Assembly: GCF_013403565.1 (NCBI RefSeq)
Contig: NZ_CP058627.1
Location: forward strand, 558,001-622,000
Source of the DNA: Chitinibacter bivalviorum
GTDB taxonomy: Bacteria; Pseudomonadota; Gammaproteobacteria; Burkholderiales; Chitinibacteraceae
Length of the DNA stretch: 64,000 nt
Reading direction: 5' to 3'
This document shows, piece after piece, positions 1 to 64,000 of the stretch (positions are counted from its first letter, which is position 1; each line of letters opens with the position of its first letter). A program made the translations under genes and the position numbers. The notes beneath the pieces were generated by a model that was given only the letters and a program-made list of their open reading frames with translations, was not told where the DNA came from and did not search any database.

Positions 1-276
1 CCAACGCTAGCCGCAATGATTTTGCCGCGCTCTGGCTTGGGCCATAAACACGGCATCGTACTGGGTAATTTGGTGGGGCTGATTGATTCAGATTACCAAG
101 GCCAGCTGTTTGTGTCGGTGTGGAATCGCGGCACTACCAGCTTTACGATTCAGCCACTGGAGCGTATCGCGCAATTGGTCATCGTGCCCGTGGTGCAAGT
201 GGGCTTTAATATCGTGGAAGAGTTTACTGAGTCTGACCGTGGCGAAGGTGGCTTTGGCAGTACTGGTAAACATTAA
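1..276 (+). CDS. dut: dUTPase (dUTP diphosphatase), C-terminal part
   Basis: The reading frame is open from base 1, so only the C-terminal 91 residues of the enzyme are present. dUTPase hydrolyses dUTP to dUMP and pyrophosphate, which keeps uracil out of DNA and feeds thymidylate synthesis. Conserved trimeric dUTPase motifs are visible in order: PRSGLG (motif 2), GLIDSDYQG (motif 3, uracil pocket), RIAQLVI (motif 4) and the glycine-rich C-terminal arm [10 protein letters not shown] (motif 5) that closes over the substrate. The gene ends normally and is followed by a strong terminator. The N-terminus lies outside the window. Identification is firm. Confidence 0.96.
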
Positions 277-300
277 TCCCGACCATCAAGCGTGATGAAC

Positions 301-330
301 AGAGGCCCGATCGGGCCTCTTTCCGTTTTT
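301..330 (+). terminator. Rho-independent terminator after dut
   Basis: A perfect 20-base palindrome (agaggcccga/tcgggcctct) is followed by ttccgttttt. It lies 24 bases after the dut stop and before the next gene. Confidence 0.85.
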
Positions 331-389
331 CCCAACTGTGCATTGCACCATTTACGCGTAATCTGCCGTTTTTCGTTCGGGTTTGCGTC

Positions 390-1001
390 ATGAGCCAAAT
401 TGCCCAGCATCAGCCGCATCATTATTTGGAAGATTTCCAAGGCATTGTGACGGGCGTGCTTTTGGTTGCGCTGGCAATTCAGTTTTTTCGCGCTGCCGGT
501 TTGATTACCGGTGGCACGACGGGCTTGGCATTTTTGCTGCATTACAGTCTGCAGATCGAATATGGCATGACGCTATTTTTGATTAATCTGCCGTTTTACT
601 GGTTTGCCATTGAGCGCATGGGCTGGGAATTTGCCATCAAAACCTTTTGCTCGGTGGCGCTGTTGTCATGGCTGAGTGAGTTGATGAAAAACTGGCTGCC
701 ATTGGGTCATCTTGACCCTTTTTTTGCTGCGATCATGGGCGGCTTGCTCGCTGGCGTGGGTATTTTGATGCTGATTCGACATAAGTCGAGCTTGGCCGGC
801 GTGACGGTGCTGGCGCTTTTTCTGCAGCAGCGTTTTGGCTGGCGCGCGGGTAAAGTGCAGTTGGGCTTTGATCTGATGATTTTGACGCTGGGTTTTTTCT
901 TGGTGCCGCGCGACTTATTGCTGTATTCGCTGGTCGGGGCCGTGGCGCTCAATGCGGTGATTTGGGTGAATCATAAACCCGGTCGCTATATGGGAATGTA
1001 A
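390..1001 (+). CDS. YitT-family membrane protein (UPF0750-like)
   Basis: This 203-residue protein has about five or six hydrophobic stretches and is an inner-membrane protein. The N-terminal segment GLITGGTTGL matches the glycine/threonine-rich signature after the first membrane helix of the YitT/DUF161 family. It lacks the C-terminal DUF2179 domain found in longer Bacillus members. The family has no agreed biochemical function. The gene follows the dut terminator and converges with a HAD phosphatase gene. Its stop codon abuts a 49-bp palindromic element. Family assignment is good; role unknown. Confidence 0.8.
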   Translation: MSQIAQHQPHHYLEDFQGIVTGVLLVALAIQFFRAAGLITGGTTGLAFLLHYSLQIEYGMTLFLINLPFYWFAIERMGWEFAIKTFCSVALLSWLSELMKNWLPLGHLDPFFAAIMGGLLAGVGILMLIRHKSSLAGVTVLALFLQQRFGWRAGKVQLGFDLMILTLGFFLVPRDLLLYSLVGAVALNAVIWVNHKPGRYMGM

Positions 1002-1050
1002 GGGTATCTTCATCAAGACCAATGAGTGATTGATTTTGATGAAGATACCT
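1002..1050. repeat. 49-bp palindromic element, copy 1
   Basis: The copy begins GGGTAT and ends ATACCT. Bases 1003-1016 are the exact reverse complement of 1036-1049. Pairing base i with base 50-i gives 22 of 24 pairs if two G-U pairs are counted. It starts on the base after the yitT-like stop codon and separates two convergent genes, so it could act as a 3'-end hairpin for both transcripts, although it has no T-run. Confidence 0.85.
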
Positions 1051-1065
1051 AGCGAGATTGAGGCA

Positions 1066-1731
1066 TTAAATGCATTCAGCCGCGAGAATGTCCTTGGCTT
1101 GATGCAATGAATCGACAATTTCCAGCTCAAGCTGGCGTACCGATTCTTCCGCTGGGCGCAAATCGGGCACCATGATCACGCGGCAGCCTGCCGCATGTCC
1201 GGCTTGAGCGCCGAAATTGCTGTCTTCAAACACCACGCATTCCTCGGGTAAGACGCCCAATTGAGTAATGGCTTTCAAGTAAATATCCGGCGCGGGTTTC
1301 GGGTGTGTGATTTCATCGCCGCACACGGCAAACTCGACGCGTGACCATAATCCCGCCATTTTCAAATGATGTTCGGCAATACTGCGGCGCGTTGAGGTCG
1401 CGATGGCTTTGCGTACGCCATTGGCTTCAAGAAAATCAAACAGCTCTAGCACGCCAGGGCGTAAGTCGATGCTGTCGGCACTGCGTTCCAGATAAATCTC
1501 GTGGGTGAGCTCTCGCAAGCGTTGCGTGGGAAAATCCACGCCCAGGCGTTCAATCAAATAAGCTTGCGTTTTAGAGGAATGCATCCCGACCATGCCCAGC
1601 GGAATCGACTCATGAATATCATGGCCCAATTGCCGTGCGGCATCGTGCCAGCACGTCAGTGCCATGCGTTCGGTTTCAAGCAGTAATCCATCCATATCAA
1701 AAATGGCGGCAATAATATTTGGGTGTTTCAT
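1066..1731 (-). CDS. HAD-superfamily phosphatase (beta-phosphoglucomutase-like)
   Basis: This 221-residue protein is a haloacid dehalogenase subfamily IA hydrolase. Motif I is FDMDGLLLET, with nucleophile Asp12 and acid/base Asp14. A helical cap follows at roughly residues 20-85. Motif II is the ATSTRR stretch, motif III the Lys in HPKPAPDIYL, and motif IV the acidic VFEDSNFGAQAG. The layout resembles beta-phosphoglucomutase and small sugar-phosphate or nucleotide phosphatases. The substrate cannot be read from sequence. The gene is divergent from the YchJ-like gene and converges on the YitT-like gene across a palindromic element. Confidence 0.88.
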   Translation of the reverse strand: MKHPNIIAAIFDMDGLLLETERMALTCWHDAARQLGHDIHESIPLGMVGMHSSKTQAYLIERLGVDFPTQRLRELTHEIYLERSADSIDLRPGVLELFDFLEANGVRKAIATSTRRSIAEHHLKMAGLWSRVEFAVCGDEITHPKPAPDIYLKAITQLGVLPEECVVFEDSNFGAQAGHAAGCRVIMVPDLRPAEESVRQLELEIVDSLHQAKDILAAECI

Positions 1732-1789
1732 TTGCGAATTGCGGCTTTATCGAAAACAATGACATCAGTTTAACTGAGCCTGAGCGACC

Positions 1790-2188
1790 ATGCCCGTAAC
1801 TTCTACCGTCAAAGCTGAGCCTTGCCCGTGTGGCGGCGCCCAATACCAACAATGCTGCCAGCCCTATCATCAAGGCCATCGTGTTGAAACCCCCGAGCAA
1901 TTGATGCGCTCGCGCTACAGCGCCTATGTGCTGGGATTGGAAGATTATCTATTGGCCAGCTGGCACGCCAGTACCCGCCCCAGCCAATTGGATTTGAATG
2001 AAGAGCCCAAGGCTAAATGGCTGGGCTTGACAGTGCATCATGCCGAAAGTGATGGCGATCAAGGCGTGGTGTCGTTTGTGGCGCGCTATAAAGTGGGTGG
2101 CAGGGCATATCGCCTGAGCGAACATAGCCGATTTGTGCGAGAAGAGGGACGTTGGTTTTATGTGGATGGTGAGGTGGCTGAATCTTAA
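1790..2188 (+). CDS. YchJ-family SEC-C protein (UPF0225)
   Basis: This is a 132-residue cytosolic protein. The N-terminus carries the cysteine cluster CPCGGAQYQQCC (residues 12-23), a SEC-C-type zinc-binding motif. It is followed by the LMRSRYSAYV and DYLLASWHAS segments typical of the YchJ family, an NTF2-like domain with one terminal zinc motif. YchJ members usually have a second SEC-C motif at the C-terminus; this shorter form has only the first. Function is unknown. It is transcribed divergently from the HAD phosphatase gene. Confidence 0.88.
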   Translation: MPVTSTVKAEPCPCGGAQYQQCCQPYHQGHRVETPEQLMRSRYSAYVLGLEDYLLASWHASTRPSQLDLNEEPKAKWLGLTVHHAESDGDQGVVSFVARYKVGGRAYRLSEHSRFVREEGRWFYVDGEVAES

Positions 2189-2279
2189 TGTGGCTGCAAA
2201 ATGAATATGTATCTTTTGTGTCCTGTCCATTCATCTGGATTCTTAGGGGCTGACATGACATGTTAGTATTTATTGCGAA

Positions 2280-2308
2280 CTGACTTTATTCAGTGGCAAG
2301 AATATAAA
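2280..2308 (+). promoter_or_regulatory. Possible sigma-70 promoter of the secreted protein gene
   Basis: CTGACT (2280-2285) and TATAAA (2303-2308) are separated by 17 bases, 24 bases upstream of the chosen start at 2333. The -35 box is imperfect; the spacing and -10 box are good. Prediction only. Confidence 0.4.
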
Positions 2309-2332
2309 TAATTGTGTTTTCGGAGATCAATC

Positions 2333-2893
2333 ATGATGCGCAAGACCCTCGTATGTACTTTGTTGGCTGCTGCTGGCTTGATGGCAAATAGCGCAGTTTT
2401 TGCCGCTGAACCAGAAGTTGTATTAAGCGAATCAGTTCGCAATAAAGTGGAAGCAACTGTTGAATACATCGACATTGACAACCGCGATGTGAAATTGATG
2501 ATGCCCGATGGCAATTTGGTGACTTTCCAGCGCGTTGATCCTAAAGTGACCAACTTTGACAAGCTACAATTGAACGACAAAGTCAATGTCGGTGGTGCTG
2601 AGTCGATTTCGATTGCTTTGAGCAAAGGCACTGCGGGTGTGCGTAAAGTTGAAGAATCTGAAGGTCGCGATGTAACGGCTGATGGCGTTGGTGTGGTGAA
2701 AATCCGTGCTTCATACAGCGACATCGTGGGCGTTGACTCGGTTAAAGGCAATGTTCAAGTTAAAACCCCAAGTAATGAAATCATCACGATTCCAGTTTCA
2801 AACAAAGAATTGCTGGCAAAAGCCGCGGTGGGCGACCAAGTGGTTACTACTGCACGCGCATCAGTTGTGGTCTGGGGTAACAACGACCATTAA
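2333..2893 (+). CDS. Unknown secreted protein with two similar halves
   Basis: The 186-residue product begins with a clear signal peptide (basic MMRK, hydrophobic core, predicted cut after VFA at residue 24) and is probably periplasmic. The start at 2333 is chosen because ggag lies 8 bases before it. I do not recognise the family. The mature protein seems to hold two related beta-rich units: residues about 35-85, with PDGNLVTF and LNDKV, and about 115-175, with PSNEIITI and VGDQV. This suggests an internal duplication. There are no cysteines after the signal peptide. It has its own likely promoter and terminator, so it is probably a single-gene unit. Confidence 0.75.
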   Translation: MMRKTLVCTLLAAAGLMANSAVFAAEPEVVLSESVRNKVEATVEYIDIDNRDVKLMMPDGNLVTFQRVDPKVTNFDKLQLNDKVNVGGAESISIALSKGTAGVRKVEESEGRDVTADGVGVVKIRASYSDIVGVDSVKGNVQVKTPSNEIITIPVSNKELLAKAAVGDQVVTTARASVVVWGNNDH

Positions 2894-2930
2894 TTAACTG
2901 ACTACATTCAAATGAATGTCGATCAGCCAA

Positions 2931-2957
2931 AAACCTCGCTCAGTGCGAGGTTTTTTT
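2931..2957 (+). terminator. Rho-independent terminator
   Basis: Stem aacctcgc/gcgaggtt with a short loop, followed by a run of T. It lies about 40 bases after the secreted protein gene. Confidence 0.88.
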
Positions 2958-3115
2958 ACGCGCACTGTTTGTGATGATTGTTTTTATATAAAAACAGGCC
3001 GTTCATGGATTGTGGCTTTTCTATTTTGCCGTCACTGCATAATATTGGGGCTGCATCGTTAATGCGCTTGTTTTATCATGCACCACCATTTACTGTTTTT
3101 GCCAAGGAAGAAACA

Positions 3116-4318
3116 ATGTCTCTGACCCGTTCTGATTTTGACCAATACATGGTTCCTAATTATGCGCCTGCTGCTTTTGTACCTGTGCGTGGCGCTGGCA
3201 GCCGAGTTTGGGATCAGGAAGGGCGCGAGTATCTGGATTTGGCAGGTGGGATTGCGGTGAATTCTTTGGGGCATTGCCACCCAGTGCTAGTGAATGCTTT
3301 GACCGAGCAGGCCAATAAGCTGTGGCATGTTTCCAATGTATTTACCAATGAGCCAGCATTGGCTTTGGCACAAAAACTGGTTGATGCCACGTTTGCTGAT
3401 AAAGTGTTTTTCTGCAATTCAGGCGCTGAAGCAAATGAAGCTGCATTAAAGCTGGCGCGTCGCGCCGCGATTGAGCGTTTTGGCGAACAAAAGCACAAAG
3501 TGCTTTCTACGCTCAATAGTTTTCACGGCCGCACTTTCTTTACGGTGACCGTCGGTGGTCAGCCAAAGTATTCCGATGGCTTTGGCCCTAAACCACAAGG
3601 CATTGAATATTTTGAATATAACAATCTCGAGAGCTTGAAAGCCCTGATCGATGACAACACCGCATGCGTGATCATCGAGCCGATCCAAGGCGAGGGCGGG
3701 GTAGTACCCGCTGATCTAGCCTTTCTACAAGGCGTGCGCGAGTTGTGTGATCAGCACAATGCGTTTTTGATTTTTGACGAAGTCCAAACCGGTATGGGCC
3801 GCACTGGTTCTTTGTTTGCCTACCAAGAGTACGGTGTTGTGCCGGATATTCTGTCTAGCGCCAAGAGTTTGGGCGGTGGTTTCCCTATCGGTGCCATGCT
3901 GACTTCTGCCGACATCGCCAAACATCTGGTCGCAGGCACACATGGCACAACTTACGGTGGTAACCCACTGGCTTGTGCGGTCGCTGGTGCTGTGCTCGAT
4001 GTGATCAATACGCCTGAAGTCTTGTCTGGTATTAAAGCTAAACACGCGCAATTGAAAGCGGGTGTTGAAGCGATCAACCAGAAGTATGGTGTTTTCAAAG
4101 AAGTTCGCGGTATGGGCTTATTGATGGGCTCGGTATTGGCCGATCAATACAAAGATCGCGCTAAGGATGTCTTGAATCTGGCAGCTCAGCAGGGCTTGAT
4201 GGTCTTGATGGCAGGCCCAAATGTCATTCGCTTTGCGCCATCTTTGGTCATTACTGATGAAGAAATTGCCACTGCATTGACTCGTCTTGATGCCGCCTTG
4301 GCTGCTTTTGTGGCATAA
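3116..4318 (+). CDS. argD: Acetylornithine / succinylornithine aminotransferase
   Basis: This 400-residue PLP-dependent class III aminotransferase interconverts N-acetylornithine and the glutamate semialdehyde in arginine synthesis. Many bacterial forms also act in lysine synthesis or arginine breakdown. Visible motifs are [12 protein letters not shown] (about 101-112), [29 protein letters not shown] with Asp221 and the PLP lysine Lys250 in [14 protein letters not shown], then [12 protein letters not shown]. The start at 3116 has aaggaag 5 bases upstream; a longer open frame to 2978 has no such site and extends beyond the family length. It stands alone between two terminators. An astC-like catabolic role cannot be excluded. 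Confidence 0.93.
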
Positions 4319-4333
4319 GCAGTTCAAATGAAT

Positions 4334-4363
4334 GAGCCCGCCTTGCTGGCGGGCTTTTTTTTT
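4334..4363 (+). terminator. Rho-independent terminator after argD
   Basis: Stem gcccgcc/ggcgggc with a 5-base loop, followed by nine T. Confidence 0.93.
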
Positions 4364-5360
4364 GCGCGCTCAGTTTGCCATGGATTAGAGCCTGCGATTG
4401 GCCGAAGTTCATCTACTAAGCTTATCGCTTAGGTTTAATCGCGGTTTCGTCGCAGGGACGCGCGAGTCGGTGGGTGCGAATGTTTGGATAGGTACTCTGT
4501 AAGGGTATATCGATATAAATGTTTACAGAATTAATCTTGATTGATATACCCATTGATTTTTCGAATACTGCATTGGTCAAATTCGGATAAAGAAAGCCTA
4601 ATCCCATGATGATCTTGCCGATTAAGTCGTGACAGCGATGCCGTTGGGGCTGACATCAGATGCTGTGCATCAATTTCACGACCCTGATCCGGCCTATCAG
4701 GCCTATTCACTTATATGTGTTGCTGTTTGTGCAACACTCTTGAAGCAAAGTAGTAGAAGAAAATTTGTCTGCTTCCCCTCCCAAAATGAGCGATGACGCT
4801 TGGCGGTTGTATTGCCCAAGTAAAATCGGGTAGATGATGTGATTGGCGCGTTCAGCATAAAGTGAATTCGAATTTCGCCCTGATTTTGTCAATGGTGATC
4901 GATGCCGCTATGAAGGGGCACAGTCGTGCAGGCGGCAATGCAGCAGGCAATTGCCTAGTTTTTGCTTGATTTACAGCGCATATGGCGCGAAAAGGCAGTA
5001 ATTTGCTTTGCTCGCGCGTATTTATCGCGGTGAATAGCGGCGTGAAAAGGCTCACTCGGATCAGAGCTCTATCAAATGCCAAGGACACTGAGCCCGCCCA
5101 CGATATTGGCCTGAACTCTATGTCTTGGACGTGGCTATGCGTTGTTTTGAGTCCATTTCAGAAATCGTGTTGCTACTAGGGCTTTTACTTATAGGGAAAA
5201 ACGCAGTATTCCGCGCAACACCAAACAGGTAATTTGTCGCAATACCGAACTGTAACGGTAAAATTCACCTCGATCTGATATGGATTGAGTAATAAAACGG
5301 TCAGCAGAAATTCATCTACTGTCTGAATCGTACTTATAAACCTCCTCAAGGGTGGCGCGA
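4364..5360. other. About 1 kb without a convincing gene, upstream of livH
   Basis: No frame here encodes a protein I recognise. The short open frames lack ribosome sites and family motifs. The stretch contains one 49-bp palindromic element (4503-4551), a small hairpin gtgttgc/gcaacac near 4717-4736 and the palindrome aggcaattgcct (4945-4956) followed by a short T-run. It presumably carries the liv promoter and leader, but no strong promoter could be fixed. This is where a liv binding-protein gene would often sit. Confidence 0.6.
4503..4551. repeat. 49-bp palindromic element, copy 2
   Basis: Exactly 49 bases from GGGTATATC to GATATACCC, with 9-base perfect terminal arms and partial pairing further in. 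It lies 184 bases after the argD stop, the longest such distance among the copies. Confidence 0.85.
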
Positions 5361-6290
5361 GTGGATATTTTCCTACAACAAATTATTAATGGTCTGGTCG
5401 TCGGCAGCATTTATGCGCTGATCGCACTGGGCTACACCATGGTTTACGGCATCATGCAGCTGATCAATTTTGCGCATGGCGAAATTGTGATGATTGGTGC
5501 CATGGTGACCATTACTTGTATCAATCTGTTGGTGGGGGCAGGGGTGCAATTACCCGGTCCAGCACTTTTGCTAGCGGGATTGCTGATGGCGATTCCTGTC
5601 TCGATGTTTTTGGGCTATTCGATCGAAAAGATCGCATATCAGCCGCTACGTAAAGCGCCGCGCCTTGCGCCGTTGATTACCGCGATTGGTGTCTCTATTG
5701 TGTTGCAGCAAGCTGCGATGCTGATTTGGGGCCGTAACTACCGCCCATTCCCTCCGATTCTGCCTTCAGAAGTACATATTATCGGTGGCGCTGCCATTAC
5801 TGATTTGCAGATTGCAATCATTGTGCTGGCCTTGCTTTTGATGGGCGGTTTGTTCTTCCTTATCGAAAAAACCAAGCTTGGCCGTGCCATGCGCGCTACT
5901 GCGCAAAACCCTGAAGTTGCCAAATTAATGGGCGTGAACGTCAATACCATTATTTCGATGACCTTTGTGATCGGCTCGGCATTGGGTGCGATGGCTGGTG
6001 TGATGGTCGCAGCCAATTACGATCAGGCGCATGCTTATATGGGCTTTATGATCGGTTTGAAAGCCTTTACTGCTGCCGTCTTGGGCGGGATCGGCAATAT
6101 CGGCGGCGCCGTATTGGGTGGTTTATTGCTCGGGATTATCGAAAGCTTGGGTTCGGGTTACCTCGGCGATTTAACCGGCGGTGTATTGGGTAGTAACTAC
6201 AAAGATATTTTTGCCTTTGTCGTGCTGATTATTGTCTTGGTGTTCCGTCCATCGGGTTTGATGGGTGAACGTGTTGCTGAACGCGCTTAA
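5361..6290 (+). CDS. livH: Branched-chain amino acid ABC transporter permease LivH
   Basis: This is the first permease of a LivHMGF-type high-affinity importer for leucine, isoleucine and valine or related amino acids. The protein (309 residues from this start) has about eight membrane helices. It opens with QQIINGLVVGSIYALIALG and LINFAHGE, the usual LivH N-terminus, and contains GLKAFTAAVLGGIGNIGGA near residue 230, the loop that contacts the ABC subunits. A GTG start at 5361 is preferred over GTG 5352 because aaggg lies 8 bases upstream and the N-terminus then matches the family. The next gene, livM, begins 20 bases after the stop. No periplasmic binding protein is adjacent. Confidence 0.93.
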   Translation: MDIFLQQIINGLVVGSIYALIALGYTMVYGIMQLINFAHGEIVMIGAMVTITCINLLVGAGVQLPGPALLLAGLLMAIPVSMFLGYSIEKIAYQPLRKAPRLAPLITAIGVSIVLQQAAMLIWGRNYRPFPPILPSEVHIIGGAAITDLQIAIIVLALLLMGGLFFLIEKTKLGRAMRATAQNPEVAKLMGVNVNTIISMTFVIGSALGAMAGVMVAANYDQAHAYMGFMIGLKAFTAAVLGGIGNIGGAVLGGLLLGIIESLGSGYLGDLTGGVLGSNYKDIFAFVVLIIVLVFRPSGLMGERVAERA

Positions 6291-6310
6291 CTGGAACAGG
6301 GAATCAAACG

Positions 6311-7465
6311 ATGAATGCATTAGTGATGAAAAATACCCGCAATAACACAGTGTTGTTGGCGGTGTTAGCCGTGGTATTGGCTGTACTGCCTTGGGCACTA
6401 GGTGGTTTATTTGAGAATGGTAATTCTTGGCTGCGTGCGGTCGATTTTGCCTTGCTCTATATCATGCTGGCGCTGGGTTTGAATATCGTAGTGGGTTACG
6501 CGGGTTTGCTCGATTTGGGCTATATCGCGTTTTATGCGGTAGGTGCGTATCTGTTTGCGATTTTGAATTCGCCTCATTTACAAGCTGTCTTACCCGCTTG
6601 GCTGAGCCATCCACCCTTTTTGGTGATGATGGTGATGGCTGCCGTCGTCGCTGGGATTTTTGGTGTTTTGCTCGGCTCGCCTACGCTGAAACTGCGTGGT
6701 GACTACTTAGCGATCGTGACTTTGGGCTTTGGTGAGATTGTTCGTATATTCATGAATAATCTGGATCGCCCAATCAATATTACCAATGGCCCGCAAGGGA
6801 TTAACAATATCGATCCCGTACAGATTGCGGGTTACGATTTTGGCCGTCCGATTGAGTTTTTGGGTCTGACGTTTGAGAAAATTCATCTCTATTACTATCT
6901 GATTTTAGCCTTCTGCGCATTGATCATTTTTGTGTCGATTCGCCTGCAAAACTCACGCATTGGTCGTGCATGGGTCGCAATTCGTGAAGATGAAATTGCC
7001 GCCAATGCGATGGGGATTAACACCCGTAATGTGAAATTGCTCGCATTTGCGATGGGCGCCAGCTTTGGTGGTGTTTCAGGGGCGTTGTTTGCCAGCTTCC
7101 AAGGCTTTGTATCGCCTGAATCCTTCGTGTTAATGGAATCGGTGATGGTACTGTGTATGGTGGTGCTTGGTGGTATGGGAAATATCCCCGGCGTGATTTT
7201 GGGCGCGATTATTGTGTCGATTACCCCTGAGTTGCTGCGCGATATTATCAATCCGCTGCAGATGGCGATTGCAGGTAAGAAAGTCGTTGATCCAGAAAAC
7301 TTGCGCATGCTGATTTTTGGCTTGGCCATGATCATCATCATGTTGGTTCGCCCGGAAGGTCTGTGGCCATCAAAACGCCGCCGTGCTGAATTGCACCCGA
7401 AAACCAAAGGCATTGCGCTACAAGAAAAAGACAGCTTGCAAGATGCGGAGCGTAACCATGACTGA
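6311..7465 (+). CDS. livM: Branched-chain amino acid ABC transporter permease LivM
   Basis: This 384-residue second permease pairs with LivH. The family signatures GLNIVVGYAGLLDLGYIAFY (about residues 56-75), LRGDYLAIVTLGFGEIVR and VVLGGMGNIPGVILGA are present among roughly nine or ten hydrophobic segments. The C-terminal 25 residues are charged and cytoplasmic. The start at 6311 has caggga about 9 bases upstream. The 3' end overlaps livG by 8 bases, which implies coupled translation. Substrate range in the LivHM family includes branched-chain amino acids, urea and short amides, so the substrate here is inferred from overall similarity. Confidence 0.92.
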   Translation: MNALVMKNTRNNTVLLAVLAVVLAVLPWALGGLFENGNSWLRAVDFALLYIMLALGLNIVVGYAGLLDLGYIAFYAVGAYLFAILNSPHLQAVLPAWLSHPPFLVMMVMAAVVAGIFGVLLGSPTLKLRGDYLAIVTLGFGEIVRIFMNNLDRPINITNGPQGINNIDPVQIAGYDFGRPIEFLGLTFEKIHLYYYLILAFCALIIFVSIRLQNSRIGRAWVAIREDEIAANAMGINTRNVKLLAFAMGASFGGVSGALFASFQGFVSPESFVLMESVMVLCMVVLGGMGNIPGVILGAIIVSITPELLRDIINPLQMAIAGKKVVDPENLRMLIFGLAMIIIMLVRPEGLWPSKRRRAELHPKTKGIALQEKDSLQDAERNHD

Positions 7466-8228
7466 AGTGTTGCTAAGTATTGAAGGCATTAATAAACGTT
7501 TTGGTGGTTTGCACGCCTTGAGTGGTGTCGCGCTGACCATTAATAAAGGTGAGATTTACGGTTTGATCGGCCCAAATGGCGCGGGCAAAACCACCTTGTT
7601 TAATGTATTGACCGGTTTGTACCAGCCTGATGAAGGTAAATTTACTTTCCAGGGTAAAGATTTATTCCGCAAAAAACCCAATGTCGTGGTTGAGTCTGGG
7701 ATTGCACGTACGTTCCAAAATATTCGCTTATTTGCCAATATGAGCGCCTTGGAAAACGTCATGGTGGGTCAACATGTACGCACCAGTATTGGCGTATTGG
7801 GGGCGGTATTGCGTCACCCGAAAGCGAAAGCTGAAGAGGCTGCGATTAAGGCCAAATCAGAATCGCTGTTGGCCTATGTCGGCATTGCCGATCGTGCGGA
7901 AGAGTTGGCGCGTAATCTGTCGTATGGTGATCAGCGCCGCTTGGAAATTGCCCGTGCATTGGCGACCAACCCCACTTTGCTGGCGCTCGATGAGCCTGCT
8001 GCGGGGATGAATCCCAAAGAAACCGATGACTTGAAAAAGCTGATGGAAAAAATCCGCGCTGATGGCGTTACCATTTTGCTGATTGAGCATGATGTTAAAT
8101 TGATGATGGGCTTGTGCGATCGGATTGCGGTACTCGATTACGGCAAAAAAATTGCAGAAGGCGTGCCAGAACAAGTTAAAAATGATCCACGCGTGATTGA
8201 AGCCTACCTTGGAGTTGCGCCTGAATGA
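7458..8228 (+). CDS. livG: Branched-chain amino acid ABC transporter ATPase LivG
   Basis: This 256-residue ABC ATPase has Walker A GPNGAGKTTLFNVLTG, Q-loop region ARTFQNIRLF, the unusual LSYGDQRRLEIARAL signature typical of LivG, Walker B LLALDEPAAGMNP and the H-loop histidine in LLIEHDVKLMM. The start at 7458 is chosen because gcggag precedes it and MTEVLLSIEGINKRFGG matches the family; the open frame extends upstream only inside livM. It overlaps livM by 8 bases and livF by 4 (ATGA). It should form a heterodimer with LivF on the LivHM pore. Confidence 0.94.
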   Translation: MTEVLLSIEGINKRFGGLHALSGVALTINKGEIYGLIGPNGAGKTTLFNVLTGLYQPDEGKFTFQGKDLFRKKPNVVVESGIARTFQNIRLFANMSALENVMVGQHVRTSIGVLGAVLRHPKAKAEEAAIKAKSESLLAYVGIADRAEELARNLSYGDQRRLEIARALATNPTLLALDEPAAGMNPKETDDLKKLMEKIRADGVTILLIEHDVKLMMGLCDRIAVLDYGKKIAEGVPEQVKNDPRVIEAYLGVAPE

Positions 8229-8938
8229 GTACCTTATTACAAGTTAAAGACCTAAAAGTGGCTTATGGTGGTATCCATGCCGTTAAGGGTATCGATTTGG
8301 AAGTCAAACAGGGTGAACTAGTGGCCTTGATTGGTGCCAATGGGGCGGGTAAAACCACGACCCTGAAAACCTTAATGGGCATGGTGAAACCGGCTGGTGG
8401 CGAAATATTGTTTGATGGTCAATCCACCGCAAAACTCGCACCGCATGAGTATGTTAAAAATGGCCTTGTCATGGTGCCAGAAGGGCGTGGAATTTTTAGC
8501 CGCCTGACGGTGGAAGAAAATCTGCAAATGGGCGCCTATAGCCGCAATGATAAGGCTGAAATTTTGCATGATATGGAACGGGTTTATCACCTATTCCCAC
8601 GCCTGAAAGAGCGTCATAAGCAGCTGGCGGGTACTTTATCCGGTGGCGAGCAACAGATGGTCGCCATTGGACGTGCGATGCTGAGTCGACCCAAATTGCT
8701 GTTGCTGGATGAGCCATCGATGGGTTTGGCACCAATTATCGTGCAAAAGATTTTTGAAATTATCAAAATGATTGCCGCTGAGGGCGTTACGATGTTGCTG
8801 GTTGAGCAAAATGCCAAATTGGCTTTGCAAACCGCAGATCGTGGCTATGTGATGGAATCTGGCAAAGTCACTTTCAGCGATAGTGCAGACGCGCTATTGG
8901 CTAATGAAAAAGTGCAGCAAGCTTATTTGGGCGAATAA
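8225..8938 (+). CDS. livF: Branched-chain amino acid ABC transporter ATPase LivF
   Basis: This 237-residue ABC ATPase has Walker A GANGAGKTTTLKTLMG, signature LSGGEQQMVAIGRAM, Walker B LLLLDEPSMGLAP and switch histidine-loop segment LLVEQNAKLAL, in which Gln replaces the usual His, as is normal for LivF. The family segment PEGRGIFSRLTVEENL is also present. Its ATG overlaps the livG stop (ATGA). It is the last gene of livHMGF and a terminator follows 22 bases later. Confidence 0.95.
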   Translation: MSTLLQVKDLKVAYGGIHAVKGIDLEVKQGELVALIGANGAGKTTTLKTLMGMVKPAGGEILFDGQSTAKLAPHEYVKNGLVMVPEGRGIFSRLTVEENLQMGAYSRNDKAEILHDMERVYHLFPRLKERHKQLAGTLSGGEQQMVAIGRAMLSRPKLLLLDEPSMGLAPIIVQKIFEIIKMIAAEGVTMLLVEQNAKLALQTADRGYVMESGKVTFSDSADALLANEKVQQAYLGE

Positions 8939-8960
8939 TGAGCGCCTAGGTATCAAACTT

Positions 8961-8987
8961 AAAACCTCGCTGTGCGAGGTTTTTTTT
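8961..8987. terminator. Terminator between livF and putA
   Basis: Stem aacctcgc/gcgaggtt with a T-run on the plus strand (eight T) and a shorter T-run on the minus strand. It serves the convergent livF and putA genes. Confidence 0.88.
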
Positions 8988-8989
8988 CG

Positions 8990-11900
8990 CTAATGCGTTT
9001 GGGCAAGTAATTGAATATCACCGCCAGTAGCGGCGGTATTGGTGCAAATCGTATATTCAGCGACTAAACGATAGAGCGGCCATTTTCCGTCTTCAAAAGG
9101 CTGTATCAACGGCGTTAGGGCACCATCTCGCTGAGCCAAAAATTTTTCTGTTTGCCATGCGATTGATGAGTTACACATGACGGCATCAATCGGAGTTTGC
9201 AGCGGGTCAGTGGCGAATACCATTGAGCTGGCTTTTAGATGTTTTTGCCAATGACTCGCCATCACGGTCGGTTGAATCACGGGTTGATTTCCCGTTAGCA
9301 ATGCAATGCCAATTTGTTGAACCAGATCCCAGTCGCTCGGGCCAAGGCAGGCGATACGACCCCGACCACGATAACGTAATTCATTTGTTTCGCCGCAGAT
9401 ACTGGGTAGATGAAGTACCTGATCAATCGGGCTGCGCCGTGCGGCATCTTCAAATAAGATCTCGAGGTCGGTGCCTTGGTCAAGATCAGGCCACAGATGG
9501 GCTATGGTGCGTAATTCTTCCAGCTTGGCAGGCAATGCTTGATAGTGGGGCTGGCACGGGTCGATATTTTTACACATTCGGCTCAAAGCCCAAGGCCCGC
9601 CCGCTTTTGGGCCAGTGCCGGATTTATTGACTCCACCGAATGGTTGGCTACCTACAATGGCGCCAATTTGGTTGCGATTGACGTAGTAATTGCCGATGCG
9701 AGTTTGATTGATAATGCTTTTAATATTGCGCTCGATTCGGCTTTGGATCCCCATCGTCAGACTATAGCCGAGCCGATTGATGGCATTGAGCATTGGAGTT
9801 AATTGTTGCGCATGGTAGCGATAAATGAACAGCACTGGGCCAAAAATCTCATCTTTGATTTCACTCAGCTTGGGTATTTCAATCAGCGTAGGCGCGACAT
9901 AATGACCGTGAATACATTCATCCATGAGGTTCGATTGAAATACGGGATATTTTAATTGCTGAAAATGGTTGATTGCCGAATAGATTTTTTGCTCGGCAGT
10001 TTGATGGATAACCGGGCCAATCTCGGTTGAAAAGCGCGCTGGGTTGCCGATGACTAACTCGCGCATGCAGTTTTTCAGCCGATTGATGATGTGTTCGGCA
10101 ATGTCGGTTTGGATGCAAAGCACGCGCAAGGCTGAGCAGCGTTGGCCTGCGCCATCGAATGCCGACGTTAAAATATCGCGAATAATTTGTTCGGTTTGGG
10201 CGCTGCTATCGACAATCATGGCATTGATGCCACCCGTTTCGGCGACAAGGACACGGTCAGCGCCAAATTCGGCCAATGCCCGGCGTATTTTGCTGGCCGT
10301 GGCGAGTGAGCCAGTGAAGCTTACGCCATTGCAGCGATGATCCATTGTGAGCGCAGCGCCCACTGCGGCGCCGCCGAGCAATAACTGCAAACATTCTGCA
10401 GGAACCCCCGCCAGATGAAAGCAGGCAATGGCTTGCGCTGCGATTAATGGTGTTTCTGGGGCGGGTTTGGCAATCACGACATTGCCTGCCAATAGGGCTG
10501 TGCAAATTTGCCCAACAAAAATGGCGAGCGGAAAATTCCACGGACTAATCGCGATAACAATGCCCAAAGGGGGCGGCGGCATATCGTTCCAATCGACTTG
10601 AGCTAGGCTGGCATAGTAGCGACAAAAATCGATCGCCTCGCGATATTCACTTTGGGCGTTACTGATCGTTTTGCCTGATTCTCGCACCAATAGATGAATG
10701 AGTACGCCCTTTTGTAACTCTAACTGATCTGCAACGGCCATGATTAAGCGTGCCCGCTCGCGCACCGATTTCTGCGCCCAAGCAACTTGATGGCATTGGG
10801 CATTGTGATATGCCATCTCAATTTGAGCTAAATCGGCTTCGATGACTTCGCCAATTTCATCGCGTTGATCGGCCGGATTGATACATTTAATGCTGGGTGT
10901 ATTGCTATAGACAGTTTTTGGATAATCGTTTTCAGCGATATACCTGCCTAAGTATGCTGCATCAAATTGATTGGCTAATTCAAGAAAATGCGGCCAATGC
11001 AGTGGGTCTTGCAGACTCGGGGTTTCTCGGGGGCGAAATACTTTATTGGGGGGGGCTAATTTACTGGTGGAGGTATTTACTGGGTGTTGCTCAAGATTAG
11101 AATGAGTGAGTAATTGATGCACAAAGGATGTATTCGCGCCGTTTTCTAAGAAGCGGCGGACTAAATAAGGTAGTAAGTCTTGATGAGTACCAACTGGGGC
11201 GTAGAGGCGGCATGGCCGATCAATGCCTAATTCATTGGCAATCTGATACAGCGATTCGCCCATGCCAAACAAGGCTTGGAATTCGCAATTTCGATCGCCG
11301 GCCATTTGATGAATTTGCGCCACTGTAAATGCGTTATGCGTCGCAAATTGGGCAAAGATGCGATTGTCGGCTTGGAGCAAAACATGCGCACAGGCCAAAT
11401 AGCTTTGATCGGTATGCGCTTTTTGAGTCCACACTGGGTATTCTGCCAAGGATGCTTGCTGAGCGAGCTTAATCTCGGTATCCCAATAGGCGCCTTTGAC
11501 GAGGCGAACGCAGATTGAGCGCCTTAACTGCTTGCTGTGTTGGCTTAGCCATTTCACTACATGCAGGGCATTTTTCTGATAGGCCTGCACCGCAATTCCC
11601 AAGCCACTCCAATCAGCTAAGTCTGGCTCGCGCATCAGACGCTCAAATAAACTAAGTGTTAACAGTTGGCGCGCACTTTCTTCTGCATCGATGGTTAATC
11701 CGATTTCGTACTGCTTGGCCTGCAAAGCCAATTGATAGAGCTTGGGGTAAAGTTCAGCATGGATTTGCGCATAATGCTGAAAATCAAACTTAGCGTGCAA
11801 AGCCGAGAGTTTGATCGATGCGGCGGGGCCAAATTGCCCTGCGCCTTGACTGTAGACACCGATGCGATGAATGGCTTGTTCATAGCGTTGAAAGTAAATT

Positions 11901-12493
11901 TCAGCATCGGCAGTGCATAATGCCGCTTCACCGAGCATATCGAATGAATATCGAAAGTCACTATCTTGTCGCGCCAGAGCGCCGTCGATATTTTCCGCAA
12001 TGATAAATTGCTGCGCTAGCCATTGCAGGGTCTTTTTAATTGCTTCGCGAATAATGGGTGTCGTCAACGGCGTGCGCAGATGTTCAGCTAGATCAAGCCC
12101 GTAGCTGGCAAGATTAATTAGCCAAGAATTATTTTTCTGATGATGAATTTGCCAATTCGCCGCATGCAGTTGCTCCTCAATTAAGGCGTCGAGTTGATAG
12201 GCATCGGGAATTCGCAGCGCCGCTTCGGCGAGTTTGAGCAAGGCTTGGCCAGCGGGGGAAGATAATGGATATTGCGCCAGCAGATTATCAATACCACCGA
12301 GCCCTGAACGTTCATTACGCAATTTTTGCGTCAATAAGCGAGCAATTGAATCAGCTCTGAGTTGTTGCTCCGCGCTTAAATGAACTGCTTGCGCAATCTG
12401 CCGTGCATAGCTGCTTTCCTCTACATACCTAGCTTGCGCGATGGCAATAAACTGCGGGTCAAGATCGGGGATTTCATCCTGCAAACGAATCAT
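8990..12493 (-). CDS. putA: Bifunctional proline dehydrogenase / P5C dehydrogenase PutA
   Basis: This 1167-residue enzyme oxidises proline to glutamate in two steps with substrate channelling. The first half is the FAD-dependent proline dehydrogenase barrel, with FDMLGEAA near 185, SIKLSALHAKF, RLVKGAYWDTEIK near 335 and the substrate-binding RRFLENGANTSFV near 450. The second half is the aldehyde dehydrogenase, with ISPWNFPLAIF near 640, the nucleophile cysteine in GAGQRCSALRVL and QPFGGVNKSGTGPKAGGP. About 150 residues of C-terminal domain follow. The start at 12493 has ggaag 6 bases upstream. There is no N-terminal ribbon-helix-helix domain, so unlike E. coli PutA it should not repress its own gene. 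Confidence 0.95.
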   Translation of the reverse strand: MIRLQDEIPDLDPQFIAIAQARYVEESSYARQIAQAVHLSAEQQLRADSIARLLTQKLRNERSGLGGIDNLLAQYPLSSPAGQALLKLAEAALRIPDAYQLDALIEEQLHAANWQIHHQKNNSWLINLASYGLDLAEHLRTPLTTPIIREAIKKTLQWLAQQFIIAENIDGALARQDSDFRYSFDMLGEAALCTADAEIYFQRYEQAIHRIGVYSQGAGQFGPAASIKLSALHAKFDFQHYAQIHAELYPKLYQLALQAKQYEIGLTIDAEESARQLLTLSLFERLMREPDLADWSGLGIAVQAYQKNALHVVKWLSQHSKQLRRSICVRLVKGAYWDTEIKLAQQASLAEYPVWTQKAHTDQSYLACAHVLLQADNRIFAQFATHNAFTVAQIHQMAGDRNCEFQALFGMGESLYQIANELGIDRPCRLYAPVGTHQDLLPYLVRRFLENGANTSFVHQLLTHSNLEQHPVNTSTSKLAPPNKVFRPRETPSLQDPLHWPHFLELANQFDAAYLGRYIAENDYPKTVYSNTPSIKCINPADQRDEIGEVIEADLAQIEMAYHNAQCHQVAWAQKSVRERARLIMAVADQLELQKGVLIHLLVRESGKTISNAQSEYREAIDFCRYYASLAQVDWNDMPPPPLGIVIAISPWNFPLAIFVGQICTALLAGNVVIAKPAPETPLIAAQAIACFHLAGVPAECLQLLLGGAAVGAALTMDHRCNGVSFTGSLATASKIRRALAEFGADRVLVAETGGINAMIVDSSAQTEQIIRDILTSAFDGAGQRCSALRVLCIQTDIAEHIINRLKNCMRELVIGNPARFSTEIGPVIHQTAEQKIYSAINHFQQLKYPVFQSNLMDECIHGHYVAPTLIEIPKLSEIKDEIFGPVLFIYRYHAQQLTPMLNAINRLGYSLTMGIQSRIERNIKSIINQTRIGNYYVNRNQIGAIVGSQPFGGVNKSGTGPKAGGPWALSRMCKNIDPCQPHYQALPAKLEELRTIAHLWPDLDQGTDLEILFEDAARRSPIDQVLHLPSICGETNELRYRGRGRIACLGPSDWDLVQQIGIALLTGNQPVIQPTVMASHWQKHLKASSMVFATDPLQTPIDAVMCNSSIAWQTEKFLAQRDGALTPLIQPFEDGKWPLYRLVAEYTICTNTAATGGDIQLLAQTH

Positions 12494-12586
12494 GGCGTGC
12501 TTCCAGTGGCTGGTTTTAACAGCTTGAATTGAACAGCAACGATGATGCAAGGAAGAAGTGCGGGCACTGCTGCGCCCGCATTCAGT

Positions 12587-14218
12587 TTAGACTTTGAAGC
12601 GATGTATCGTGGTATCGAGGCTTTGGGCTATTTCGCTCAGTCGAGTAGATAGATGGCTGGTACTTTGAGCCGCGCTATGGTTCTCTTCGCTCGCTTGCGC
12701 AATGTGTTCGACATGGCGGGCAATTTCTTGGCTGGCGGAGCTCTGCTCCTTAATCGCGTTGCTGATGCTGGCAATATGATCAACGGTACGACGCGATACG
12801 TTTTCAATCAAAGCTAACGATTCAGCTACACTTTGCGTGCTGCGTACCCCATTACTGACCAAAGTGCCTGCGACGCGCATCCCGTCGGCGGCATTACCCG
12901 TATCACGTTGAACAGCGTCAATTTTGCTGGTGATTTCTATCGTGGCCTGTGTGGTGCGTTCGGCCAGTTTACGAACTTCATCGGCAACCACTGCAAAGCC
13001 ACGGCCTAAATCACCGGCTCGGGCCGCCTCAATGGCTGCATTGAGCGCTAATAGGTTAGTTTGATCTGCAATATCTTTAATCACCATGGCGATGCTGCCA
13101 ATTTCATCAGAGCGCTGATTGAGCTGCACGATAATATCGGCGGAACGGGTGATCGATTCGGCGATCTGGCTGATCTCGTTTGCGGCTTGCTGTGCGGTGA
13201 CAGCGCCTTCGGTCGCAGTTTGCGCCGCTTCGCGTGACTCTTGCTCCATGTTTTGGGCATTATCGGCAATCATATGAACGCTAACCGACATTTGTTCGAT
13301 CGCTGCAGCCGTGGATGCAGAGGCCTCTGCTTGTAAATGCGATGCTTGTGTGATTTGTACCGCTGCAGAGTTTAATTCGCGTGCGGCAACAACCAGCTCG
13401 TTGGAATTGCGATTGGCCTGACCGATGACCTCGCACATGCCTGTAAACAGACGATTGAGCGCACTGGATGTCTTACCAATTTCATCGTCATTTTGTGTTT
13501 TCAAGCGGCGGGCAATATGACCTGTTTGATCAATTTCGGAAATGTCACGCTGCATTTGATTGAGCGGGGTGGTCACTGACTTGATACACACCAGTGTGGC
13601 TGCAATCCCTAATCCAATTGCAATGACCATCAAGATGATACTGAGGCGAACTTTTTCCGATTTAATATCATCAACTTTTGCTTCAATGCCATTTACGGCC
13701 TTAATCGCAGTTTTAGCTTGTTCACCCAAGTTATCACTCAAGCTGCGCACGGCATCTTTGTATTTGCCAAATGCATGATTGGCATCGGCCGTGGTCGCAA
13801 ATTGACCCGCTTCAAGTTGACCTTCTACCTCAATAAAGCCTTGGCTATAGGCATTTAATTGCGTTTTTAATGTAGCCAATTGGGTTTTTTCTGCTTCATT
13901 CGCAATGGCTTCCGCATCCGAAATAGACTTCTGAGCTTCGCTCAAACTTTTATTCCATTTTTCTCGATATTCTTTGACTTTTTCAAGACTGGCCAAATTG
14001 ATAAAAATATCTTTCTCAAACCGGCGCAAATCGGCGACATGATTTTTGGCATCGATGATATTCATACCGTATTGCAAGTCATTGTGAAGCAATTCACTCA
14101 CAACGGCGTGCTGCTTATTCATGCCCACGAGGCCGACTACACCAACAATCACGAGCAGCATTAATGTAATGACAAACCCGACGGTAATTTTGGCGGCGAT
14201 GGAAAGATGGTTAAGCAT
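12587..14218 (-). CDS. Methyl-accepting chemotaxis protein with four-helix sensor
   Basis: This 543-residue transmembrane chemoreceptor has a first membrane helix at about 8-30, a periplasmic four-helix-bundle sensor (about 31-185), a second helix near 190-210, a HAMP linker, and a long cytoplasmic coiled coil. The highly conserved hairpin tip is visible as [20 protein letters not shown] and [17 protein letters not shown]. No C-terminal NWETF-like tether for CheR/CheB is present. The ATG at 14218 is preferred over an in-frame GTG 12 bases upstream. It lies 93 bases upstream of putA on the same strand. The ligand is unknown. Confidence 0.93.
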
Positions 14219-14367
14219 TGGGATTCCCACTCAATGAAAAATACTTCCTTGCAGTTTAGTTTGCGTTCAGCCAGAAGCAAGCTCTCCGGGTCAAGTGTGG
14301 GGTGGAGTAGACGATCAATAGCTGTAATAATTATGGGCTATGAAATGTATTGAATTAGGAATCGGTA

Positions 14368-14757
14368 ATGACAGATGTTCAGGCGCTCACGCCATATGAA
14401 TTATTAGGTGGCGAGGCTGTTTTAAGGCGCTTGGTCGATCGTTTTTACGACATTATGGAAAACGATCAGCGCGCGGCAGGCATTCATGCGATGCACGCGA
14501 AAGATACGACGCTGATTCGCGACAAACTATTTGAATTTTTGTCGGGCTGGCTCGGTGGCCCGCAGCTATTTATTGAAAAATACGGGCATCCGCGTTTGCG
14601 AGCCCGTCATATGCCATTTTCAATTGGTGAAGCCGAGCGTGATCAATGGCTGCTGTGCATGTATCAGGCCATGAGCGAAATTGCGATGAGTGATGAGTTA
14701 CGCGAGCATTTAGAAGAGGCCTTCTTCAAAACGGCCGATTTTATGCGCAATCAATAA
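14368..14757 (+). CDS. Group II truncated hemoglobin
   Basis: This 129-residue 2-on-2 globin opens with the YELLGGEAVLRRLVDRFYDIM helix pair, in which Tyr27 probably holds the distal B10 position. It carries the group II stretch LSGWLGGPQLFIEKYGHPRL and the proximal haem ligand His81 in RARHMPF. A tryptophan in ERDQWLLCM fits the conserved G8 Trp of group II forms. Such globins bind oxygen and nitric oxide and are linked to redox or NO protection; the exact role here is not determined. It is a single gene, followed at once by a degenerate 49-bp element and a bidirectional terminator. Confidence 0.92.
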   Translation: MTDVQALTPYELLGGEAVLRRLVDRFYDIMENDQRAAGIHAMHAKDTTLIRDKLFEFLSGWLGGPQLFIEKYGHPRLRARHMPFSIGEAERDQWLLCMYQAMSEIAMSDELREHLEEAFFKTADFMRNQ

Positions 14758-14760
14758 GCA

Positions 14761-14809
14761 GGGTATGTGCTTGAACACTTTGTGCAGATTGGGTTGTATG
14801 CCAATACTG
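14761..14809. repeat. 49-bp palindromic element, copy 3 (degenerate)
   Basis: It starts GGGTATGTGCTTGAA three bases after the globin stop. At exactly 49 bases it ends in ATACTG rather than ATACCC. About half the opposed positions still pair. It shares the GGGTATGTG start with the copies at 27526 and 56277. Confidence 0.6.
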
Positions 14810-14820
14810 TGGATGGTATT

Positions 14821-14850
14821 AAAAAGGTCGCCTCGGCGACCTTTTTAATT
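14821..14850. terminator. Bidirectional terminator between globin and trmL
   Basis: Stem aaaaaggtcgcc/ggcgacctttttaa with A- and T-runs on both sides, between two convergent genes. Confidence 0.92.
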
Positions 14851-14861
14851 GGTGGATGAAA

Positions 14862-15329
14862 TTAAAAAACACCGCCCGCAAAATCATTCTGTCGCCACGC
14901 TTCATACACGGTAATGGCCACCGCGTTAGATAAATTTAAACTGCGATTATCGGGATGCATCGGTAGGCGAATGCGGTCTTGCGGCTCAAATTCAGCCAAG
15001 ATCTCGGCAGGTAGCCCGCGTGTTTCGGGGCCAAATACCAGCACATCGCCTAGTTTGTATTGCACCAAATCATAGCGCTGCGAGCCTTTGGTCGTGCCGG
15101 CAAAAAACCGGCGTCCTGCTAATGCGGCGCGGCAAGCGGCCCAATCTTCATGCACCTGCATTTCGGCATATTCATGGTAATCCAAGCCGGCGCGACGCAT
15201 TTTGGTGTCGTCCAGCGGAAATCCCAATGGTTTGACCAAGTGCAGACGACAGCCCGTATTGGCCGCGAGGCGAATAATATTGCCGGTATTGGGCGGGATT
15301 TCGGGCTGGAAGAGAACAATTTCAAACAT
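14862..15329 (-). CDS. trmL: tRNA (cytidine(34)-2'-O)-methyltransferase TrmL
   Basis: This 155-residue SPOUT (alpha/beta-knot) methyltransferase modifies the wobble ribose of certain tRNA-Leu species using S-adenosylmethionine. Family motifs are PEIPPNTGNIIRLAANTG at the N-terminus, LVFGPETRGLP in the middle and the C-terminal knot IRLPMHPDNRSLNLSNAVAI, which binds the cofactor. The length matches E. coli TrmL (157 residues). It converges with the globin gene across a terminator and is otherwise alone. Identification is firm. Confidence 0.95.
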   Translation of the reverse strand: MFEIVLFQPEIPPNTGNIIRLAANTGCRLHLVKPLGFPLDDTKMRRAGLDYHEYAEMQVHEDWAACRAALAGRRFFAGTTKGSQRYDLVQYKLGDVLVFGPETRGLPAEILAEFEPQDRIRLPMHPDNRSLNLSNAVAITVYEAWRQNDFAGGVF

Positions 15330-15428
15330 GAGTGATCTTTGTAAGCTGATAAATGGTATTGATTCGCATTGACGTCATCCGGCGCGCTTCTACACTGAAG
15401 TGCTGTACTGCCTAGATGAGGAAAACTG

Positions 15429-15806
15429 ATGACTATCATACCAAAGGAAGTCTTACTTGCCGCAGCGATGATGGCAAAACTCGAAGGATTATTGCCAGAG
15501 CAAACGATGGCGATGGTGTTTCGTGCGCTGGATCATGAAATCCGCGCGCCTAGAGGCGGGTGTTTTAATCCGGCGCGGACTTTGGGTATTGGTAAGGCCA
15601 TTTATGCTGCCTTATTTAATTTTCCATTCGATTTAATGATCGATACGCGCACATCGAATGGCTGGCGTTGGGAGACTCAGATTCCCGATTATGGTTATTG
15701 CGCGAGCTTTGAACAAATGTTTGTGCAGGCGCAATTGGATGTGGCGCAGCAACGTACGGTCAAGCATCGCCCGCATCAGGCTGATATTGCGCAAAACAGC
15801 GTCTAG
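15429..15806 (+). CDS. Conserved hypothetical protein, 125 residues
   Basis: I do not recognise this family. It has a good ribosome site (gagga 7-8 bases before the ATG) and an intact frame. The protein looks soluble, begins with a helical, Met/Leu-rich segment and has the stretch APRGGCFNPARTLGIGKAIY in the middle and a tryptophan-rich NGWRWETQIPDYGYC later. There is no signal peptide or membrane helix. It lies between divergent trmL and purU, 64 bases before the purU start on the same strand, so it may share a transcript with purU. Confidence 0.7.
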   Translation: MTIIPKEVLLAAAMMAKLEGLLPEQTMAMVFRALDHEIRAPRGGCFNPARTLGIGKAIYAALFNFPFDLMIDTRTSNGWRWETQIPDYGYCASFEQMFVQAQLDVAQQRTVKHRPHQADIAQNSV

Positions 15807-15870
15807 TAAACTGTCGCTCGTTGGCCGTGGCTGTTAGAATCAAGGCAAATTTATTAATTGCGAACCAGCC

Positions 15871-16725
15871 ATGAATCAAACTGCTACTCTGCTGATTAGC
15901 TGCCCTGACCGTAAAGGCTTATCGGCGGCGATTGCCAACTTTCTGTATACCTATAACGCCAATATCGTTCATTCTGATCAACACCAAGACAGCGCGGATA
16001 ATCTGTTTTTGATGCGCATTGAATGGGATTTGGCTGATTTCACCTTAGATATGAGTGCGTTTTCGGCCGCGTTCCAACCGATTGCTGATCGTTTTGAAAT
16101 GACTTGGAAAGTGGCCTTGTCGAATCGCCCGCAGAAAATGGCGATTTTTGTCTCGAAATACGATCACTGCTTGGTTGATTTGCTGCATCGTCACAAAAGC
16201 GGCGAGCTCAATTGCGAAATCCCGCTGATTATTTCTAATCACGAAGATTGCCGCGCCTTGGCTGAGTTTTACGGGATTGAATACCATGTAATTCCCGTCA
16301 CTAAAGACAACAAGGTGGAAGCAGAAGCCAAGCAAAAAGCATTACTGGCTGAAAAAGGCATCGATCTGATCGTACTCGCCCGCTATATGCAGGTACTCAG
16401 CCACGAATTTACTGCCGCCTACCCACAGCGCGTGATCAATATCCACCACAGCTTCTTACCTGCGTTTGATGGCGCGAAACCGTATCACCGTGCGTTTGCA
16501 CGCGGTGTAAAACTGATCGGTGCGACCAGCCATTATGTGACCGAAATCTTGGATGATGGCCCGATTATCGAGCAAGATGTGAATCGCATTTCACACCGCG
16601 ATAATGTCGATGCGCTGATTCAAAAGGGGCGTGATCTGGAGCGCGTCGTGCTGTCACGTGCTGTGCGCTGGCACTTGGAGCATCGCGTCTTGGTGTATTC
16701 AAATAAGACGGTGATTTTCGACTAA
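15871..16725 (+). CDS. purU: Formyltetrahydrofolate deformylase PurU
   Basis: This 284-residue enzyme hydrolyses 10-formyltetrahydrofolate to formate and tetrahydrofolate, balancing one-carbon pools. Residues about 5-80 are an ACT domain, beginning LLISCPDRKGLSAAIANFL. The rest is a formyltransferase fold, with IISNHEDCRALAEFYGI, ARYMQVLSHEF, the catalytic NIHHSFLPAF histidine region and IGATSHYVTEILDDGPIIEQ with the catalytic aspartate. The length equals that of known PurU. Glycine usually regulates the family through the ACT domain, which fits a genome with an inducible glycine cleavage operon. It converges with glnD. Confidence 0.95.
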   Translation: MNQTATLLISCPDRKGLSAAIANFLYTYNANIVHSDQHQDSADNLFLMRIEWDLADFTLDMSAFSAAFQPIADRFEMTWKVALSNRPQKMAIFVSKYDHCLVDLLHRHKSGELNCEIPLIISNHEDCRALAEFYGIEYHVIPVTKDNKVEAEAKQKALLAEKGIDLIVLARYMQVLSHEFTAAYPQRVINIHHSFLPAFDGAKPYHRAFARGVKLIGATSHYVTEILDDGPIIEQDVNRISHRDNVDALIQKGRDLERVVLSRAVRWHLEHRVLVYSNKTVIFD

Positions 16726-16746
16726 ACAAGTTGGTGCATTAAGTAG

Positions 16747-16795
16747 GGGTATATCCATCAAGACGTTTTAATTGTTTGTCTTGATGAATATACCC
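16747..16795. repeat. 49-bp palindromic element, copy 4
   Basis: One extra G/C at each side extends the terminal arms to 19 bases (16746-16764 against 16778-16796) with a single mismatch. It lies 21 bases after the purU stop and 8 bases after the glnD stop on the other strand, so it is the only visible hairpin for both 3' ends. Confidence 0.88.
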
Positions 16796-16803
16796 CATTT
16801 TTT

Positions 16804-19374
16804 TTATGGGTTCAGCGCCTGCAGCAGATCGTTCTCGATTTGCAATCGGGCCCGTTCGTCATTTAATACATTGCCGGTGACAAGAAAGTGATCTTCGGCC
16901 CGCTCGCCCAAAGTCATAATTTTGGCCGATTGAATCTCGATGCGATTGCCCGCCAGAATCCGCGCGATGGTCGAGAGTAAACCCGGGCGATCGCCAGCCA
17001 CGACAGACAGAATATAAAATTTCCCGCGTTCATCGGCCCGAATTTGCACGTGGGTTGCTACGGGGAAATGTTTCTGTTGCCGAGAAATACGAGCCGAGGG
17101 CGCGGCCTGCAAGGGCAGTTTTTTCTCAATCCGCTGTGCCAGCTCAAATTCAACGTAATTGATCAAATCACGATACGACGTCGTTAAGCCATCAGGGATG
17201 TAGACGTAAAAGGTATCCAGCGCATAGCCATGCGTGGTGGTATGAATATGTGCATCAAAAATGCTATAGCCAGAGCGTTCGAAAAAGCTGCAAATCTGGG
17301 CAAATAAATCAGGCTGGTCGAGTGTATACACGACGACCTGCAAACCTTCGCCAGATTCCGATAATTTGGCCTTTACAATTGGCTTATTGCTATTGATATG
17401 TCCCAACAGCACGCGGGTGTGCCAAGCAATATCGCGTGCATCGTGACGCAGGAAGTAGACCGTATCGAGCAATTGCCAGAAAGGCTGATGCGCGTCTTCG
17501 CGAAACCCGTACAGCCGCAGCAAACGCAGCGCTTCGTCTTGGCGCTCATTGAGCCAAGAGTGGGCGGTGATGTTCTGGTGATTCAGATAGCGCACCGTGC
17601 CTTTGAATAGGTCTTCCAGCAGCTTGGCTTTCCAGGCATTCCAAACTTTCGGGCTGGTGCCGCGAATATCGGCCACGGTGAGCAAATACAGTGCGTTCAA
17701 ATGGCGCTGATCTTTGACGAGCGCTGCAAATTCAGCAATGACATCGGGGTCGTACACATCCTGCTTCTGGGCAATCGACGACATGGTGAGATGGTGCGTC
17801 ACCAACCAGACGATCAAATCACGATCTTCCTGCGGTAGCGGATGTTGCGCGCACCATTTTTCGGTAATCACCGCACCGATTTGCGAATGATCGCCGCCGC
17901 GGCCTTTGCCAATATCATGAAATAGCGCCGCTAAATAAAGTACTTCGGGGCGCTCGAACTCTTCGAGCAGGCGCGAACAGAGCGGATATTCATGCGTAAA
18001 TGCATTCACCGCAAAGCGTCGTACATTGCGCAGCACCATCAATGTATGCTCGTCCACCGTGTACACATGAAAGAGATCATGCTGCATACGTCCAACAATG
18101 TCGCCAAACTCCGGAATATAGCGGCCCAATACGCCGTATTGATTCATACGCCGTAAAATGCGCGTTAAGCCGCGTGGCTCGCGAAAGAGGGCGACGAATA
18201 ATTGCTGATTGTGTGGCTTAGCCAGAAAATCATCGTCAATTTTATGCCGCGCATGCCACAAGGCGCGCAGCGTTTCAGGTGCAATATCGCGCGCTTCACG
18301 GCGTTGTTCAAAATGCAAAAACAGCGCCAGTATGCTCGAAGGTTTGCGCTCGAATAAAGCGGGGTCGGTGATTTCAAGTAGGCCATCGCGTATCTGAAAA
18401 TCATCACAAATCTGAATGGTTTCATAACCAATATACGAAAACAGCCGTGCCCTCAGCGCCTGTACCAGTACAGGCACGAGCTGAGTCACAATGCGTGCCG
18501 CCAGATAGTATTCGGCCATCAAGGCTTCGGATGCGCGCTGGGTAATCCGCCCCGCAGCGGATAGATCGTCAAAGCCAAACTCTTTGGCCAATGGGTGCTG
18601 GTAGTCAAATAAAATGCGGTCTTCGCGCCGTTTGGCGCGCCAATGTAAGGCAATTCGATAGGTACGCAAAACACGTTCGGCCTCGCACAGCTTTTGATTT
18701 TCTTCGACCGTGAGCATGCCCAAAGCGGCGAGCGCATGCCAATCCCGACCGAGCCGCTGGCTGGCGGCGATCCAGCCGATCAAGTGCAAATCACGTAGCC
18801 CACCCGGTGCTTCTTTAATATTGGGTTCGAGTTTGTAGGTGGCATTTTGAAATTTGCTATAGCGTGCTTGCTGCTCGATGAGCTTGGCATCAAAAAATTC
18901 TTTGGGGTCGATATGGCGATGCACCGTGTCCATGAACTCAGCAAAACGTTGCGTATCGCCGACCAAGACCCGCGTTTCTAACAGGGCGGTTTGCACCGTA
19001 ATGTCTTTTTCCGCCTCGTTCAAGCAATCGGCGATGGTGCGCACCGAATGGCCGACTTCCAGCCCAATATCCCACAGCTCACCGACGAAGATTTCGAGCT
19101 TTTCCAATAGTGCAGGGCTAGGCTGATCGGGCAGTAAAATCAGTAAATCAATGTCGGATGAGGGGTATAGCTCACCACGCCCATATCCGCCAACTGCTGC
19201 AAGCAATACCTCGCTGGTAAACTCATGGCGTTCCCACAATTCGGTCAGCGTTTTATCAGTGAGATTGGCCAGTGCATTGAGCAGGGGCGCCGCTTTTGAC
19301 GGCACATTAAAGCGCTCTTTGAGCGCAGCCTTTTCGCTGGCATAGGATTGACGAATGGCGGTGACAGAACGCAT
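16804..19374 (-). CDS. glnD: PII uridylyltransferase / uridylyl-removing enzyme GlnD
   Basis: This 856-residue glutamine sensor adds and removes UMP on PII proteins. In order it has a nucleotidyltransferase domain (GGYGRGELYPSSDIDLLI near 60-80, with the two metal aspartates), a PII-UTase helical linker, an HD hydrolase domain (ALFHDIGKGRGGDHSQIG), and two C-terminal ACT domains, one including VVYTLDQPDLFAQIC and the other VVAGDRPGLLSTIARIL. The ATG at 19374 has aaagg about 9 bases upstream and is preferred over an in-frame TTG 21 bases further out. It converges with purU. Its promoter must lie in the repeat-rich spacer above 19374. Confidence 0.95.
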   Translation of the reverse strand: MRSVTAIRQSYASEKAALKERFNVPSKAAPLLNALANLTDKTLTELWERHEFTSEVLLAAVGGYGRGELYPSSDIDLLILLPDQPSPALLEKLEIFVGELWDIGLEVGHSVRTIADCLNEAEKDITVQTALLETRVLVGDTQRFAEFMDTVHRHIDPKEFFDAKLIEQQARYSKFQNATYKLEPNIKEAPGGLRDLHLIGWIAASQRLGRDWHALAALGMLTVEENQKLCEAERVLRTYRIALHWRAKRREDRILFDYQHPLAKEFGFDDLSAAGRITQRASEALMAEYYLAARIVTQLVPVLVQALRARLFSYIGYETIQICDDFQIRDGLLEITDPALFERKPSSILALFLHFEQRREARDIAPETLRALWHARHKIDDDFLAKPHNQQLFVALFREPRGLTRILRRMNQYGVLGRYIPEFGDIVGRMQHDLFHVYTVDEHTLMVLRNVRRFAVNAFTHEYPLCSRLLEEFERPEVLYLAALFHDIGKGRGGDHSQIGAVITEKWCAQHPLPQEDRDLIVWLVTHHLTMSSIAQKQDVYDPDVIAEFAALVKDQRHLNALYLLTVADIRGTSPKVWNAWKAKLLEDLFKGTVRYLNHQNITAHSWLNERQDEALRLLRLYGFREDAHQPFWQLLDTVYFLRHDARDIAWHTRVLLGHINSNKPIVKAKLSESGEGLQVVVYTLDQPDLFAQICSFFERSGYSIFDAHIHTTTHGYALDTFYVYIPDGLTTSYRDLINYVEFELAQRIEKKLPLQAAPSARISRQQKHFPVATHVQIRADERGKFYILSVVAGDRPGLLSTIARILAGNRIEIQSAKIMTLGERAEDHFLVTGNVLNDERARLQIENDLLQALNP

Positions 19375-19463
19375 GGCTTTGACCTTTGGGCGCAAGTGGA
19401 TGAGTTGTGTTCCGAAACGGCGATTTGATCGCTCTATTTAATTTTCAAACAAAAATGACTTAC

Positions 19464-19492
19464 ATAAAAAAGGGTATTGCTATGCAATACCC
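19464..19492 (-). terminator. Likely terminator of map (minus strand)
   Basis: Read on the minus strand, the hairpin gggtattgc/gcaataccc with a 3-base loop is followed by a run of seven T. It is about 200 bases beyond the map stop and about 90 bases above the glnD start. Confidence 0.7.
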
Positions 19493-19674
19493 GTCGGCTG
19501 CTGACAAAGTGGGAAGTCACATTTTTCAAGTCTCGGCAAAGCCGAGCCTAAGAAATAAGGCATTGCAGTTCAGCCTTTATGTTTTATTCCCACCCCTCCC
19601 GCCCCCTCCTTGAGGGGAGCCTCGCTTCGCGAGTGGGATTTGTCATCAATCTGAAGGTATTGCTCTGCAATACC
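19472..19674. repeat. Spacer bounded by two near-identical small palindromes
   Basis: The palindromes ggtattgcTATgcaatacc (within 19472-19492) and ggtattgcTCTgcaatacc (19656-19674) bracket about 160 bases. Between them are a hairpin ctcggc/gccgag (19532-19546), a C-rich tract followed by tgagggga, and ctcgc/gcgag. This fits a small non-coding repeat unit or MITE-like insertion between glnD and map. There is no coding frame. Confidence 0.55.
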
Positions 19675-19697
19675 GGATTTAACTGGTTTTAAAGCAA

Positions 19698-20507
19698 TTA
19701 CCCGAGTAGGTATTTCTCAGGCTTGGGTGGCGTACCGGCTGATACTGTCAGGACTTCATAGCCTGTTTCGGTCACGAGTATCGTGTGTTCCCATTGCGCA
19801 GACAGGCTGCGATCTTTGGTAACGATGGTCCAGCCGTCGTTCATTTGTTTGATTTCACGTTTACCGGCGTTAATCATCGGTTCAATGGTGAAAATCATGC
19901 CTGCTTTCATTTCTGGGCCAGTTCCCGCTTTGCCATAGTGCAAAACTTGCGGCTCTTCATGAAACACTGAACCAATGCCGTGGCCGCAAAATTCCCGCAC
20001 GACTGAATAGCCCGCTTTTTCAGCGTATTTCTGAATCGCCGCGCCGATATCACCAAAATGCGCACCAGGTTTAACTTGCTCGATACCGATCCACATGCAA
20101 TCAAAAGTCACTTGTGATAGACGTTTTGCATGGCTAGGTACATTATCACCGACCATATACATCCGGCTGTTGTCACCGTGATAGCCGTCTTTGATGACGG
20201 TAATATCCAGATTCACCACGTCGCCATTTTTCAGCGGTTTGTCATTGGGAATGCCATGACAAATCACGTTATTCACCGAAGTGCAAATTGACTTTGGGTA
20301 GGGTATATAGCCAGGAGGGCAGTAATTCAATGGTGCTGGGATAGTACCCTGCACATTAACCATATATTCATGGCATAAGCGGTCGATCTCGGCGGTAGTG
20401 ACGCCTGGAACAATAAATGGCGTAATGTAATCGAGTACTTCGCTGCCGAGTCGGCCTGCGACGCGCATTTTCTCGATTTCATCTGCAGTTTTGATGGTGA
20501 TGGTCAT
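19698..20507 (-). CDS. map: Type I methionine aminopeptidase
   Basis: This 269-residue enzyme removes the initiator methionine from nascent proteins. The metal-binding pita-bread fold residues are visible: Asp in NLDITVIKDGYHGDNSRMY (two Asp), His in CGHGIGSVFHEEP, Glu in FTIEPMINAG and the final Glu in SAQWEHTILVTETG. The ATG at 20507 has gagg 6 bases upstream, so the longer open frame is not used. Length and lack of an N-terminal extension match type Ia. It is often next to rpsB; here it is not, standing between glnD and a ClC channel gene on the same strand. Confidence 0.96.
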   Translation of the reverse strand: MTITIKTADEIEKMRVAGRLGSEVLDYITPFIVPGVTTAEIDRLCHEYMVNVQGTIPAPLNYCPPGYIPYPKSICTSVNNVICHGIPNDKPLKNGDVVNLDITVIKDGYHGDNSRMYMVGDNVPSHAKRLSQVTFDCMWIGIEQVKPGAHFGDIGAAIQKYAEKAGYSVVREFCGHGIGSVFHEEPQVLHYGKAGTGPEMKAGMIFTIEPMINAGKREIKQMNDGWTIVTKDRSLSAQWEHTILVTETGYEVLTVSAGTPPKPEKYLLG

Positions 20508-20597
20508 GTATGCCTCAGTAAACCGAGTCAATCAACGCTCGGTTTTTTAAATAGTTGCCCAATTATAGCATTGTGAGCAATTGAGCCGTATTCGCTT

Positions 20598-21923
20598 TTA
20601 GTTTGCGCGAACAGGCGATGCGCTGTCCTGCTCTTTGGGTTGCAAAGCGCGTAAGGCCGAATCGGCGAGCTCATGGTACAAATTGACGCGAAATAGCCGT
20701 GATACATATGAGGCGATCATTGCGGCTGCCAAACTGGAAATCACCATATCATGGCCGTCGGTCATCTCCATCATAATGACTGCTGCGGTGAGTGGCGCCC
20801 GTGTCACCGCCGCGAGTAGCGCAACCATGCCTATGGCCATCAGTTTAACGGTTGAAGTATCGCTAAATAGGACACTAAACCAGCTGCCTACGCCAGCGCC
20901 TAGCGAGAGCGAGGGCGCAAATACGCCGCCGGGCAAACCGGTCATAAAGGTTAAGATCATGCCCGCCCATTTGAGTGGCGTGAAATACCAAGGCAGGGTT
21001 TGCGCGTGATTAATGGCCTCGCTGGTGATTTCTGCTCCGCTGCCATGAATCGGCGCGATTAAGCCGAAAATAGCAATCAACAAGCCGCATGCAGCGACAA
21101 AATAATAAGGGTGCTGACCACGCCAGATTTGCACAGCTTGGGGTAGCCACCGTTTTGTGTGGATGCAAACCCAAGCAAAAGAGCCGCCGACCAAACCACA
21201 CATGGTGCTGACTACAATGACCGGCAAAATAATATCGTAATTGAAATTGGGCACATGAATCCGGCCGAAATAAACGTAATCACCCAAAATGGCCAGCGAC
21301 ACCACGCCCGCAATAATCACCGCGCCGAGTAATTTTCCCGAGGTTTGCTCTTCGACCGAGCGCGCGAGTTCTTCAAAAGCAAAAACGATGCCTGCCAGTG
21401 GGGTATTGAAAGCTGCTGCAATCCCTGCCGCGCCACCCGCTAAGATCAATTGGCGGCGAAATTGGGCACTATCTTTGGGAGAAAAACGATGCAAAGCATA
21501 CATGATGCTGGCGCCAATTTGTACCGTCGGGCCTTCGCGCCCCAAGACAAAACCAGAGCCAAGGCCAATAACGATACCGAGAAATTTTGCAATCGCGATT
21601 CGAATCGACAGTAGTTTCTCGGTCAGGCTTACTGATTCAGTGAGTTGCAGTGCCGCTTTAGTTTGCGGGATGCCACTGCCTTGGGCGCCTTCGCCCATTT
21701 TCTGCATCACCCAACGTGCGGCAACACCGCCAAGCGGCACAATCATCAGTGGCGCCCAGCGCCATTGATGTTGCAGGCTGTTAAATAGTTCGAATGACCA
21801 CTCTGCCGCTTTAGCTAATAAAACCGCCACCAAGCCAACGCAGGCTGCTCCCAGCCACAGCAGGATGGTTTGCCGGCTACGAAGTGAAAGGTACTGAAAA
21901 CGAGCGAGAACGTGCCTAAACAT
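20598..21923 (-). CDS. ClC-family chloride channel / proton antiporter
   Basis: This 441-residue membrane protein has the three ClC selectivity segments: GSGIPQ near 90-100, GREGPTVQIG with the gating glutamate, and PGGVFAPSLSLGAGVG. A second acidic residue in FAFEELARS corresponds to the internal proton glutamate of bacterial exchangers, so a Cl-/H+ antiporter is more likely than a channel. There are no C-terminal CBS domains. The ATG at 21923 is chosen over an in-frame TTG 21 bases upstream, but neither has a strong ribosome site. It probably helps in acid tolerance or ion balance. Confidence 0.9.
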   Translation of the reverse strand: MFRHVLARFQYLSLRSRQTILLWLGAACVGLVAVLLAKAAEWSFELFNSLQHQWRWAPLMIVPLGGVAARWVMQKMGEGAQGSGIPQTKAALQLTESVSLTEKLLSIRIAIAKFLGIVIGLGSGFVLGREGPTVQIGASIMYALHRFSPKDSAQFRRQLILAGGAAGIAAAFNTPLAGIVFAFEELARSVEEQTSGKLLGAVIIAGVVSLAILGDYVYFGRIHVPNFNYDIILPVIVVSTMCGLVGGSFAWVCIHTKRWLPQAVQIWRGQHPYYFVAACGLLIAIFGLIAPIHGSGAEITSEAINHAQTLPWYFTPLKWAGMILTFMTGLPGGVFAPSLSLGAGVGSWFSVLFSDTSTVKLMAIGMVALLAAVTRAPLTAAVIMMEMTDGHDMVISSLAAAMIASYVSRLFRVNLYHELADSALRALQPKEQDSASPVRAN

Positions 21924-22057
21924 AGGGGCGCATTTAATTGGCAAAATACATTGTAGGGAGCGCGTGATTTTACCGTCAATGAAATAGTGGCCAAATTAAA
22001 TTCAATGTGAATATTGGCGGTTTTTCACTGAATTGGTGAATGCATATTGTTATGCCA

Positions 22058-22080
22058 ATAAAAAAGGAGCCGAAGCTCCT
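22058..22080 (-). terminator. Terminator of minCDE (minus strand)
   Basis: On the minus strand, stem aggagc/gctcct with a four-base loop is followed by a T-run. It lies 19 bases after the minE stop. Confidence 0.9.
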
Positions 22081-22098
22081 GTTTGGGGTATTAGCCGA

Positions 22099-22359
22099 TT
22101 ATGGCTTGCGATGTTCAGGCAGTACGATGTTGACCTCAAGCACTTCAAAGTCATCTTTGCGATCAAGCTGAACTTTAATGTCTTCAGGATTGATCGAGAC
22201 GTATTTAGAAATCACCTCGACCAATTCACGCTGTAATTGGGGCAAGTAATCGGGTGCTTCGCGACCATTGCGTTCGTGGGCGAGAATAATCTGCAAACGT
22301 TCGCGTGCCACACTGGCGGTTTTTTTCTTTTCGCCAAAGATATATTTCAGAATAGACAT
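22099..22359 (-). CDS. minE: Cell division topological specificity factor MinE
   Basis: This 86-residue protein drives pole-to-pole oscillation of MinCD so that the division septum forms at mid-cell. The N-terminus [18 protein letters not shown] is the membrane-targeting and MinD-contact region. It is followed by the anti-MinCD helix [12 protein letters not shown] and the beta-rich dimerisation domain ending in VNIVLPEHR. Length is typical (about 85-90). The start is 3 bases after the minD stop, so the two are translationally coupled. Confidence 0.96.
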
Positions 22360-22362
22360 GGC

Positions 22363-23172
22363 TTAACCTCCAAACAACCGTTTCCAGAACGGCTGCTTTG
22401 GCACTTCAATAAAGCGCATTGGTTTTTCTTCGCCAAGGAAGCGGCCGATCACATCTTTGTAGGCTTCAGATACATCTGTGCCTGCATTGTGAATGGCTGG
22501 CGTGCCTGAGTTAGACGCCTGCAACACCGATTCAGATTCCGGAATAATCCCGATCAAGGAAATGCGCAGCAAATGCTGTACATCGTCGAGCGAAAGCATT
22601 TCGCCCGATTCCACGCGCGCAGGGCTGTAGCGGGTGATCAGCAAATGCGTTTTGACCGTGCCGCCTTCTTCAGCTTTTTTCGATTTGGCATCGAGAATAC
22701 CGATGATGCGATCTGAGTCGCGCACCGATGAGACTTCTGGGTTGGTTACCACAATGGCTTCGTCGGCGAAATACAAGGCCAAGAAAGCGCCTGTTTCAAT
22801 CCCGGCGGGGCTATCGCATACGATGTAATCAAAACCGTCGTGTTTTAGCTCGTTCAGAACGCGTTCAACACCTTCTTTCGATAGGGCGTCTTTGTCGCGA
22901 GTTTGTGAGGCCGGCAGTACAAACAGGTTGTCGCAGTTTTTATCTTTGATCAGTGCCTGACGTAAAGTCGCTTCGCCTTGGATCACATTCACAAAGTCAT
23001 ATACCACGCGACGCTCGCAACCCATGATCAGGTCAAGGTTACGCAAACCCACGTCAAAGTCGATGACGGCTGTTTTGAAACCGCGCAGGGCCAGGCCCGA
23101 CGCGAAACTCGCACTGGTGGTGGTTTTACCCACGCCGCCTTTACCTGAGGTAACGACTACGATTTTTGCCAC
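22363..23172 (-). CDS. minD: Septum site-determining ATPase MinD
   Basis: This 269-residue ParA-like ATPase has the deviant Walker A KGGVGKTT with Lys11 and Lys16, VIDFDVGLRNLDLIMGCE, and DSPAGIE (Walker B region). The C-terminal amphipathic membrane-targeting helix is QPFWKRLFGG. It binds the membrane as an ATP dimer, recruits MinC and is released by MinE. The gene is second in minC-minD-minE. A 69-base spacer from minC contains an 18-base palindrome. Confidence 0.97.
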   Translation of the reverse strand: MAKIVVVTSGKGGVGKTTTSASFASGLALRGFKTAVIDFDVGLRNLDLIMGCERRVVYDFVNVIQGEATLRQALIKDKNCDNLFVLPASQTRDKDALSKEGVERVLNELKHDGFDYIVCDSPAGIETGAFLALYFADEAIVVTNPEVSSVRDSDRIIGILDAKSKKAEEGGTVKTHLLITRYSPARVESGEMLSLDDVQHLLRISLIGIIPESESVLQASNSGTPAIHNAGTDVSEAYKDVIGRFLGEEKPMRFIEVPKQPFWKRLFGG

Positions 23173-23218
23173 AATGTGTCCCCTAAAGTTAAAACTTATT
23201 TCTCAATAAATAGGTTGA

Positions 23219-23236
23219 TGTAACAAAGTTGTTACA
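23219..23236. promoter_or_regulatory. 18-bp palindrome between minC and minD
   Basis: tgtaacaa-ag-ttgttaca is a perfect 8-base inverted repeat with a 2-base centre. It starts 47 bases before the minD start and 5 bases after the minC stop, as an operator would. It has no T-run, so it is not a classical terminator. The factor is unknown. Confidence 0.45.
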
Positions 23237-23241
23237 GCGAT

Positions 23242-23982
23242 TTAATTCAAATTATTCAATGCTTCGATCATTAATTTGTCTTGATCGAGTGAAATTTGTG
23301 CTGGTTTTGAGCGAATTGCATCGGGCAGCGCTTCATCAAGGCTGCGATACACGCCCGCGACCGAAACTAATTCCGCTTCCATGCAGGTCGTAAAAATACG
23401 CGCATTAGTGTCACCTCGCGCACCAGCCAGTGCGCGGCCACGCAGTGGCGCATAAACATGGATATTGCCATCGGCAATGACTTCAGCGCCATTCGATACT
23501 AGCGCCAGTACAATCAAATCACCGCCTTTGGCATACACTTGCTGCCCCGTACGTACAGGGCGGGTAATGATTGTTGCGCCTTGCTGGGTAAGGGTTTCAG
23601 GTTGATGCTCTGGCGGGGTATGTTGTGCTGAATTACTGGGGGCGATTTCGCTATCGAATAAAACAACCAATCCTGCCTCACGCGCCGCGACCTGTTGATC
23701 CTGATTGCCGCCTTGCGCCGCAATGGGGGCGAGTGCATATTGGCGCAGCAAATTGACCAAGGCCACGATTTCGACTGCGCTAGGAATTTGCGGCAGGCTA
23801 TTAAAATCGATCACGATTTGTTCGCCAGCGAGAAAATGATCGGTCCCGCCGAGTTGTTGCTGCAACGCCGCTTGCAGTACATCGCAATCGAAAGTAACAG
23901 GAACAAAGGCCGTCAAACGGGTTGTGGTGCTTTTAAATTCAAACAGGCTAGCCGTTTGTTCTGGATAGGCAAAACTCGTCAT
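23242..23982 (-). CDS. minC: Septum site-determining protein MinC
   Basis: This 246-residue inhibitor of FtsZ assembly has an N-terminal FtsZ-antagonist domain (about 10-110), a variable linker with HTPPEHQPE, and the C-terminal beta-helix domain that dimerises and binds MinD. The last contains GQQVYAKGGDLIVLALVSNGAEV (in part), DGNIHVYAPLRGRALAGARG and the conserved ARIFTTCMEAELVSVAG. It is the first gene of minCDE; its promoter must lie in 23983-24153, between it and ppsR on the same strand. Confidence 0.95.
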   Translation of the reverse strand: MTSFAYPEQTASLFEFKSTTTRLTAFVPVTFDCDVLQAALQQQLGGTDHFLAGEQIVIDFNSLPQIPSAVEIVALVNLLRQYALAPIAAQGGNQDQQVAAREAGLVVLFDSEIAPSNSAQHTPPEHQPETLTQQGATIITRPVRTGQQVYAKGGDLIVLALVSNGAEVIADGNIHVYAPLRGRALAGARGDTNARIFTTCMEAELVSVAGVYRSLDEALPDAIRSKPAQISLDQDKLMIEALNNLN

Positions 23983-24153
23983 GGCGGGCGAAAAATAATA
24001 AATGCAATAAAGGCAGGAGTTTACCTTTTCGGCCTTGCGCTAGGAAGCTGTAAACACGCGTCAGGCTAGCAAAACAACTCTCTTTGCACAAATAGCTGCT
24101 TGAGCGGTCGATTTGACTCGAAATGCCACGGCAAATCGAGCCAATGTTGCTCA

Positions 24154-24972
24154 TTAGTAAGCGCGGCGGGTTAGTCCCGTTTTGTGCATGATGGTGGTGG
24201 CCAATTCTTCAATCGACATGCGCGTGGTGTTCAGATAGGGCACGCCGACATGCCGCATCAGCGCTTCAGCTTCCGCCACCTCAAATTGGCAAGTATCGAG
24301 CTGGCAATAGCGGCTATCGGGTTTGCGCTCTTGCCGTATCTGACGCAAGCGTTCGGGGTCGATCGTCAGACCAAAAAGCTTATTGCGATAAGGCAGCAGC
24401 AAACGCGGCAGCGTGTGTTGGCCAAAGTCTTCAGGTGTGAGGGGGTAATTGGCGGCTTTAATCCCAAATTGCAAAGCCATATATAGGCATGTTGGTGTTT
24501 TACCTGAACGAGAGACGCCCACCAAAATTAAATCAGCCTCAGCTAAATCACGTGGCATTACGCCGTCATCGTGATTCAGTGAAAAATTCACCGCATTAAT
24601 CCGATTATTGTATTCCTCAAAATTTGAAATCTCGTGCGAGCGCCCGATGGTATGTGACGATTTAACGCCTAATTCTTCTTCGAGCGGCCCGATAAATTTT
24701 TCAAAAAAATCGAGTGATAAAGCGTCAGCAACATGAATCTTTGCGCGGATTTTCAAGTCGGCAATTGTGCTGAACACTAAGGGTCTGCAACCATCAATCA
24801 GCGCTTGACGCCTGATTTTTAAGGCAACTTCTTCCGCTTTCTCGAGGGTGTCGACAAACGGCAAGACGATGCGATTGAAGGTGACGTCTTCAAATTGCGA
24901 CAGCAATGAATGCCCTAATATTTCAACGGTAATGCCGGTGCGGCCTGATACAAAAAATGCAGTACGACGCAT
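24154..24972 (-). CDS. ppsR: PEP synthetase regulatory protein (kinase/pyrophosphorylase)
   Basis: This 272-residue DUF299-family enzyme inactivates PEP synthase by ADP-dependent phosphorylation of a threonine and reactivates it by phosphorolysis. The N-terminal AFFVSGRTGITVEILGHSLL and the P-loop-like GVSRSGKTPTCLYMALQFG (near 155-175) are family hallmarks, along with ANYPLTPEDF. The gene is divergent from ppsA, its presumed target, with a shared 176-base regulatory spacer. Length matches E. coli PpsR (277). Confidence 0.96.
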   Translation of the reverse strand: MRRTAFFVSGRTGITVEILGHSLLSQFEDVTFNRIVLPFVDTLEKAEEVALKIRRQALIDGCRPLVFSTIADLKIRAKIHVADALSLDFFEKFIGPLEEELGVKSSHTIGRSHEISNFEEYNNRINAVNFSLNHDDGVMPRDLAEADLILVGVSRSGKTPTCLYMALQFGIKAANYPLTPEDFGQHTLPRLLLPYRNKLFGLTIDPERLRQIRQERKPDSRYCQLDTCQFEVAEAEALMRHVGVPYLNTTRMSIEELATTIMHKTGLTRRAY

Positions 24973-25087
24973 AGTAAATCCTCCCTTTCTTTAGAATAAA
25001 CCTGCGTGCAAGGGAAAACCAGTACATAGAATTACTAACTTTGCGTTTGTAACGTTGCGTTTAACAATAAATAACAATTACTTCGTG

Positions 25088-25100
25088 GTTGCACTGCAAC
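25088..25100. promoter_or_regulatory. Operator-like palindrome in the ppsR-ppsA spacer
   Basis: gttgca-c-tgcaac is a perfect 13-base palindrome about 50 bases before the ppsA start. It overlaps a candidate -35 TTGCAC (25089-25094), with TATATT 15 bases downstream. Two copies of ttgcgttt lie just upstream (25041 and 25055). The combination suggests regulator binding but is not proof. Confidence 0.4.
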
Positions 25101-25148
25101 AAAATAGTTTATATTTTAATTTTACGTTTCTCCTTAGGGCCGGCAAAA

Positions 25149-27524
25149 ATGACAGAAAAATACGTGATTGACTTTGCTCACCTGCGAATGACCGATGTAG
25201 AAAAAGTGGGTGGGAAGAATGCTTCTCTGGGCGAAATGATTTCGCAACTCACTGAAAAAGGCGTTCGTGTCCCTGGTGGTTTTGCGACGACCGCTGAGGC
25301 CTATCGTATTTTTCTGGCGCATGAGGGGCTGGCCGATCGCATTGATGCCGCGCTCGCTCAACTTGATGTCGATGATGTCAAAGCTCTGGCTGAAACAGGC
25401 AAGCAAATCCGTGAATGGATTATGGCTACGCCATTGCCAGCACAGCTAGAAGCGGAAATGGCTGAACATTATGCCAAGCTCGGTGAAAACGTGACGGTGG
25501 CTGTGCGCTCGTCTGCCACGGCTGAAGACTTGCCCGATGCATCATTTGCCGGTCAGCAAGAAACATTCCTTAATATCGTCGGCTACCAAAATGTCGTTGA
25601 TGCCATGAAGCAAGTATTTGCCTCTCTGTATAACGATAGAGCGATTGCTTACCGCGTGCATAAAGGTTTCGATCATAAAATCGTCGCGCTTTCTGCCGGT
25701 ATTCAGCGCATGGTGCGCTCGGACAAAGGCGCAGCCGGTGTGTTGTTTACGATTGATACCGAGTCAGGTTTTGATCAAGTTGTGTTTGTGACGGCCTCAT
25801 ATGGTTTGGGCGAAACCGTTGTGCAAGGCGCGGTGAACCCGGATGAGTTTTTCGTGCATAAACCGACTTTGCGTGCGGGTCGCCCAGCGATTGTGCGTCG
25901 TCATCTGGGTGGTAAAGCCATCAAGATGGAATTTGATACTGAATCGGTGGCGGGTAAATCGGTACGTACTGTCGATGTGGATTTAGCATATCGTCGCCAA
26001 TTCTCAATTTCCGATGCTGAAGTGGAAGAACTCGCGCAATACGCACTGACGATTGAAGAACATTATGGCCGCCCAATGGATGTGGAATGGGGCCGTGATG
26101 GTATCGATGGCAAGTTGTATATCTTGCAAGCGCGCCCAGAAACGGTGAAATCACAGGAATCTGGCTCGGAAAAACTAACGAAATTTCGCATGCTGGAAAC
26201 AGGTGAAGTTCTGACCGAAGGCCGTGCAATCGGTCAAAAAATTGGCCAAGGTCGTGTACGCATCATTCGTGATGTGTCGGAAATGGACAAAGTGCAAGCG
26301 GGTGATGTGCTGGTGTCGGATATGACTGACCCCGATTGGGAGCCTGTGATGAAACGCGCGGCAGCGATTGTCACCAATCGCGGTGGCCGTACCTGTCACG
26401 CGGCCATTATTGCGCGTGAGCTGGGTATTCCTGCTGTGGTGGGTTGTGGCGATGCGACACGCGCGTTGCGCGATGGTGATGAAGTAACCGTGTCATGCGC
26501 CGAAGGCGACACCGGTAATGTCTACGCGGGTTTGCTCAAGTTCGAGAAAATGGATGTTTCACTGACGACATTGCCAAAAGCGCCAGTGAAATTGATGATG
26601 AACGTTGGTAATCCAGAGTTGGCGTTTGAATTTGCGCAATTACCAAACGAAGGTGTGGGTTTGGCGCGACTCGAATTCATCATTAATCGCATGATCGGCA
26701 TTCACCCGAAAGCTTTGCTGGCCTACCCCAATTTGGCTGAGCCGCTGAAAACTCAGGTTGAAGAGCGCATTGCCGGTTACCGCTCGGCGATTGATTTTTA
26801 TATCGACAAAATCGCTGAAGGCATCGCGACTTTGGGTGCCGCTTTTTATCCGAAAAAAGTCATCGTTCGTTTGTCTGATTTCAAATCAAACGAATACGCC
26901 AATTTGCTCGGTGGGCCAGACTACGAGCCGCACGAAGAAAACCCAATGATCGGTTTCCGTGGTGCGGCGCGCTACGTGGATAAATCATTCCGTGATTGTT
27001 TCGAGCTTGAATGTCGCGCAGTGAAAAAAGTGCGTGATGTGATGGGTTTGACCAATGTCGAAGTGATGATCCCCTTCGTGCGTACCGTCAAAGAAGCTGA
27101 ATGCGTGATCGAATTACTGGAACGCAATGGCTTAAAACGCGGCGAGAATGGCCTGCGCATTATCATGATGTGTGAAATTCCGGCCAATGCAGTACTGGCC
27201 GAGCAATTCCTGCAGCACTTCGATGGTTTCTCGATCGGCTCGAATGATATGACTCAGCTGACACTCGGGATTGACCGCGATTCAGGCGGCCCGGTATCAA
27301 CGAGCTTTGACGAGCGCAACGATGCTGTGAAAGCGATGCTGAGCATGTCGATCAAGGCGTGTCGCAAGCTCAATAAATACGTCGGTATCTGTGGTCAAGG
27401 CCCGTCAGATCACCCTGATTTTGCACAGTGGCTGGTTGAGGAAGGGATTGAAACGATTTCCTTAAACCCAGATACCGTGATTGAGACTTGGTTGTTCTTG
27501 GCCAATGGCGGCAAGGCGGTTTAA
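25149..27524 (+). CDS. ppsA: Phosphoenolpyruvate synthase
   Basis: This 791-residue enzyme makes PEP from pyruvate, ATP and water for gluconeogenesis. The N-terminal ATP-grasp domain begins [12 protein letters not shown] and includes [20 protein letters not shown]. The swivelling domain has the phosphohistidine His417 in [14 protein letters not shown], followed by the regulatory threonine region on which PpsR acts. The C-terminal barrel carries [20 protein letters not shown] and CGQGPSDHP. The ATG at 25149 fits the family N-terminus; the longer frame to 25089 does not. It is divergent from ppsR. The stop is one base from a 49-bp element. Confidence 0.97.
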
Positions 27525-27525
27525 T

Positions 27526-27574
27526 GGGTATGTGCTGAAAAATATTATGGGCATTGGTGTTTAGATGAATACCC
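27526..27574. repeat. 49-bp palindromic element, copy 5
   Basis: Exactly 49 bases, GGGTATGTG... to ATACCC, starting one base after the ppsA stop. Away from the six terminal pairs, several opposed positions are G-U pairs only in RNA of the ppsA sense. A classical terminator follows 11 bases later. Confidence 0.82.
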
Positions 27575-27585
27575 TGCTGATGTAT

Positions 27586-27610
27586 AAAGCCCGCTTTACG
27601 CGGGCTTTTT
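27586..27610. terminator. Bidirectional terminator after ppsA
   Basis: Stem aaagcccgc/gcgggcttt with T-runs on both strands, between ppsA and the convergent secreted-protein gene. Confidence 0.92.
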
Positions 27611-27642
27611 CATCGCTTGATCGGTCAAACCGAGAGTGATTT

Positions 27643-28080
27643 TTAATAGCAGCGCAAAGTGGTGCTGCGTTCTTGGCGCACCGAGACAGATTGTTCGCGA
27701 CCATTGCAGCTGTAGATGATATTGGCGTATTTCACATGACCTACCGCCGGATCGCCGCACCAGCCGTCATTGGACGCAAAGTTAAATGAGTTGCGACCAT
27801 TGGCTTGACTAGCTAGCCTGCGCGTGAAATCACAAGAGCCGCCGCGATTGGAGCTATATACGGCAGAAAGGATGTGTATGCCGCGACCCCAATGATTGCC
27901 GCCGCCCGAGTTGCCGCCACCATTCATCATCCTGACCGCCTCTCGAAATCCATCGCGAAAGCCTTCCTGATATTGCGAGCTGCGGCCGCGCATCATTTCA
28001 TCGGGCATGCGTGGGTCTGCTTGTACCAGCGCCGGGGCACTGAGTGCAAGACTAAGGGCAAGACACAGAATGGGTTTCAT
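27643..28080 (-). CDS. Unknown secreted protein, glycine-rich linker and four cysteines
   Basis: The 145-residue product has a signal peptide (MKPILCLALSLALSAPALVQA). A charged segment SQYQEGFRDGFREAVRMM and a Gly/Asn-rich linker GGGNSGGGNHWGRG follow. The C-terminal domain has four cysteines (in GGSCDFTRR, NDGWCGDP, IIYSCNG and the terminal LRCY) that could form two disulphides in the periplasm or outside. I do not recognise the family. It is a single gene that shares a terminator with ppsA. Confidence 0.75.
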   Translation of the reverse strand: MKPILCLALSLALSAPALVQADPRMPDEMMRGRSSQYQEGFRDGFREAVRMMNGGGNSGGGNHWGRGIHILSAVYSSNRGGSCDFTRRLASQANGRNSFNFASNDGWCGDPAVGHVKYANIIYSCNGREQSVSVRQERSTTLRCY

Positions 28081-28321
28081 GCAGATCTCCAGTAATTGAT
28101 ATGTGCCATCATCATAAAAGCAGCATGGCAGATTCTCTGTGATATTTATGACAAATCAGCAGGCAATAATCACCATCATATCGCCCATTCCCGCGCGCTT
28201 GTTCAGTAACGAGTCAGCTAGTTTGTAGTGGCTGTTTGCAGTGATGCAATTGCGCGCAATTGCGTAATGAATATTTTGCAGAACAAGTTGCACTCTTATC
28301 GCGTGCATAAAACTAAGCAAT

Positions 28322-29068
28322 CTAGTGGTATTTATTAAATAATTTTGGCAGTTTTTGATTGGCCAGCAACTCATTAATGGCCTGATTGACCTGAGCTGCA
28401 CTGACTTGCCCGTTGCGCGAGATACCGCAAGATGCTTTCTCATTTTTAATTAATAAATAGGGGTGTAGGGCGACTTTAACTTCCCCCATCTTTTGCTGAT
28501 ATTCCAAGACATATTGGTCAATGATGATGTGATGCACATAGCCTGCTGCTAGTTTGCGCAAATTACTATGTACTGTTAGCGTGTCATCGCGGATAAATTG
28601 GGTGCCCAGCGCTTGTTGCACTTCGGCATAGTTAAATCCCAAAATCGTGCCGATGCGGATATTGGCAAGATCATTAAGCTGTTTTGGTCGAGTGAAGCGT
28701 TGATCGCTCACAATTAATTCTGCATGCGGGATAAACGGAGTGCTCCAGTCAAATGGGCCTGGTAACCAGCGCGGATTTTGATTGCAAATAATATCGACCT
28801 GGCCACTTTCCAATATCGGGCTGAGTCGTTTGCGCGGCAAGGCAATAAATACCGCGCTGCGATTTAATTGCTGCGCCAGCATATTTCCCAAATCAAACAA
28901 GAAGCCCGCTTTTAATTGCCCATTTTCAAATTGCGCCAGTGGCATTTCATTGCTATCGGATAGCAAGACGCGCAATGGCAGGCCCTGAGCCTGCACCTTG
29001 GTGGCGAGGACTATATTGCTGATTAAAAAGATTAAACTGGCTAAAGTTTGTTTGCACCAGTAGGGCAT
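28322..29068 (-). CDS. Periplasmic solute-binding-like protein (SBP family 3)
   Basis: The 248-residue product has an N-terminal signal peptide (about 28 residues, ending VQAQG). Its fold reads as a family 3 amino-acid-type binding protein: AGFLFDLGNMLAQQLNR near 55-70, GQVDIICNQNPRW near 90-100, and the second lobe NDLANIRIGTILGFNYAEVQ. No ABC permease or ATPase gene is adjacent, so it may be an orphan binding protein or a sensor of the type often kept near regulators. Ligand unknown. The 240 bases beyond its stop (28081-28321) show no gene. Confidence 0.75.
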   Translation of the reverse strand: MPYWCKQTLASLIFLISNIVLATKVQAQGLPLRVLLSDSNEMPLAQFENGQLKAGFLFDLGNMLAQQLNRSAVFIALPRKRLSPILESGQVDIICNQNPRWLPGPFDWSTPFIPHAELIVSDQRFTRPKQLNDLANIRIGTILGFNYAEVQQALGTQFIRDDTLTVHSNLRKLAAGYVHHIIIDQYVLEYQQKMGEVKVALHPYLLIKNEKASCGISRNGQVSAAQVNQAINELLANQKLPKLFNKYH

Positions 29069-29237
29069 TTATTTTTCCTTAACGACTTGCTGCCGAGCTT
29101 TATGTTTGCTGGTTTTTGATCGTACTGCAAGCTGCGGTTTGCTAGTATGGTGACCACTCACGAGCGCGTGGGGGCATTGAAATTGAGGGGGGAGCGGCGT
29201 AGGCTAATACGATTGAGCGCCAGTTTGAGTCTCTGTG

Positions 29238-29798
29238 ATGATCAATGCGGTGTCATCCTCAGTGGTAAATAGCTATCGCCCTGCGACATCTTCGTGTGGG
29301 CCGGGGTGTACCTGCGCGGCCTGTTTGCAAGCTAATCAGGCAAATGCGTCTGCTGCGCAAAAAGCGCCGAATGGACAACCGCTCACTTCCGAGCAAGTCG
29401 CACAGTTGAGTGAGCTGAAAAAGACCGATGCCGAAGTTCGGCGGCATGAACAGGCGCATTTGGCTGCATCGGGTGGTTTGGCAAAAGGCGGGCCGAGCTA
29501 TAGCTTGAAAACGGGGCCAGATGGTCAGCAATACGCGGTGGGTGGCGAGGTACAAATCGACACCAGTCCGGGTAAGACGCCAGAGGAAACACTGCGCAAA
29601 GCCCGCATTATCCGGGCGGCCGCGCTCGCGCCAGCTGAGCCTAGTGGTCCAGATCAGGCCGTGGCCGCTAAAGCACAATCGATGGAGCAACAAGCCCTGC
29701 AGGAAATCGCTCAGCGCAGCCCTGCGCAACAAAAGCTGGCCTCGGCGTATCAGCAGCAACCACAATTAGGCTTAAGCCATTTCCAAAGCGCGGCGTGA
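29238..29798 (+). CDS. SprA-related putative metalloprotease
   Basis: This 186-residue protein contains an HExxH-type zinc motif in DAEVRRHEQAHLAASGG (near 70-85). It is followed by GGPSYSLKTGPDGQQYAVGG and VQIDTSPGKTPEETLRKARI, which match the SprA-related / CJM1_0395-like putative metalloprotease family. The N-terminus has CGPGCTCAACL, a cysteine cluster often seen in this family. The C-terminal part is Gln/Ala-rich and probably unstructured. There is no signal peptide. The ATG at 29238 is taken as start; a GTG directly precedes it. Activity is inferred from the motif only. Confidence 0.8.
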   Translation: MINAVSSSVVNSYRPATSSCGPGCTCAACLQANQANASAAQKAPNGQPLTSEQVAQLSELKKTDAEVRRHEQAHLAASGGLAKGGPSYSLKTGPDGQQYAVGGEVQIDTSPGKTPEETLRKARIIRAAALAPAEPSGPDQAVAAKAQSMEQQALQEIAQRSPAQQKLASAYQQQPQLGLSHFQSAA

Positions 29799-29925
29799 TA
29801 GCTGCTGCGCACATGGCTGAAATTAGGGGCTGTTTACGTTTGTCTGCTCAAACCCTCGTCGCTTTTCCTAAGTCCGCTTGAACGGCGTAAGCTGAAGTTT
29901 CTGGCGGCTTAAATAGGAGGGAATC

Positions 29926-30168
29926 ATGGAAAATCCTGTCCATTCCATGGCTAATTTATTTAGCCAACTCGGTTTGGCGAGCTCAAATGATGCGATGACT
30001 TTGTTCGTGCGCTTGCATACGCTGTCGCCGACTATTGAGCTTGAAAAAGCACCATTCTGGAGCCCTTCACAGATTGCATTTTTGCTAGAAGCGCGCGCCG
30101 ATGACTCAGATTGGAGTGAGCTGGTCGATCAGCTGGATGTGATGCTGCATCAGCCCACTTGGCATTGA
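29926..30168 (+). CDS. DUF2789 family small protein
   Basis: This 80-residue protein matches the DUF2789 pattern: an N-terminal SMANLFSQLGLASS, a central helix ending in ELEKAPFWSPSQIAFLLEA, and the C-terminal DSDWSELVDQLDVMLHQ. The family occurs as single-domain proteins in many proteobacteria and has no known function. A strong aggaggg-type ribosome site (ggagg, 8 bases upstream) precedes the ATG. It is followed by a bidirectional terminator. Confidence 0.87.
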   Translation: MENPVHSMANLFSQLGLASSNDAMTLFVRLHTLSPTIELEKAPFWSPSQIAFLLEARADDSDWSELVDQLDVMLHQPTWH

Positions 30169-30185
30169 TCATTGAATTGGGGCAT

Positions 30186-30218
30186 AAAAAAACACCAGCA
30201 AGAGCTGGTGTTTTTTTA
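30186..30218. terminator. Bidirectional terminator
   Basis: Stem acaccagc/gctggtgt with A- and T-runs on both sides, between convergent DUF2789 and PEP-CTERM genes. Confidence 0.92.
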
Positions 30219-30230
30219 TTTGAAGCAGTT

Positions 30231-30890
30231 TTACTTGGCTTTGCGGCGGCGCGCGGCAAAGAGGCCCACCAAACCGATTCCCATCAATGCATAGGTTTCT
30301 GGCTCTGGAACAGGGGCTGTTACTTTGTTTAATTTCACATTATCAAGGTAAGTACCGAGGCTGTCGGAATTGCCAGTGGCCTTGAAAACGAGAAAGCTGT
30401 AATTGGCGCCAATTACTTGCTGACTAAATGTTTGCCAAGTGTTGGCTGACACGGCAGTTGGGTGCAAATCAGCAATCAAGCTATTGGCATTGGCTGCCTT
30501 GATGATTGAATCTGCGCTGGCATTTTTACCCAGTGTGTTAATCCAGAAAGCTTGCAAGCCATTGGTTTGCGCGCTGGTATTGGGGCGTGCGGTGAAATCA
30601 AAGCTCAGATTATAGGCTTGGCCTTTTTGAGTGTTCACTCGCTGATACATTTCGCTATTGTTGTAACTATCCAGTTCAACGAATTGATTGCCCGCTGCAG
30701 CAGAGCCAGTCACATTGCGTTGAATTTCGATGCCAGCACCAGCCAAAGTAAACCAAGTGTCACCTGCAGATTGGAATACGCCCCAAGTGTGATTGGCTAA
30801 TTTGGGCGATTCAAAGCTACCATCTTTGATCAAATTTGCATTTGCAAAGGCGGGAATACTTAATGCAAGAGCAAGCAGTGTTTTGCGCAT
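30231..30890 (-). CDS. PEP-CTERM sorting-domain protein
   Basis: This 219-residue secreted protein has a signal peptide (MRKTLLALALSIPAFANA) and a beta-rich body that begins NLIKDGSFESP. The C-terminus VPEPETYALMGIGLVGLFAA followed by RRRK is a full PEP-CTERM sorting signal: the PEP motif, a hydrophobic helix and a basic tail. Such proteins are recognised by exosortase (EpsH-type) and linked to extracellular polysaccharide. The body resembles carbohydrate-binding beta-sandwich domains in style, but I cannot assign one. No exosortase is in this window. Confidence 0.88.
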   Translation of the reverse strand: MRKTLLALALSIPAFANANLIKDGSFESPKLANHTWGVFQSAGDTWFTLAGAGIEIQRNVTGSAAAGNQFVELDSYNNSEMYQRVNTQKGQAYNLSFDFTARPNTSAQTNGLQAFWINTLGKNASADSIIKAANANSLIADLHPTAVSANTWQTFSQQVIGANYSFLVFKATGNSDSLGTYLDNVKLNKVTAPVPEPETYALMGIGLVGLFAARRRKAK

Positions 30891-31034
30891 ATTTCAAAAT
30901 TCCATTGTATTTTTATTGAGCGTGAATTTTACCAAATACAAAGTTCGAATCAACGCCACTTGTCTGTTTTATTGCTTAAATTGCAGGAAAGTGCGCTTGT
31001 ATTTGTAAGCAAAGATCGAGCTTCAATTTTCGGA

Positions 31035-31060
31035 ATAAAAAACCCCGCCGTAGCGGGGTT
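31035..31060 (-). terminator. Terminator of prlC (minus strand)
   Basis: Stem aaccccgc/gcggggtt, followed on the minus strand by a run of T. It lies about 30 bases after the prlC stop. Confidence 0.9.
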
Positions 31061-31091
31061 GAATCATCGAAATTGAAAATTAGCTGTTATT

Positions 31092-33158
31092 TCAATCGCT
31101 CAGACCATTGTGGCGCAACAGTGCATCAATCGCAGGAGCGCGACCACGGAAGGCGGCAAATGATTCGGCTGCAGGGCGTGAGCCGCCCACGGCGAGGATT
31201 TCCTTGCGGAAACGCGCGCCTACGGCCGGGTTAACCACGCTGCTACCAGTTTGATCCGCTGCTTCTTCGAATGCCGCATAGGCGTCGGCGCTTAATACTT
31301 CAGCCCATTTATAGCTGTAGTAACCTGCCGCATAGCCGCCCGCGAAAATATGGCTGAATGATTGCGGGAAACGGTTGTATTCGGGTGGCAAAGGCAGTGC
31401 CAATTCTTGCTGTACGGCTTGGGCGAACGCAGTGAGATCACCCGCCGAAACGGCTTCTGATTTCTGATGTAGCGCCATGTCGAAGATCGAGAAATAGAGT
31501 TGGCGCTGCAAGCCAGAGCCACTGTGGAAGTTTTTCGCAGCCAGCATTTTATCGAACAGTGGGCGGGGTATCGCCTCAGAAGTCTCGATATGCTTAGTCA
31601 GTGCAGGCAATACCTGCCATTCCCATGCAAAGTTTTCCATAAACTGGCTCGGTAATTCAACTGCATCCCATTCCACACCGCTGATGCCCGATACTTCGAG
31701 CTCATCGACTTCGGTGAGCAGGTGATGCAGGGCATGGCCCATTTCATGAAATAGCGTAATCACGTCGTCGTGCGGCAGCATGGCGTCTTTACCATCCACG
31801 CCGCTGGCGAAATTGCACACAATCAGCGCGACTGGCGTTTGCACAGTGCCATCGGCTTTGAGTTTGCGACCACGCACATCATTCATCCACGCGCCGCCTT
31901 GCTTGCCTTCGCGCGCGTGCAGATCCATATACAAACCACCAACCAGCGAGCCGTCATTATTTTTCAATTCAAAATACTGTACATCGGTATGCCACACGGG
32001 GGCTTGTGCAGGAACGAATTGCAGGCCATACAGCTCGGAAATCAGCTTGAATAGGCCCGCCAATACCGTGGGTTCGGTGAAATATTGCTTCACTTCTTGT
32101 TCGCTGAACGAATACTTTTGCTCGCGCAGTCGCTCGGAAACCAAGGCCAGATCCCAGGCTTCAAGTTTCTCGATGCCAAATTCAGCTTTAGCAAACGCTT
32201 CCAGCTCGGCACGGTCTTCCAGCATATATGGCTTGGCGCGCACGGCGAGGCCTTTCAAGAATGAAATGACTTGTTCCGGGCTATCGGCCATTTTGGTCAC
32301 GAGCGAAGTTTCGCCAAAATTCTCGTGGCCGAGCAATTGCGCGCTTTCCTGTCTCAGTGCCAATATTTCAGGAATCAACTGGCCGTTATCCCAATCCGCT
32401 TTGCCAAACTCAGAGGCGCGCGTGACATAGGCTTTGTACAATTGCTCGCGCAAAGCGCGGTTTTGCACGTATTGCATCACCGGCAAGTAGCTCGGCATTT
32501 TTAGCGTGATTTTGTATAAATCAGTTTTGCCGTCAGCCGCGGCTTGCGCAGCGGCGGCAGCCAGATTGTCGTCTGGTAGGCCAGCCAGTTCGTCTTTGGT
32601 CACGTACAGTGCAAAATCATCAGTTGCATCGAGTACGTTTTGCGAGAAGCGGGTGGTCAGCTCGGAGAGTTTTTCTTCGATGTCTTTGAAACGGTTTTTC
32701 TGCTCGGCAGGTAATTCAGCGCCTGAGAGCACAAAGCCACGGATTGCGTCGTCGATAATCACTTTGCGCGTGGGGCTGAGCGCAGCGTATTCGCGCTCTT
32801 TGACTGCTTTATACAGCGCAAACAGTTTTTCGTTTTGCCCCAATTCGGTAAAGAAATTTGAAATACGCGGGATGTTGCTATTGTAGGCGTCGCGTAATTC
32901 GGGGGTATTGACCACCGATTCCAGATGCCCAATCACACCCCAGGCGCGACCAAGTTGTTCGAGCGGGTCTTCCAATACCGCCAGACTATCCCAGCTAGGC
33001 TCGGTGATATTTTCCGCCGCAGCGATTGCCGCACTGGCATTGGCTAGCAGGGTATCGAGCGCAGGATTAATATGCTCAGGCTTTACTGACGCATACTGGG
33101 GTAGGGTAGATAAATCGAGCAGCGGATTGTTCGAATTATTCACGAAGGTCGTTGTCAT
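31092..33158 (-). CDS. prlC: Oligopeptidase A (M3 metallopeptidase)
   Basis: This 688-residue cytosolic zinc peptidase of family M3 degrades short peptides and cleaved signal peptides. The zinc site is visible as FHEMGHALHHLL (near 475), with the third ligand in SGVEWDAVELPSQFMENFAWE. The N-terminal helical region starts NPLLDLSTLPQYASVKPEHI as in E. coli OpdA. Length is close to the family norm (680). It is divergent from the gamma carbonic anhydrase gene with about 96 bases between starts. Confidence 0.96.
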   Translation of the reverse strand: MTTTFVNNSNNPLLDLSTLPQYASVKPEHINPALDTLLANASAAIAAAENITEPSWDSLAVLEDPLEQLGRAWGVIGHLESVVNTPELRDAYNSNIPRISNFFTELGQNEKLFALYKAVKEREYAALSPTRKVIIDDAIRGFVLSGAELPAEQKNRFKDIEEKLSELTTRFSQNVLDATDDFALYVTKDELAGLPDDNLAAAAAQAAADGKTDLYKITLKMPSYLPVMQYVQNRALREQLYKAYVTRASEFGKADWDNGQLIPEILALRQESAQLLGHENFGETSLVTKMADSPEQVISFLKGLAVRAKPYMLEDRAELEAFAKAEFGIEKLEAWDLALVSERLREQKYSFSEQEVKQYFTEPTVLAGLFKLISELYGLQFVPAQAPVWHTDVQYFELKNNDGSLVGGLYMDLHAREGKQGGAWMNDVRGRKLKADGTVQTPVALIVCNFASGVDGKDAMLPHDDVITLFHEMGHALHHLLTEVDELEVSGISGVEWDAVELPSQFMENFAWEWQVLPALTKHIETSEAIPRPLFDKMLAAKNFHSGSGLQRQLYFSIFDMALHQKSEAVSAGDLTAFAQAVQQELALPLPPEYNRFPQSFSHIFAGGYAAGYYSYKWAEVLSADAYAAFEEAADQTGSSVVNPAVGARFRKEILAVGGSRPAAESFAAFRGRAPAIDALLRHNGLSD

Positions 33159-33254
33159 AGGGCGCTCTCAGGTAGAATGCGGTTCAGAAGATCATATTTA
33201 GATGGGTGCGTTCAGCATGAATTCAAGCAAGCGCACCGTAACAAGGTGATAGGC

Positions 33255-33785
33255 ATGGCAATTGAACAATTTGATGGCATTACACCCGAAATCGGCTCTG
33301 GCGCTTGGGTCCATGCGCAGGCCAGTGTGATTGGTGAAGTGAAGCTCGGTAGCAATGTGTCGATTTGGCCGGGCGCCGTGCTGCGCGGCGACGTGAACCA
33401 TATTCATATCGGTGCTGATTCAAATGTACAAGATTGCAGCGTGCTGCACACGACGCATAAACGGCCTGACGACCCATTGGGGGCGCCGCTGGTGATTGGC
33501 GAGCGCGTCACGATTGGCCATGGCGTTATGCTGCACGGTTGCACGATCGGTAATGAATGCCTGATCGGGATGGGTACGATTGTCCTCGATCGCGTGGTGG
33601 TGCAAGACCATGTAATGATCGGCGCGGGATCACTGGTGCCACCGGGCAAAGTCCTCAAATCTGGGTATTTGTATATGGGACGCCCCGCCAAAGAAGTGCG
33701 CGCTTTAACTGAAGATGAAATTGCGCATTTCAAATATTCGGCAGCACACTACGTAAAATTGATGAGTAAATACCGCGACGCGTAG
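33255..33785 (+). CDS. Gamma carbonic anhydrase-like protein (YrdA type)
   Basis: This 176-residue left-handed beta-helix protein has hexapeptide repeats (for example VIGEVKLGSNVSIWPGAVLR). It has metal-site histidines in THKRPDDPL..., IGHGVMLHGCTIG and related positions. These are the gamma carbonic anhydrase ligands in the YrdA/PaaY/CaiE group. Catalytic activity in this group varies and is not assured. The start at 33255 is selected because aaggtg lies 7 bases upstream; the longer open frame lacks a site. It is followed 29 bases later by pssA. Confidence 0.92.
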   Translation: MAIEQFDGITPEIGSGAWVHAQASVIGEVKLGSNVSIWPGAVLRGDVNHIHIGADSNVQDCSVLHTTHKRPDDPLGAPLVIGERVTIGHGVMLHGCTIGNECLIGMGTIVLDRVVVQDHVMIGAGSLVPPGKVLKSGYLYMGRPAKEVRALTEDEIAHFKYSAAHYVKLMSKYRDA

Positions 33786-33814
33786 CCTGATAGGCCATCG
33801 TCTTCAAAAGGGTA

Positions 33815-34435
33815 ATGATGAATAAACCAAAACCATTCGCGATGATTCGCGAGTTTCATTTGGCCGACTGGTTCACGCTGGGCAATGCAGTGTGTGGCAC
33901 GGGGGCCTTGTTTGCTGTGATGTCGTATTTGCAGCTCTCCGATCCATTGCATTTGCACTTTGCCTCAGGCTTGATTTTTATTGCCTTGGTGTTTGATATT
34001 TTGGACGGGCGTATCGCACGCTGGCGGCAAAAATCATCGGCGCTGGGGCGCGAGCTCGATTCGCTGGCCGATGTGATTTCCTTTGGTGTCGCGCCAGCGG
34101 TGATGGGCTATGCCTGCGGGATGCAAGGCTTGTATGACCGGATCATCTTGGTGTTTTTTGTCGCTTGCGGCGTGTCACGCTTGGCGCGCTACAACATCAC
34201 CGCCGAGACGTTGTCGGCGGGGGGCGATAAGGTGAAGTATTTCGAAGGGACGCCGATTCCGACTTCTTTGTTATTGATTTTGGTCTTGACCATTGCCGTG
34301 TCGCAAGGCGCGATTGGCAGTCAGCTGTGGTTTGGAACCGTGACCCTACTGGGGTTTCATCTGCATCCGCTGGCCTTGATGTTTGCGGTGTCAGGTTCGC
34401 TAATGATTAGCCGTATTCGGATACCTAAACTCTAA
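33815..34435 (+). CDS. pssA: CDP-diacylglycerol--serine O-phosphatidyltransferase
   Basis: This 206-residue integral membrane protein has the CDP-alcohol phosphatidyltransferase motif DGRIARWRQKSSALGRELDS (residues about 64-83), that is D-G-x2-A-R-x8-G-x3-D. This is followed by LADVISFGVAPA. The latter and the overall helix pattern fit the type II phosphatidylserine synthase of Gram-negatives outside the gamma group. It would give phosphatidylserine, the precursor of phosphatidylethanolamine. A phosphatidylglycerophosphate synthase role is less likely because SFGVAPA is typical of PssA. Confidence 0.88.
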   Translation: MMNKPKPFAMIREFHLADWFTLGNAVCGTGALFAVMSYLQLSDPLHLHFASGLIFIALVFDILDGRIARWRQKSSALGRELDSLADVISFGVAPAVMGYACGMQGLYDRIILVFFVACGVSRLARYNITAETLSAGGDKVKYFEGTPIPTSLLLILVLTIAVSQGAIGSQLWFGTVTLLGFHLHPLALMFAVSGSLMISRIRIPKL

Positions 34436-34535
34436 GTTAGGCATGTATTGCTTTGAATGTATTGTAAATATTAATGTTGAATCCAATACATCAGGGTGGT
34501 ATTTGTAGTTTGTGTTGTAAAGGTCAATAGGATGT

Positions 34536-35207
34536 ATGGTTAAAAAAAGTTTGAACAGTATTTTGCGCACTTGGCTTGCGGGGCTACTCGCTCTGTTGCC
34601 TTTGCTGGTCACTATGTCGTTGCTGGCTTGGGTGGTCAATTTACTCAATAGCTATATTGGGCCTAGTAGCGTTGTTGGGCGGATTTTCGCTTTTTTTGGC
34701 CAGAGCTTTGTGAATAATCCAGCCCTCGAATATCTGGTGGGGACTTTATTATTGATGGCCGCGATTTATCCACTGGGTATTGTGGTGCAATCGCGCTTGA
34801 AAAAGCCGCTGGCGGCCTTGGTCGATCGTACCGTACGGCGTATTCCTGTGATTGGCACTTTATATAATCTGACCGATCGTTTTGTCGGTTTGCTCGATCA
34901 AAAGCAAGACGCCGACATCGGTGCGATGAGCCCGGTGTGGTGTCTGTTTGGCGGTGATGGTGTCGCCGTTCTGGCGCTGATGCCCAATCCAGAGCCCGTG
35001 GAGATTGAAGGGCGCGAATATCAGGTGATCTTGGTGCCGACCGCCCCAGTGCCCATTGGCGGTGGTTTGCTGTATGTGCCCAAAGAGTGGATACGTCCGG
35101 CCAACATTGGGGTGGATAAATTAACCAGTATTTATGTCTCGATGGGGATTACGCCACCGCCAAATTTGGCCAAAATGGCGGGTACGAGTCCGACGATTCT
35201 TAACTAA
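34536..35207 (+). CDS. DUF502 family membrane protein
   Basis: The 223-residue protein begins LRTWLAGLLALLPLLVTMSL, a first membrane helix, with a second near 65-85. The family hallmarks IPVIGTLYNLTDRF and VILVPTAPVPIGGGLLYVPK are present. DUF502 proteins are widespread membrane proteins with no established role. The 100-base spacer from pssA contains two direct and one inverted copy of atgtattg. The gene's 3' end overlaps the convergent MOSC gene by 8 bases, with both stop codons inside the overlap. Confidence 0.9.
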   Translation: MVKKSLNSILRTWLAGLLALLPLLVTMSLLAWVVNLLNSYIGPSSVVGRIFAFFGQSFVNNPALEYLVGTLLLMAAIYPLGIVVQSRLKKPLAALVDRTVRRIPVIGTLYNLTDRFVGLLDQKQDADIGAMSPVWCLFGGDGVAVLALMPNPEPVEIEGREYQVILVPTAPVPIGGGLLYVPKEWIRPANIGVDKLTSIYVSMGITPPPNLAKMAGTSPTILN

Positions 35208-35991
35208 TGAGCTCTACGGGCATACCAAGCTGGATTTGCCCGTAGGATTTGGCGATGATGTTTTGGCCAAATAGTACGCCTTCGGGAAATTTGCGAAATT
35301 TCGCCAGCGTGCGCAAAGGCTCTTGTGTACGATCTTTTGCTGCACTGTGCGGGTCAAGTGTAATCATGACGCAACGCTCGCACGGCTTGGCGATTTCGAA
35401 CTCCACGTCGCCAATGCGAATGTGCTTCCACTGATCTTCAGCAAATGGCTCGGTATTTCGCACGACCAGATTAGGGCGAAAGCGCAACATATCGAATTCT
35501 TGGCCTGCGCGACGATTCAGCTCCTTGAGTGAGCCTTCCCCAATCAAAAGTAGAGGATAACCATCGCTAAAGCTGATGGGTACCTCAGGGCGATTCTTGA
35601 CGTAGCGATGAGACGCCAGGCCGATCCACATTAAAATCACATTTTGCTCTAGATAAGCTGAAAACCAAGCATTTGCTTCGAGTGAGCCGCTGCGGGCACT
35701 AAACAATACTTCCCATACATCTGCTTGTTGCTGGTGCTGAAATGCGCCATGGGGCACAAAAAGCTCACTCATATTGGGCGCACTGAAATGAACCCCATCT
35801 TCGCTAGGGCTTGCAGTGATTAATAGCAATTGCGGGTGTGTGCGCCCCGTGATGTATTGCCCTTCAGGCGTAGCAACCATCCAGTCTCGATCGAGTGGCA
35901 AGCCTTGCGGGCCAACCTGACTGTGTCGAAGTGCTTGAGCTTGGCCTGATTTAAGCGGATAGCGGTAAAGTGCAGCTAGAGAGGGCATCAT
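35200..35991 (-). CDS. MOSC domain protein (YcbX-like)
   Basis: This 263-residue protein has an N-terminal MOSC_N beta-barrel (LYRYPLKSGQAQALRHSQVG, GLPLDRDWMVA). It has a C-terminal MOSC domain with FRPNLVVRNTEPFAEDQWKHI and the cysteine in AKPCERCVMITLDP, which would hold the molybdenum cofactor or sulphur. YcbX-like proteins reduce N-hydroxylated compounds and act in molybdenum-cofactor sulphur chemistry; the substrate here is unknown. There is no C-terminal ferredoxin domain, unlike E. coli YcbX. The start overlaps the comEC stop. Confidence 0.88.
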   Translation of the reverse strand: MMPSLAALYRYPLKSGQAQALRHSQVGPQGLPLDRDWMVATPEGQYITGRTHPQLLLITASPSEDGVHFSAPNMSELFVPHGAFQHQQQADVWEVLFSARSGSLEANAWFSAYLEQNVILMWIGLASHRYVKNRPEVPISFSDGYPLLLIGEGSLKELNRRAGQEFDMLRFRPNLVVRNTEPFAEDQWKHIRIGDVEFEIAKPCERCVMITLDPHSAAKDRTQEPLRTLAKFRKFPEGVLFGQNIIAKSYGQIQLGMPVELIS

Positions 35992-38330
35992 TCTGAATTT
36001 TCCTGTAGAGCGCTGCTAGTGTACCAATAGTGCGGATGAATGTGCCGTTCGGCCTGCATTTGAATCTGCTGGCCGACTTGAAAGCGCAATGCACCTAGCT
36101 CGTCAGTGCGCAAAATGGTGGCATTGGCGGATTGATAGCGCGCAATAATCTCTGGTTTCGGATGACCAAATCGATTCATAAACCCCGCCGAGAAAACGGC
36201 GTATTGGGCTTGGGTGGCGGAGATAAATGGCTGCGATGACGAGGTTTTGCTGCCATGGTGTGGAACGAGGAGGATATCGCTCCTTGCTAAGCCCGCCGCA
36301 ATGAGGGCAGCCTCTTCGGCTTTGCCAATATCTGCCGTAATCAAGGCACTGTATTTGCCATTGCTAATCCGCAGTACGCAGCCTTGGGCATTATCGGTCG
36401 CCACAGCATAGTTTGCGCTTGGCCAAATGATGTCAAATTGCACCTGATCCCATTGCCAGTGTTGTCCGGCGCTGCATTTGACGGGGCGATGCTGCTGGTA
36501 TTGAGCTTGCAATAAGGCATGCTCGGCAGGCAAAGAGTGGATTAATTGTCCAATCGGCCAGCGGGCAAGCAGCGTTGGAGCTGCGCCGATATGGTCGTTG
36601 TCATTGTGCGAAAGTATCAGCGCATCTAGTTTCATGGCATTCAAGCTGCGCAAGCTTGGCAGCAGGGTGCTGTCGGTGTTGGGGAGTTGCCCCGTATCAA
36701 ACAGCACCGCATGCGAAGCGGTTTGGATGAGCACCGATAAACCTTGCCCAACATCGAGTGCAATTAATCGAAACTCACCATTTGGCACCATGGGCGGTGC
36801 ATATAACACCAAGGGTAATAACAAAACACCACCCAAATAGCGCGCAGCAAAGCCTTTCGGTAGCAGCAAAACCATCACGCCCAACATTGCCGCCGGCAAC
36901 AAATACAGCGGTGGCGGGCTGTGTTGCCAGCTTGCGAAAGGTAAGCTGACACACCACGCTAGCCCTATGTCGCACCAAGCCATGATTTGGGCGCTAAAGT
37001 TGAGCACTAAGCCGCTGGGCTCAATCAGGCCGAGCAAGGCCAGCGGTGTCACTATCAAGCTGACCAAAGGGATGGCAAAGGCATTGGCCAGCGGTGAAAT
37101 CAGCGGGAACTGGCCAAAAATGACGAGCAGTAAGGGTAGTGAACCTAAGGTGGCCGCCCATTGGCTATTGAGCCAGACTCGCCACTGTTGTGCTTCAGCA
37201 ATTCGGCCTGCACAGGCCCAGAGCAAGATGCCAACAATCAGAAATGAAAGCCAAAATCCAATCGATAACACTGAAAATGGATCAATCAATACGACAATGG
37301 AAAGGGCCAGTAGCCAGACCGCGCTGACTGGACTGCGCTGATTTCGCCATAGACAAATTGCAGCGATGATCAGCATGGTTACCGTTCTTTGGGTGGGTAT
37401 ACTCATTCCGGATGTTATAGAGTATGAAATTGCAGCCAATACCCCTGCAATGATGCCAACTCTTTGCGACGCAAGGCGTGACGCGAAGATAGGCATTCTT
37501 CGCCATAAGAAGACAGCAACCCCGCCAATCAAACCGGCCAGCATGGTGATATGGAGGCCCGAGATTGAAATTAAATGTGTGACTCCTGTTTGCGAGAATC
37601 GCAGCCATTGATCTTTAGGGATTTGATTCTGATCGCCAATCGTGAGTGCTTTGATGACTCCTATGTAGGGGTGATGTCCCAGTTGTTGAGCAATGCGGGT
37701 ACTTATTTGAGAGCGCCAGCGTAGGATTTGACTATCCCAGCTCAACCCCTCTATTGCTTGATAGGTTTTAACGGTAGCTGTGGCGGCAATATTTTGTTGT
37801 AAAAACCAGCTTTCTAAATCAAAGCCAGATGGATTGATTTGGCTATGAACTGGTTTTAATTTGGCGCTGATTTGCCAGCGTTGACCTGCTTGAAAGGGTA
37901 GATCCTTGCCATAGGCCGATACTTGGATCAGATCGGGTTGCCAATTGTGTTCAGGTATTGCTTTGTGGGGGCGAAATAAAAAAATCAGTCCATATTGAGT
38001 ACTCTGGGGCAAAGAGGCAATTTCACCTTCTAGCGTGACCACTTTTCCGACTAATTCAATGGGGAGTCGTTGTGCGATACGTATGCTGGCACGGTACTGC
38101 GCCCATGTAAATCCGAGACAGAAAATGAGCCCGCAGATTGCCAAATTTGAGATGAAATAGCGGCGAATCAAAAGTCCTATAACACATGCAACTGTCACAA
38201 TGACAACAATCGGCCAAGGGCAAAACTTGCTTTGCAGTTGGCTGCTGATCACACCCGCAATAAATGCACATAGGACGGCATAATAAGCAAACAAGGTGTT
38301 ACAGCGCGTAGAAATTTGGCTAAGATTCAT
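35988..38330 (-). CDS. comEC: ComEC/Rec2 DNA-uptake channel
   Basis: This 780-residue inner-membrane protein forms the channel for single-stranded DNA entry in natural transformation. In order it has N-terminal membrane helices, an OB-like DUF4131 segment (about 60-200), the competence domain with LISISGLHITMLAGL and SGMSIPTQRT, and more helices. A C-terminal metallo-beta-lactamase-like domain follows, with ALDVGQGLSVLIQ and ALILSHNDNDHIGA, and later LLVPHHGSKTSS. The frame is intact. Its stop overlaps the MOSC start (ATGA). Full transformation would need pilus and ComEA/DprA genes elsewhere. Confidence 0.94.
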   Translation of the reverse strand: MNLSQISTRCNTLFAYYAVLCAFIAGVISSQLQSKFCPWPIVVIVTVACVIGLLIRRYFISNLAICGLIFCLGFTWAQYRASIRIAQRLPIELVGKVVTLEGEIASLPQSTQYGLIFLFRPHKAIPEHNWQPDLIQVSAYGKDLPFQAGQRWQISAKLKPVHSQINPSGFDLESWFLQQNIAATATVKTYQAIEGLSWDSQILRWRSQISTRIAQQLGHHPYIGVIKALTIGDQNQIPKDQWLRFSQTGVTHLISISGLHITMLAGLIGGVAVFLWRRMPIFASRLASQRVGIIAGVLAAISYSITSGMSIPTQRTVTMLIIAAICLWRNQRSPVSAVWLLALSIVVLIDPFSVLSIGFWLSFLIVGILLWACAGRIAEAQQWRVWLNSQWAATLGSLPLLLVIFGQFPLISPLANAFAIPLVSLIVTPLALLGLIEPSGLVLNFSAQIMAWCDIGLAWCVSLPFASWQHSPPPLYLLPAAMLGVMVLLLPKGFAARYLGGVLLLPLVLYAPPMVPNGEFRLIALDVGQGLSVLIQTASHAVLFDTGQLPNTDSTLLPSLRSLNAMKLDALILSHNDNDHIGAAPTLLARWPIGQLIHSLPAEHALLQAQYQQHRPVKCSAGQHWQWDQVQFDIIWPSANYAVATDNAQGCVLRISNGKYSALITADIGKAEEAALIAAGLARSDILLVPHHGSKTSSSQPFISATQAQYAVFSAGFMNRFGHPKPEIIARYQSANATILRTDELGALRFQVGQQIQMQAERHIHPHYWYTSSALQENSE

Positions 38331-38404
38331 GCTTATTGCTAGCCGAATTACTAGTACATTACAAGTCGATGCTTGAGCATTGAATCAGACTGGGAGAGAG
38401 AAAC

Positions 38405-39265
38405 ATGCGCTGGGATAAAATGCGTGAAAGCCAAAACGTAGAAGAAGTAGGCGGACAATCATCTGGCCAAGGTGGTGGGCTGCGCCTAGGGCTTGGCGGT
38501 ATTGCCGTTGTGGTCGTGCTGGGATTATTGCTGGGAAAAAATCCACTAGAAATACTGGGTTTGGTCACTCAGATGCAAGGAGGGGCAGTGCCACACTCCC
38601 AAACTGCAGCCCGACCCGTTGATGCTAAATCTCATGAGTTTGTAGCGCGGGTATTGGGTGATACAGAAGATACATGGCAGCAAATCTACCAATCCCATGG
38701 TCAGCAATATCAGTTGCCTAAATTAGTTTCTTTTCAGGGATCGGTAAAATCTGCATGCGGTAATGCCAGTGCCGCGATGGGGCCATTTTATTGCCCTGCT
38801 GATCAAAAGGTGTATTTGGACTACGCTTTTTTTGACGAGCTGCATCGTAAGTTTGGTGCGCCAGGTGACTTTGCTCAAGCCTATGTGATTGCTCATGAAG
38901 TGGGTCATCACGTCCAAAATTTGATGGGTCTCTCAGCCAAAGTCCACCAACAGCAACAACGCTTAAGTAAAGCCGAGGGCAATGCGCTCTCGGTGCGCTT
39001 AGAGCTTCAGGCCGATTGCTTTGCAGGTGTATGGGGGCATTCTGCCGCACAGCGAGGTTTGCTAGATGCTGCCGATATGGACGAGGCGTTGGCTGCAGCC
39101 AATGCCATCGGGGATGATACCTTGCAGAAAAGTGCTGGTCATGCTGTGGTTCCCGATGCATTTACTCATGGTAGTTCAGAACAAAGGATGCGCTGGTTTA
39201 AGCGTGGAATGGAAAATGGTGACATAAAAGCTTGCAACACCTTTGATTCGAATGTTGCGCTATAA
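38405..39265 (+). CDS. YpfJ-family neutral zinc metallopeptidase
   Basis: This 286-residue protein has one N-terminal membrane anchor (LGGIAVVVVLGLLLG, about 36-50) and a C-terminal peptidase domain with the zinc motif AHEVGHHVQNLMG (near 170) and LQADCFAGVWGH. It matches the KPN_02809/YpfJ family of putative neutral zinc metallopeptidases. The N-terminus RWDKMRESQNVEEVGG is also typical. The active domain should face the periplasm. Substrates are unknown. The gene is divergent from comEC and followed by a lipoprotein gene. Confidence 0.9.
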   Translation: MRWDKMRESQNVEEVGGQSSGQGGGLRLGLGGIAVVVVLGLLLGKNPLEILGLVTQMQGGAVPHSQTAARPVDAKSHEFVARVLGDTEDTWQQIYQSHGQQYQLPKLVSFQGSVKSACGNASAAMGPFYCPADQKVYLDYAFFDELHRKFGAPGDFAQAYVIAHEVGHHVQNLMGLSAKVHQQQQRLSKAEGNALSVRLELQADCFAGVWGHSAAQRGLLDAADMDEALAAANAIGDDTLQKSAGHAVVPDAFTHGSSEQRMRWFKRGMENGDIKACNTFDSNVAL

Positions 39266-39313
39266 AAGACCGCACTTTTCAGTTACATTATGCGCACAAG
39301 AATAGGAGGAGTA

Positions 39314-39670
39314 ATGCAAATGCTTAAATATGGTCTCGCGGTATTGTTGGCGCTCAATTTGGTGGCCTGTGGCGATAAAGCTGAAAATCAGGCGGTTGTT
39401 CAAAACCAATCCCAATCCCAATCCACAGATCCGCGTTATCAAAATCCACTGCTGAACGCCAATCCTGAACAATTTAAGCAAATTTTGGCTGATTGCGGCA
39501 AATTAATGTTTGGTGAATTCGCTGCGCCAGCAGAAGTGCAAACTAAATGCAAAGAAGATATGAAAAAGCGGGCTGCAGAGCTGGGGTTAACTCTCACGGA
39601 TGCCAATCTTTCAGAGCAGTTGGTTGCTGAGCGGTATAAGTTTACTCAGCGGCAAGCGGATAAAAAGTAA
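39314..39670 (+). CDS. Small lipoprotein, unknown function
   Basis: This 118-residue protein has a lipoprotein signal (hydrophobic YGLAVLLALNLVAC, with the lipid-attached cysteine near residue 18). A Gln/Ser-rich linker follows, and then a helical domain with two further cysteines (LADCGKLMFG and QTKCKEDM). The start at 39314 has a perfect aggagga 3 bases upstream. A second ATG six bases on would have better spacing, so the exact start is uncertain by two codons. Residue 3 after the lipid cysteine is Asp, so retention in the inner membrane is possible. Confidence 0.78.
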   Translation: MQMLKYGLAVLLALNLVACGDKAENQAVVQNQSQSQSTDPRYQNPLLNANPEQFKQILADCGKLMFGEFAAPAEVQTKCKEDMKKRAAELGLTLTDANLSEQLVAERYKFTQRQADKK

Positions 39671-39674
39671 TCAC

Positions 39675-39998
39675 TTAAAGCAAGCCTTGTTCACTATCGA
39701 CGAGCAAATCTAAGCTATTACTCAAACGTTTGCGTAAGGTTTTGCGTGATAGCAATTTTTCTTGAGCTGCAACTGGCAAATCGGTAAGTCGGAGAAGATT
39801 TTTTTGGATCAGTACGTCGACTAAGTCTTCGATGACTCGAATTAAGACTATGTCTGAATGGCTCAGGTCCGTATTTGTTGAGCCGAGAAAATGAAGAACG
39901 CTGGGGTCATTGTGTGCCAACTGCTCGGTGGCTCCAGCTCGTTCCTCTTGATAGATGGCGATGATTTCACCTCTTGCATTTCTTTCTACGAAAATCAT
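39675..39998 (-). CDS. Conserved small cytoplasmic protein
   Basis: The 107-residue product resembles small proteins in Pseudomonas and relatives labelled 'tryptophan synthase subunit beta like', a misleading name with no enzyme evidence. Typical features are MIFVERNARGEIIAIY at the N-terminus and LIRVIEDLVDVLIQKNLL followed by LTDLPVAAQEKLLSRK. It has no signal or membrane segment. It converges with the lipoprotein gene with four bases between stops. Its likely upstream boundary is the terminator at 40022. Function unknown. Confidence 0.75.
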   Translation of the reverse strand: MIFVERNARGEIIAIYQEERAGATEQLAHNDPSVLHFLGSTNTDLSHSDIVLIRVIEDLVDVLIQKNLLRLTDLPVAAQEKLLSRKTLRKRLSNSLDLLVDSEQGLL

Positions 39999-40021
39999 GG
40001 CAGCCCTCTGATATATCCAAA

Positions 40022-40052
40022 TAAAAAAACCACGTCTGAGCGTGGTTTTTTC
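40022..40052. terminator. Terminator downstream of the EAL/HDOD gene
   Basis: Stem aaccacg/cgtggtt with a six-base loop and A-/T-runs on both sides. It closes the leftward chemotaxis transcript on the minus strand. Confidence 0.9.
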
Positions 40053-40063
40053 AATTTTGGTGG

Positions 40064-41284
40064 TTAAACCCCTAGTTCTTCAACCCAATTGAGTGACTGC
40101 ACATGTGCTTTATTGAGCATATCAGGCGTAATTTGCAGTTGTTCGCATAAGCGTGGGACTTCCGACATTTCGGGGTCTTCACATGCTTCTGCTAACTCGA
40201 GGAATGGACCATAAATCCCAGTTCTAAATAGCAAGGCATCGCTAACCGACTCGGGCAGAATCAAGGTTTCCAAGATGTTATCCATTGGCATGTCGAGCAA
40301 TACATCAAGTAATGAGAACATACCAACAATAAACAGATTGTCCTTGTCCTGACCATCCAGTAAATGAGCACCAAGTAACTCGACAAGACGACCGCGTGTT
40401 ACTGCCGTTTTTAGTAGAGCAGGTGGAGAACCTGTTTCAGCACCGGCGGTAACTAACAACAAGGTGAGCCAGCGATATAATTTTTGATAGCCCAAAATCG
40501 TTACGGCATGACGGAATGATTGAATCTCACATGACAAGCCAAACCCTGCTGAGTTGATATAACGCAGCAATTTGAAAGAAAGAGCAACATCACGTTTTAA
40601 TGCGTTTTCAATGTCGCGTATTTCTGCATTGTTACGCAACATATTGAGCAAATTAAGAATGTTGGCATAACCGGGGTTGATTACTTTGGCCGATAAAGTC
40701 TCTGGATGAGCAAAGTAATAACCTTGGAAGCAATCCATACCAATGTCTAGGCATTGCTTAAATTCATCCTTGGTTTCTACTTTTTCTGCGACTTGCAAAA
40801 TAGGATGGCGTCGCAATTCCTTTGAAAGCGCTGGAACTTGAGCCAATCCTAATTGCTGAATATCGAGCTTGATGTAATTGGCGAACTCAATCATCGGCGC
40901 TGTTTGCGGCGTCAAAATGAAGTCATCAAGGGCGATCCCAAACCCTTGTGCGCGCAAATCAGCAAGTCGGGTTAGCAACTCAGGCGATGGTTGAGTTGTT
41001 TCGACAATTTCTAACACAACTCGTTGAGGTTGAAGTAACTCGAGGAAGTTACTTTCCAACATGGATTCAGCGACATTGATAAAAGCAATTTTATTGCCGA
41101 CGAGCCAATCAGTCCCCATGTTTGATATGGTGTTGACCAAAACATTGGTGCCCGCCTGCATATCGCTAGAGAAGTCAGCAGTGACTGCTTCCTTATTTAA
41201 GCGAAACAGCAGCTCGTAACCAATAATCTGCTGCTGCCGATTCAGAATAGGCTGGCGCCCGATAAATGCATGTTCTTGGTTCAT
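40064..41284 (-). CDS. EAL/HDOD signalling protein with degenerate EAL motif
   Basis: This 406-residue protein has an N-terminal EAL-like domain (about 1-200) and a C-terminal HDOD domain (about 200-390, with LLRYINSAGFGL). Its signature EAL is YELLF at residues 23-27, and other EAL residues are changed, though LEIVETT and IALDDF remain. It is therefore probably not an active c-di-GMP phosphodiesterase. Similar proteins (YuxH, CdgJ) affect motility and c-di-GMP networks. It lies 75 bases downstream of cheA on the same strand and is followed by a terminator, so it may be the last gene of the che transcript. Confidence 0.9.
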   Translation of the reverse strand: MNQEHAFIGRQPILNRQQQIIGYELLFRLNKEAVTADFSSDMQAGTNVLVNTISNMGTDWLVGNKIAFINVAESMLESNFLELLQPQRVVLEIVETTQPSPELLTRLADLRAQGFGIALDDFILTPQTAPMIEFANYIKLDIQQLGLAQVPALSKELRRHPILQVAEKVETKDEFKQCLDIGMDCFQGYYFAHPETLSAKVINPGYANILNLLNMLRNNAEIRDIENALKRDVALSFKLLRYINSAGFGLSCEIQSFRHAVTILGYQKLYRWLTLLLVTAGAETGSPPALLKTAVTRGRLVELLGAHLLDGQDKDNLFIVGMFSLLDVLLDMPMDNILETLILPESVSDALLFRTGIYGPFLELAEACEDPEMSEVPRLCEQLQITPDMLNKAHVQSLNWVEELGV

Positions 41285-41359
41285 ATTTCCCGTGGCCTGA
41301 GCCGCTTCCTAAGATTTAATATTAGTTAGTGCTGATATTATATTGCAACATCAGTCCAT

Positions 41360-43291
41360 TCAAGAGAACTGTTGAGCAAAACGAGAGGTCTTGATGGCTG
41401 AATTATCGGCATTAGCGGAAGCAAGCAGATCTTCCATATCCAAGACCAATACGATCGAACCATCACCAGATAAGGTTGCACCTGCAATACCTTTAGGGCG
41501 AATGTGCTGTAACGGTTTGATCACAACATCATCACGACCAATAAAGCTGTCAACAGCCAAAATAAACGAGTGTTCGGCAGATTGCATTAGTACACCAAAT
41601 TGAGGGATCTGTACTTCTTGCCAGCCAATCAAATTGGCTAGTGATCTAACCGACAAAATCTCATCACGAACAACAATCGTTGCTCTGCCTGACACTTCTT
41701 GTACTTGCTCTTGGCGGATAGTAATAATTTCGCGAACCATGGCCAATGGAACTGCAAATGGTTGATCGCACACTTTTACTACCAATACGGGCAGAATTGC
41801 TAGGGTCAGTGGCAAAGATATGGTAAAGCGAGAGCCGTCCCCAACTACCGATTGAATATCAACCCGACCATTCAACTTTTGAATATTCGTTTTGACAACA
41901 TCCATCCCTACGCCACGACCTGAAACACTCGATATTTGATCTTTAGTTGAGAATCCAGGCAAGAAGATGAGTTGCAAAGATTGCTTGTCATCCAAACTAT
42001 TGGCAGTTTCTATGTCAATCAAGCCCTTCTCAAGAGCCTTTCTGCGAATTACATCTGGCCGCATTCCACGGCCATCATCGGTGATTTCAATTCGGATGTG
42101 GTCGCCAACCTGAGTTGCAGATAATTCAACTACTGCTTTTGCAGGTTTTCCTGAAGCAATGCGTTCTTCTGTTGTTTCAACCCCGTGGTCTACTGCATTT
42201 CTTACTAAGTGAACCAGTGGGTCGTTCAAATCCTCGAGCATGGTCTTATCAAGCTCGGTTTCTTCGCCGGAAATAATTAATTCAACATCTTTGCCCATTT
42301 GGCGAGCTAAATCGCGTGCCAAACGAGGGTATTTTTGGAATAAACGACCAATAGGCTGCATCCGTGTTTTCATCACAGCATTTTGTAGGTCACCAACCAA
42401 AAGATCCAATTGCCCAATTGCTTCATCCAGGGCTTTTAGTGTAACGCCATCCATTTTGCCCGACATAATATCGGTGCGAAGGGTCGTTAGCCGGTTTTTA
42501 GTTAAGCCAATTTCGCCCGACAAATTGAGTACTTGATCCAGTCGGACGGTATCAATACGAATGGTGGTTTCTTGTGTTGCCAATTGTTGGCTGTTTGTGG
42601 CTTGAGCACGTGGCGCAACGGGTGAAGCTGCTGCTGGTTTTAAGCTGAGCATAGGCTCAGAAATCAACTGCGTTGGATTTGCTTCTTCTACGGGCTCGAT
42701 ACGCACAGCTGTAGACTCTATTACAGAGGACGATTCTTTTTGATTGCTAGTTTCATTCAATAGGGAGTTATAGAGTCCTTGCCAATCGTGACCAGTTTGT
42801 TCTTGAGCATGGTTGACCGAAGTAGGGGCTGCAGGCTGAGACTGGATCGGTGTAGGTTCGATATTCAAAGTGGTTGGCGCTGCCGTGTTAGATGTTTGAC
42901 GTCCTTCGAGAACATCGTCTAGCGCTTGTAAGAGTGCGGGATCTACGGGTGACGGAAGACGTGATTGTGACATCGCTCCAAACATATCGCGAACGACGCC
43001 TGTAGCGGCAAGGATTTCGTCCATAATTTCAGGATTGAGTTGTAGTTCGCCATTACGCAGTTTATCGAACAGGTTTTCTGTTCGATGGCACAGGCCAACC
43101 ATTGCATCAACATTCAAAAATCCTGCACCACCTTTAATGGTGTGAAAACCGCGAAAGATATCATTAAGTAGTGCACGATCGTCTGGCCGTTTTTCAAGTT
43201 CAACTAACTTATTATCTACTTCTGAAAGTAGTTCTGAGGACTCTGTTAAAAAGTCCTGCAGTAAGTCTTCCATGCCTGCGAAATCACTCAT
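41360..43291 (-). CDS. cheA: Chemotaxis histidine kinase CheA
   Basis: This 643-residue kinase has an Hpt (P1) domain with phosphoacceptor His50 in FRGFHTIKGGAGFL and a long linker with Pro/Gln-rich sequence (about 130-230) in the place of P2. A dimerisation helix pair (P3), an ATPase domain with NDPLVHLVRNAVDHG, ITDDGRGM and GRGVGMDVVKTNI, and a C-terminal CheW-like P5 complete it. It phosphorylates CheY and CheV when receptors are unoccupied. It sits 22 bases after cheZ on the same strand. No cheW, cheR or cheB gene is in the window. Confidence 0.97.
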   Translation of the reverse strand: MSDFAGMEDLLQDFLTESSELLSEVDNKLVELEKRPDDRALLNDIFRGFHTIKGGAGFLNVDAMVGLCHRTENLFDKLRNGELQLNPEIMDEILAATGVVRDMFGAMSQSRLPSPVDPALLQALDDVLEGRQTSNTAAPTTLNIEPTPIQSQPAAPTSVNHAQEQTGHDWQGLYNSLLNETSNQKESSSVIESTAVRIEPVEEANPTQLISEPMLSLKPAAASPVAPRAQATNSQQLATQETTIRIDTVRLDQVLNLSGEIGLTKNRLTTLRTDIMSGKMDGVTLKALDEAIGQLDLLVGDLQNAVMKTRMQPIGRLFQKYPRLARDLARQMGKDVELIISGEETELDKTMLEDLNDPLVHLVRNAVDHGVETTEERIASGKPAKAVVELSATQVGDHIRIEITDDGRGMRPDVIRRKALEKGLIDIETANSLDDKQSLQLIFLPGFSTKDQISSVSGRGVGMDVVKTNIQKLNGRVDIQSVVGDGSRFTISLPLTLAILPVLVVKVCDQPFAVPLAMVREIITIRQEQVQEVSGRATIVVRDEILSVRSLANLIGWQEVQIPQFGVLMQSAEHSFILAVDSFIGRDDVVIKPLQHIRPKGIAGATLSGDGSIVLVLDMEDLLASANADNSAIKTSRFAQQFS

Positions 43292-43313
43292 GATTTTCTC
43301 CTTGGCCTTGATT

Positions 43314-44069
43314 TTAGAAGCCGAGGCTTTCTAATAAGTCGTCAACTTGCTCTTGATTTGTTACAACGTCAGTACGACCTTCGGATTTCACGACTGGTCC
43401 GTTTAAAAGGCCCGTGTCTTCCGTTTTTGCTGTTGGATTAAACATCAACAGAAAATCTAGCAAATGAGATTCCATCTCTTTTGCCATGACCAAGACTTTT
43501 TTAATTACTTGACCCGTTAGATCTTGGAAGTCTTGTGCCATCATAATCTCGAGCATTTGGTTGCTTACTTGCTCTGATTGCTTTGTCGTAGTTGCGAGGT
43601 GGGCTCGTGTTCTTTCAACCAAATGCTTGAATTCGTCTACAGACAATTCTTTAGCAAAAAAGCGATCCCATTCTCTAGATAATGCTGTGGATTGTTCGGT
43701 AATACTATCTTGCAATGGTTTGGCAACATCAAGTGCATTAAGGGTTCTTTCTGCTGCTTGCTCAGTCATTGTAGCGACATACGATAAGCGATCACGTGCA
43801 TCAGGAATTGAGCTGGCAGCTGATTCAAGAGATTTATCTAGGCCTAACTCGCAAAGCGTGTCATGTAATTTACGTGTCAGATGGCCGATATGAGAAAACA
43901 TTGATTTGGCTGGTTCGGCCATTTCTGATGTCGTTTGTGCTTCTGAAGTAGCCGCTTGAGCTGTGGGCGTTGCTGATTCAACAGTGTCAGTCTGATTTGC
44001 CTGTACGATGCTGTCGAAAAGTGCTTCTAAATCTACGGAATCACCGCCTTGCATTGCTGGATCACTCAC
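43314..44069 (-). CDS. cheZ: CheY-P phosphatase CheZ
   Basis: This 251-residue protein is a long four-helix hairpin with the catalytic segment AQDFQDLTGQVIKKV (about 170-185), whose Asp and Gln insert into the CheY active site. The C-terminal tail ends in VDDLLESLGF, the CheY-tethering peptide. The N-terminus is an acidic variable region. It dephosphorylates CheY-P to terminate the signal. It lies between cheY and cheA, 40 bases from cheY. Confidence 0.95.
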   Translation of the reverse strand: MSDPAMQGGDSVDLEALFDSIVQANQTDTVESATPTAQAATSEAQTTSEMAEPAKSMFSHIGHLTRKLHDTLCELGLDKSLESAASSIPDARDRLSYVATMTEQAAERTLNALDVAKPLQDSITEQSTALSREWDRFFAKELSVDEFKHLVERTRAHLATTTKQSEQVSNQMLEIMMAQDFQDLTGQVIKKVLVMAKEMESHLLDFLLMFNPTAKTEDTGLLNGPVVKSEGRTDVVTNQEQVDDLLESLGF

Positions 44070-44109
44070 AGTCTTCTCCTGTGCATAAATTTAATTTTTG
44101 TGCGGTAAA

Positions 44110-44499
44110 TTACTTACTCATATTGGCAAAAATCTTTTTGAGCTTTTCATCGAGTGTAGCTGCTGTAAATGGTTTAACTACATAACCACTTGCACCTGCA
44201 GTTGCTGCTTCAATGATATTTTCTTTTTTAGCTTCTGCCGTCACCATCAACACAGGGAGGTGTTTGAGCTGGGCATCAGAACGAATTGCTTTAAGCAATT
44301 CAATTCCTGTCATATTTGGCATATTCCAATCGGTTACAACAAATTCAAATTGCCCGTTTTTTAGTTTATGTAGTGCGACCTGACCATCTTCAGCCTCGTC
44401 AACATTAGTAAATCCGAGTTCCTTTAGAAGATTTCGGACAATGCGACGCATGGTAGAAAAATCGTCTACCACGAGAAAACGCATGTTCTGATCTGCCAT
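44110..44499 (-). CDS. cheY: Chemotaxis response regulator CheY
   Basis: This 129-residue single-domain receiver has the acid pair Asp12-Asp13 in [11 protein letters not shown], the phosphorylation site Asp57 in [11 protein letters not shown], the threonine in [12 protein letters not shown] and the lysine in [11 protein letters not shown]. The sequence is close to enterobacterial CheY over its whole length. CheA-P donates the phosphate; CheY-P binds the flagellar switch protein FliM. It lies third in cheV-cheV-cheY-cheZ-cheA. Confidence 0.97.
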
Positions 44500-44561
44500 A
44501 ACTTACTCCAAGTCAGCACTATAAAAATAATGCATTAATATTATTAAATAATTACAAATAC

Positions 44562-45503
44562 TTAATTGGCCAAAAGAGGGCTTAAAGTATCTGCTAGAAT
44601 AAATGGGTCAAACTTAGCTACGTAGGCATCAACTCCAACACTTGCACCCATAGCGCGATTTGCGTTTGAAGATAGTGAAGAGTGCATAACAACTGGAATA
44701 CCTTGGAAGCGATGATCTGATTTAATATGTTTAGTTAATACATAACCATCCATTTCTGGCATTTCAGCATCAACAAGAATTAATTTGAGTTTATCTTTCA
44801 AATACTCGCCATCGTGAACAGCACGATTGGCAAGGTTTTGCAATTTATCCCATGCCTCTTTGCCATTGTTAGCTTGATGGTATTTCACGCCAATTTTATC
44901 AAGAACACTGACGATTTCTTTGCGTGCGACCAAAGAATCATCAACAAAAAACATAAACGTCTCAGGGCTGATATGTGAAGTAGGTAGGTCAGGAATAACG
45001 GGCTCACCGATCACGGTAGCTAGAATTTGTTCAACATCTAAAATTGATACTAATTTTCCATCTGGTAATTCAGTGATTGCAGTAATTAATGCCTGATTTC
45101 CTGCGAGCATAGTTTCAGGTGCCCGAACTTTGTCCCAGTCAACACGAATAATACGATCCACATCGTGAACCAGAAATGCTTGAGTATGTTTAGAAAACTC
45201 AGTCACGATCATTGTGCTGGTGGTGTCGCCTGTCGGCATTTCTTGGGTCGCAACAAACCGTGCAAGAGCGATGACTGGAATGATATTGCCGCGTAGAGAC
45301 AATACCCCCTCTACGCCATGGGGCATATTAGGTGTTTTGGTTATTTTGGGTGTCTGGGAAACTTCACGAACCTTGAATACATTAATTCCAAATATTTCTC
45401 TAGTACCGAGCGTAAACAACAGAATTTCCATTTTATTGGAGCCTGCAAGCTTGGTGCGCGCATCAACTGTATCGAGTAAATTTGTTTGTTCAGACTTGCT
45501 CAT
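44562..45503 (-). CDS. cheV: CheV coupling protein, paralogue 1
   Basis: This 313-residue protein has an N-terminal CheW-like domain (about 25-165; INVFKVREVSQTPKI, GVEGVLSLRGNIIPVI) and a C-terminal receiver domain (about 180-310; FFVDDSLVARKEI, LILVDAEMPEMDGYVL, with Asp as phosphoacceptor). CheV couples receptors to CheA and may take phosphate to adapt signalling. The start at 45503 has ggag 6 bases upstream; an in-frame TTG 12 bases further out is unlikely. It lies 23 bases after its paralogue. Confidence 0.95.
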   Translation of the reverse strand: MSKSEQTNLLDTVDARTKLAGSNKMEILLFTLGTREIFGINVFKVREVSQTPKITKTPNMPHGVEGVLSLRGNIIPVIALARFVATQEMPTGDTTSTMIVTEFSKHTQAFLVHDVDRIIRVDWDKVRAPETMLAGNQALITAITELPDGKLVSILDVEQILATVIGEPVIPDLPTSHISPETFMFFVDDSLVARKEIVSVLDKIGVKYHQANNGKEAWDKLQNLANRAVHDGEYLKDKLKLILVDAEMPEMDGYVLTKHIKSDHRFQGIPVVMHSSLSSNANRAMGASVGVDAYVAKFDPFILADTLSPLLAN

Positions 45504-45526
45504 GGAGGGCTCCAATACGAATGTTT

Positions 45527-46489
45527 CTAGTTGCTTGTTTCATTGCGCAATAAAAAATTTGCAATACTTTGCGATAATTTATGTGGCTCAAATTTAGCAA
45601 CGTATCCATCTACACCGACTGACTGTCCTAGTTTTTGATTTGATAAGCCAGACAAAGATGAGTGCATTAGGACTGGTATACCTGCGAAGCGTGGGTCGCT
45701 TTTAATTTGTTTTGTCAGCATATATCCATCCATTTCTGGCATTTCAACATCGGTAAGTACTAAATGGATCATATCTTTAACTGCGACACCTTGAATTTCT
45801 GCTGCTTGTGCGATTCGAAGAAGCTCATCCCACGCTCTTTTCCCATTGATTGCATGTATGTGCCGGATGTCCATTGCATCGAGGGTCTGTTCAATCTGAC
45901 TTCTTGCTACTAGGGAGTCATCAGCAAAAAATACAGTTTTATTGATCACTTTCTGATTTTGAATCACGGTTGATGTGTCGACCCGATTGCTATTTTGCGT
46001 TGTTTCTGCTAGCACCTTTTCTACATCAAGCATCATGACTAGCTTGCCATTTTCTAGCTCTGTCACCGCAGTGACTAGTCCACCCATTTGCATGGTTAGC
46101 ATATCGGGCGGTACTCGCATAACAGACCAATCGAGTCGCAAAATAGTATCAACAGCTTCAACTAAAAAACCTTGGGTGTGACCGTTGTACTCAGATACGA
46201 TCATAATTTCTGGTCGGCTTTCGGTTTGAATGCCTGCGTAGCGTGCTAAATCAATGACTGGCACTAATGAGCCGCGCAGGCTGACCATACCTTCTACGGA
46301 AGACGGCATGTCTGGAGCTTGGGTAATTTCAGGTGTACGCATTACTTCACGAACTTTGAACACATTAATGCCAAATGTTTCGCGTCGACCTGAGCGTTGA
46401 TCTAAGCCCAGTGTGAACAGCAGAATCTCTAGCTTGTTTGTGCCGGCTAGTTTGGTCCGTGCATCAATATTTTTGAGAAGTTCTGACAC
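45527..46489 (-). CDS. cheV: CheV coupling protein, paralogue 2
   Basis: This 320-residue second CheV has the same two-domain layout (CheW-like domain with INVFKVREVMRTPEI and GMVSLRGSLVPVIDLARY; receiver with FFADDSLVARSQI and LVLTDVEMPEMDGYML). It is clearly a tandem paralogue of the neighbouring gene. It differs by a short insertion, LDQRSGRRETF, before INVFKV and by the inter-domain linker. It is the promoter-proximal gene of the leftward che set. Two CheVs with different linkers suggest distinct receptor preferences, but this is inference. Confidence 0.95.
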   Translation of the reverse strand: MSELLKNIDARTKLAGTNKLEILLFTLGLDQRSGRRETFGINVFKVREVMRTPEITQAPDMPSSVEGMVSLRGSLVPVIDLARYAGIQTESRPEIMIVSEYNGHTQGFLVEAVDTILRLDWSVMRVPPDMLTMQMGGLVTAVTELENGKLVMMLDVEKVLAETTQNSNRVDTSTVIQNQKVINKTVFFADDSLVARSQIEQTLDAMDIRHIHAINGKRAWDELLRIAQAAEIQGVAVKDMIHLVLTDVEMPEMDGYMLTKQIKSDPRFAGIPVLMHSSLSGLSNQKLGQSVGVDGYVAKFEPHKLSQSIANFLLRNETSN

Positions 46490-46681
46490 GTGCTGGCTCC
46501 ATGTTTTCGTCGTTGAGCAGAGCTTATGAATATCGGCATGTTCACACGTTTACTTTAGGGGAAACACGCTGTCATTCAGATTTGCTCAGGTTGATTCGAT
46601 AGTCGCATTACAATCAATCGTAACCGCTGTGATTAAGCCATTTATAATGCAAAAATAGCAAAGCAACAAGGACGCATTTCT

Positions 46682-47869
46682 GTGGCAAGCGAAGACCAGC
46701 AAATCAATTCCAAGGAGCTTGAAGAGGCATTTGCTCTTTTTACCGAAGCTTCTCATCAATTATCAAATGCTTATGCAGTTTTGCAGCAGGATGTTGCGTC
46801 ACTAACAGAACAGTTAGCCGTTGCAAATGGCAATCTAAAGCAGCAGTATGAAGAGAAGGCTGTGTTGTCCCGGCGACTCAGTTTGCTGCTTGATCGATTG
46901 CCTGCTGGGGTGCTAGAGGTCTCTGAGTTGGGCCTGATTGTTCGCTGTAATGAACGCGCACTGGACTTGTTGGGCCGCTCGCTTGACGGATTGAACTGGG
47001 ATGAGTTTTTTTACCGCCATTTCACTGTAACTAGCGAAACTACCATCTACGAGTTTAATGCAGAAGCAATAAAAAAATATTTCACTATTGAACAGGTAAA
47101 GATTTCTGAAGAAGCCGTTTCTGTTGTGCTTTTGCACGACGTCAGTTCAGCAGTGGAGATGCGCGAAATTTTGGCGCGTAATGAGCGCTTAGTTGCAATG
47201 GGGCAGATGGCAGCTGGGTTAGCGCATCAGCTTAGAACGCCGATGGCTGCAGCTTTATTGTATGTTGGTCATTTACAAAGAGAGCAATTGCTAGAGGCTG
47301 ATCGCATTAAATTTGCGGCTAAAGCAACTGAGCGTTTAAAGCGCCTTGAAGTCTTAGTGCAAAATATGCTGCTTTTTGTGCGCGGGCAGCCGCAGGAGGT
47401 CTCATCTGTGTCAATTGGTGAGGTGGTGCAAGACGCGTTGGCAGAGGTAAGGTCTATTTTTGAGCCATCAGGGTTGCAAATTGATCTGCAAAATAACTTG
47501 GTTGATACCAAAGTATTAGCCAACTTTAAAGAGCTCAGTGGTGCAATTGGCAACTTACTAGAGAACGCATGCCAAGCGTCTAAACCGGGGCAGCACGTTA
47601 TCTGCAAATTAGAACTAAATGCGGGGCAAGTAGAAATCTCGATTATTGATTCGGGAGTTGGTATTCCAAAGGCAACCCTTGAGCGCCTATTCGAGCCATT
47701 TTTTACGACGCGTAAGGGTGGAACGGGTTTAGGGCTTGCAATCGTTCGTAATTTAATTTCAAGCTATGGTGGTGAGGTAAGTGTTACCTCAACTCCAAAT
47801 TTCGGTAGTGTTTTTAAGATTTGCTTGCCTCGCGTGCTAGAGGCAACTAATGTGTCAGGACAAGGGTAA
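46682..47869 (+). CDS. FlrB/FleS-like cytoplasmic sensor histidine kinase
   Basis: The 395-residue protein has an N-terminal coiled coil (about 10-70), a PAS-like domain (about 65-155; LLDRLPAGVLEV), a HisKA domain with His182 in GLAHQLRTPMAAALL, and an ATPase domain with GNLLENACQASKPG, DSGVGIP and GGTGLGLAIVRNLISSYGG. The coiled-coil/PAS layout and the H-box follow FlrB/FleS, the kinase that activates class III flagellar genes in gamma-proteobacteria. There is no membrane segment. The usual partner FlrC/FleR gene is not adjacent. A GTG start at 46682 has aagga 11 bases upstream; TATAAT is at 46643-46648. Confidence 0.87.
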   Translation: MASEDQQINSKELEEAFALFTEASHQLSNAYAVLQQDVASLTEQLAVANGNLKQQYEEKAVLSRRLSLLLDRLPAGVLEVSELGLIVRCNERALDLLGRSLDGLNWDEFFYRHFTVTSETTIYEFNAEAIKKYFTIEQVKISEEAVSVVLLHDVSSAVEMREILARNERLVAMGQMAAGLAHQLRTPMAAALLYVGHLQREQLLEADRIKFAAKATERLKRLEVLVQNMLLFVRGQPQEVSSVSIGEVVQDALAEVRSIFEPSGLQIDLQNNLVDTKVLANFKELSGAIGNLLENACQASKPGQHVICKLELNAGQVEISIIDSGVGIPKATLERLFEPFFTTRKGGTGLGLAIVRNLISSYGGEVSVTSTPNFGSVFKICLPRVLEATNVSGQG

Positions 47870-47952
47870 GTTTGTTTGCTAGTTGAACAAACCAGCGACA
47901 ATTGCGAATGTTCGTTTTTTAAATTACAGCTTAGCGAAAGGTTGATATAAGC

Positions 47953-48258
47953 ATGACTCCTACGGTACAAATTGAAGGCAGTGTAGGCCGAGTGATCTTG
48001 TCGGGGCAGTTTGATTTCAGTGCTCATCGTGAGTTTCGCCAAGTGTGTGAATCTATCATCACCAATCCAGACATTAAAGAAGTCCTCGTAGACTTTCAAA
48101 ATGTAAACTACCTGGATAGTTCAGCACTGGGCATGTTGCTTCTGTTGAAGGAAAAAATTTCTGCGGCGAGCAAAACACTCGCTCTGGTGAACTGCAGAGA
48201 TACCGTGAAGCAAGTACTAGAAATCGCTTGTTTCGGTAAGATTTTTACAATTCGCTGA
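47953..48258 (+). CDS. STAS anti-anti-sigma factor (HsbA-like)
   Basis: This 101-residue single STAS domain has the switch serine in NYLDSSALGMLLLL (Ser56/Ser57), where partner kinases phosphorylate. Length and context match HsbA of Pseudomonas aeruginosa, an anti-anti-sigma factor that titrates FlgM when unphosphorylated and partners a diguanylate cyclase when phosphorylated. The HsbR-like gene starts 13 bases downstream. Orthology is inferred from gene order and domain; partner identity here is not shown by sequence alone. Confidence 0.88.
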   Translation: MTPTVQIEGSVGRVILSGQFDFSAHREFRQVCESIITNPDIKEVLVDFQNVNYLDSSALGMLLLLKEKISAASKTLALVNCRDTVKQVLEIACFGKIFTIR

Positions 48259-48271
48259 AAATAGGCATTTC

Positions 48272-50002
48272 ATGAAGATCTTAGTCGTTGACGATACCGA
48301 GGCGATACTTTTACTCATCTCTCGATTTGTTGAGGCTTTAGGTCATCAAGCTATCTTGGCTCGAAACGGCCAAGAAGCCATTGATGTATGGCGAGCTGAA
48401 CGTCCAGATCTGGTATTAATGGATGTCATGATGCCCATTATGTCTGGCCCCGAAGCTGCGGTGCAGATCAAAGCTGAGTCGGGTGCAACTTGGGTGCCCA
48501 TTGTTTTTGTGACTGGGGTCGGCGAAGAAAATGCACTGGCGGATGCAATTGAGCGCGGTGCAGATGACTACATCAATAAACCAGTCAATTTTCGTGTTCT
48601 TGAGGCCAAGCTCAAAGCCTTTGGGCGTACGCTTGACCTGAATCGCAAGGTCAGAGAGCAATCTCAGACCCTTGCTGATTACTATGAACATGCTGAAGAA
48701 GAAAAGCGGGTCGTTCGCCATTTGATGGAACAAATGGTCAATTCTGAACGACTTGCTGATCCACAATTTGAATATTGGCTCTCACCCGCCGAGAGCCTGT
48801 CTGGCGACTTGATTGCCGCTGCTCGCACTCCAGGTCAAGCTTTGCATATATTGCTTGCCGATGGTATTGGGCATGGGCTCACCGCCGCGCTCAATGTTCT
48901 GCCTCTGACTCAACCTTTTTACAGCATGACTGAAAAAGGCTATTCAATCAGCGATATTCTGTTTGAAATGAATAGCAAGGTTCGGCAGGTCTTGCCGATC
49001 GGGCGCTTCGTATGTGTCGCTTTAATTTCGATCGATGAAGTGGGCGGCACCGTTGAGGTCTGGAATGGTGGCATGCCACCTATTCAGGTTCTCAATGCGC
49101 AAGGAGAGGTGAGTCGCGTTTGCAATTCTGGCAACCTGCCTTTGGGCATTGTGCCATCTCATTCTTTGGATTTAGTGCCTGAACGGCTGTACTTCAAAGA
49201 GCCTGGCTTTATTGTGGCTTATTCGGATGGTTTGGTTGAGGCACGAAATAAACAAAAAGCAGAGTTTGGTCTTGATGCGCTGTTAGCGACGTTAGCTAAA
49301 TCATCTAAAGATTCAATGATTGCGAATGTGCAAGCTGAGTTAAGTGAATTTCTAGCTGGTGAACAGCATCATGATGATGTTTCACTGGTGGTGGCGCAAT
49401 TCGGAGTCGATGGTTTAGAGCTTAACAAAGCGGCCCCTGTTGAAACTAATGTTGAAAAATTTGAAGATATCTCGCCGCAATTTAGTCAAACGGCCGATTG
49501 TAATTGGCGCTATAGCTTGATTTTGAGTGCGCAAGAGCTGCGCTACCTCAATACCATTCCGTTTATGATGTCCTTTGTGAAGGAAATCAAAACCTTAACG
49601 CATGTTCAATCAGATGTCTTTTTGATTTTAACTGAGCTTTTTGTGAATGCGCTGGATCATGGTTTATTGTTGATGGATTCAAAAATGAAATCCGATCCTG
49701 ATGGTATGGAAAGCTATTTGGCACAAAGAGCTGAACGATTAGCGAATTTGCAAGAAGGCAAGATTGAAATTGATTTGATGGGTTTGAAATATAAAGATTC
49801 TGAAGTTTTAAAAATCCGCCTCAAAGACAGTGGCCTCGGCTTTGATTGGGCTGATACCTACAATGCTAACGATAAAAGTGCGATTCCATCGGATAGCTTT
49901 GGACGAGGTGTCACTTTAGTTCGTGCCCTAGCGATGAAGGTGCAATATATAGGCTTGGGGAACGAAGTTGAAGTGTATTACATGCCACCCAAAGCAACTT
50001 AA
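48272..50002 (+). CDS. Response regulator with PP2C phosphatase and kinase domains (HsbR-like)
   Basis: This 576-residue protein has a receiver domain (1-120; acid pair Asp7-Asp8, phosphoacceptor Asp51 in LVLMDVMMPIMSG) and a short coiled coil. A SpoIIE/PP2C phosphatase domain (about 165-385; SLSGDLIAA, LADGIGHGLTAALN, HHDDVSLVV) and a C-terminal HATPase_c domain (about 420-570; TELFVNALDHG, LKDSGLGFDW, GRGVTLVRAL) complete it. This is the HsbR domain order. The receiver would switch the protein between dephosphorylating and phosphorylating the STAS protein next door. The 3' end converges with the unknown gene on the other strand, four bases apart. Confidence 0.9.
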   Translation: MKILVVDDTEAILLLISRFVEALGHQAILARNGQEAIDVWRAERPDLVLMDVMMPIMSGPEAAVQIKAESGATWVPIVFVTGVGEENALADAIERGADDYINKPVNFRVLEAKLKAFGRTLDLNRKVREQSQTLADYYEHAEEEKRVVRHLMEQMVNSERLADPQFEYWLSPAESLSGDLIAAARTPGQALHILLADGIGHGLTAALNVLPLTQPFYSMTEKGYSISDILFEMNSKVRQVLPIGRFVCVALISIDEVGGTVEVWNGGMPPIQVLNAQGEVSRVCNSGNLPLGIVPSHSLDLVPERLYFKEPGFIVAYSDGLVEARNKQKAEFGLDALLATLAKSSKDSMIANVQAELSEFLAGEQHHDDVSLVVAQFGVDGLELNKAAPVETNVEKFEDISPQFSQTADCNWRYSLILSAQELRYLNTIPFMMSFVKEIKTLTHVQSDVFLILTELFVNALDHGLLLMDSKMKSDPDGMESYLAQRAERLANLQEGKIEIDLMGLKYKDSEVLKIRLKDSGLGFDWADTYNANDKSAIPSDSFGRGVTLVRALAMKVQYIGLGNEVEVYYMPPKAT

Positions 50003-50006
50003 TTGC

Positions 50007-50858
50007 TCAAATATAATGACTCAGACTGGCTAGCCCAAAACAACCTAGCCAGCTCGCAAATAGCAAATGCCATGCTTTTGGCGTCTTTGCTGAAACAATC
50101 GCGATCCCCGCCATCCACGCAAATCCTCCTGCTACACCCCAATAGTGGGGCAAGTGCCCAATAATCCAGCTATTGATATACGCCAGTAGTAGCCAAGGTG
50201 CTGCAGCTACGCCGGCCTTCTGGAAGGGGCTGAACTCAGTAGTGGGGGCTAAAGCCGGTAAATTATGGAGTAATGGCGGCAAAAAAGCATCGCAATCATT
50301 TTTTAAGCCTTTGACTAAGGTGAGGCTGACTTCCGGTTTGATTCCTGCCGCCAATAAGATGCTGGGCAAGCCTAAACTCGCTTCTGATCCCGGGAGTGCG
50401 TTTTCTGCATCTAATGTGTCTGCGGTGTTGCGAGCTGGGTTTTTGCGGATGACTTGCCATATTTGCCAGGCCGCACCACCTAGCCCCAAGCACCACGCTG
50501 CAAATTGTTGACTCGCCGCTAAGCGTTGTACACCCGCCAGCAATGCCATCAGTGACCCAGAGAAAAGTAAGGCATCATTGAGTTTTTGCTGGAAAAACTC
50601 AGTCTGACAATTCGCAGCTTGCTGATAAAGATGCGCACCTTTGATTTTTAGTCTGATGAGTATATTGCTGCAAGCATTAATGCCAATGGTTCTTACGACC
50701 ATACCTAGTGCATGTACTCGTGGGGTGCGGGTGGCGGGGGCTAGCGTTTGTGCTATTTCCAACCAATACCATTGGCGTGCATGGCCGGATTCAAGGTCCG
50801 ATAATAATAAAATCAGCCAGCATTGCTCTGCGTCACTCAGTGGCTTGAAGAGACTCAT
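50007..50858 (-). CDS. Unknown protein with C-terminal membrane helices, coupled to ubiA
   Basis: The 283-residue protein is not recognised. Residues 1-75 look soluble; about 95-135 and 205-283 are hydrophobic and predict several membrane helices, for example SGSLMALLAGVQRLAA and WMAGIAIVSA. The start at 50858 is chosen because its A is also the last base of the ubiA stop (TAATG), a coupling arrangement. The longer open frame reads through ubiA sequence and is rejected. Being third in ubiC-ubiA-this gene suggests a membrane or quinone-related role, but nothing in the sequence shows it. Confidence 0.65.
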   Translation of the reverse strand: MSLFKPLSDAEQCWLILLLSDLESGHARQWYWLEIAQTLAPATRTPRVHALGMVVRTIGINACSNILIRLKIKGAHLYQQAANCQTEFFQQKLNDALLFSGSLMALLAGVQRLAASQQFAAWCLGLGGAAWQIWQVIRKNPARNTADTLDAENALPGSEASLGLPSILLAAGIKPEVSLTLVKGLKNDCDAFLPPLLHNLPALAPTTEFSPFQKAGVAAAPWLLLAYINSWIIGHLPHYWGVAGGFAWMAGIAIVSAKTPKAWHLLFASWLGCFGLASLSHYI

Positions 50859-51721
50859 TATCGAATCCAAAAATCCAGCGCGATTGCGGCAAATATGACC
50901 GCGCCCACGCGATTGTTGCTCAAAAATGCGGCAAAACAAGCTGAGCGATCGCGATGACGAATTTGCGGGTACTGCAACAATATCAACGCGCTCGCCAGTC
51001 CAAGTCCCAGATAATAAATCGTTCCCATCGGCACCCATTGACCGATCAAATACATTACGGCAATAAATCCGGCGTGGCATAGCATTACGGCAGCCACATC
51101 GTATTGGCCGAAAGTAATGGCAGATGTTTTGATGCCGATTTTTAGATCATCGGGTTTGTCAACGATGGCGTATTCGGTGTCGTAGGCGACGGTCCACAGT
51201 AAATTGGCCAACATCATCGCCCAAGCAAGCAGAGGGATTTCCCCGCGCTGCGCGGCAAAGGCCATCGGAATGCCAAAACTGAATGCGATGCCTAGGTAGG
51301 CTTGAGGCACCGGTAAAAAACGCTTGGTAAATGGATAGCTGGCGGCCAGAAATAGCGCTGGGATCGTCAGGCTCAGAGCTAGCGTATTGAGCGGTAAAGC
51401 AATCAGCAGGGCGAGCAAAGCCATTGCTGCGGCCAAGTATAAAGCTTCGCGTGAACGAATTTCACCCGCGGCCAAAGGGCGTGCTTGCGTGCGGGCTACA
51501 TGCCCATCAAAGTCTCGATCAGCCCAGTCATTGATGACGCATCCGGCTGAGCGCATCAAAAAAGTACCCAAGCAAAATATGACGACCAAAGACCAATCTG
51601 GCCGGCCAGTGCCTGCAATCCACAGCCCCCATAGGGTGGGCCACAGTAGCAGCAAGGTGCCAATGGGCTTGTCCATTCGGGCGAGGCGGTAGTAAATCGA
51701 AAGTCGGTGCTGAAGTGTCAT
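50858..51721 (-). CDS. ubiA: 4-hydroxybenzoate octaprenyltransferase UbiA
   Basis: This 287-residue membrane enzyme attaches the polyprenyl tail to 4-hydroxybenzoate in ubiquinone synthesis. It has the two Asp-rich motifs of the UbiA family: INDWADRDFDGHVARTQARP and DTEYAIVDKPDDLKIGIKTS. About eight to nine hydrophobic helices surround them. The ATG at 51721 overlaps the ubiC stop (ATGA), so it is coupled to ubiC, which makes its substrate. The open frame reaches further upstream through ubiC and is not used. Confidence 0.96.
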   Translation of the reverse strand: MTLQHRLSIYYRLARMDKPIGTLLLLWPTLWGLWIAGTGRPDWSLVVIFCLGTFLMRSAGCVINDWADRDFDGHVARTQARPLAAGEIRSREALYLAAAMALLALLIALPLNTLALSLTIPALFLAASYPFTKRFLPVPQAYLGIAFSFGIPMAFAAQRGEIPLLAWAMMLANLLWTVAYDTEYAIVDKPDDLKIGIKTSAITFGQYDVAAVMLCHAGFIAVMYLIGQWVPMGTIYYLGLGLASALILLQYPQIRHRDRSACFAAFLSNNRVGAVIFAAIALDFWIR

Positions 51722-52251
51722 GGCGCAGAATGAAATGGCGGTGATAAAAAGACTTCGGTGACCAGCAATTGATCTTGGCCCGCATAAAAGATCGACCTTC
51801 TGGCCCATAAAGTGCGTGCCTGTGGCCCTGCGGCGGCCACCGCTTGTTGCCAGAGCGGATGACGGCGATTGAGCTGTCGCCACGCCAGTGCTGAGCGTTT
51901 GATCGTTGGGTCGGCAAATAATAGCGCACCGAGTGGCCGACTCCCGGTGCGGCCAAACAAATGAAACCCACGCTTTAAGCTGCCACGCTGGGTAATGCTA
52001 TGCGCGTAGATCACGGCTTGGCCAGCTGAACACAATAAGACCTCGCGCGTCGCCACTAATGCATTCGTGAGGCCGAGTATCGCGCGTTCATCTTGGTGTG
52101 GCGGATAAAAACCTTGCCGCAAGACACGGACAGAGAACTGCGGAAAATGGGAGATTAAACGTCGCGTCAATGAGCCTCGCTCGCTAAGCCAGGGGCGTAA
52201 ATCGCGCGGCGCGCGAACGAGCGGGGTGCGCCAAAAGGCGGTGTGGGGCAT
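51718..52251 (-). CDS. ubiC: Chorismate--pyruvate lyase UbiC
   Basis: This 177-residue enzyme splits chorismate to 4-hydroxybenzoate and pyruvate, the first committed step of ubiquinone synthesis. The pattern WLSERGSLTRRL near residue 22-33, followed by ATREVLLCSAGQAVIYAHSI and RPLGALLF, is typical of UbiC. The catalytic glutamate is expected in the C-terminal part; the motif FYAGQDQLLVTEVFLS is present. The start at 52251 is an ATG; an upstream TTG is unlikely. It is first in ubiC-ubiA-unknown. Conservation of UbiC is low in general, but the operon supports the call. Confidence 0.9.
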   Translation of the reverse strand: MPHTAFWRTPLVRAPRDLRPWLSERGSLTRRLISHFPQFSVRVLRQGFYPPHQDERAILGLTNALVATREVLLCSAGQAVIYAHSITQRGSLKRGFHLFGRTGSRPLGALLFADPTIKRSALAWRQLNRRHPLWQQAVAAAGPQARTLWARRSIFYAGQDQLLVTEVFLSPPFHSAP

Positions 52252-52371
52252 ACAGATAGCTTCAGTCGGCAATGCCGCGATTATGCCACAAGCGCGCCTT
52301 GCCGTTTTACTCGTGCACTTGCTGCTGTGCAGATGCTGATTTGCTAACGGTAATTGTTATAAATATGATCT

Positions 52372-52420
52372 GGGTATATCAATAAAGGCCATTTAAATAA
52401 ACATCTGGATTGATATACCC
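52372..52420. repeat. 49-bp palindromic element, copy 6
   Basis: Exactly 49 bases with 12-base perfect terminal arms (gggtatatcaat/attgatataccc). It lies 5 bases after the flagellin stop and is the only hairpin visible at that 3' end. The far side faces the ubiC start. Confidence 0.87.
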
Positions 52421-52425
52421 ATGCA

Positions 52426-53250
52426 TTATGATCCTAATAAGCTCAAGACTTGCTTGCTCGATGCATTGGCTAGCGCTTGCATCGCCAGACCGGCCTCGGC
52501 GCGAATCGCATTTTGTGCCAGAGCGGCGGTTTGAGAGGCGTAATCAGTATCGGCAATGCGGCTTTTGGCGGCGGATTGGTTCTCGACACTGGTTTGTAAA
52601 TTATTGATGCTCGACTCAATGCGATTTTGGAACGCGCCTAAATTACTGCGTTCACCACTAATCGTTTGCAGATTTTGATCCAACAGCGACAAGCTGGCGC
52701 TGGCGGACGCGCTGCTGGATAAATCAATTTGGCCTGAAGTTGTACCCAAGGCATTGTTGCTAGCGAGGTTGCTGGTGTTCAGACTCAGTTGTTGATCAGC
52801 GTTGGCCCCGCCTTGAAAGTTGAAATTACCGCCTTGCAAAATGGCCTGCCCATTAAATTCGGTATTTTTTATGATGTCCTGATTGCTTTGGCTCAGTTGA
52901 TTGACTTCGGCTTGCATCGCCTGCCGATCGCTCGCCGACAAAGTGCTATTGCCCGCCGCCACAGTTAGCTCGCGAATGCGGGCGGTATTGTCTGAAATTG
53001 AGGAAAGCGCGCCTTCGGCCGTTTGCGATAAGGACACGGCGTCGTTTAGATTACGAATCCCTTGGCTATTGCCTAAAATCTGGGCGGCGAAGCGCTCAAC
53101 AATCGCCGAGCCTGCGGCATCATCGGCGGCAGAATTAATCCGCTTGCCAGATGAAAGCGCCGTCAGGTTTTTGTTTTGCGCCTCTTGCGCGCTATTGGTA
53201 AAACGCTGCGCTGATAGAGAGGGCAGATTGGTATTGGGAGTGACCATCAT
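52426..53250 (-). CDS. fliC: Flagellin, short form
   Basis: This 274-residue flagellin consists of the conserved N-terminal D0/D1 region (NTNLPSLSAQRFTNSAQ, LSSGKRINSAADDAAG, IRNLNDAVSLSQTAEGAL) and C-terminal D1/D0 region (LGAFQNRIESSINNL, ending KQVLSLLGS). It has only a short middle and almost no D2/D3 domain, so the filament surface should be simple. ggagg lies 7 bases before the ATG. No other structural flagellar gene is nearby. A sigma-28 promoter was sought upstream, but no good match was found. Confidence 0.94.
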   Translation of the reverse strand: MMVTPNTNLPSLSAQRFTNSAQEAQNKNLTALSSGKRINSAADDAAGSAIVERFAAQILGNSQGIRNLNDAVSLSQTAEGALSSISDNTARIRELTVAAGNSTLSASDRQAMQAEVNQLSQSNQDIIKNTEFNGQAILQGGNFNFQGGANADQQLSLNTSNLASNNALGTTSGQIDLSSSASASASLSLLDQNLQTISGERSNLGAFQNRIESSINNLQTSVENQSAAKSRIADTDYASQTAALAQNAIRAEAGLAMQALANASSKQVLSLLGS

Positions 53251-53475
53251 TTTGAGCCTCCGCTGGGGTAGTGATCAAAATATACAGCTTAAAAATAGCA
53301 CTGAATCAATGCTTTAGCGATTATGGGTGACTGACGGTTTCGCTCGCTATCAGAGCATAAGACCGGTGTACTTGGGTTTAGTTTCAAACTAGGCCTGCGT
53401 CGCGGCAAACTGTTGCGCTGTATTGAGCAGGTGATTGTGCTGGAGTGCAGCGCTGATCTCACTTAGCATGTTGGC

Positions 53476-54198
53476 ATGATGAAATCTTCAATTTTTCGCC
53501 CAACAACGCCGCAAATGACCGCATTTCGCGCTGGTTTTTTGGCGACCTTGCCGATGCAATTGGGCGTTGCGCCATTTGGGCTGATTTTTGGTACTTTGGC
53601 TGCGCCATCCGGATTGCCGCCGTGGGCGGCGTTGGCGATGTCGCTGTGTGTCTATGCAGGCTCAGCGCAGTTTTTGGCCTTGACGCTGCTGGCGGCGAGC
53701 GCGAGCTGGCCGGTGATTGTGCTGACTACCTTGGTTGTGAATGTCCGTCATGCCTTGTATAGCGCGACTTTGCAGGGGCCGTTGGCCTATTTGCCCTTTT
53801 GGCGGCGCGCTGGATTGGCTTATTTCCTAACGGATGAAACCTTTGCCGCCGTGCAGGGCGGGATTAATCAGCAGATCGCCCCCATCGGTGCGTATATGTT
53901 GGGCTCAGGCGTGTGTAATGGCGGAACGTGGCTGTTGTTTACCGCCATCGGGATTGGGCTTGGTCAAGCGATTCCTGAAATTCAACACTGGGGCTTGGAG
54001 TTTGCGATGGTGGCGACTTTTACCGGCATCGTCGTACCCATGCTGGTGTCGCGTGCGCAAATATGTGCGGCCTTGCTGGCGGGGCTCACTGCGCTGCTGT
54101 GTAATGGATTGCCCTATAAATTAGGCTTGCTGTTGGCCGTGTTTGCTGGCGTAAGTGCCGGGCTATATGCCGATCGCTGGGTTTCTCAGCCGCGCTGA
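53476..54198 (+). CDS. azlC: AzlC-family branched-chain amino acid exporter subunit
   Basis: This 240-residue membrane protein is the large subunit of the AzlC/AzlD (LIV-E) exporter. Visible family segments are QLGVAPFGLIFGTLA near 27-42, YAGSAQFLALTLL near 60-72, VNVRHALYSATLQ near 91-103 and YFLTDETFA. The smaller AzlD gene follows, with 87 bases between them that contain a 49-bp element. The gene is divergent from flagellin. The exported compound is probably a branched-chain or related amino acid, but this is a family inference. Confidence 0.9.
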   Translation: MMKSSIFRPTTPQMTAFRAGFLATLPMQLGVAPFGLIFGTLAAPSGLPPWAALAMSLCVYAGSAQFLALTLLAASASWPVIVLTTLVVNVRHALYSATLQGPLAYLPFWRRAGLAYFLTDETFAAVQGGINQQIAPIGAYMLGSGVCNGGTWLLFTAIGIGLGQAIPEIQHWGLEFAMVATFTGIVVPMLVSRAQICAALLAGLTALLCNGLPYKLGLLLAVFAGVSAGLYADRWVSQPR

Positions 54199-54248
54199 TT
54201 GCATGCTTTTGAGTCGCATCTTGAAGCCGATTGTGTTGCAGTTGGTAT

Positions 54249-54297
54249 GGGTATATTAATAAAGATAAATAAGGTAAATGCGTAGATGGATATACCC
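54249..54297. repeat. 49-bp palindromic element, copy 7, containing the azlD start
   Basis: Exactly 49 bases from GGGTATATT to ATATACCC. The azlD ATG is at element position 38 in the right arm, and aagg at positions 23-26 in the centre is its only visible ribosome site. Folded RNA would place the start codon in a stem. Confidence 0.83.
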
Positions 54298-54615
54298 AAC
54301 TTAATTCTCATGCTGGCAGGAATGGCGCTGGTGACCTACGGCGTGCGAGTGGTGTTTTTCTTGCCTGGCGTCGGCGATCGTTTGCCACCCCGTTTACGGC
54401 AGGCCATGGCCTATGTGCCAGTGGCGGTTTTAACGGCGATTATTGTGCCGGAAGTATTTATCGCGCAGGGGCAATTGAATGCCCAGTGGCAAAATCCAGC
54501 GCTGTGGGGCATGCTGGCAACGGCTTGCGTGATGTGGAAAAGCAAGCGCCTCTTGCTGGCGATTGGAGTCGGGATGATGGTGTATTTCGCGCTACGCAGT
54601 CTGTTTGGCTACTAG
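54286..54615 (+). CDS. azlD: AzlD-family exporter small subunit
   Basis: This 109-residue protein with three or four membrane helices is the small partner of AzlC. It contains MLAGMALVTYGVRVVFFLPG, AMAYVPVAVLTAIIVPEVFI and the C-terminal LLAIGVGMMVYFALRSLFG, all typical of AzlD. The start at 54286 lies inside a 49-bp palindromic element, with aagg 11 bases upstream. The next in-frame ATG (54310) would trim the first helix. Canonical azlCD genes usually overlap or nearly touch; here they are 87 bases apart because of the inserted repeat. Confidence 0.9.
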   Translation: MDIPNLILMLAGMALVTYGVRVVFFLPGVGDRLPPRLRQAMAYVPVAVLTAIIVPEVFIAQGQLNAQWQNPALWGMLATACVMWKSKRLLLAIGVGMMVYFALRSLFGY

Positions 54616-54694
54616 GGTGCTGCGTATTGGGGAATAAATCCTGACAGGTATGGGGGCGGATCAGGTAAAATAGGCTAAATTCATTCAATTATTC

Positions 54695-54736
54695 AACGGC
54701 TTTGCTGTTAGGGGATCAATCCTAAGCAAGGCCGTT
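54695..54736 (+). other. Stem-loop in the spacer before dbpA
   Basis: An arm beginning aacggctttgct pairs with agcaaggccgtt (one G-U) and may extend inward through ttagg/cctaa. No T-run follows, so it is not a clear terminator. It lies about 120 bases before the dbpA start and may be leader structure. The rest of 54616-54858 shows nothing more. Confidence 0.4.
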
Positions 54737-54858
54737 TGTGTTCAGTTGTCAGTACAATACTCGGGCAAAATGTCGAAATTCGCGCTTTGAGCGCGCTAGA
54801 CCGAGCCCTATGGGCTGAGCTGAATACTGACCGTCATTCAAAAAGGCCGCATCCATCT

Positions 54859-56253
54859 ATGTCACAAAAAACGCCATTTACCACCCTAGAGCAGCTTTCT
54901 ATCGATTGGCACGATAATCTAGATTCGCTCGGTTATGAGTTTATGACGCCGATTCAGGCCGCCAGCTTGCCGCTGGTGCTCGATGGCCGAGATCTGATTG
55001 CCAAAGCCAAAACGGGCAGTGGCAAAACAGCGGCATTTGGTATTGGCGTGTTGCATAAGCTCAATCTGACGCTCTTTCGCCCACAGGCGCTGATTTTGTG
55101 CCCGACGCGCGAGCTGGCCGATCAGGTGAGTAAAGATCTGCGTCGCTTGGGTCGCCATTTACCGAATCTGAAGATTCTGACCTTGTGCGGTGGTACGCCG
55201 CTGGCGCCGCAGGCTGCATCGCTGGCACACGGCGCGCATGTTGTGGTGGGGACGCCGGGTCGGATTCAGGATCATTTGCACAAAGAAACGCTGATCGTAA
55301 AGCAAGTGAGCACGCTGGTGCTCGATGAAGCTGATCGTATGCTCGATATGGGCTTTGGTGGCGAAGTGCAAGACGTGATCAGCTTTTTGCCCAAATGGCG
55401 TCAGACTTTGTTGTTCTCGGCGACCTACCCCGAGGGGATTCGCAAATTGTCGGCCAGCATTCAGCGCAGCCCGGTCGAAGTGACGGTCGAGGCGTTGCAC
55501 GATCAATCGTATATCGAGCAGGCGATCTTTGCGGTGAAGGACAACGCCGATAAACCCGATCTGATGAAGCGCATTTTCGCGCATTATCAGCCAGTATCGA
55601 GCGTGGTGTTTTGTAATACCCGTGCTGATTGTATGGCGCTGGCCGATTCGCTGGTTGAAGATGGTTTTGACGCGATTGCGCTGCATGGCGAGCTCGATCA
55701 GCGCGACCGCGATTTGATGCTGGTCCGTTTTGCCAATGGCAGTTGCCCGATTTTGGTCGCGACCGATATGGCCGCGCGCGGCTTGGATATTAAAGAGTTG
55801 TCATTGGTGGTGAATTACGAGTTGCCGTACGATCCTGAGGTGTATGTGCACCGTATCGGTCGTACTGGCCGCGCCGGCAATAAAGGCCACGCGGTGAGTC
55901 TGGTATCACCTAGCCAAGTGAAGCGCCAACGCCTGATCGAGGAATATCTCGATAACGAATTGCCCAAAGGGCGCGAAGAAAACCTCACCGTAGAAGGCGA
56001 TTTTGCGCTGCCCGCCAAAATGGCGACGCTGTGCTTTGACGCGGGGCGCAAACAAAAAGTGCGCCCGGGCGATATCGTCGGCGCACTGACGGGCGATGGC
56101 GGCTTGGAATTTGAAGCCATCGGTAAAATCGATTTGTTTGAGTTTCAAACCTACGTCGCCGTTGATCGTCGCCATGCGATGCAAGTGATTAAACGCTTAG
56201 GTAATGACAAAGGCAAATTGAAAGGCAAAGCCGTGAAAGTGCGGATGATTTAA
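54859..56253 (+). CDS. dbpA: ATP-dependent RNA helicase DbpA
   Basis: This 464-residue DEAD-box helicase acts in late assembly of the large ribosomal subunit. Motifs seen are AKTGSGKTAAFGIG (I), PTRELADQ (Ia), GTPGR, LDEADRMLDMGF (II), FSATYP (III), ATDMAARGLDI (V) and HRIGRTGRAG (VI). The C-terminal 75 residues form the RNA-binding domain that recognises the 23S rRNA hairpin 92 (KVRPGDIVGALTGDGGLEF). The start at 54859 matches E. coli DbpA (457 residues); a longer frame reads into non-conserved sequence. Confidence 0.94.
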   Translation: MSQKTPFTTLEQLSIDWHDNLDSLGYEFMTPIQAASLPLVLDGRDLIAKAKTGSGKTAAFGIGVLHKLNLTLFRPQALILCPTRELADQVSKDLRRLGRHLPNLKILTLCGGTPLAPQAASLAHGAHVVVGTPGRIQDHLHKETLIVKQVSTLVLDEADRMLDMGFGGEVQDVISFLPKWRQTLLFSATYPEGIRKLSASIQRSPVEVTVEALHDQSYIEQAIFAVKDNADKPDLMKRIFAHYQPVSSVVFCNTRADCMALADSLVEDGFDAIALHGELDQRDRDLMLVRFANGSCPILVATDMAARGLDIKELSLVVNYELPYDPEVYVHRIGRTGRAGNKGHAVSLVSPSQVKRQRLIEEYLDNELPKGREENLTVEGDFALPAKMATLCFDAGRKQKVRPGDIVGALTGDGGLEFEAIGKIDLFEFQTYVAVDRRHAMQVIKRLGNDKGKLKGKAVKVRMI

Positions 56254-56276
56254 GCGGCTAGCTGATATCTATGCTG

Positions 56277-56325
56277 GGGTATGTGACTGAAGATTAATAT
56301 TGGATTGATCTTTGCTTGCATACCC
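56277..56325. repeat. 49-bp palindromic element, copy 8
   Basis: Exactly 49 bases, GGGTATGTG... to ATACCC, 23 bases after the dbpA stop. As RNA of the dbpA sense, 22 of 24 opposed positions pair; six of these are G-U pairs that would be mismatches in the opposite strand's RNA. Confidence 0.85.
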
Positions 56326-56427
56326 TTTGTTGTTTTTGGCCTTGGATTTAATCTGTCGCAAGACGGTTTGGCGACTTTATGCCTAAACTTCAATCAAAGA
56401 TCATTACGACTTCGAAAGGAGAGCGCC

Positions 56428-57708
56428 ATGTCGGCGACGCATTCTGGATTTGCTGCTAAATCTGAACGCCTGCGGATGATGAAGCGTCGCGCCACGGGTT
56501 TGCTGATCGCCATGGCGCTGCTGTTGGTGTGGGTGATTTGGCTACGTACGCAATATCCAGCATGGGGCTGGTTGGGCTTTGTTGAAGCTTTTGCCGAGGC
56601 CGCGCTGGTGGGCGGTTTGGCCGACTGGTTTGCCGTCACCGCGCTTTTTCGCCAGCCGCTCAATTTGCCGATTCCGCACACGGCGATTATCCCCAAAAAC
56701 AAACACCGCATCGCCGATAGCCTGGGCGAATTTATCGAAGCGCATTTTCTCTCGACCGAGCGCATTATGGCCAAGGTGGGCGAATTTAACCCCGCGTTGC
56801 AGCTCTCGCGTTGGTTGCAAAACCCGACTAATGCGCGGCAAAGCGCCGAACAAATCAGCAATTTATTTCATTACATCTTGCAAAGCCTGACCGAGCCGGT
56901 GATGCAAGCGCGCCTGCGCCAGCTTTTGCACACCCAGCTGAGTAAGCTCGACCTTGCCGCGCCAGCGGGGCAAATTTTGGGCTTTATTCGGCAAAGTGGG
57001 CAACATCAACAGCTACTCGACGCAGTCCTCTCGCACCTCGATGAACAATTGCAAAAGCCTGAGCTGCAACAGCATTTGGCCGGCATCATCGCCGCCGAGC
57101 TCGATTACCTCAAATGGATCGCGCTCGATGAGGCGGGCGGGCGCTATCTAGCGCGCAAACTGGTTCATGCCGCAGCGCGTGAGGTGCAGGGCATGCGTGA
57201 CAATGATAGGCATGCGTTGCGAGTTCACTTTGATGACACCTTGGCTCAACTGCAAGAGCGGCTAAAAAATGAACCCGAGCTGCAAGCGCGTCTAGCCGCC
57301 GCGCAGCACAAAATGCTGGCCGAGCCCGCGGTGATGAATGGCCTTGATGCCATTTGGGCGAATGTGGTGAGTGCTTTGGCGGCAGAATTAAAAGCGCCCG
57401 ACTCCATGCTGCATAGCAAATTGGCCTCGGGCTTATCGCATCTGGCGCAGCGGCTTGAGCTCGATCCGAGTTTATCCGACTGGCTCAATCGTCATGCCCG
57501 GATTGCGGCGGGGCAATTAGTGAAACGCTACCGCCATCAAATCGGCCTCTTTATCGCCGAGCAACTGAAAGCGTGGGACGACGAAGTGATGGTTGAGCGC
57601 CTCGAAGTGAATGTCGGGGTCGATCTGCAATTTGTGCGCCTGAACGGTACGCTGGTGGGTGGGCTGATCGGTCTATTGCTGTATGGCCTGCATCAACTCA
57701 TTATTTAG
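56428..57708 (+). CDS. DUF445 membrane protein
   Basis: This 426-residue protein has a membrane helix near residues 24-44 (GLLIAMALLLVWVIW). The DUF445 start LGFVEAFAEAALVGGLADWF, leading into AVTALFRQPL, is clear, and the C-terminal helix LVGGLIGLLLYGLHQLII anchors the end. The long middle is helical and probably coiled coil. The family, which includes YjiN, is widespread but has no defined role. aaaggagag directly before the ATG at 56428 fixes the start. Confidence 0.9.
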   Translation: MSATHSGFAAKSERLRMMKRRATGLLIAMALLLVWVIWLRTQYPAWGWLGFVEAFAEAALVGGLADWFAVTALFRQPLNLPIPHTAIIPKNKHRIADSLGEFIEAHFLSTERIMAKVGEFNPALQLSRWLQNPTNARQSAEQISNLFHYILQSLTEPVMQARLRQLLHTQLSKLDLAAPAGQILGFIRQSGQHQQLLDAVLSHLDEQLQKPELQQHLAGIIAAELDYLKWIALDEAGGRYLARKLVHAAAREVQGMRDNDRHALRVHFDDTLAQLQERLKNEPELQARLAAAQHKMLAEPAVMNGLDAIWANVVSALAAELKAPDSMLHSKLASGLSHLAQRLELDPSLSDWLNRHARIAAGQLVKRYRHQIGLFIAEQLKAWDDEVMVERLEVNVGVDLQFVRLNGTLVGGLIGLLLYGLHQLII

Positions 57709-57722
57709 TTGATGAAGGCCGA

Positions 57723-58247
57723 TTGACTCTGCTTTTTGCGCAAAATAACCAGGCATTATCAAAATACCAAGGGCAAATTTTGTCATCACCTCAATTTATT
57801 GAAATCAATCCGGACAATATCGCGCCATTTTGCGATTTGTATTTGCGCGTTTTTAATGCCGCACCGTGGCATGATGGCTGGATCATTGAAGCGGTCACAG
57901 AGAGATTGTGCTCATTCGGCGATTTTCCAAGGTTTTATGGTTTGGGCCTCGTGATCGATGAAGTGCCCGTCGCGCTGGTGCTGGGCTGGGGCGAGCGTTG
58001 GATACAAAGCTGGCATTTTCAAATCAAGGAAATGTGCGTCGCCAATGAGCTGCAAGGCCGTGGCTTGGGCAAGATGCTGATGCGTGAGCTGGAGTCTCGC
58101 CTGCTGGCGCAAGATTATCAGGCTGTGTTTTTATACACGGGCTCGCATGTGCCGGCGAAAGATTTTTATCAGACCTTGGGTTTCAAGCTCGATGAGCAAG
58201 ACGTGCTGGGGAAAAGAATTGAACGTGCGTCGAGCATGTTGGCATAA
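57723..58247 (+). CDS. GNAT-family N-acetyltransferase
   Basis: The 174-residue protein is a GNAT acetyltransferase with the acetyl-CoA pyrophosphate loop ELQGRGLGKMLMRELE (Q/R-x-x-G-x-G/A) near residues 112-127 and the C-terminal VFLYTGSHVPAKDFYQTLGF. Its substrate is unknown. The start is uncertain: the frame begins with TTG at 57723, with aagg four bases upstream, and no ATG is available in frame before the conserved region. It is 14 bases after DUF445 and probably in the same transcript. Confidence 0.85.
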   Translation: MTLLFAQNNQALSKYQGQILSSPQFIEINPDNIAPFCDLYLRVFNAAPWHDGWIIEAVTERLCSFGDFPRFYGLGLVIDEVPVALVLGWGERWIQSWHFQIKEMCVANELQGRGLGKMLMRELESRLLAQDYQAVFLYTGSHVPAKDFYQTLGFKLDEQDVLGKRIERASSMLA

Positions 58248-58293
58248 ATTGCGGCTTAGGCTCGCCGTTGGTAAAAAAGCGCTGCAACTTTGC

Positions 58294-58322
58294 TTGCCAA
58301 GGTCACAACTTCCCCCGATAAT
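58294..58322 (+). promoter_or_regulatory. Promoter of the gcv operon
   Basis: TTGCCA (58294-58299) and GATAAT (58317-58322) are separated by exactly 17 bases. The first aptamer stem of the glycine riboswitch begins nine bases after the -10 box, where transcription would start. Confidence 0.72.
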
Positions 58323-58330
58323 CCAGCCCA

Positions 58331-58545
58331 TTAAGCAGGAGAGTGTATTTGTCTAGTGACAAAATACCACCGAAGGCGCAATGGCACCCGCGAATCGCTC
58401 AGGTATCAGGACTGCTTAATTCGAGCCGAAGTTGGCTCAAATACTCTGGAGAGCGATGCTCGGCGATCAAGCGCCCGCAGCATCCACCGAAGGGCTCAAC
58501 AATCACAGCATGATTGGAAAATCTCAGGTGACAGGACAGAGGGGT
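58331..58545 (+). promoter_or_regulatory. Tandem glycine riboswitch
   Basis: Two glycine aptamers in series. Aptamer 1 (58331-58419) is closed by ttaagcag/ctgcttaa and has the conserved accgaagg and ctcaggtatcaggac cores. Aptamer 2 (about 58441-58545) is closed by ctctg/cagag and has ccgaaggg and ctcaggtgacaggac. A linker of about 20 bases joins them. A hairpin cgccag/ctggcg (58551-58572) follows before the gcvT ribosome site at 58591. The arrangement is that of the gcv ON-switch, where glycine permits expression. The off-state structure cannot be proved by eye. Confidence 0.92.
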
Positions 58546-58602
58546 GTTGCCCGCCAGGCGAAGAAACTGGCGGCCTATGAGGTTATACCCTAGGAAAGTC
58601 TC

Positions 58603-59727
58603 ATGACCGCAACGACCCATACTGAAGCTGCACCCAAAACTACTCCCCTTTACGACTCGCACGTTGCTGCTGGCGCGAAAATCGTTGATTTCGCTGGCTG
58701 GGCGATGCCGATCCATTACGGCTCACAACTTAAAGAACACGAAATCGTCCGCACTGACGCGGGCATGTTTGATGTTTCGCACATGTGCGTCATCGATATC
58801 ACCGGTGGTGAGGCCAAAGAATGGCTGCGCACGCTGATCGCGAATGACGTTGAAAAGCTCGGCTTTGAAGGCAAGGCGCTGTATTCAGGCATGCTGACGG
58901 CTGACGGCAGCGTGATTGACGATTTGATCGTATATCTCACGCATTACGGCTACCGCATGGTCGTGAACGCGGGTACGGCTGACAAAGACATCGCTTGGAT
59001 GCTCAAGCAAGCCGAAGGTCGCAATGTGGTGCTGACTGTGCGCCGCGAGCTGGCGATGATCGCCGTCCAAGGCCCCAATGCCATCGAAAAAGCCTGCAAA
59101 GTGCTGCACGAAGAGTGGGAAAGCACGATCACAAGCCTGAAAGTATTCCAAGGTTTCCCGTTTGGCTCGGTTGAAGAGGGCTGGTTTATCGCGCGCACGG
59201 GTTACACCGGCGAAGACGGCCTTGAAATCATGTTGCCTGCCGACGAAGCGCCATTATTCTGGAAAGCCTTGCTCGGTGCTGGCGTTGCGCCAATTGGTTT
59301 GGGCGCGCGCGACACGCTGCGTCTGGAAGCGGGCATGAATTTGTACGGCCACGATATGGACGAAACCATTTCACCATTGCAAGCCGGCATGGGCTGGACG
59401 ATTGCGTGGGAACCCGCCGATCGCAACTTTATCGGTCGCGCAGCGCTCGAGGCCGAACGCGCCGCTGGTGTAGCCATGAAGCAAGTTGGCTTGGTGCTTG
59501 AAGGCCGTGGCGTGTTGCGCGAAGGTCAGAAGGTCGTTGTTGAAGATATCGGCGAAGGCATCATCACCAGCGGTACTTTCTCGCCGACACTCAAGCATTC
59601 GGTGGCGATCGCGCGCGTTCCGGCAGGGACTGGTGCGACAGCGCAAGTTGATCTTCGCGGCACTTTGACCGATGTGCGCGTGGTGAAAATGCCTTTTGTG
59701 CGCAACGGCAAAAAAGTATTTGAATAA
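58603..59727 (+). CDS. gcvT: Glycine cleavage system T protein (aminomethyltransferase)
   Basis: This 374-residue enzyme transfers the methylene group from aminomethyl-lipoyl GcvH to tetrahydrofolate, releasing ammonia. The N-terminal [21 protein letters not shown] and [13 protein letters not shown], the central [14 protein letters not shown] and the C-terminal [20 protein letters not shown] are family signatures. taggaaag lies 5 bases before the ATG. It is the first gene of gcvT-gcvH-gcvP and sits directly behind the glycine riboswitch. Confidence 0.97.
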
Positions 59728-59732
59728 AACCG

Positions 59733-59806
59733 TAGGGTGCAATAAGGAAACGCCGCATTGCTCCTTGTCGTAAATCGGTGCAAAGCGCTTCGCTGATTGC
59801 ACCCTA
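59733..59806. repeat. Inverted-repeat element between gcvT and gcvH
   Basis: 11-base perfect terminal arms tagggtgcaat/attgcacccta bound 74 bases, five bases after the gcvT stop. Such gtagggtgcaat-type units look like a dispersed non-coding repeat, but only one copy is in this window. Confidence 0.6.
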
Positions 59807-59826
59807 TAATAGTTTAGTTGTCGTAG

Positions 59827-59875
59827 GGGTATATCCCTGTACACCTTTTAAATAAAGATTTCCAATTAAATACCC
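59827..59875. repeat. 49-bp palindromic element, copy 9
   Basis: Exactly 49 bases, GGGTATATC... to ATACCC, 16 bases before the gcvH start and 20 bases after the neighbouring 74-bp inverted repeat. About 15 of 24 opposed positions pair. It lies inside the gcv operon, so it cannot be a strong terminator. Confidence 0.82.
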
Positions 59876-59891
59876 TAAAAAGGATAGAGTC

Positions 59892-60278
59892 ATGAGCAAT
59901 GTTCCAGCAGAATTAAAATACGTAAACAGCCATGAATGGTTGCGTCTGGAAGAAGACGGTACCGTAACGATTGGTATTACCGATCACGCGCAAGAATTAC
60001 TCGGCGATGTGGTTTTTGTTGAATTGCCAAGCGTGGGTGATGTGCTGGACGCAGACGCAACTGCCGGTGTGGTTGAGTCGGTGAAAGCCGCTTCAGACGT
60101 GTACGCGCCGATTGCTGGTGAAGTGGTGGAAGTGAACGTTGAGCTCGAAGCATCACCTGAATTGGCCAATAGCGACCCATACGGTGCGGCTTGGTTCTTC
60201 CGTGTGAAGCCAGCGAATGTGGCGGATCTGGATGCATGTCTCACGGCAGCAGAATACACCAAAGAAATCGGCGCCTAA
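59892..60278 (+). CDS. gcvH: Glycine cleavage system H protein
   Basis: This 128-residue lipoyl carrier shuttles the aminomethyl group between P, T and L proteins. The lipoylation lysine is Lys65 in [15 protein letters not shown]. The N-terminus [15 protein letters not shown] and the C-terminal [15 protein letters not shown] are also conserved. aaaggatagag lies directly before the ATG. The gene is second in gcvT-gcvH-gcvP, separated from gcvT by repeats and from gcvP by another repeat-rich spacer. Confidence 0.97.
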
Positions 60279-60281
60279 TTC

Positions 60282-60400
60282 GCAGCGGCTGCAAAGCTCA
60301 ATGACTGCGTTAAGTTCAGCCTCAAAATCCTCATTTACTTCAGTAAATTCCGGTTTTTCGGCCTCACTTGCCTTGTCCTTGAACTTTTCGCTCGCAGCTT
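60282..60400. repeat. Palindrome-like intergenic repeat between gcvH and gcvP
   Basis: The unit has outer inverted segments (gctgcaaagctcaa against ttgaacttttcgctcgcagc) and an inner arm pair (tttac/gtaaa) around a centre near 60330. It looks like a type of intergenic repeat that I associate with proteobacterial genomes, ending in gccttgtccttgaac. It begins three bases after the gcvH stop. No second copy occurs here, so the class is inferred. Confidence 0.45.
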
Positions 60401-60444
60401 GATTGGCTGCTTAGTGACTGAATATAAAAAATAAATCAGTTTGT

Positions 60445-60469
60445 AAAACGCAGCGCTTCGCTGCGTTTT
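60445..60469. terminator. Strong hairpin before gcvP (terminator-like)
   Basis: An 11-base perfect stem (aaaacgcagcg/cgctgcgtttt) with a 3-base loop, ending in four T and lying 35 bases before the gcvP start. The T-run is short, so partial termination or RNA processing is as likely as a full stop. Confidence 0.5.
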
Positions 60470-60503
60470 GTACTGGTTCAAAGAATGACCCTGTAGGTAC
60501 ACC

Positions 60504-63368
60504 ATGACGCTTTCTACTTTGTTTAATCGTGACGAGTTTGTGGCTCGCCACATCGGCCCAAATAGTGCCGACCAAGCTGCGATGCTGTCCGAAATCGGCG
60601 CAACGTCTTTGGATGATCTGGTTGGCCAAACCATCCCTGCTGATATCCGCTTTAACCAAGCGCTGGCACTGCCAGATGCTTTGCCAGAACACGAAGCGTT
60701 GGCGAAATTGAAATCGATCGCCAGCAAAAACATCATCAAAAAATCCTTCATCGGCTTGGGTTACTACCCCAATCTGACGCCGGGCGTGATTTTGCGCAAT
60801 GTGCTGGAAAACCCGGGCTGGTACACCGCGTACACGCCATACCAAGCCGAAATCGCCCAAGGCCGCCTCGAAGCATTGCTGAATTACCAGCAAATGGTCA
60901 TCGACTTTACTGGTCTGGAATTGGCCAATGCTTCCTTGCTCGACGAAGCCACCGCAGCTGCTGAAGCGATGGCCATGGCGCGCCGCGTTTCTAAAGTGAA
61001 AGCAGATGTATTCTTTGTTGATGCGCAGGTATTGCCTCAGACGCTAGATGTAGTAAGGACTCGCGCTAAATACTTCGGTTTTGAAGTTGTTGTGGGCGCA
61101 GCCGATCAGGCTGGCGCTGGCGATTATTTTGGCGCACTGTTCCAGTATCCGGGTGCCGATGGGGTCGTGGTTGATTTGTCAGGCCCGATTGCAGCGTTGA
61201 AAGCCAAGGGCGGCGTCGCGATTGTCGCGGCTGATTTGCTGTCGTTGGCGGTGCTCAAATCGCCTGCTGAATTGGGCGCGGACGTTGCCGTCGGTAACAC
61301 GCAACGCTTCGGCGTGCCGATGGGCTTTGGTGGCCCACACGCTGCGTATTTTGCGTTTAAAGACGAGATGAAGCGCTCGGCTCCGGGCCGGATTATCGGC
61401 GTGTCGATCGATGCCAAAGGCAAAACTGCGCTACGTATGGCACTGCAAACGCGCGAGCAACATATTCGCCGCGAAAAAGCGAACTCGAATATTTGTACCT
61501 CGCAAGTGCTGCTGGCGAATATGGCCGGCATGTACGCCGTGTACCACGGCCCGTTGGGCGTAAAACGCATTGCGCAACGCGTGCACCGCTTGGCGGCACT
61601 GTTTGCTGCGGGTGTGATTCAGAATGGCGGCAAGGTCGTTCACAACGCGTTCTTCGATACTGTGCAAGTTGAATTGAGCAACGCAGCAGCCGTGTACCAA
61701 GCAGCGCAAGAAGCGGGTTACAACCTAAGACTAGTCAGCGATAGCGTATTGGGCGTGGCTTTTCACGAAGCGGCTTCGGCTGAAGATCTAGCCACCTTGC
61801 TCAAACTGTTTGCGGGTAAAGACGTTGATCTGGGTGCGCTCGATGCGGCAACTGGCGATGCGATTCCGGCTGAATTGGTGCGTACTTCAGCTTACCTGAC
61901 GCACCCCGTGTTCAATAGCTACCACACCGAACACGAAATGCTGCGTTACCTGAAACGCTTGGAAAACCGTGATCTGGCGCTGAACCACTCAATGATTTCA
62001 TTGGGCAGCTGCACTATGAAGCTCAACGCCACCAGCGAAATGATTCCGGTGACTTGGCCCGAATTTGGCAATATCCACCCATTCGCACCTGCCGAGCAAA
62101 CGCAAGGCTACCAAATCTTGGTCGACACTTTGGCTGACCAATTGAAAGCCATCACTGGTTTTGCCGCGATTTGTATGCAGCCTAACTCGGGCGCGCAGGG
62201 CGAATACGCTGGTTTGCTGGCGATTAGCCGCTACCACGAAAGCCGTGGCGATGCGCACCGCAATATCTGCCTGATTCCAAAATCCGCGCACGGTACTAAT
62301 CCGGCTACCGCGCAGATGATGAATATGAAAGTTGTCGTCGTTGATTGCGACGAGAGCGGTAACGTCGATGTGGCCGATCTGAAGGCTAAAGCTGAATTGC
62401 ACAAAGACAACCTCGCGGCGCTGATGCTGACATATCCATCGACGCACGGTGTATTTGAAGCTGCGGTGAAGGAAATCTGCGCAACGATTCACCAGTTTGG
62501 CGGTCAGGTGTATATGGACGGCGCGAACTTGAACGCGCAGGTGGGGCTGACTCGCCCTGCCGATATCGGTGCGGATGTGAGCCACATGAATCTGCACAAA
62601 ACCTTCTGCATCCCACACGGCGGCGGCGGCCCAGGTATGGGCCCAATCGGCTTGGCGGCGCACTTGGCACCATTTATGAGCAATCACGCCGTGGCACCGA
62701 TTACGGTCGGTGATGCGAGCGTAGCGCAAGGCCAAGGCGCAGTCTCTGCTGCGCAATTTGGCTCGGCGTCGATTTTGCCAATTTCGTGGATGTATATCAC
62801 GATGATGGGTGCGGCGGGCATGAAAAATGCGACCGAAATTGCTTTGCTGAACGCGAACTACGTCGCCAAAAAACTCGGCGCGCATTATCCAGTGCTGTAT
62901 AGCGGTGCCAATGGTCGCGTGGCGCACGAATGCATTATCGACATTCGCCCATTGAAAGCTGCGAGCGGCATCACTGAAGTGGATATCGCCAAGCGCCTGA
63001 TGGACTACGGTTTCCATGCACCGACGATGAGCTTCCCAGTGGCGGGCACGCTGATGATCGAGCCGACTGAATCAGAAGCCAAGCCAGAGCTAGATCGCTT
63101 TATTGCGGCGATGATTTCAATTCGCGGCGAGATTGCGAAGGTCGAAGCGGCGGAGTGGACCTTGGAAGATAATCCGCTGAAAAATGCGCCGCACAGTAAA
63201 GGCGACATCAGCGGCGAGTGGAACCGCGCTTATAGCCGCGACACGGCGTTCTTCCCATTGCCGTACGTGCTGGATAATAAATTCTGGCCATCGGTGAACC
63301 GGATTGACGATGTATATGGCGACCGTAATCTGATTTGTTCATGCCCAAGTATGGATAACTATAGTTAG
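60504..63368 (+). CDS. gcvP: Glycine dehydrogenase (decarboxylating), P protein
   Basis: This 954-residue single-chain PLP enzyme decarboxylates glycine and loads the aminomethyl group onto GcvH. It has the N-terminal non-catalytic half ([37 protein letters not shown]) and a catalytic C-terminal half with the PLP lysine Lys699 in [20 protein letters not shown] and [11 protein letters not shown] in the linker region. It is full length and of the fused single-polypeptide type. It is the last gene of the operon; no lpd or glyA is adjacent. A terminator follows about 80 bases on. Confidence 0.97.
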
Positions 63369-63450
63369 TCATCCCCTATGCCCCTCTCTGAAAGGGGGGT
63401 AGGTACAAGGGCTGCAAGCACTACATTGCGTGTGTAGTCTTGTTTGCTGC

Positions 63451-63477
63451 AAAGGAGCCTTCGGGCTCCTTTTTTAT
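63451..63477 (+). terminator. Rho-independent terminator after gcvP
   Basis: Stem aaaggagcc/ggctccttt with a short loop and a run of T. Confidence 0.92.
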
Positions 63478-63619
63478 ACCGCCCAGAATATTTTTTAATA
63501 AAACAGTATAAAGGGATTGAAATTCTGACAAATCAGGCCGATATTCAAGTTGTAAGGAAAAAATTGTAAGGGTCTCCGTCGCGAATCGCGGACTTTGAAT
63601 GACTTGGGAGGGCCACATC

Positions 63620-63802
63620 ATGCTGCACATCTTTGATATGTCACTGGGCGAAGTTGAAAACGACGCTATTACTGCAACAGCAAAATCAGCTGCACCACAA
63701 ATCCCAGCAGAGCTTCATGCCCAATGCCAGTTGCGCTTGCTGACAGTGGCTGAGGCGGAGGAGCAGAGACCTGTTCCACGTCCACGGCCTTGGGCTTTTT
63801 AA
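63620..63802 (+). CDS. Possible small protein, 60 residues
   Basis: The frame begins at ATG 63620 with gggagg about 9 bases upstream (an upstream ATG at 63599 lacks a site). The product is acidic in the middle and ends in the proline/arginine stretch RPVPRPRPWAF. I do not recognise it. Support comes from its ribosome site and its position just ahead of a bidirectional terminator. A longer frame on the opposite strand overlaps it, but lacks such a site and crosses the terminator. Treat as tentative. Confidence 0.4.
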   Translation: MLHIFDMSLGEVENDAITATAKSAAPQIPAELHAQCQLRLLTVAEAEEQRPVPRPRPWAF

Positions 63803-63835
63803 TTTTTCTATATAGCAGCTTTATCGCTTGAATAA

Positions 63836-63862
63836 ATAAACGGGGCCGATTGCCCCGTTTTG
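63836..63862. terminator. Bidirectional terminator near the window end
   Basis: Stem aaacggggc/gccccgttt with a five-base loop and T on both strands, between the small ORF and the leftward VOC gene. Confidence 0.85.
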
Positions 63863-63886
63863 CTTTTGTGGCTTTTTTATTGCCGT

Positions 63887-64000
63887 TCAAACGGGGTCAT
63901 GGCAAACGGCTTCGATATTGTGGCCGTCAGGATCGAGCACAAAAGCGCCGTAATAATTCGGGTGATAGTGTAGCCGCAAGCCTGGAGCCCCATTGTCGCG
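63887..64000 (-). CDS. VOC-family (glyoxalase/bleomycin resistance) protein, C-terminal part
   Basis: The frame runs off the window end and stops at TGA 63887-63889, leaving about 37 C-terminal residues. They include HPNYYGAFVLDPDGHNIEAV, the typical last strand of the vicinal oxygen chelate fold. The glutamate of NIEAV is the usual metal ligand. The N-terminal half is outside, so substrate and subfamily cannot be named. The short 3' spacer holds a bidirectional terminator. Confidence 0.85.
   Translation of the reverse strand, partial: RDNGAPGLRLHYHPNYYGAFVLDPDGHNIEAVCHDPV

What the first reader, a model, noticed from the sequence alone, without database searches (positions are those of the whole stretch)
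1002..59875. A family of nine intergenic elements, each exactly 49 bp, with ends GGGTAT...ATACCC
Copies are at 1002, 4503, 14761 (degenerate), 16747, 27526, 52372, 54249, 56277 and 59827. Every one spans 49 bases from the first G of GGGTAT to the last base of ATACCC. The interiors share little sequence, yet the length never varies, which argues against chance and against an ordinary MITE with a conserved body. All are intergenic, apart from one that reaches into the azlD start. No target-site duplication is evident. This looks like a structured repeat or recognition site that is mobile or maintained by selection.
Basis: seen in the sequence. Interest (0 to 1): 0.82.

Follow-up and report, generated by a model that had tools for sequence, protein, structure and literature searches.

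The report
Genome-wide 49-bp symmetric DNA site
A 49-base, two-fold symmetric DNA signal recurs roughly every 3.5 thousand bases in the chromosomes of three related groups of chitin-degrading bacteria and is kept in place by selection; it looks like the docking site of an unidentified protein that works on the whole chromosome, not like a jumping element.

Summary
GGGTAT-N37-ATACCC occurs 243 times in the genome; in 464 kb it occurs 37 times against 0-1 at any other spacing. A symmetric matrix finds 243 sites in 864 kb against 2 in shuffled sequence, about one per 3.5 kb. The window holds 19.
It does not behave like a mobile element: half the sites are centred in genes; sister species keep a site in 20 of 27 orthologous placements (controls 0 of 29, 3 of 95), and in intergenic pairs chiefly GTAT and one A per half-site stay constant.
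As a family it is not a hairpin.
111 of 486 ends carry a third GTAT at a fixed offset outside, about 3 expected.
Sites are scarce in short divergent intergenic regions, shun each other in this genome (only partly in relatives), and occur in 15 of 43 family genomes.
Best reading: binding site of an unidentified, probably chromosome-organising protein; an uptake-type signal is the main rival. The protein was not found.

The parts
1002..1050 (.). 49-bp site, directly after the stop of a YitT-family gene (ORF 390-1001); near-perfect palindrome
   Evidence: (37.1 bits)
4503..4551 (.). 49-bp site, exact ends
   Evidence: 38.5 bits
10897..10945 (.).
   Evidence: (32.5 bits); orthologous sites in G002 and G005
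14761..14809 (.). 49-bp site with weak right end (ATACTG) backed by a third half-element (GGTAT) outside
   Evidence: (30.3 bits); orthologous region has a site of at least 10 bits in G002, G003, G004 and 9.3 bits in G005
16747..16795 (.). 49-bp site between convergent formyltransferase-family and glnD-type genes
   Evidence: (41.2 bits); orthologous site with a different interior in G003; in G002 none, with a shorter gap (22 bp)
19163..19211 (.). 49-bp site inside the glnD-type gene
   Evidence: (19.5 bits); orthologous site in G005
19655..19703 (.). 49-bp site, third half-element right
   Evidence: (24.6 bits)
23562..23610 (.). weak 49-bp site, third half-element right
   Evidence: (10.5 bits); orthologues 4.9, 8.9 and 11.6 bits
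27526..27574 (.). 49-bp site directly after a PEP-synthase-type gene (ORF 25089-27524), third half-element right
   Evidence: (32.7 bits)
31985..32033 (.). weak 49-bp site, third half-element left
   Evidence: (10.2 bits)
33050..33098 (.). weak 49-bp site
   Evidence: 14.8 bits
34443..34491 (.). 49-bp site, third half-element right
   Evidence: (26.5 bits)
50658..50706 (.). 49-bp site
   Evidence: 28.4 bits
52372..52420 (.). 49-bp site, exact ends
   Evidence: 41.7 bits
54249..54297 (.). 49-bp site overlapping the start of azlD (ORF 54286-54615)
   Evidence: (38.2 bits)
56277..56325 (.). 49-bp site, exact ends
   Evidence: 33.0 bits
58542..58590 (.). 49-bp site overlapping the last 8 bases of a tandem glycine riboswitch
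   Evidence: 19.2 bits
59827..59875 (.). 49-bp site, exact ends
   Evidence: 41.4 bits
61027..61075 (.). 49-bp site
   Evidence: 22.7 bits

Best explanation
Each element is a cis-acting binding site for a sequence-specific, two-fold symmetric DNA-binding protein. Each half-site reads (G)(G)GTATnKCCnTvAArRYCWWT: GTAT near the edge, an A one helical turn further in, and an A/T-rich stretch near the dyad. The dyad lies on base 25, so the main contacts would fall about 10 and 20.5 bp from it, on one face of the helix; this suggests a dimer or tetramer that bends the centre. An end that lacks the outer CC is often backed by one further GTAT (ATAC-N8/9-GTAT), as if another DNA-reading domain of the same complex docked there. 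About 1,000 such sites, one per 3.5 kb, mostly away from divergent promoters, are held in place by selection in genes and between genes. Most likely they anchor a lineage-specific chromosome-organising (nucleoid) protein. Shown: site, geometry, third half-element, in-place conservation, scarcity in divergent regions, clade restriction. Inferred: that a protein binds, that the centre bends, and that the role is chromosome organisation. The protein is unknown.
For: Spacing peak; 243 sites against 2 in shuffled sequence; symmetric column conservation with little arm co-variation; third half-element at 111 of 486 ends, about 3 expected, also seen in G002, G003, G004, G005 and G014; site kept at 8 of 10 intergenic and 12 of 17 coding placements against 0 of 29 and 3 of 95 controls, with columns 3-6 and 15 at 0.94-1.00 identity and 15 of the other 18 interior columns at 0.19-0.50 in the eight intergenic pairs; similar density in four sampled regions, 2.7-3.0 per 10 kb; 12 sites in 97 divergent against 39 in 91 convergent intergenic regions; mutual avoidance within 1 kb in G000 (21 gaps against 54.8 +- 5.7 in a gene-aware null); no site of at least 10 bits in two GC-rich small contigs totalling 73.6 kb, while 40 kb of G014 at similar GC (59%) has eight.
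Against: No binding protein was found. In the sister genomes gaps under 500 bp are not depleted (12 against 13.7 +- 3.2), only those under 1 kb (15 against 25.7 +- 3.8); several short gaps are one orthologous locus counted in several species or repeats inside genes. Regular spacing is therefore shown for one genome only. The second longest site-free gap (16 kb) lies in the window among apparently native genes. The 37 exact sites are more palindromic than their columns predict (about 0.43 against 0.36, my mean). An HU-like paralogue present in all 15 site-bearing genomes is also in 8 of 9 genomes of a genus (g7) that lacks the sites. Orthologous placements are few and not independent: the 30 stem from 15 sites. 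Uptake signals can also be dense and genic.
Confidence: 0.5

Rival explanations
1. A self-recognition signal for DNA uptake (or for recombination/repair of incoming DNA), spread by molecular drive, as DUS and USS are in other families. Density, genic copies, conserved positions and absence from foreign DNA would all follow.
For: About 1,000 copies per chromosome by extrapolation, in genes and between genes; degenerate copies in excess; in-place conservation; none in the two GC-rich small contigs; Neisseriaceae and Pasteurellaceae use such signals (listing; PMC1939737 passages).
Against: [quoted passage not shown] This site is symmetric, 49 bp long and about three times sparser than the ~1,000-bp average USS spacing given for H. 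influenzae (PMC7811141 passage). A symmetric site suits an intracellular dimer better than a pilin receptor (inference).
Confidence: 0.2
2. A polar or segregation-type signal (like Chi or KOPS) that acts with replication direction through the third half-element.
For: The side of the third half-element follows replichore: rightward 44 of 62 in regions A and W, leftward 33 of 47 in regions B and C, and is not tied to gene direction in coding sites (29 against 26).
Against: The core is symmetric. The bias is of the size that strand composition skew could give: inside the 66 exact sites T exceeds A and G exceeds C in regions A and W together, and the reverse holds in B and C. The side that keeps GG shows the same bias. 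The skew was not modelled formally.
Confidence: 0.1
3. A transcription-end element: intrinsic terminator or 3'-end hairpin.
For: Excess between convergent genes (42 sites, 8.2 expected) and within 10 bp of stop codons (42 distances, 5.3 expected); some copies are near-perfect palindromes; the 37 exact sites pair more than columns predict.
Against: Half the sites are centred in genes; TTTT follows 8 of 75 stop-adjacent sites, no more than at the same offset after all stops (0.11 against 0.119); over all 243 sites arm pairing is near column expectation.
Confidence: 0.05
4. A mobile MITE or REP-like element with conserved ends only.
For: Many copies, terminal inverted repeats, intergenic enrichment.
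Against: No clean empty site among 30 placements, half the copies genic, orthologous positions kept, few solo half-sites (237 of 255 strong half-sites lie in full sites), Y1/RAYT transposase domain undetected in G003, G005, G014, G015 and G036 although they bear sites.
Confidence: 0.03

Closest known systems
DNA uptake sequences (DUS of Neisseriaceae, USS of Pasteurellaceae)
   Same: Many copies, degenerate copies in excess, genic and intergenic, lineage-restricted (PMC1939737 passages; PMC7811141 passages)
   Different: Shorter and non-palindromic (same passages); here 49 bp, two-fold symmetric, sparser, with an optional third half-element
HIP1 palindrome of cyanobacteria
   Same: Highly repeated lineage-specific palindrome in the chromosome (PMC4390886, search listing only)
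   Different: HIP1 is a contiguous 8-bp sequence with orphan methyltransferases; here a gapped composite site. No methyltransferase link was tested
matS/MatP of E. coli
   Same: Dedicated chromosome-organising site (PMC3330122, search listing only); that matS is palindromic is recalled
   Different: matS: 13 bp, 23 copies in the Ter domain; here 49 bp, about 1,000 copies by extrapolation, similar density in four sampled regions
Spaced motif pairs of unknown function, e.g. GAATCCAT-N23-ATGGATTC in Bradyrhizobium, GCTTAT-N5-AAGCG in Acidovorax, CCTAC-N19-TAGGT in Desulfatibacillum
   Same: Gapped, (near-)palindromic pairs; two of these three are noted as frequent between convergent genes and the Bradyrhizobium one as lying near 3' ends; function unknown (PMC5217627 section 13)
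   Different: 9 to 125 copies among the eight selected motifs, mostly intergenic; no conservation between species or third half-element reported in that section
P1-type partition site parS and large serine-integrase attP sites (recalled, from no call)
   Same: Long site with recognition boxes at both ends and a bent or A/T-rich centre
   Different: One or few copies per replicon; not shown to be related

Membership tests
REP/BIME with RAYT transposase | Short hairpin-forming palindrome | tested here: not met
   Over 243 sites arm pairing 0.367 against 0.341 expected from columns, no G-T excess; the 37 exact sites alone show a larger excess
REP/BIME with RAYT transposase | Cognate Y1 transposase in the genome | tested here: not met
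   PF01797 undetected (E <= 0.001) in G003, G005, G014, G015, G036, all site-bearing; one match in a 204-aa frame in G000
MITE / mobile element | Insertion, seen as empty sites | tested here: not met
   0 of 30 orthologous placements with a gap near zero. Of the seven placements without a 10-bit site, six keep about the same length (gaps 44-52) and one is shorter (22 bp)
MITE / mobile element | Target-site duplication | not tested
   Only the average base composition of the flanks was looked at
DNA uptake sequence | High copy number, genic and intergenic, degenerate copies in excess | tested here: met
DNA uptake sequence | Non-palindromic core | tested here: not met
   Two-fold symmetric
DNA uptake sequence | Raises uptake in competent cells | not testable with these tools
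   Needs a transformation assay
Intrinsic terminator | Stable hairpin followed by a T run | tested here: not met
   TTTT after 8 of 75 stop-adjacent sites, background level
Described RNA family (Rfam) | Covariance-model match | tested here: not met
   Only two glycine riboswitch matches in the window at gathering cut-offs
Polar signals (Chi, KOPS) | Orientation with replication | tested here: inconclusive
   Third half-element follows replichore 77 of 109, at a level that composition skew could give
Site of a nucleoid/chromosome-organising protein | Sites spread over the chromosome, regularly spaced | tested here: inconclusive
   Similar density in the four regions sampled; regular spacing in G000, only partly in relatives
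Site of a nucleoid/chromosome-organising protein | Cognate protein | tested here: inconclusive
   HU-like paralogue in 24 of 43 genomes (E <= 1e-19): all 15 with sites, but also 9 without; KfrA_N and MukB do not track the sites

The most novel reading that the evidence does not exclude
A dedicated bacterial chromosome-organising system, gained in the ancestor of three Chitinibacteraceae genera, in which an undescribed multimeric protein reads about a thousand spaced 49-bp composite sites (two inverted half-sites plus an optional third) as genome-wide anchors.
Probability: 0.4. Interest if true: 0.9.

Novelty: new variant of a known kind. Interest (0 to 1): 0.77.

Why it matters
Genome-wide iterated DNA signals are few, and the known ones (Chi, KOPS, matS, DUS/USS) each opened a line of work (recalled). 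This one is longer and geometrically stricter than those, is kept in place while the rest of its interior is free to change in intergenic DNA, and is confined to one clade whose close relatives lack it. That makes its function directly testable: find the protein by pull-down with the 49-mer, then map chromosome contacts with and without it.

Tried and rejected
Hairpin/RNA element: disfavoured. Mobile element and REP/RAYT: disfavoured. Different end hexamers or spacings in relatives without sites: no inverted hexamer pair stood out at spacings of 8-89 in 80 kb each of G007, G011, G012 or 8-79 in 200 kb each of G043 and G045, so other arrangements are not excluded. The HU-like paralogue as dedicated binding protein: attractive at first, weakened because 8 of 9 g7 genomes have it (one copy broken) and lack the sites, and because the site-bearing g10 copies are more divergent (52%) than the intact g7 copies (62-64%). 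KfrA_N: in 5 of 15 site-bearing genomes. MukB: weak matches only, in 4 of 15 site-bearing genomes. Third-half-element polarity as a functional direction: not claimed. An excess of the IHF consensus inside sites (49 against 18.7 +- 4.1 in column shuffles) was not built upon, because that null ignores neighbouring-base correlation. A scan of the viral collection with a looser pattern returned two stretches, not pursued beyond scoring. Literature: searches listed no title or abstract that describes this motif; three papers were opened (PMC5217627, PMC7811141, PMC1939737); one search matched 716 papers, of which 8 were listed.
Full report
OBSERVATION. In 464 kb (the window plus 400 kb of the same chromosome) GGGTAT-Nn-ATACCC occurs 37 times at n = 37, once each at 9, 38 and 52, and not at all at other values from 0 to 119. 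Genome-wide the count is 243 at N37 and 262 for N30-N44; the reversed control gives 0 and 1. N38 is a small real class: seven of the places listed, plus one N40. Two-mismatch copies are also in excess at N37 (64; 6-18 at the other spacings from 25 to 49, except 40 at N35; most of those 40 are register shifts of the same sites). Among all hexamers at spacings of 10-59 in the 464 kb, GGGTAT at N37 is the top inverted pair (37; next is 16, a register shift).

SIZE OF THE FAMILY. An iterated symmetric matrix, trained on the same DNA, finds 243 sites of at least 10 bits in 864 kb of G000 against 2 in a second-order Markov shuffle. That is about one per 3.5 kb, or by extrapolation about 1,000 per chromosome. 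Density is 2.7-3.0 per 10 kb in four regions and 1.8-3.2 in the stretches of G002-G005. The window holds 19. Two GC-rich small contigs (64% and 59% GC, 73.6 kb in all, probably plasmids) have none of at least 10 bits; 20 kb of a third contig of chromosomal GC has four; 40 kb of G014, at 59% GC, has eight.

ANATOMY. The half-site is (G)(G)GTATnKCCnTvAArRYCWWT, mirrored about base 25. G3, T4, A5, T6 are 0.96-1.00 conserved, A15 0.78. Over 243 sites, arms pair at 0.367 of positions against 0.341 expected from single columns; registers shifted by 1-2 show no such excess and G-T pairs are not enriched. The 37 exact sites alone show more (mean about 0.43 against 0.36 over positions 7-24, computed by me), and some are near-perfect palindromes, so a fraction of the strong sites may form hairpins. 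As a family this is a two-fold symmetric site, not a hairpin. Half-sites pair in the inverted 49-bp arrangement (218), rarely one base longer (8), and 0-4 times at the other gaps from -6 to 14; everted (16 and 20) and direct (23) signals turned out to reflect a third half-element. At 111 of 486 site ends an exact GTAT begins 7 or 8 bases beyond the 49 bp (ATAC-N8/9-GTAT); about 3 are expected (0.0065 per end). It is found at 89 of 213 ends lacking CC and at 22 of 273 ends with CC; one site of 243 has it on both sides. It recurs at 15 of 54, 22 of 90, 4 of 22, 12 of 44 and 4 of 16 site ends in G002, G005, G004, G003 and G014, and is equally common in genic and intergenic sites of G000 (55 and 55).

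WHERE THE SITES ARE. Of 243 sites, 122 are centred in predicted genes (203 expected for random points), 66 in tandem (22 expected), 42 in convergent (8.2 expected) and 12 in divergent intergenic regions (9.4 expected); one is at an edge. Per region of at least 30 bp: 39 sites in 91 convergent, 66 in 317 tandem, 12 in 97 divergent, of which 3 in the 71 divergent regions under 300 bp. Gene calls are mine, from codon usage, without annotation. T runs follow stop-adjacent sites no more than elsewhere (8 of 75). In G000 sites avoid each other: 6 gaps under 500 bp against 25.5 +- 4.5 and 21 under 1 kb against 54.8 +- 5.7 in a null that keeps gene structure; CV 0.80 against 0.97 +- 0.06. Against this, in 375 kb of four sister genomes gaps under 500 bp are not depleted (12 against 13.7 +- 3.2) while those under 1 kb are (15 against 25.7 +- 3.8), with a plain uniform null; some of the short gaps are one orthologous locus counted in several species or repeats within genes.

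EVOLUTION. With flanks as anchors, 23 of 30 orthologous placements in sister species keep a site against 4 of 72 random points, and none of the 30 shows a gap near zero. These 30 placements come from 15 sites. Of the seven without a 10-bit site, six keep about the same length and one, 16747 in G002, is shorter. With gene-aware controls: intergenic 8 of 10, coding 12 of 17, site-free intergenic 0 of 29, site-free coding 3 of 95. In the eight intergenic pairs, columns 3-6 and 15 are 0.94-1.00 identical, while 15 of the other 18 interior columns are 0.19-0.50; in the twelve coding pairs the whole interior is fairly conserved (0.62-0.88), as the protein would require. The sites are therefore stationary and selected for their contact bases. 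In the family, 15 of 43 genomes carry 100-291 exact copies and 28 carry 0-2. The 15 belong to three genera that are also the closest to G000 by PpsA identity (94-97, 91-92 and 88%; others at most 87%), so a single origin is simplest. A scan of named genomes with a stricter pattern returned 22 stretches: 11 Chitinibacter, 5 Chitinilyticum, 4 Deefgea, 1 Iodobacter and 1 unassigned MAG; the tool notes that the window's own or near records may be left out. I infer that the window is from Deefgea (GC 49%; one 87% match over 1.1 kb to D. rivuli); the G-handle genera are unnamed.

SEARCH FOR THE PROTEIN. The odd dyad and the A/T steps near it suggested an HU/IHF-type bender (inference). All 15 site-bearing genomes have an extra HU-like paralogue, with a short insertion in the genus of the window, but so do 8 of 9 genomes of g7 (one copy broken, in G011) and, weakly, G034, which lack the sites. 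It is not sufficient. RAYT, KfrA_N and MukB do not track the sites. No candidate is proposed with confidence.

MECHANISM. I commit to a site for an unidentified multimeric DNA-binding protein (about 0.9 for 'protein site under selection, not mobile'; about 0.5 for chromosome organisation as its role). Spread over the sampled chromosome, scarcity in short divergent regions and mutual avoidance in G000 favour an architectural role; the preference for unconstrained 3' intergenic DNA is then a placement effect (inference). The uptake-signal rival shares most of these features and fits less well mainly on symmetry, length and density: DUS/USS are described as non-palindromic and not as evenly spaced as compaction sites should be (PMC1939737, passages).

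LITERATURE SEEN. PMC5217627: passages and section 13. PMC1939737: passages. PMC7811141: passages. PMC4390886, PMC3630211 and PMC3330122: search listings only. No description of this motif appeared in the listings; most subscription papers are outside that library.

Noticed in passing
window 58326-58549: Tandem glycine riboswitch (two RF00504 aptamers); a 49-bp site begins at 58542, overlapping its 3' end.
   Followed up: no
L197, L205-L212 (G000:C1:1106335-1106634 and orthologues): Extra HU-like paralogue in g1, g10, g11 and most of g7, with a short insertion in g1; in two pieces in G011. Function unknown.
   Followed up: partly
L085 3798-7333 and L086 3330-6772: An Iodobacter violaceini contig and an unassigned MAG share a near-identical site with a second site 3.4-3.5 kb away; the genes around them in L085 look, by eye, like a metabolic cluster. 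Possibly transferred from a site-bearing donor.
   Followed up: partly
G000:C2 (L189, L192, L193): The 43-kb contig seems to repeat a unit of about 13.5 kb three times (KfrA_N at 5236, 18769, 32271), with mobilisation-, resolvase- and tetracycline-efflux/TetR-like genes (by eye, first 20 kb); it carries no site of at least 10 bits.
   Followed up: no
site interiors, G000: The side of the third half-element and the side that keeps GG follow replichore, not gene direction; T and G exceed A and C inside exact sites of regions A and W together, and the reverse in B and C. Probably strand composition skew.
   Followed up: partly
G000:C1 361023-383273 (region A) and window 34492-50657: The longest site-free gap (22 kb) contains integrase-, resolvase- and primase-like genes (by eye), as expected if foreign DNA lacks the sites; the second longest (16 kb), in the window, holds apparently native chemotaxis-type genes, which that idea does not explain.
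   Followed up: no
L094 (IMGVR_UViG_2931094325_000001): A viral-collection contig carries two sites of at least 10 bits in the 14.8 kb held; host and origin not examined.
   Followed up: no
L051: A 204-aa frame with a RAYT-like Y1 transposase domain in G000, with one 33-bit site about 0.5 kb from the matched domain; the domain was undetected in several site-bearing relatives.
   Followed up: yes
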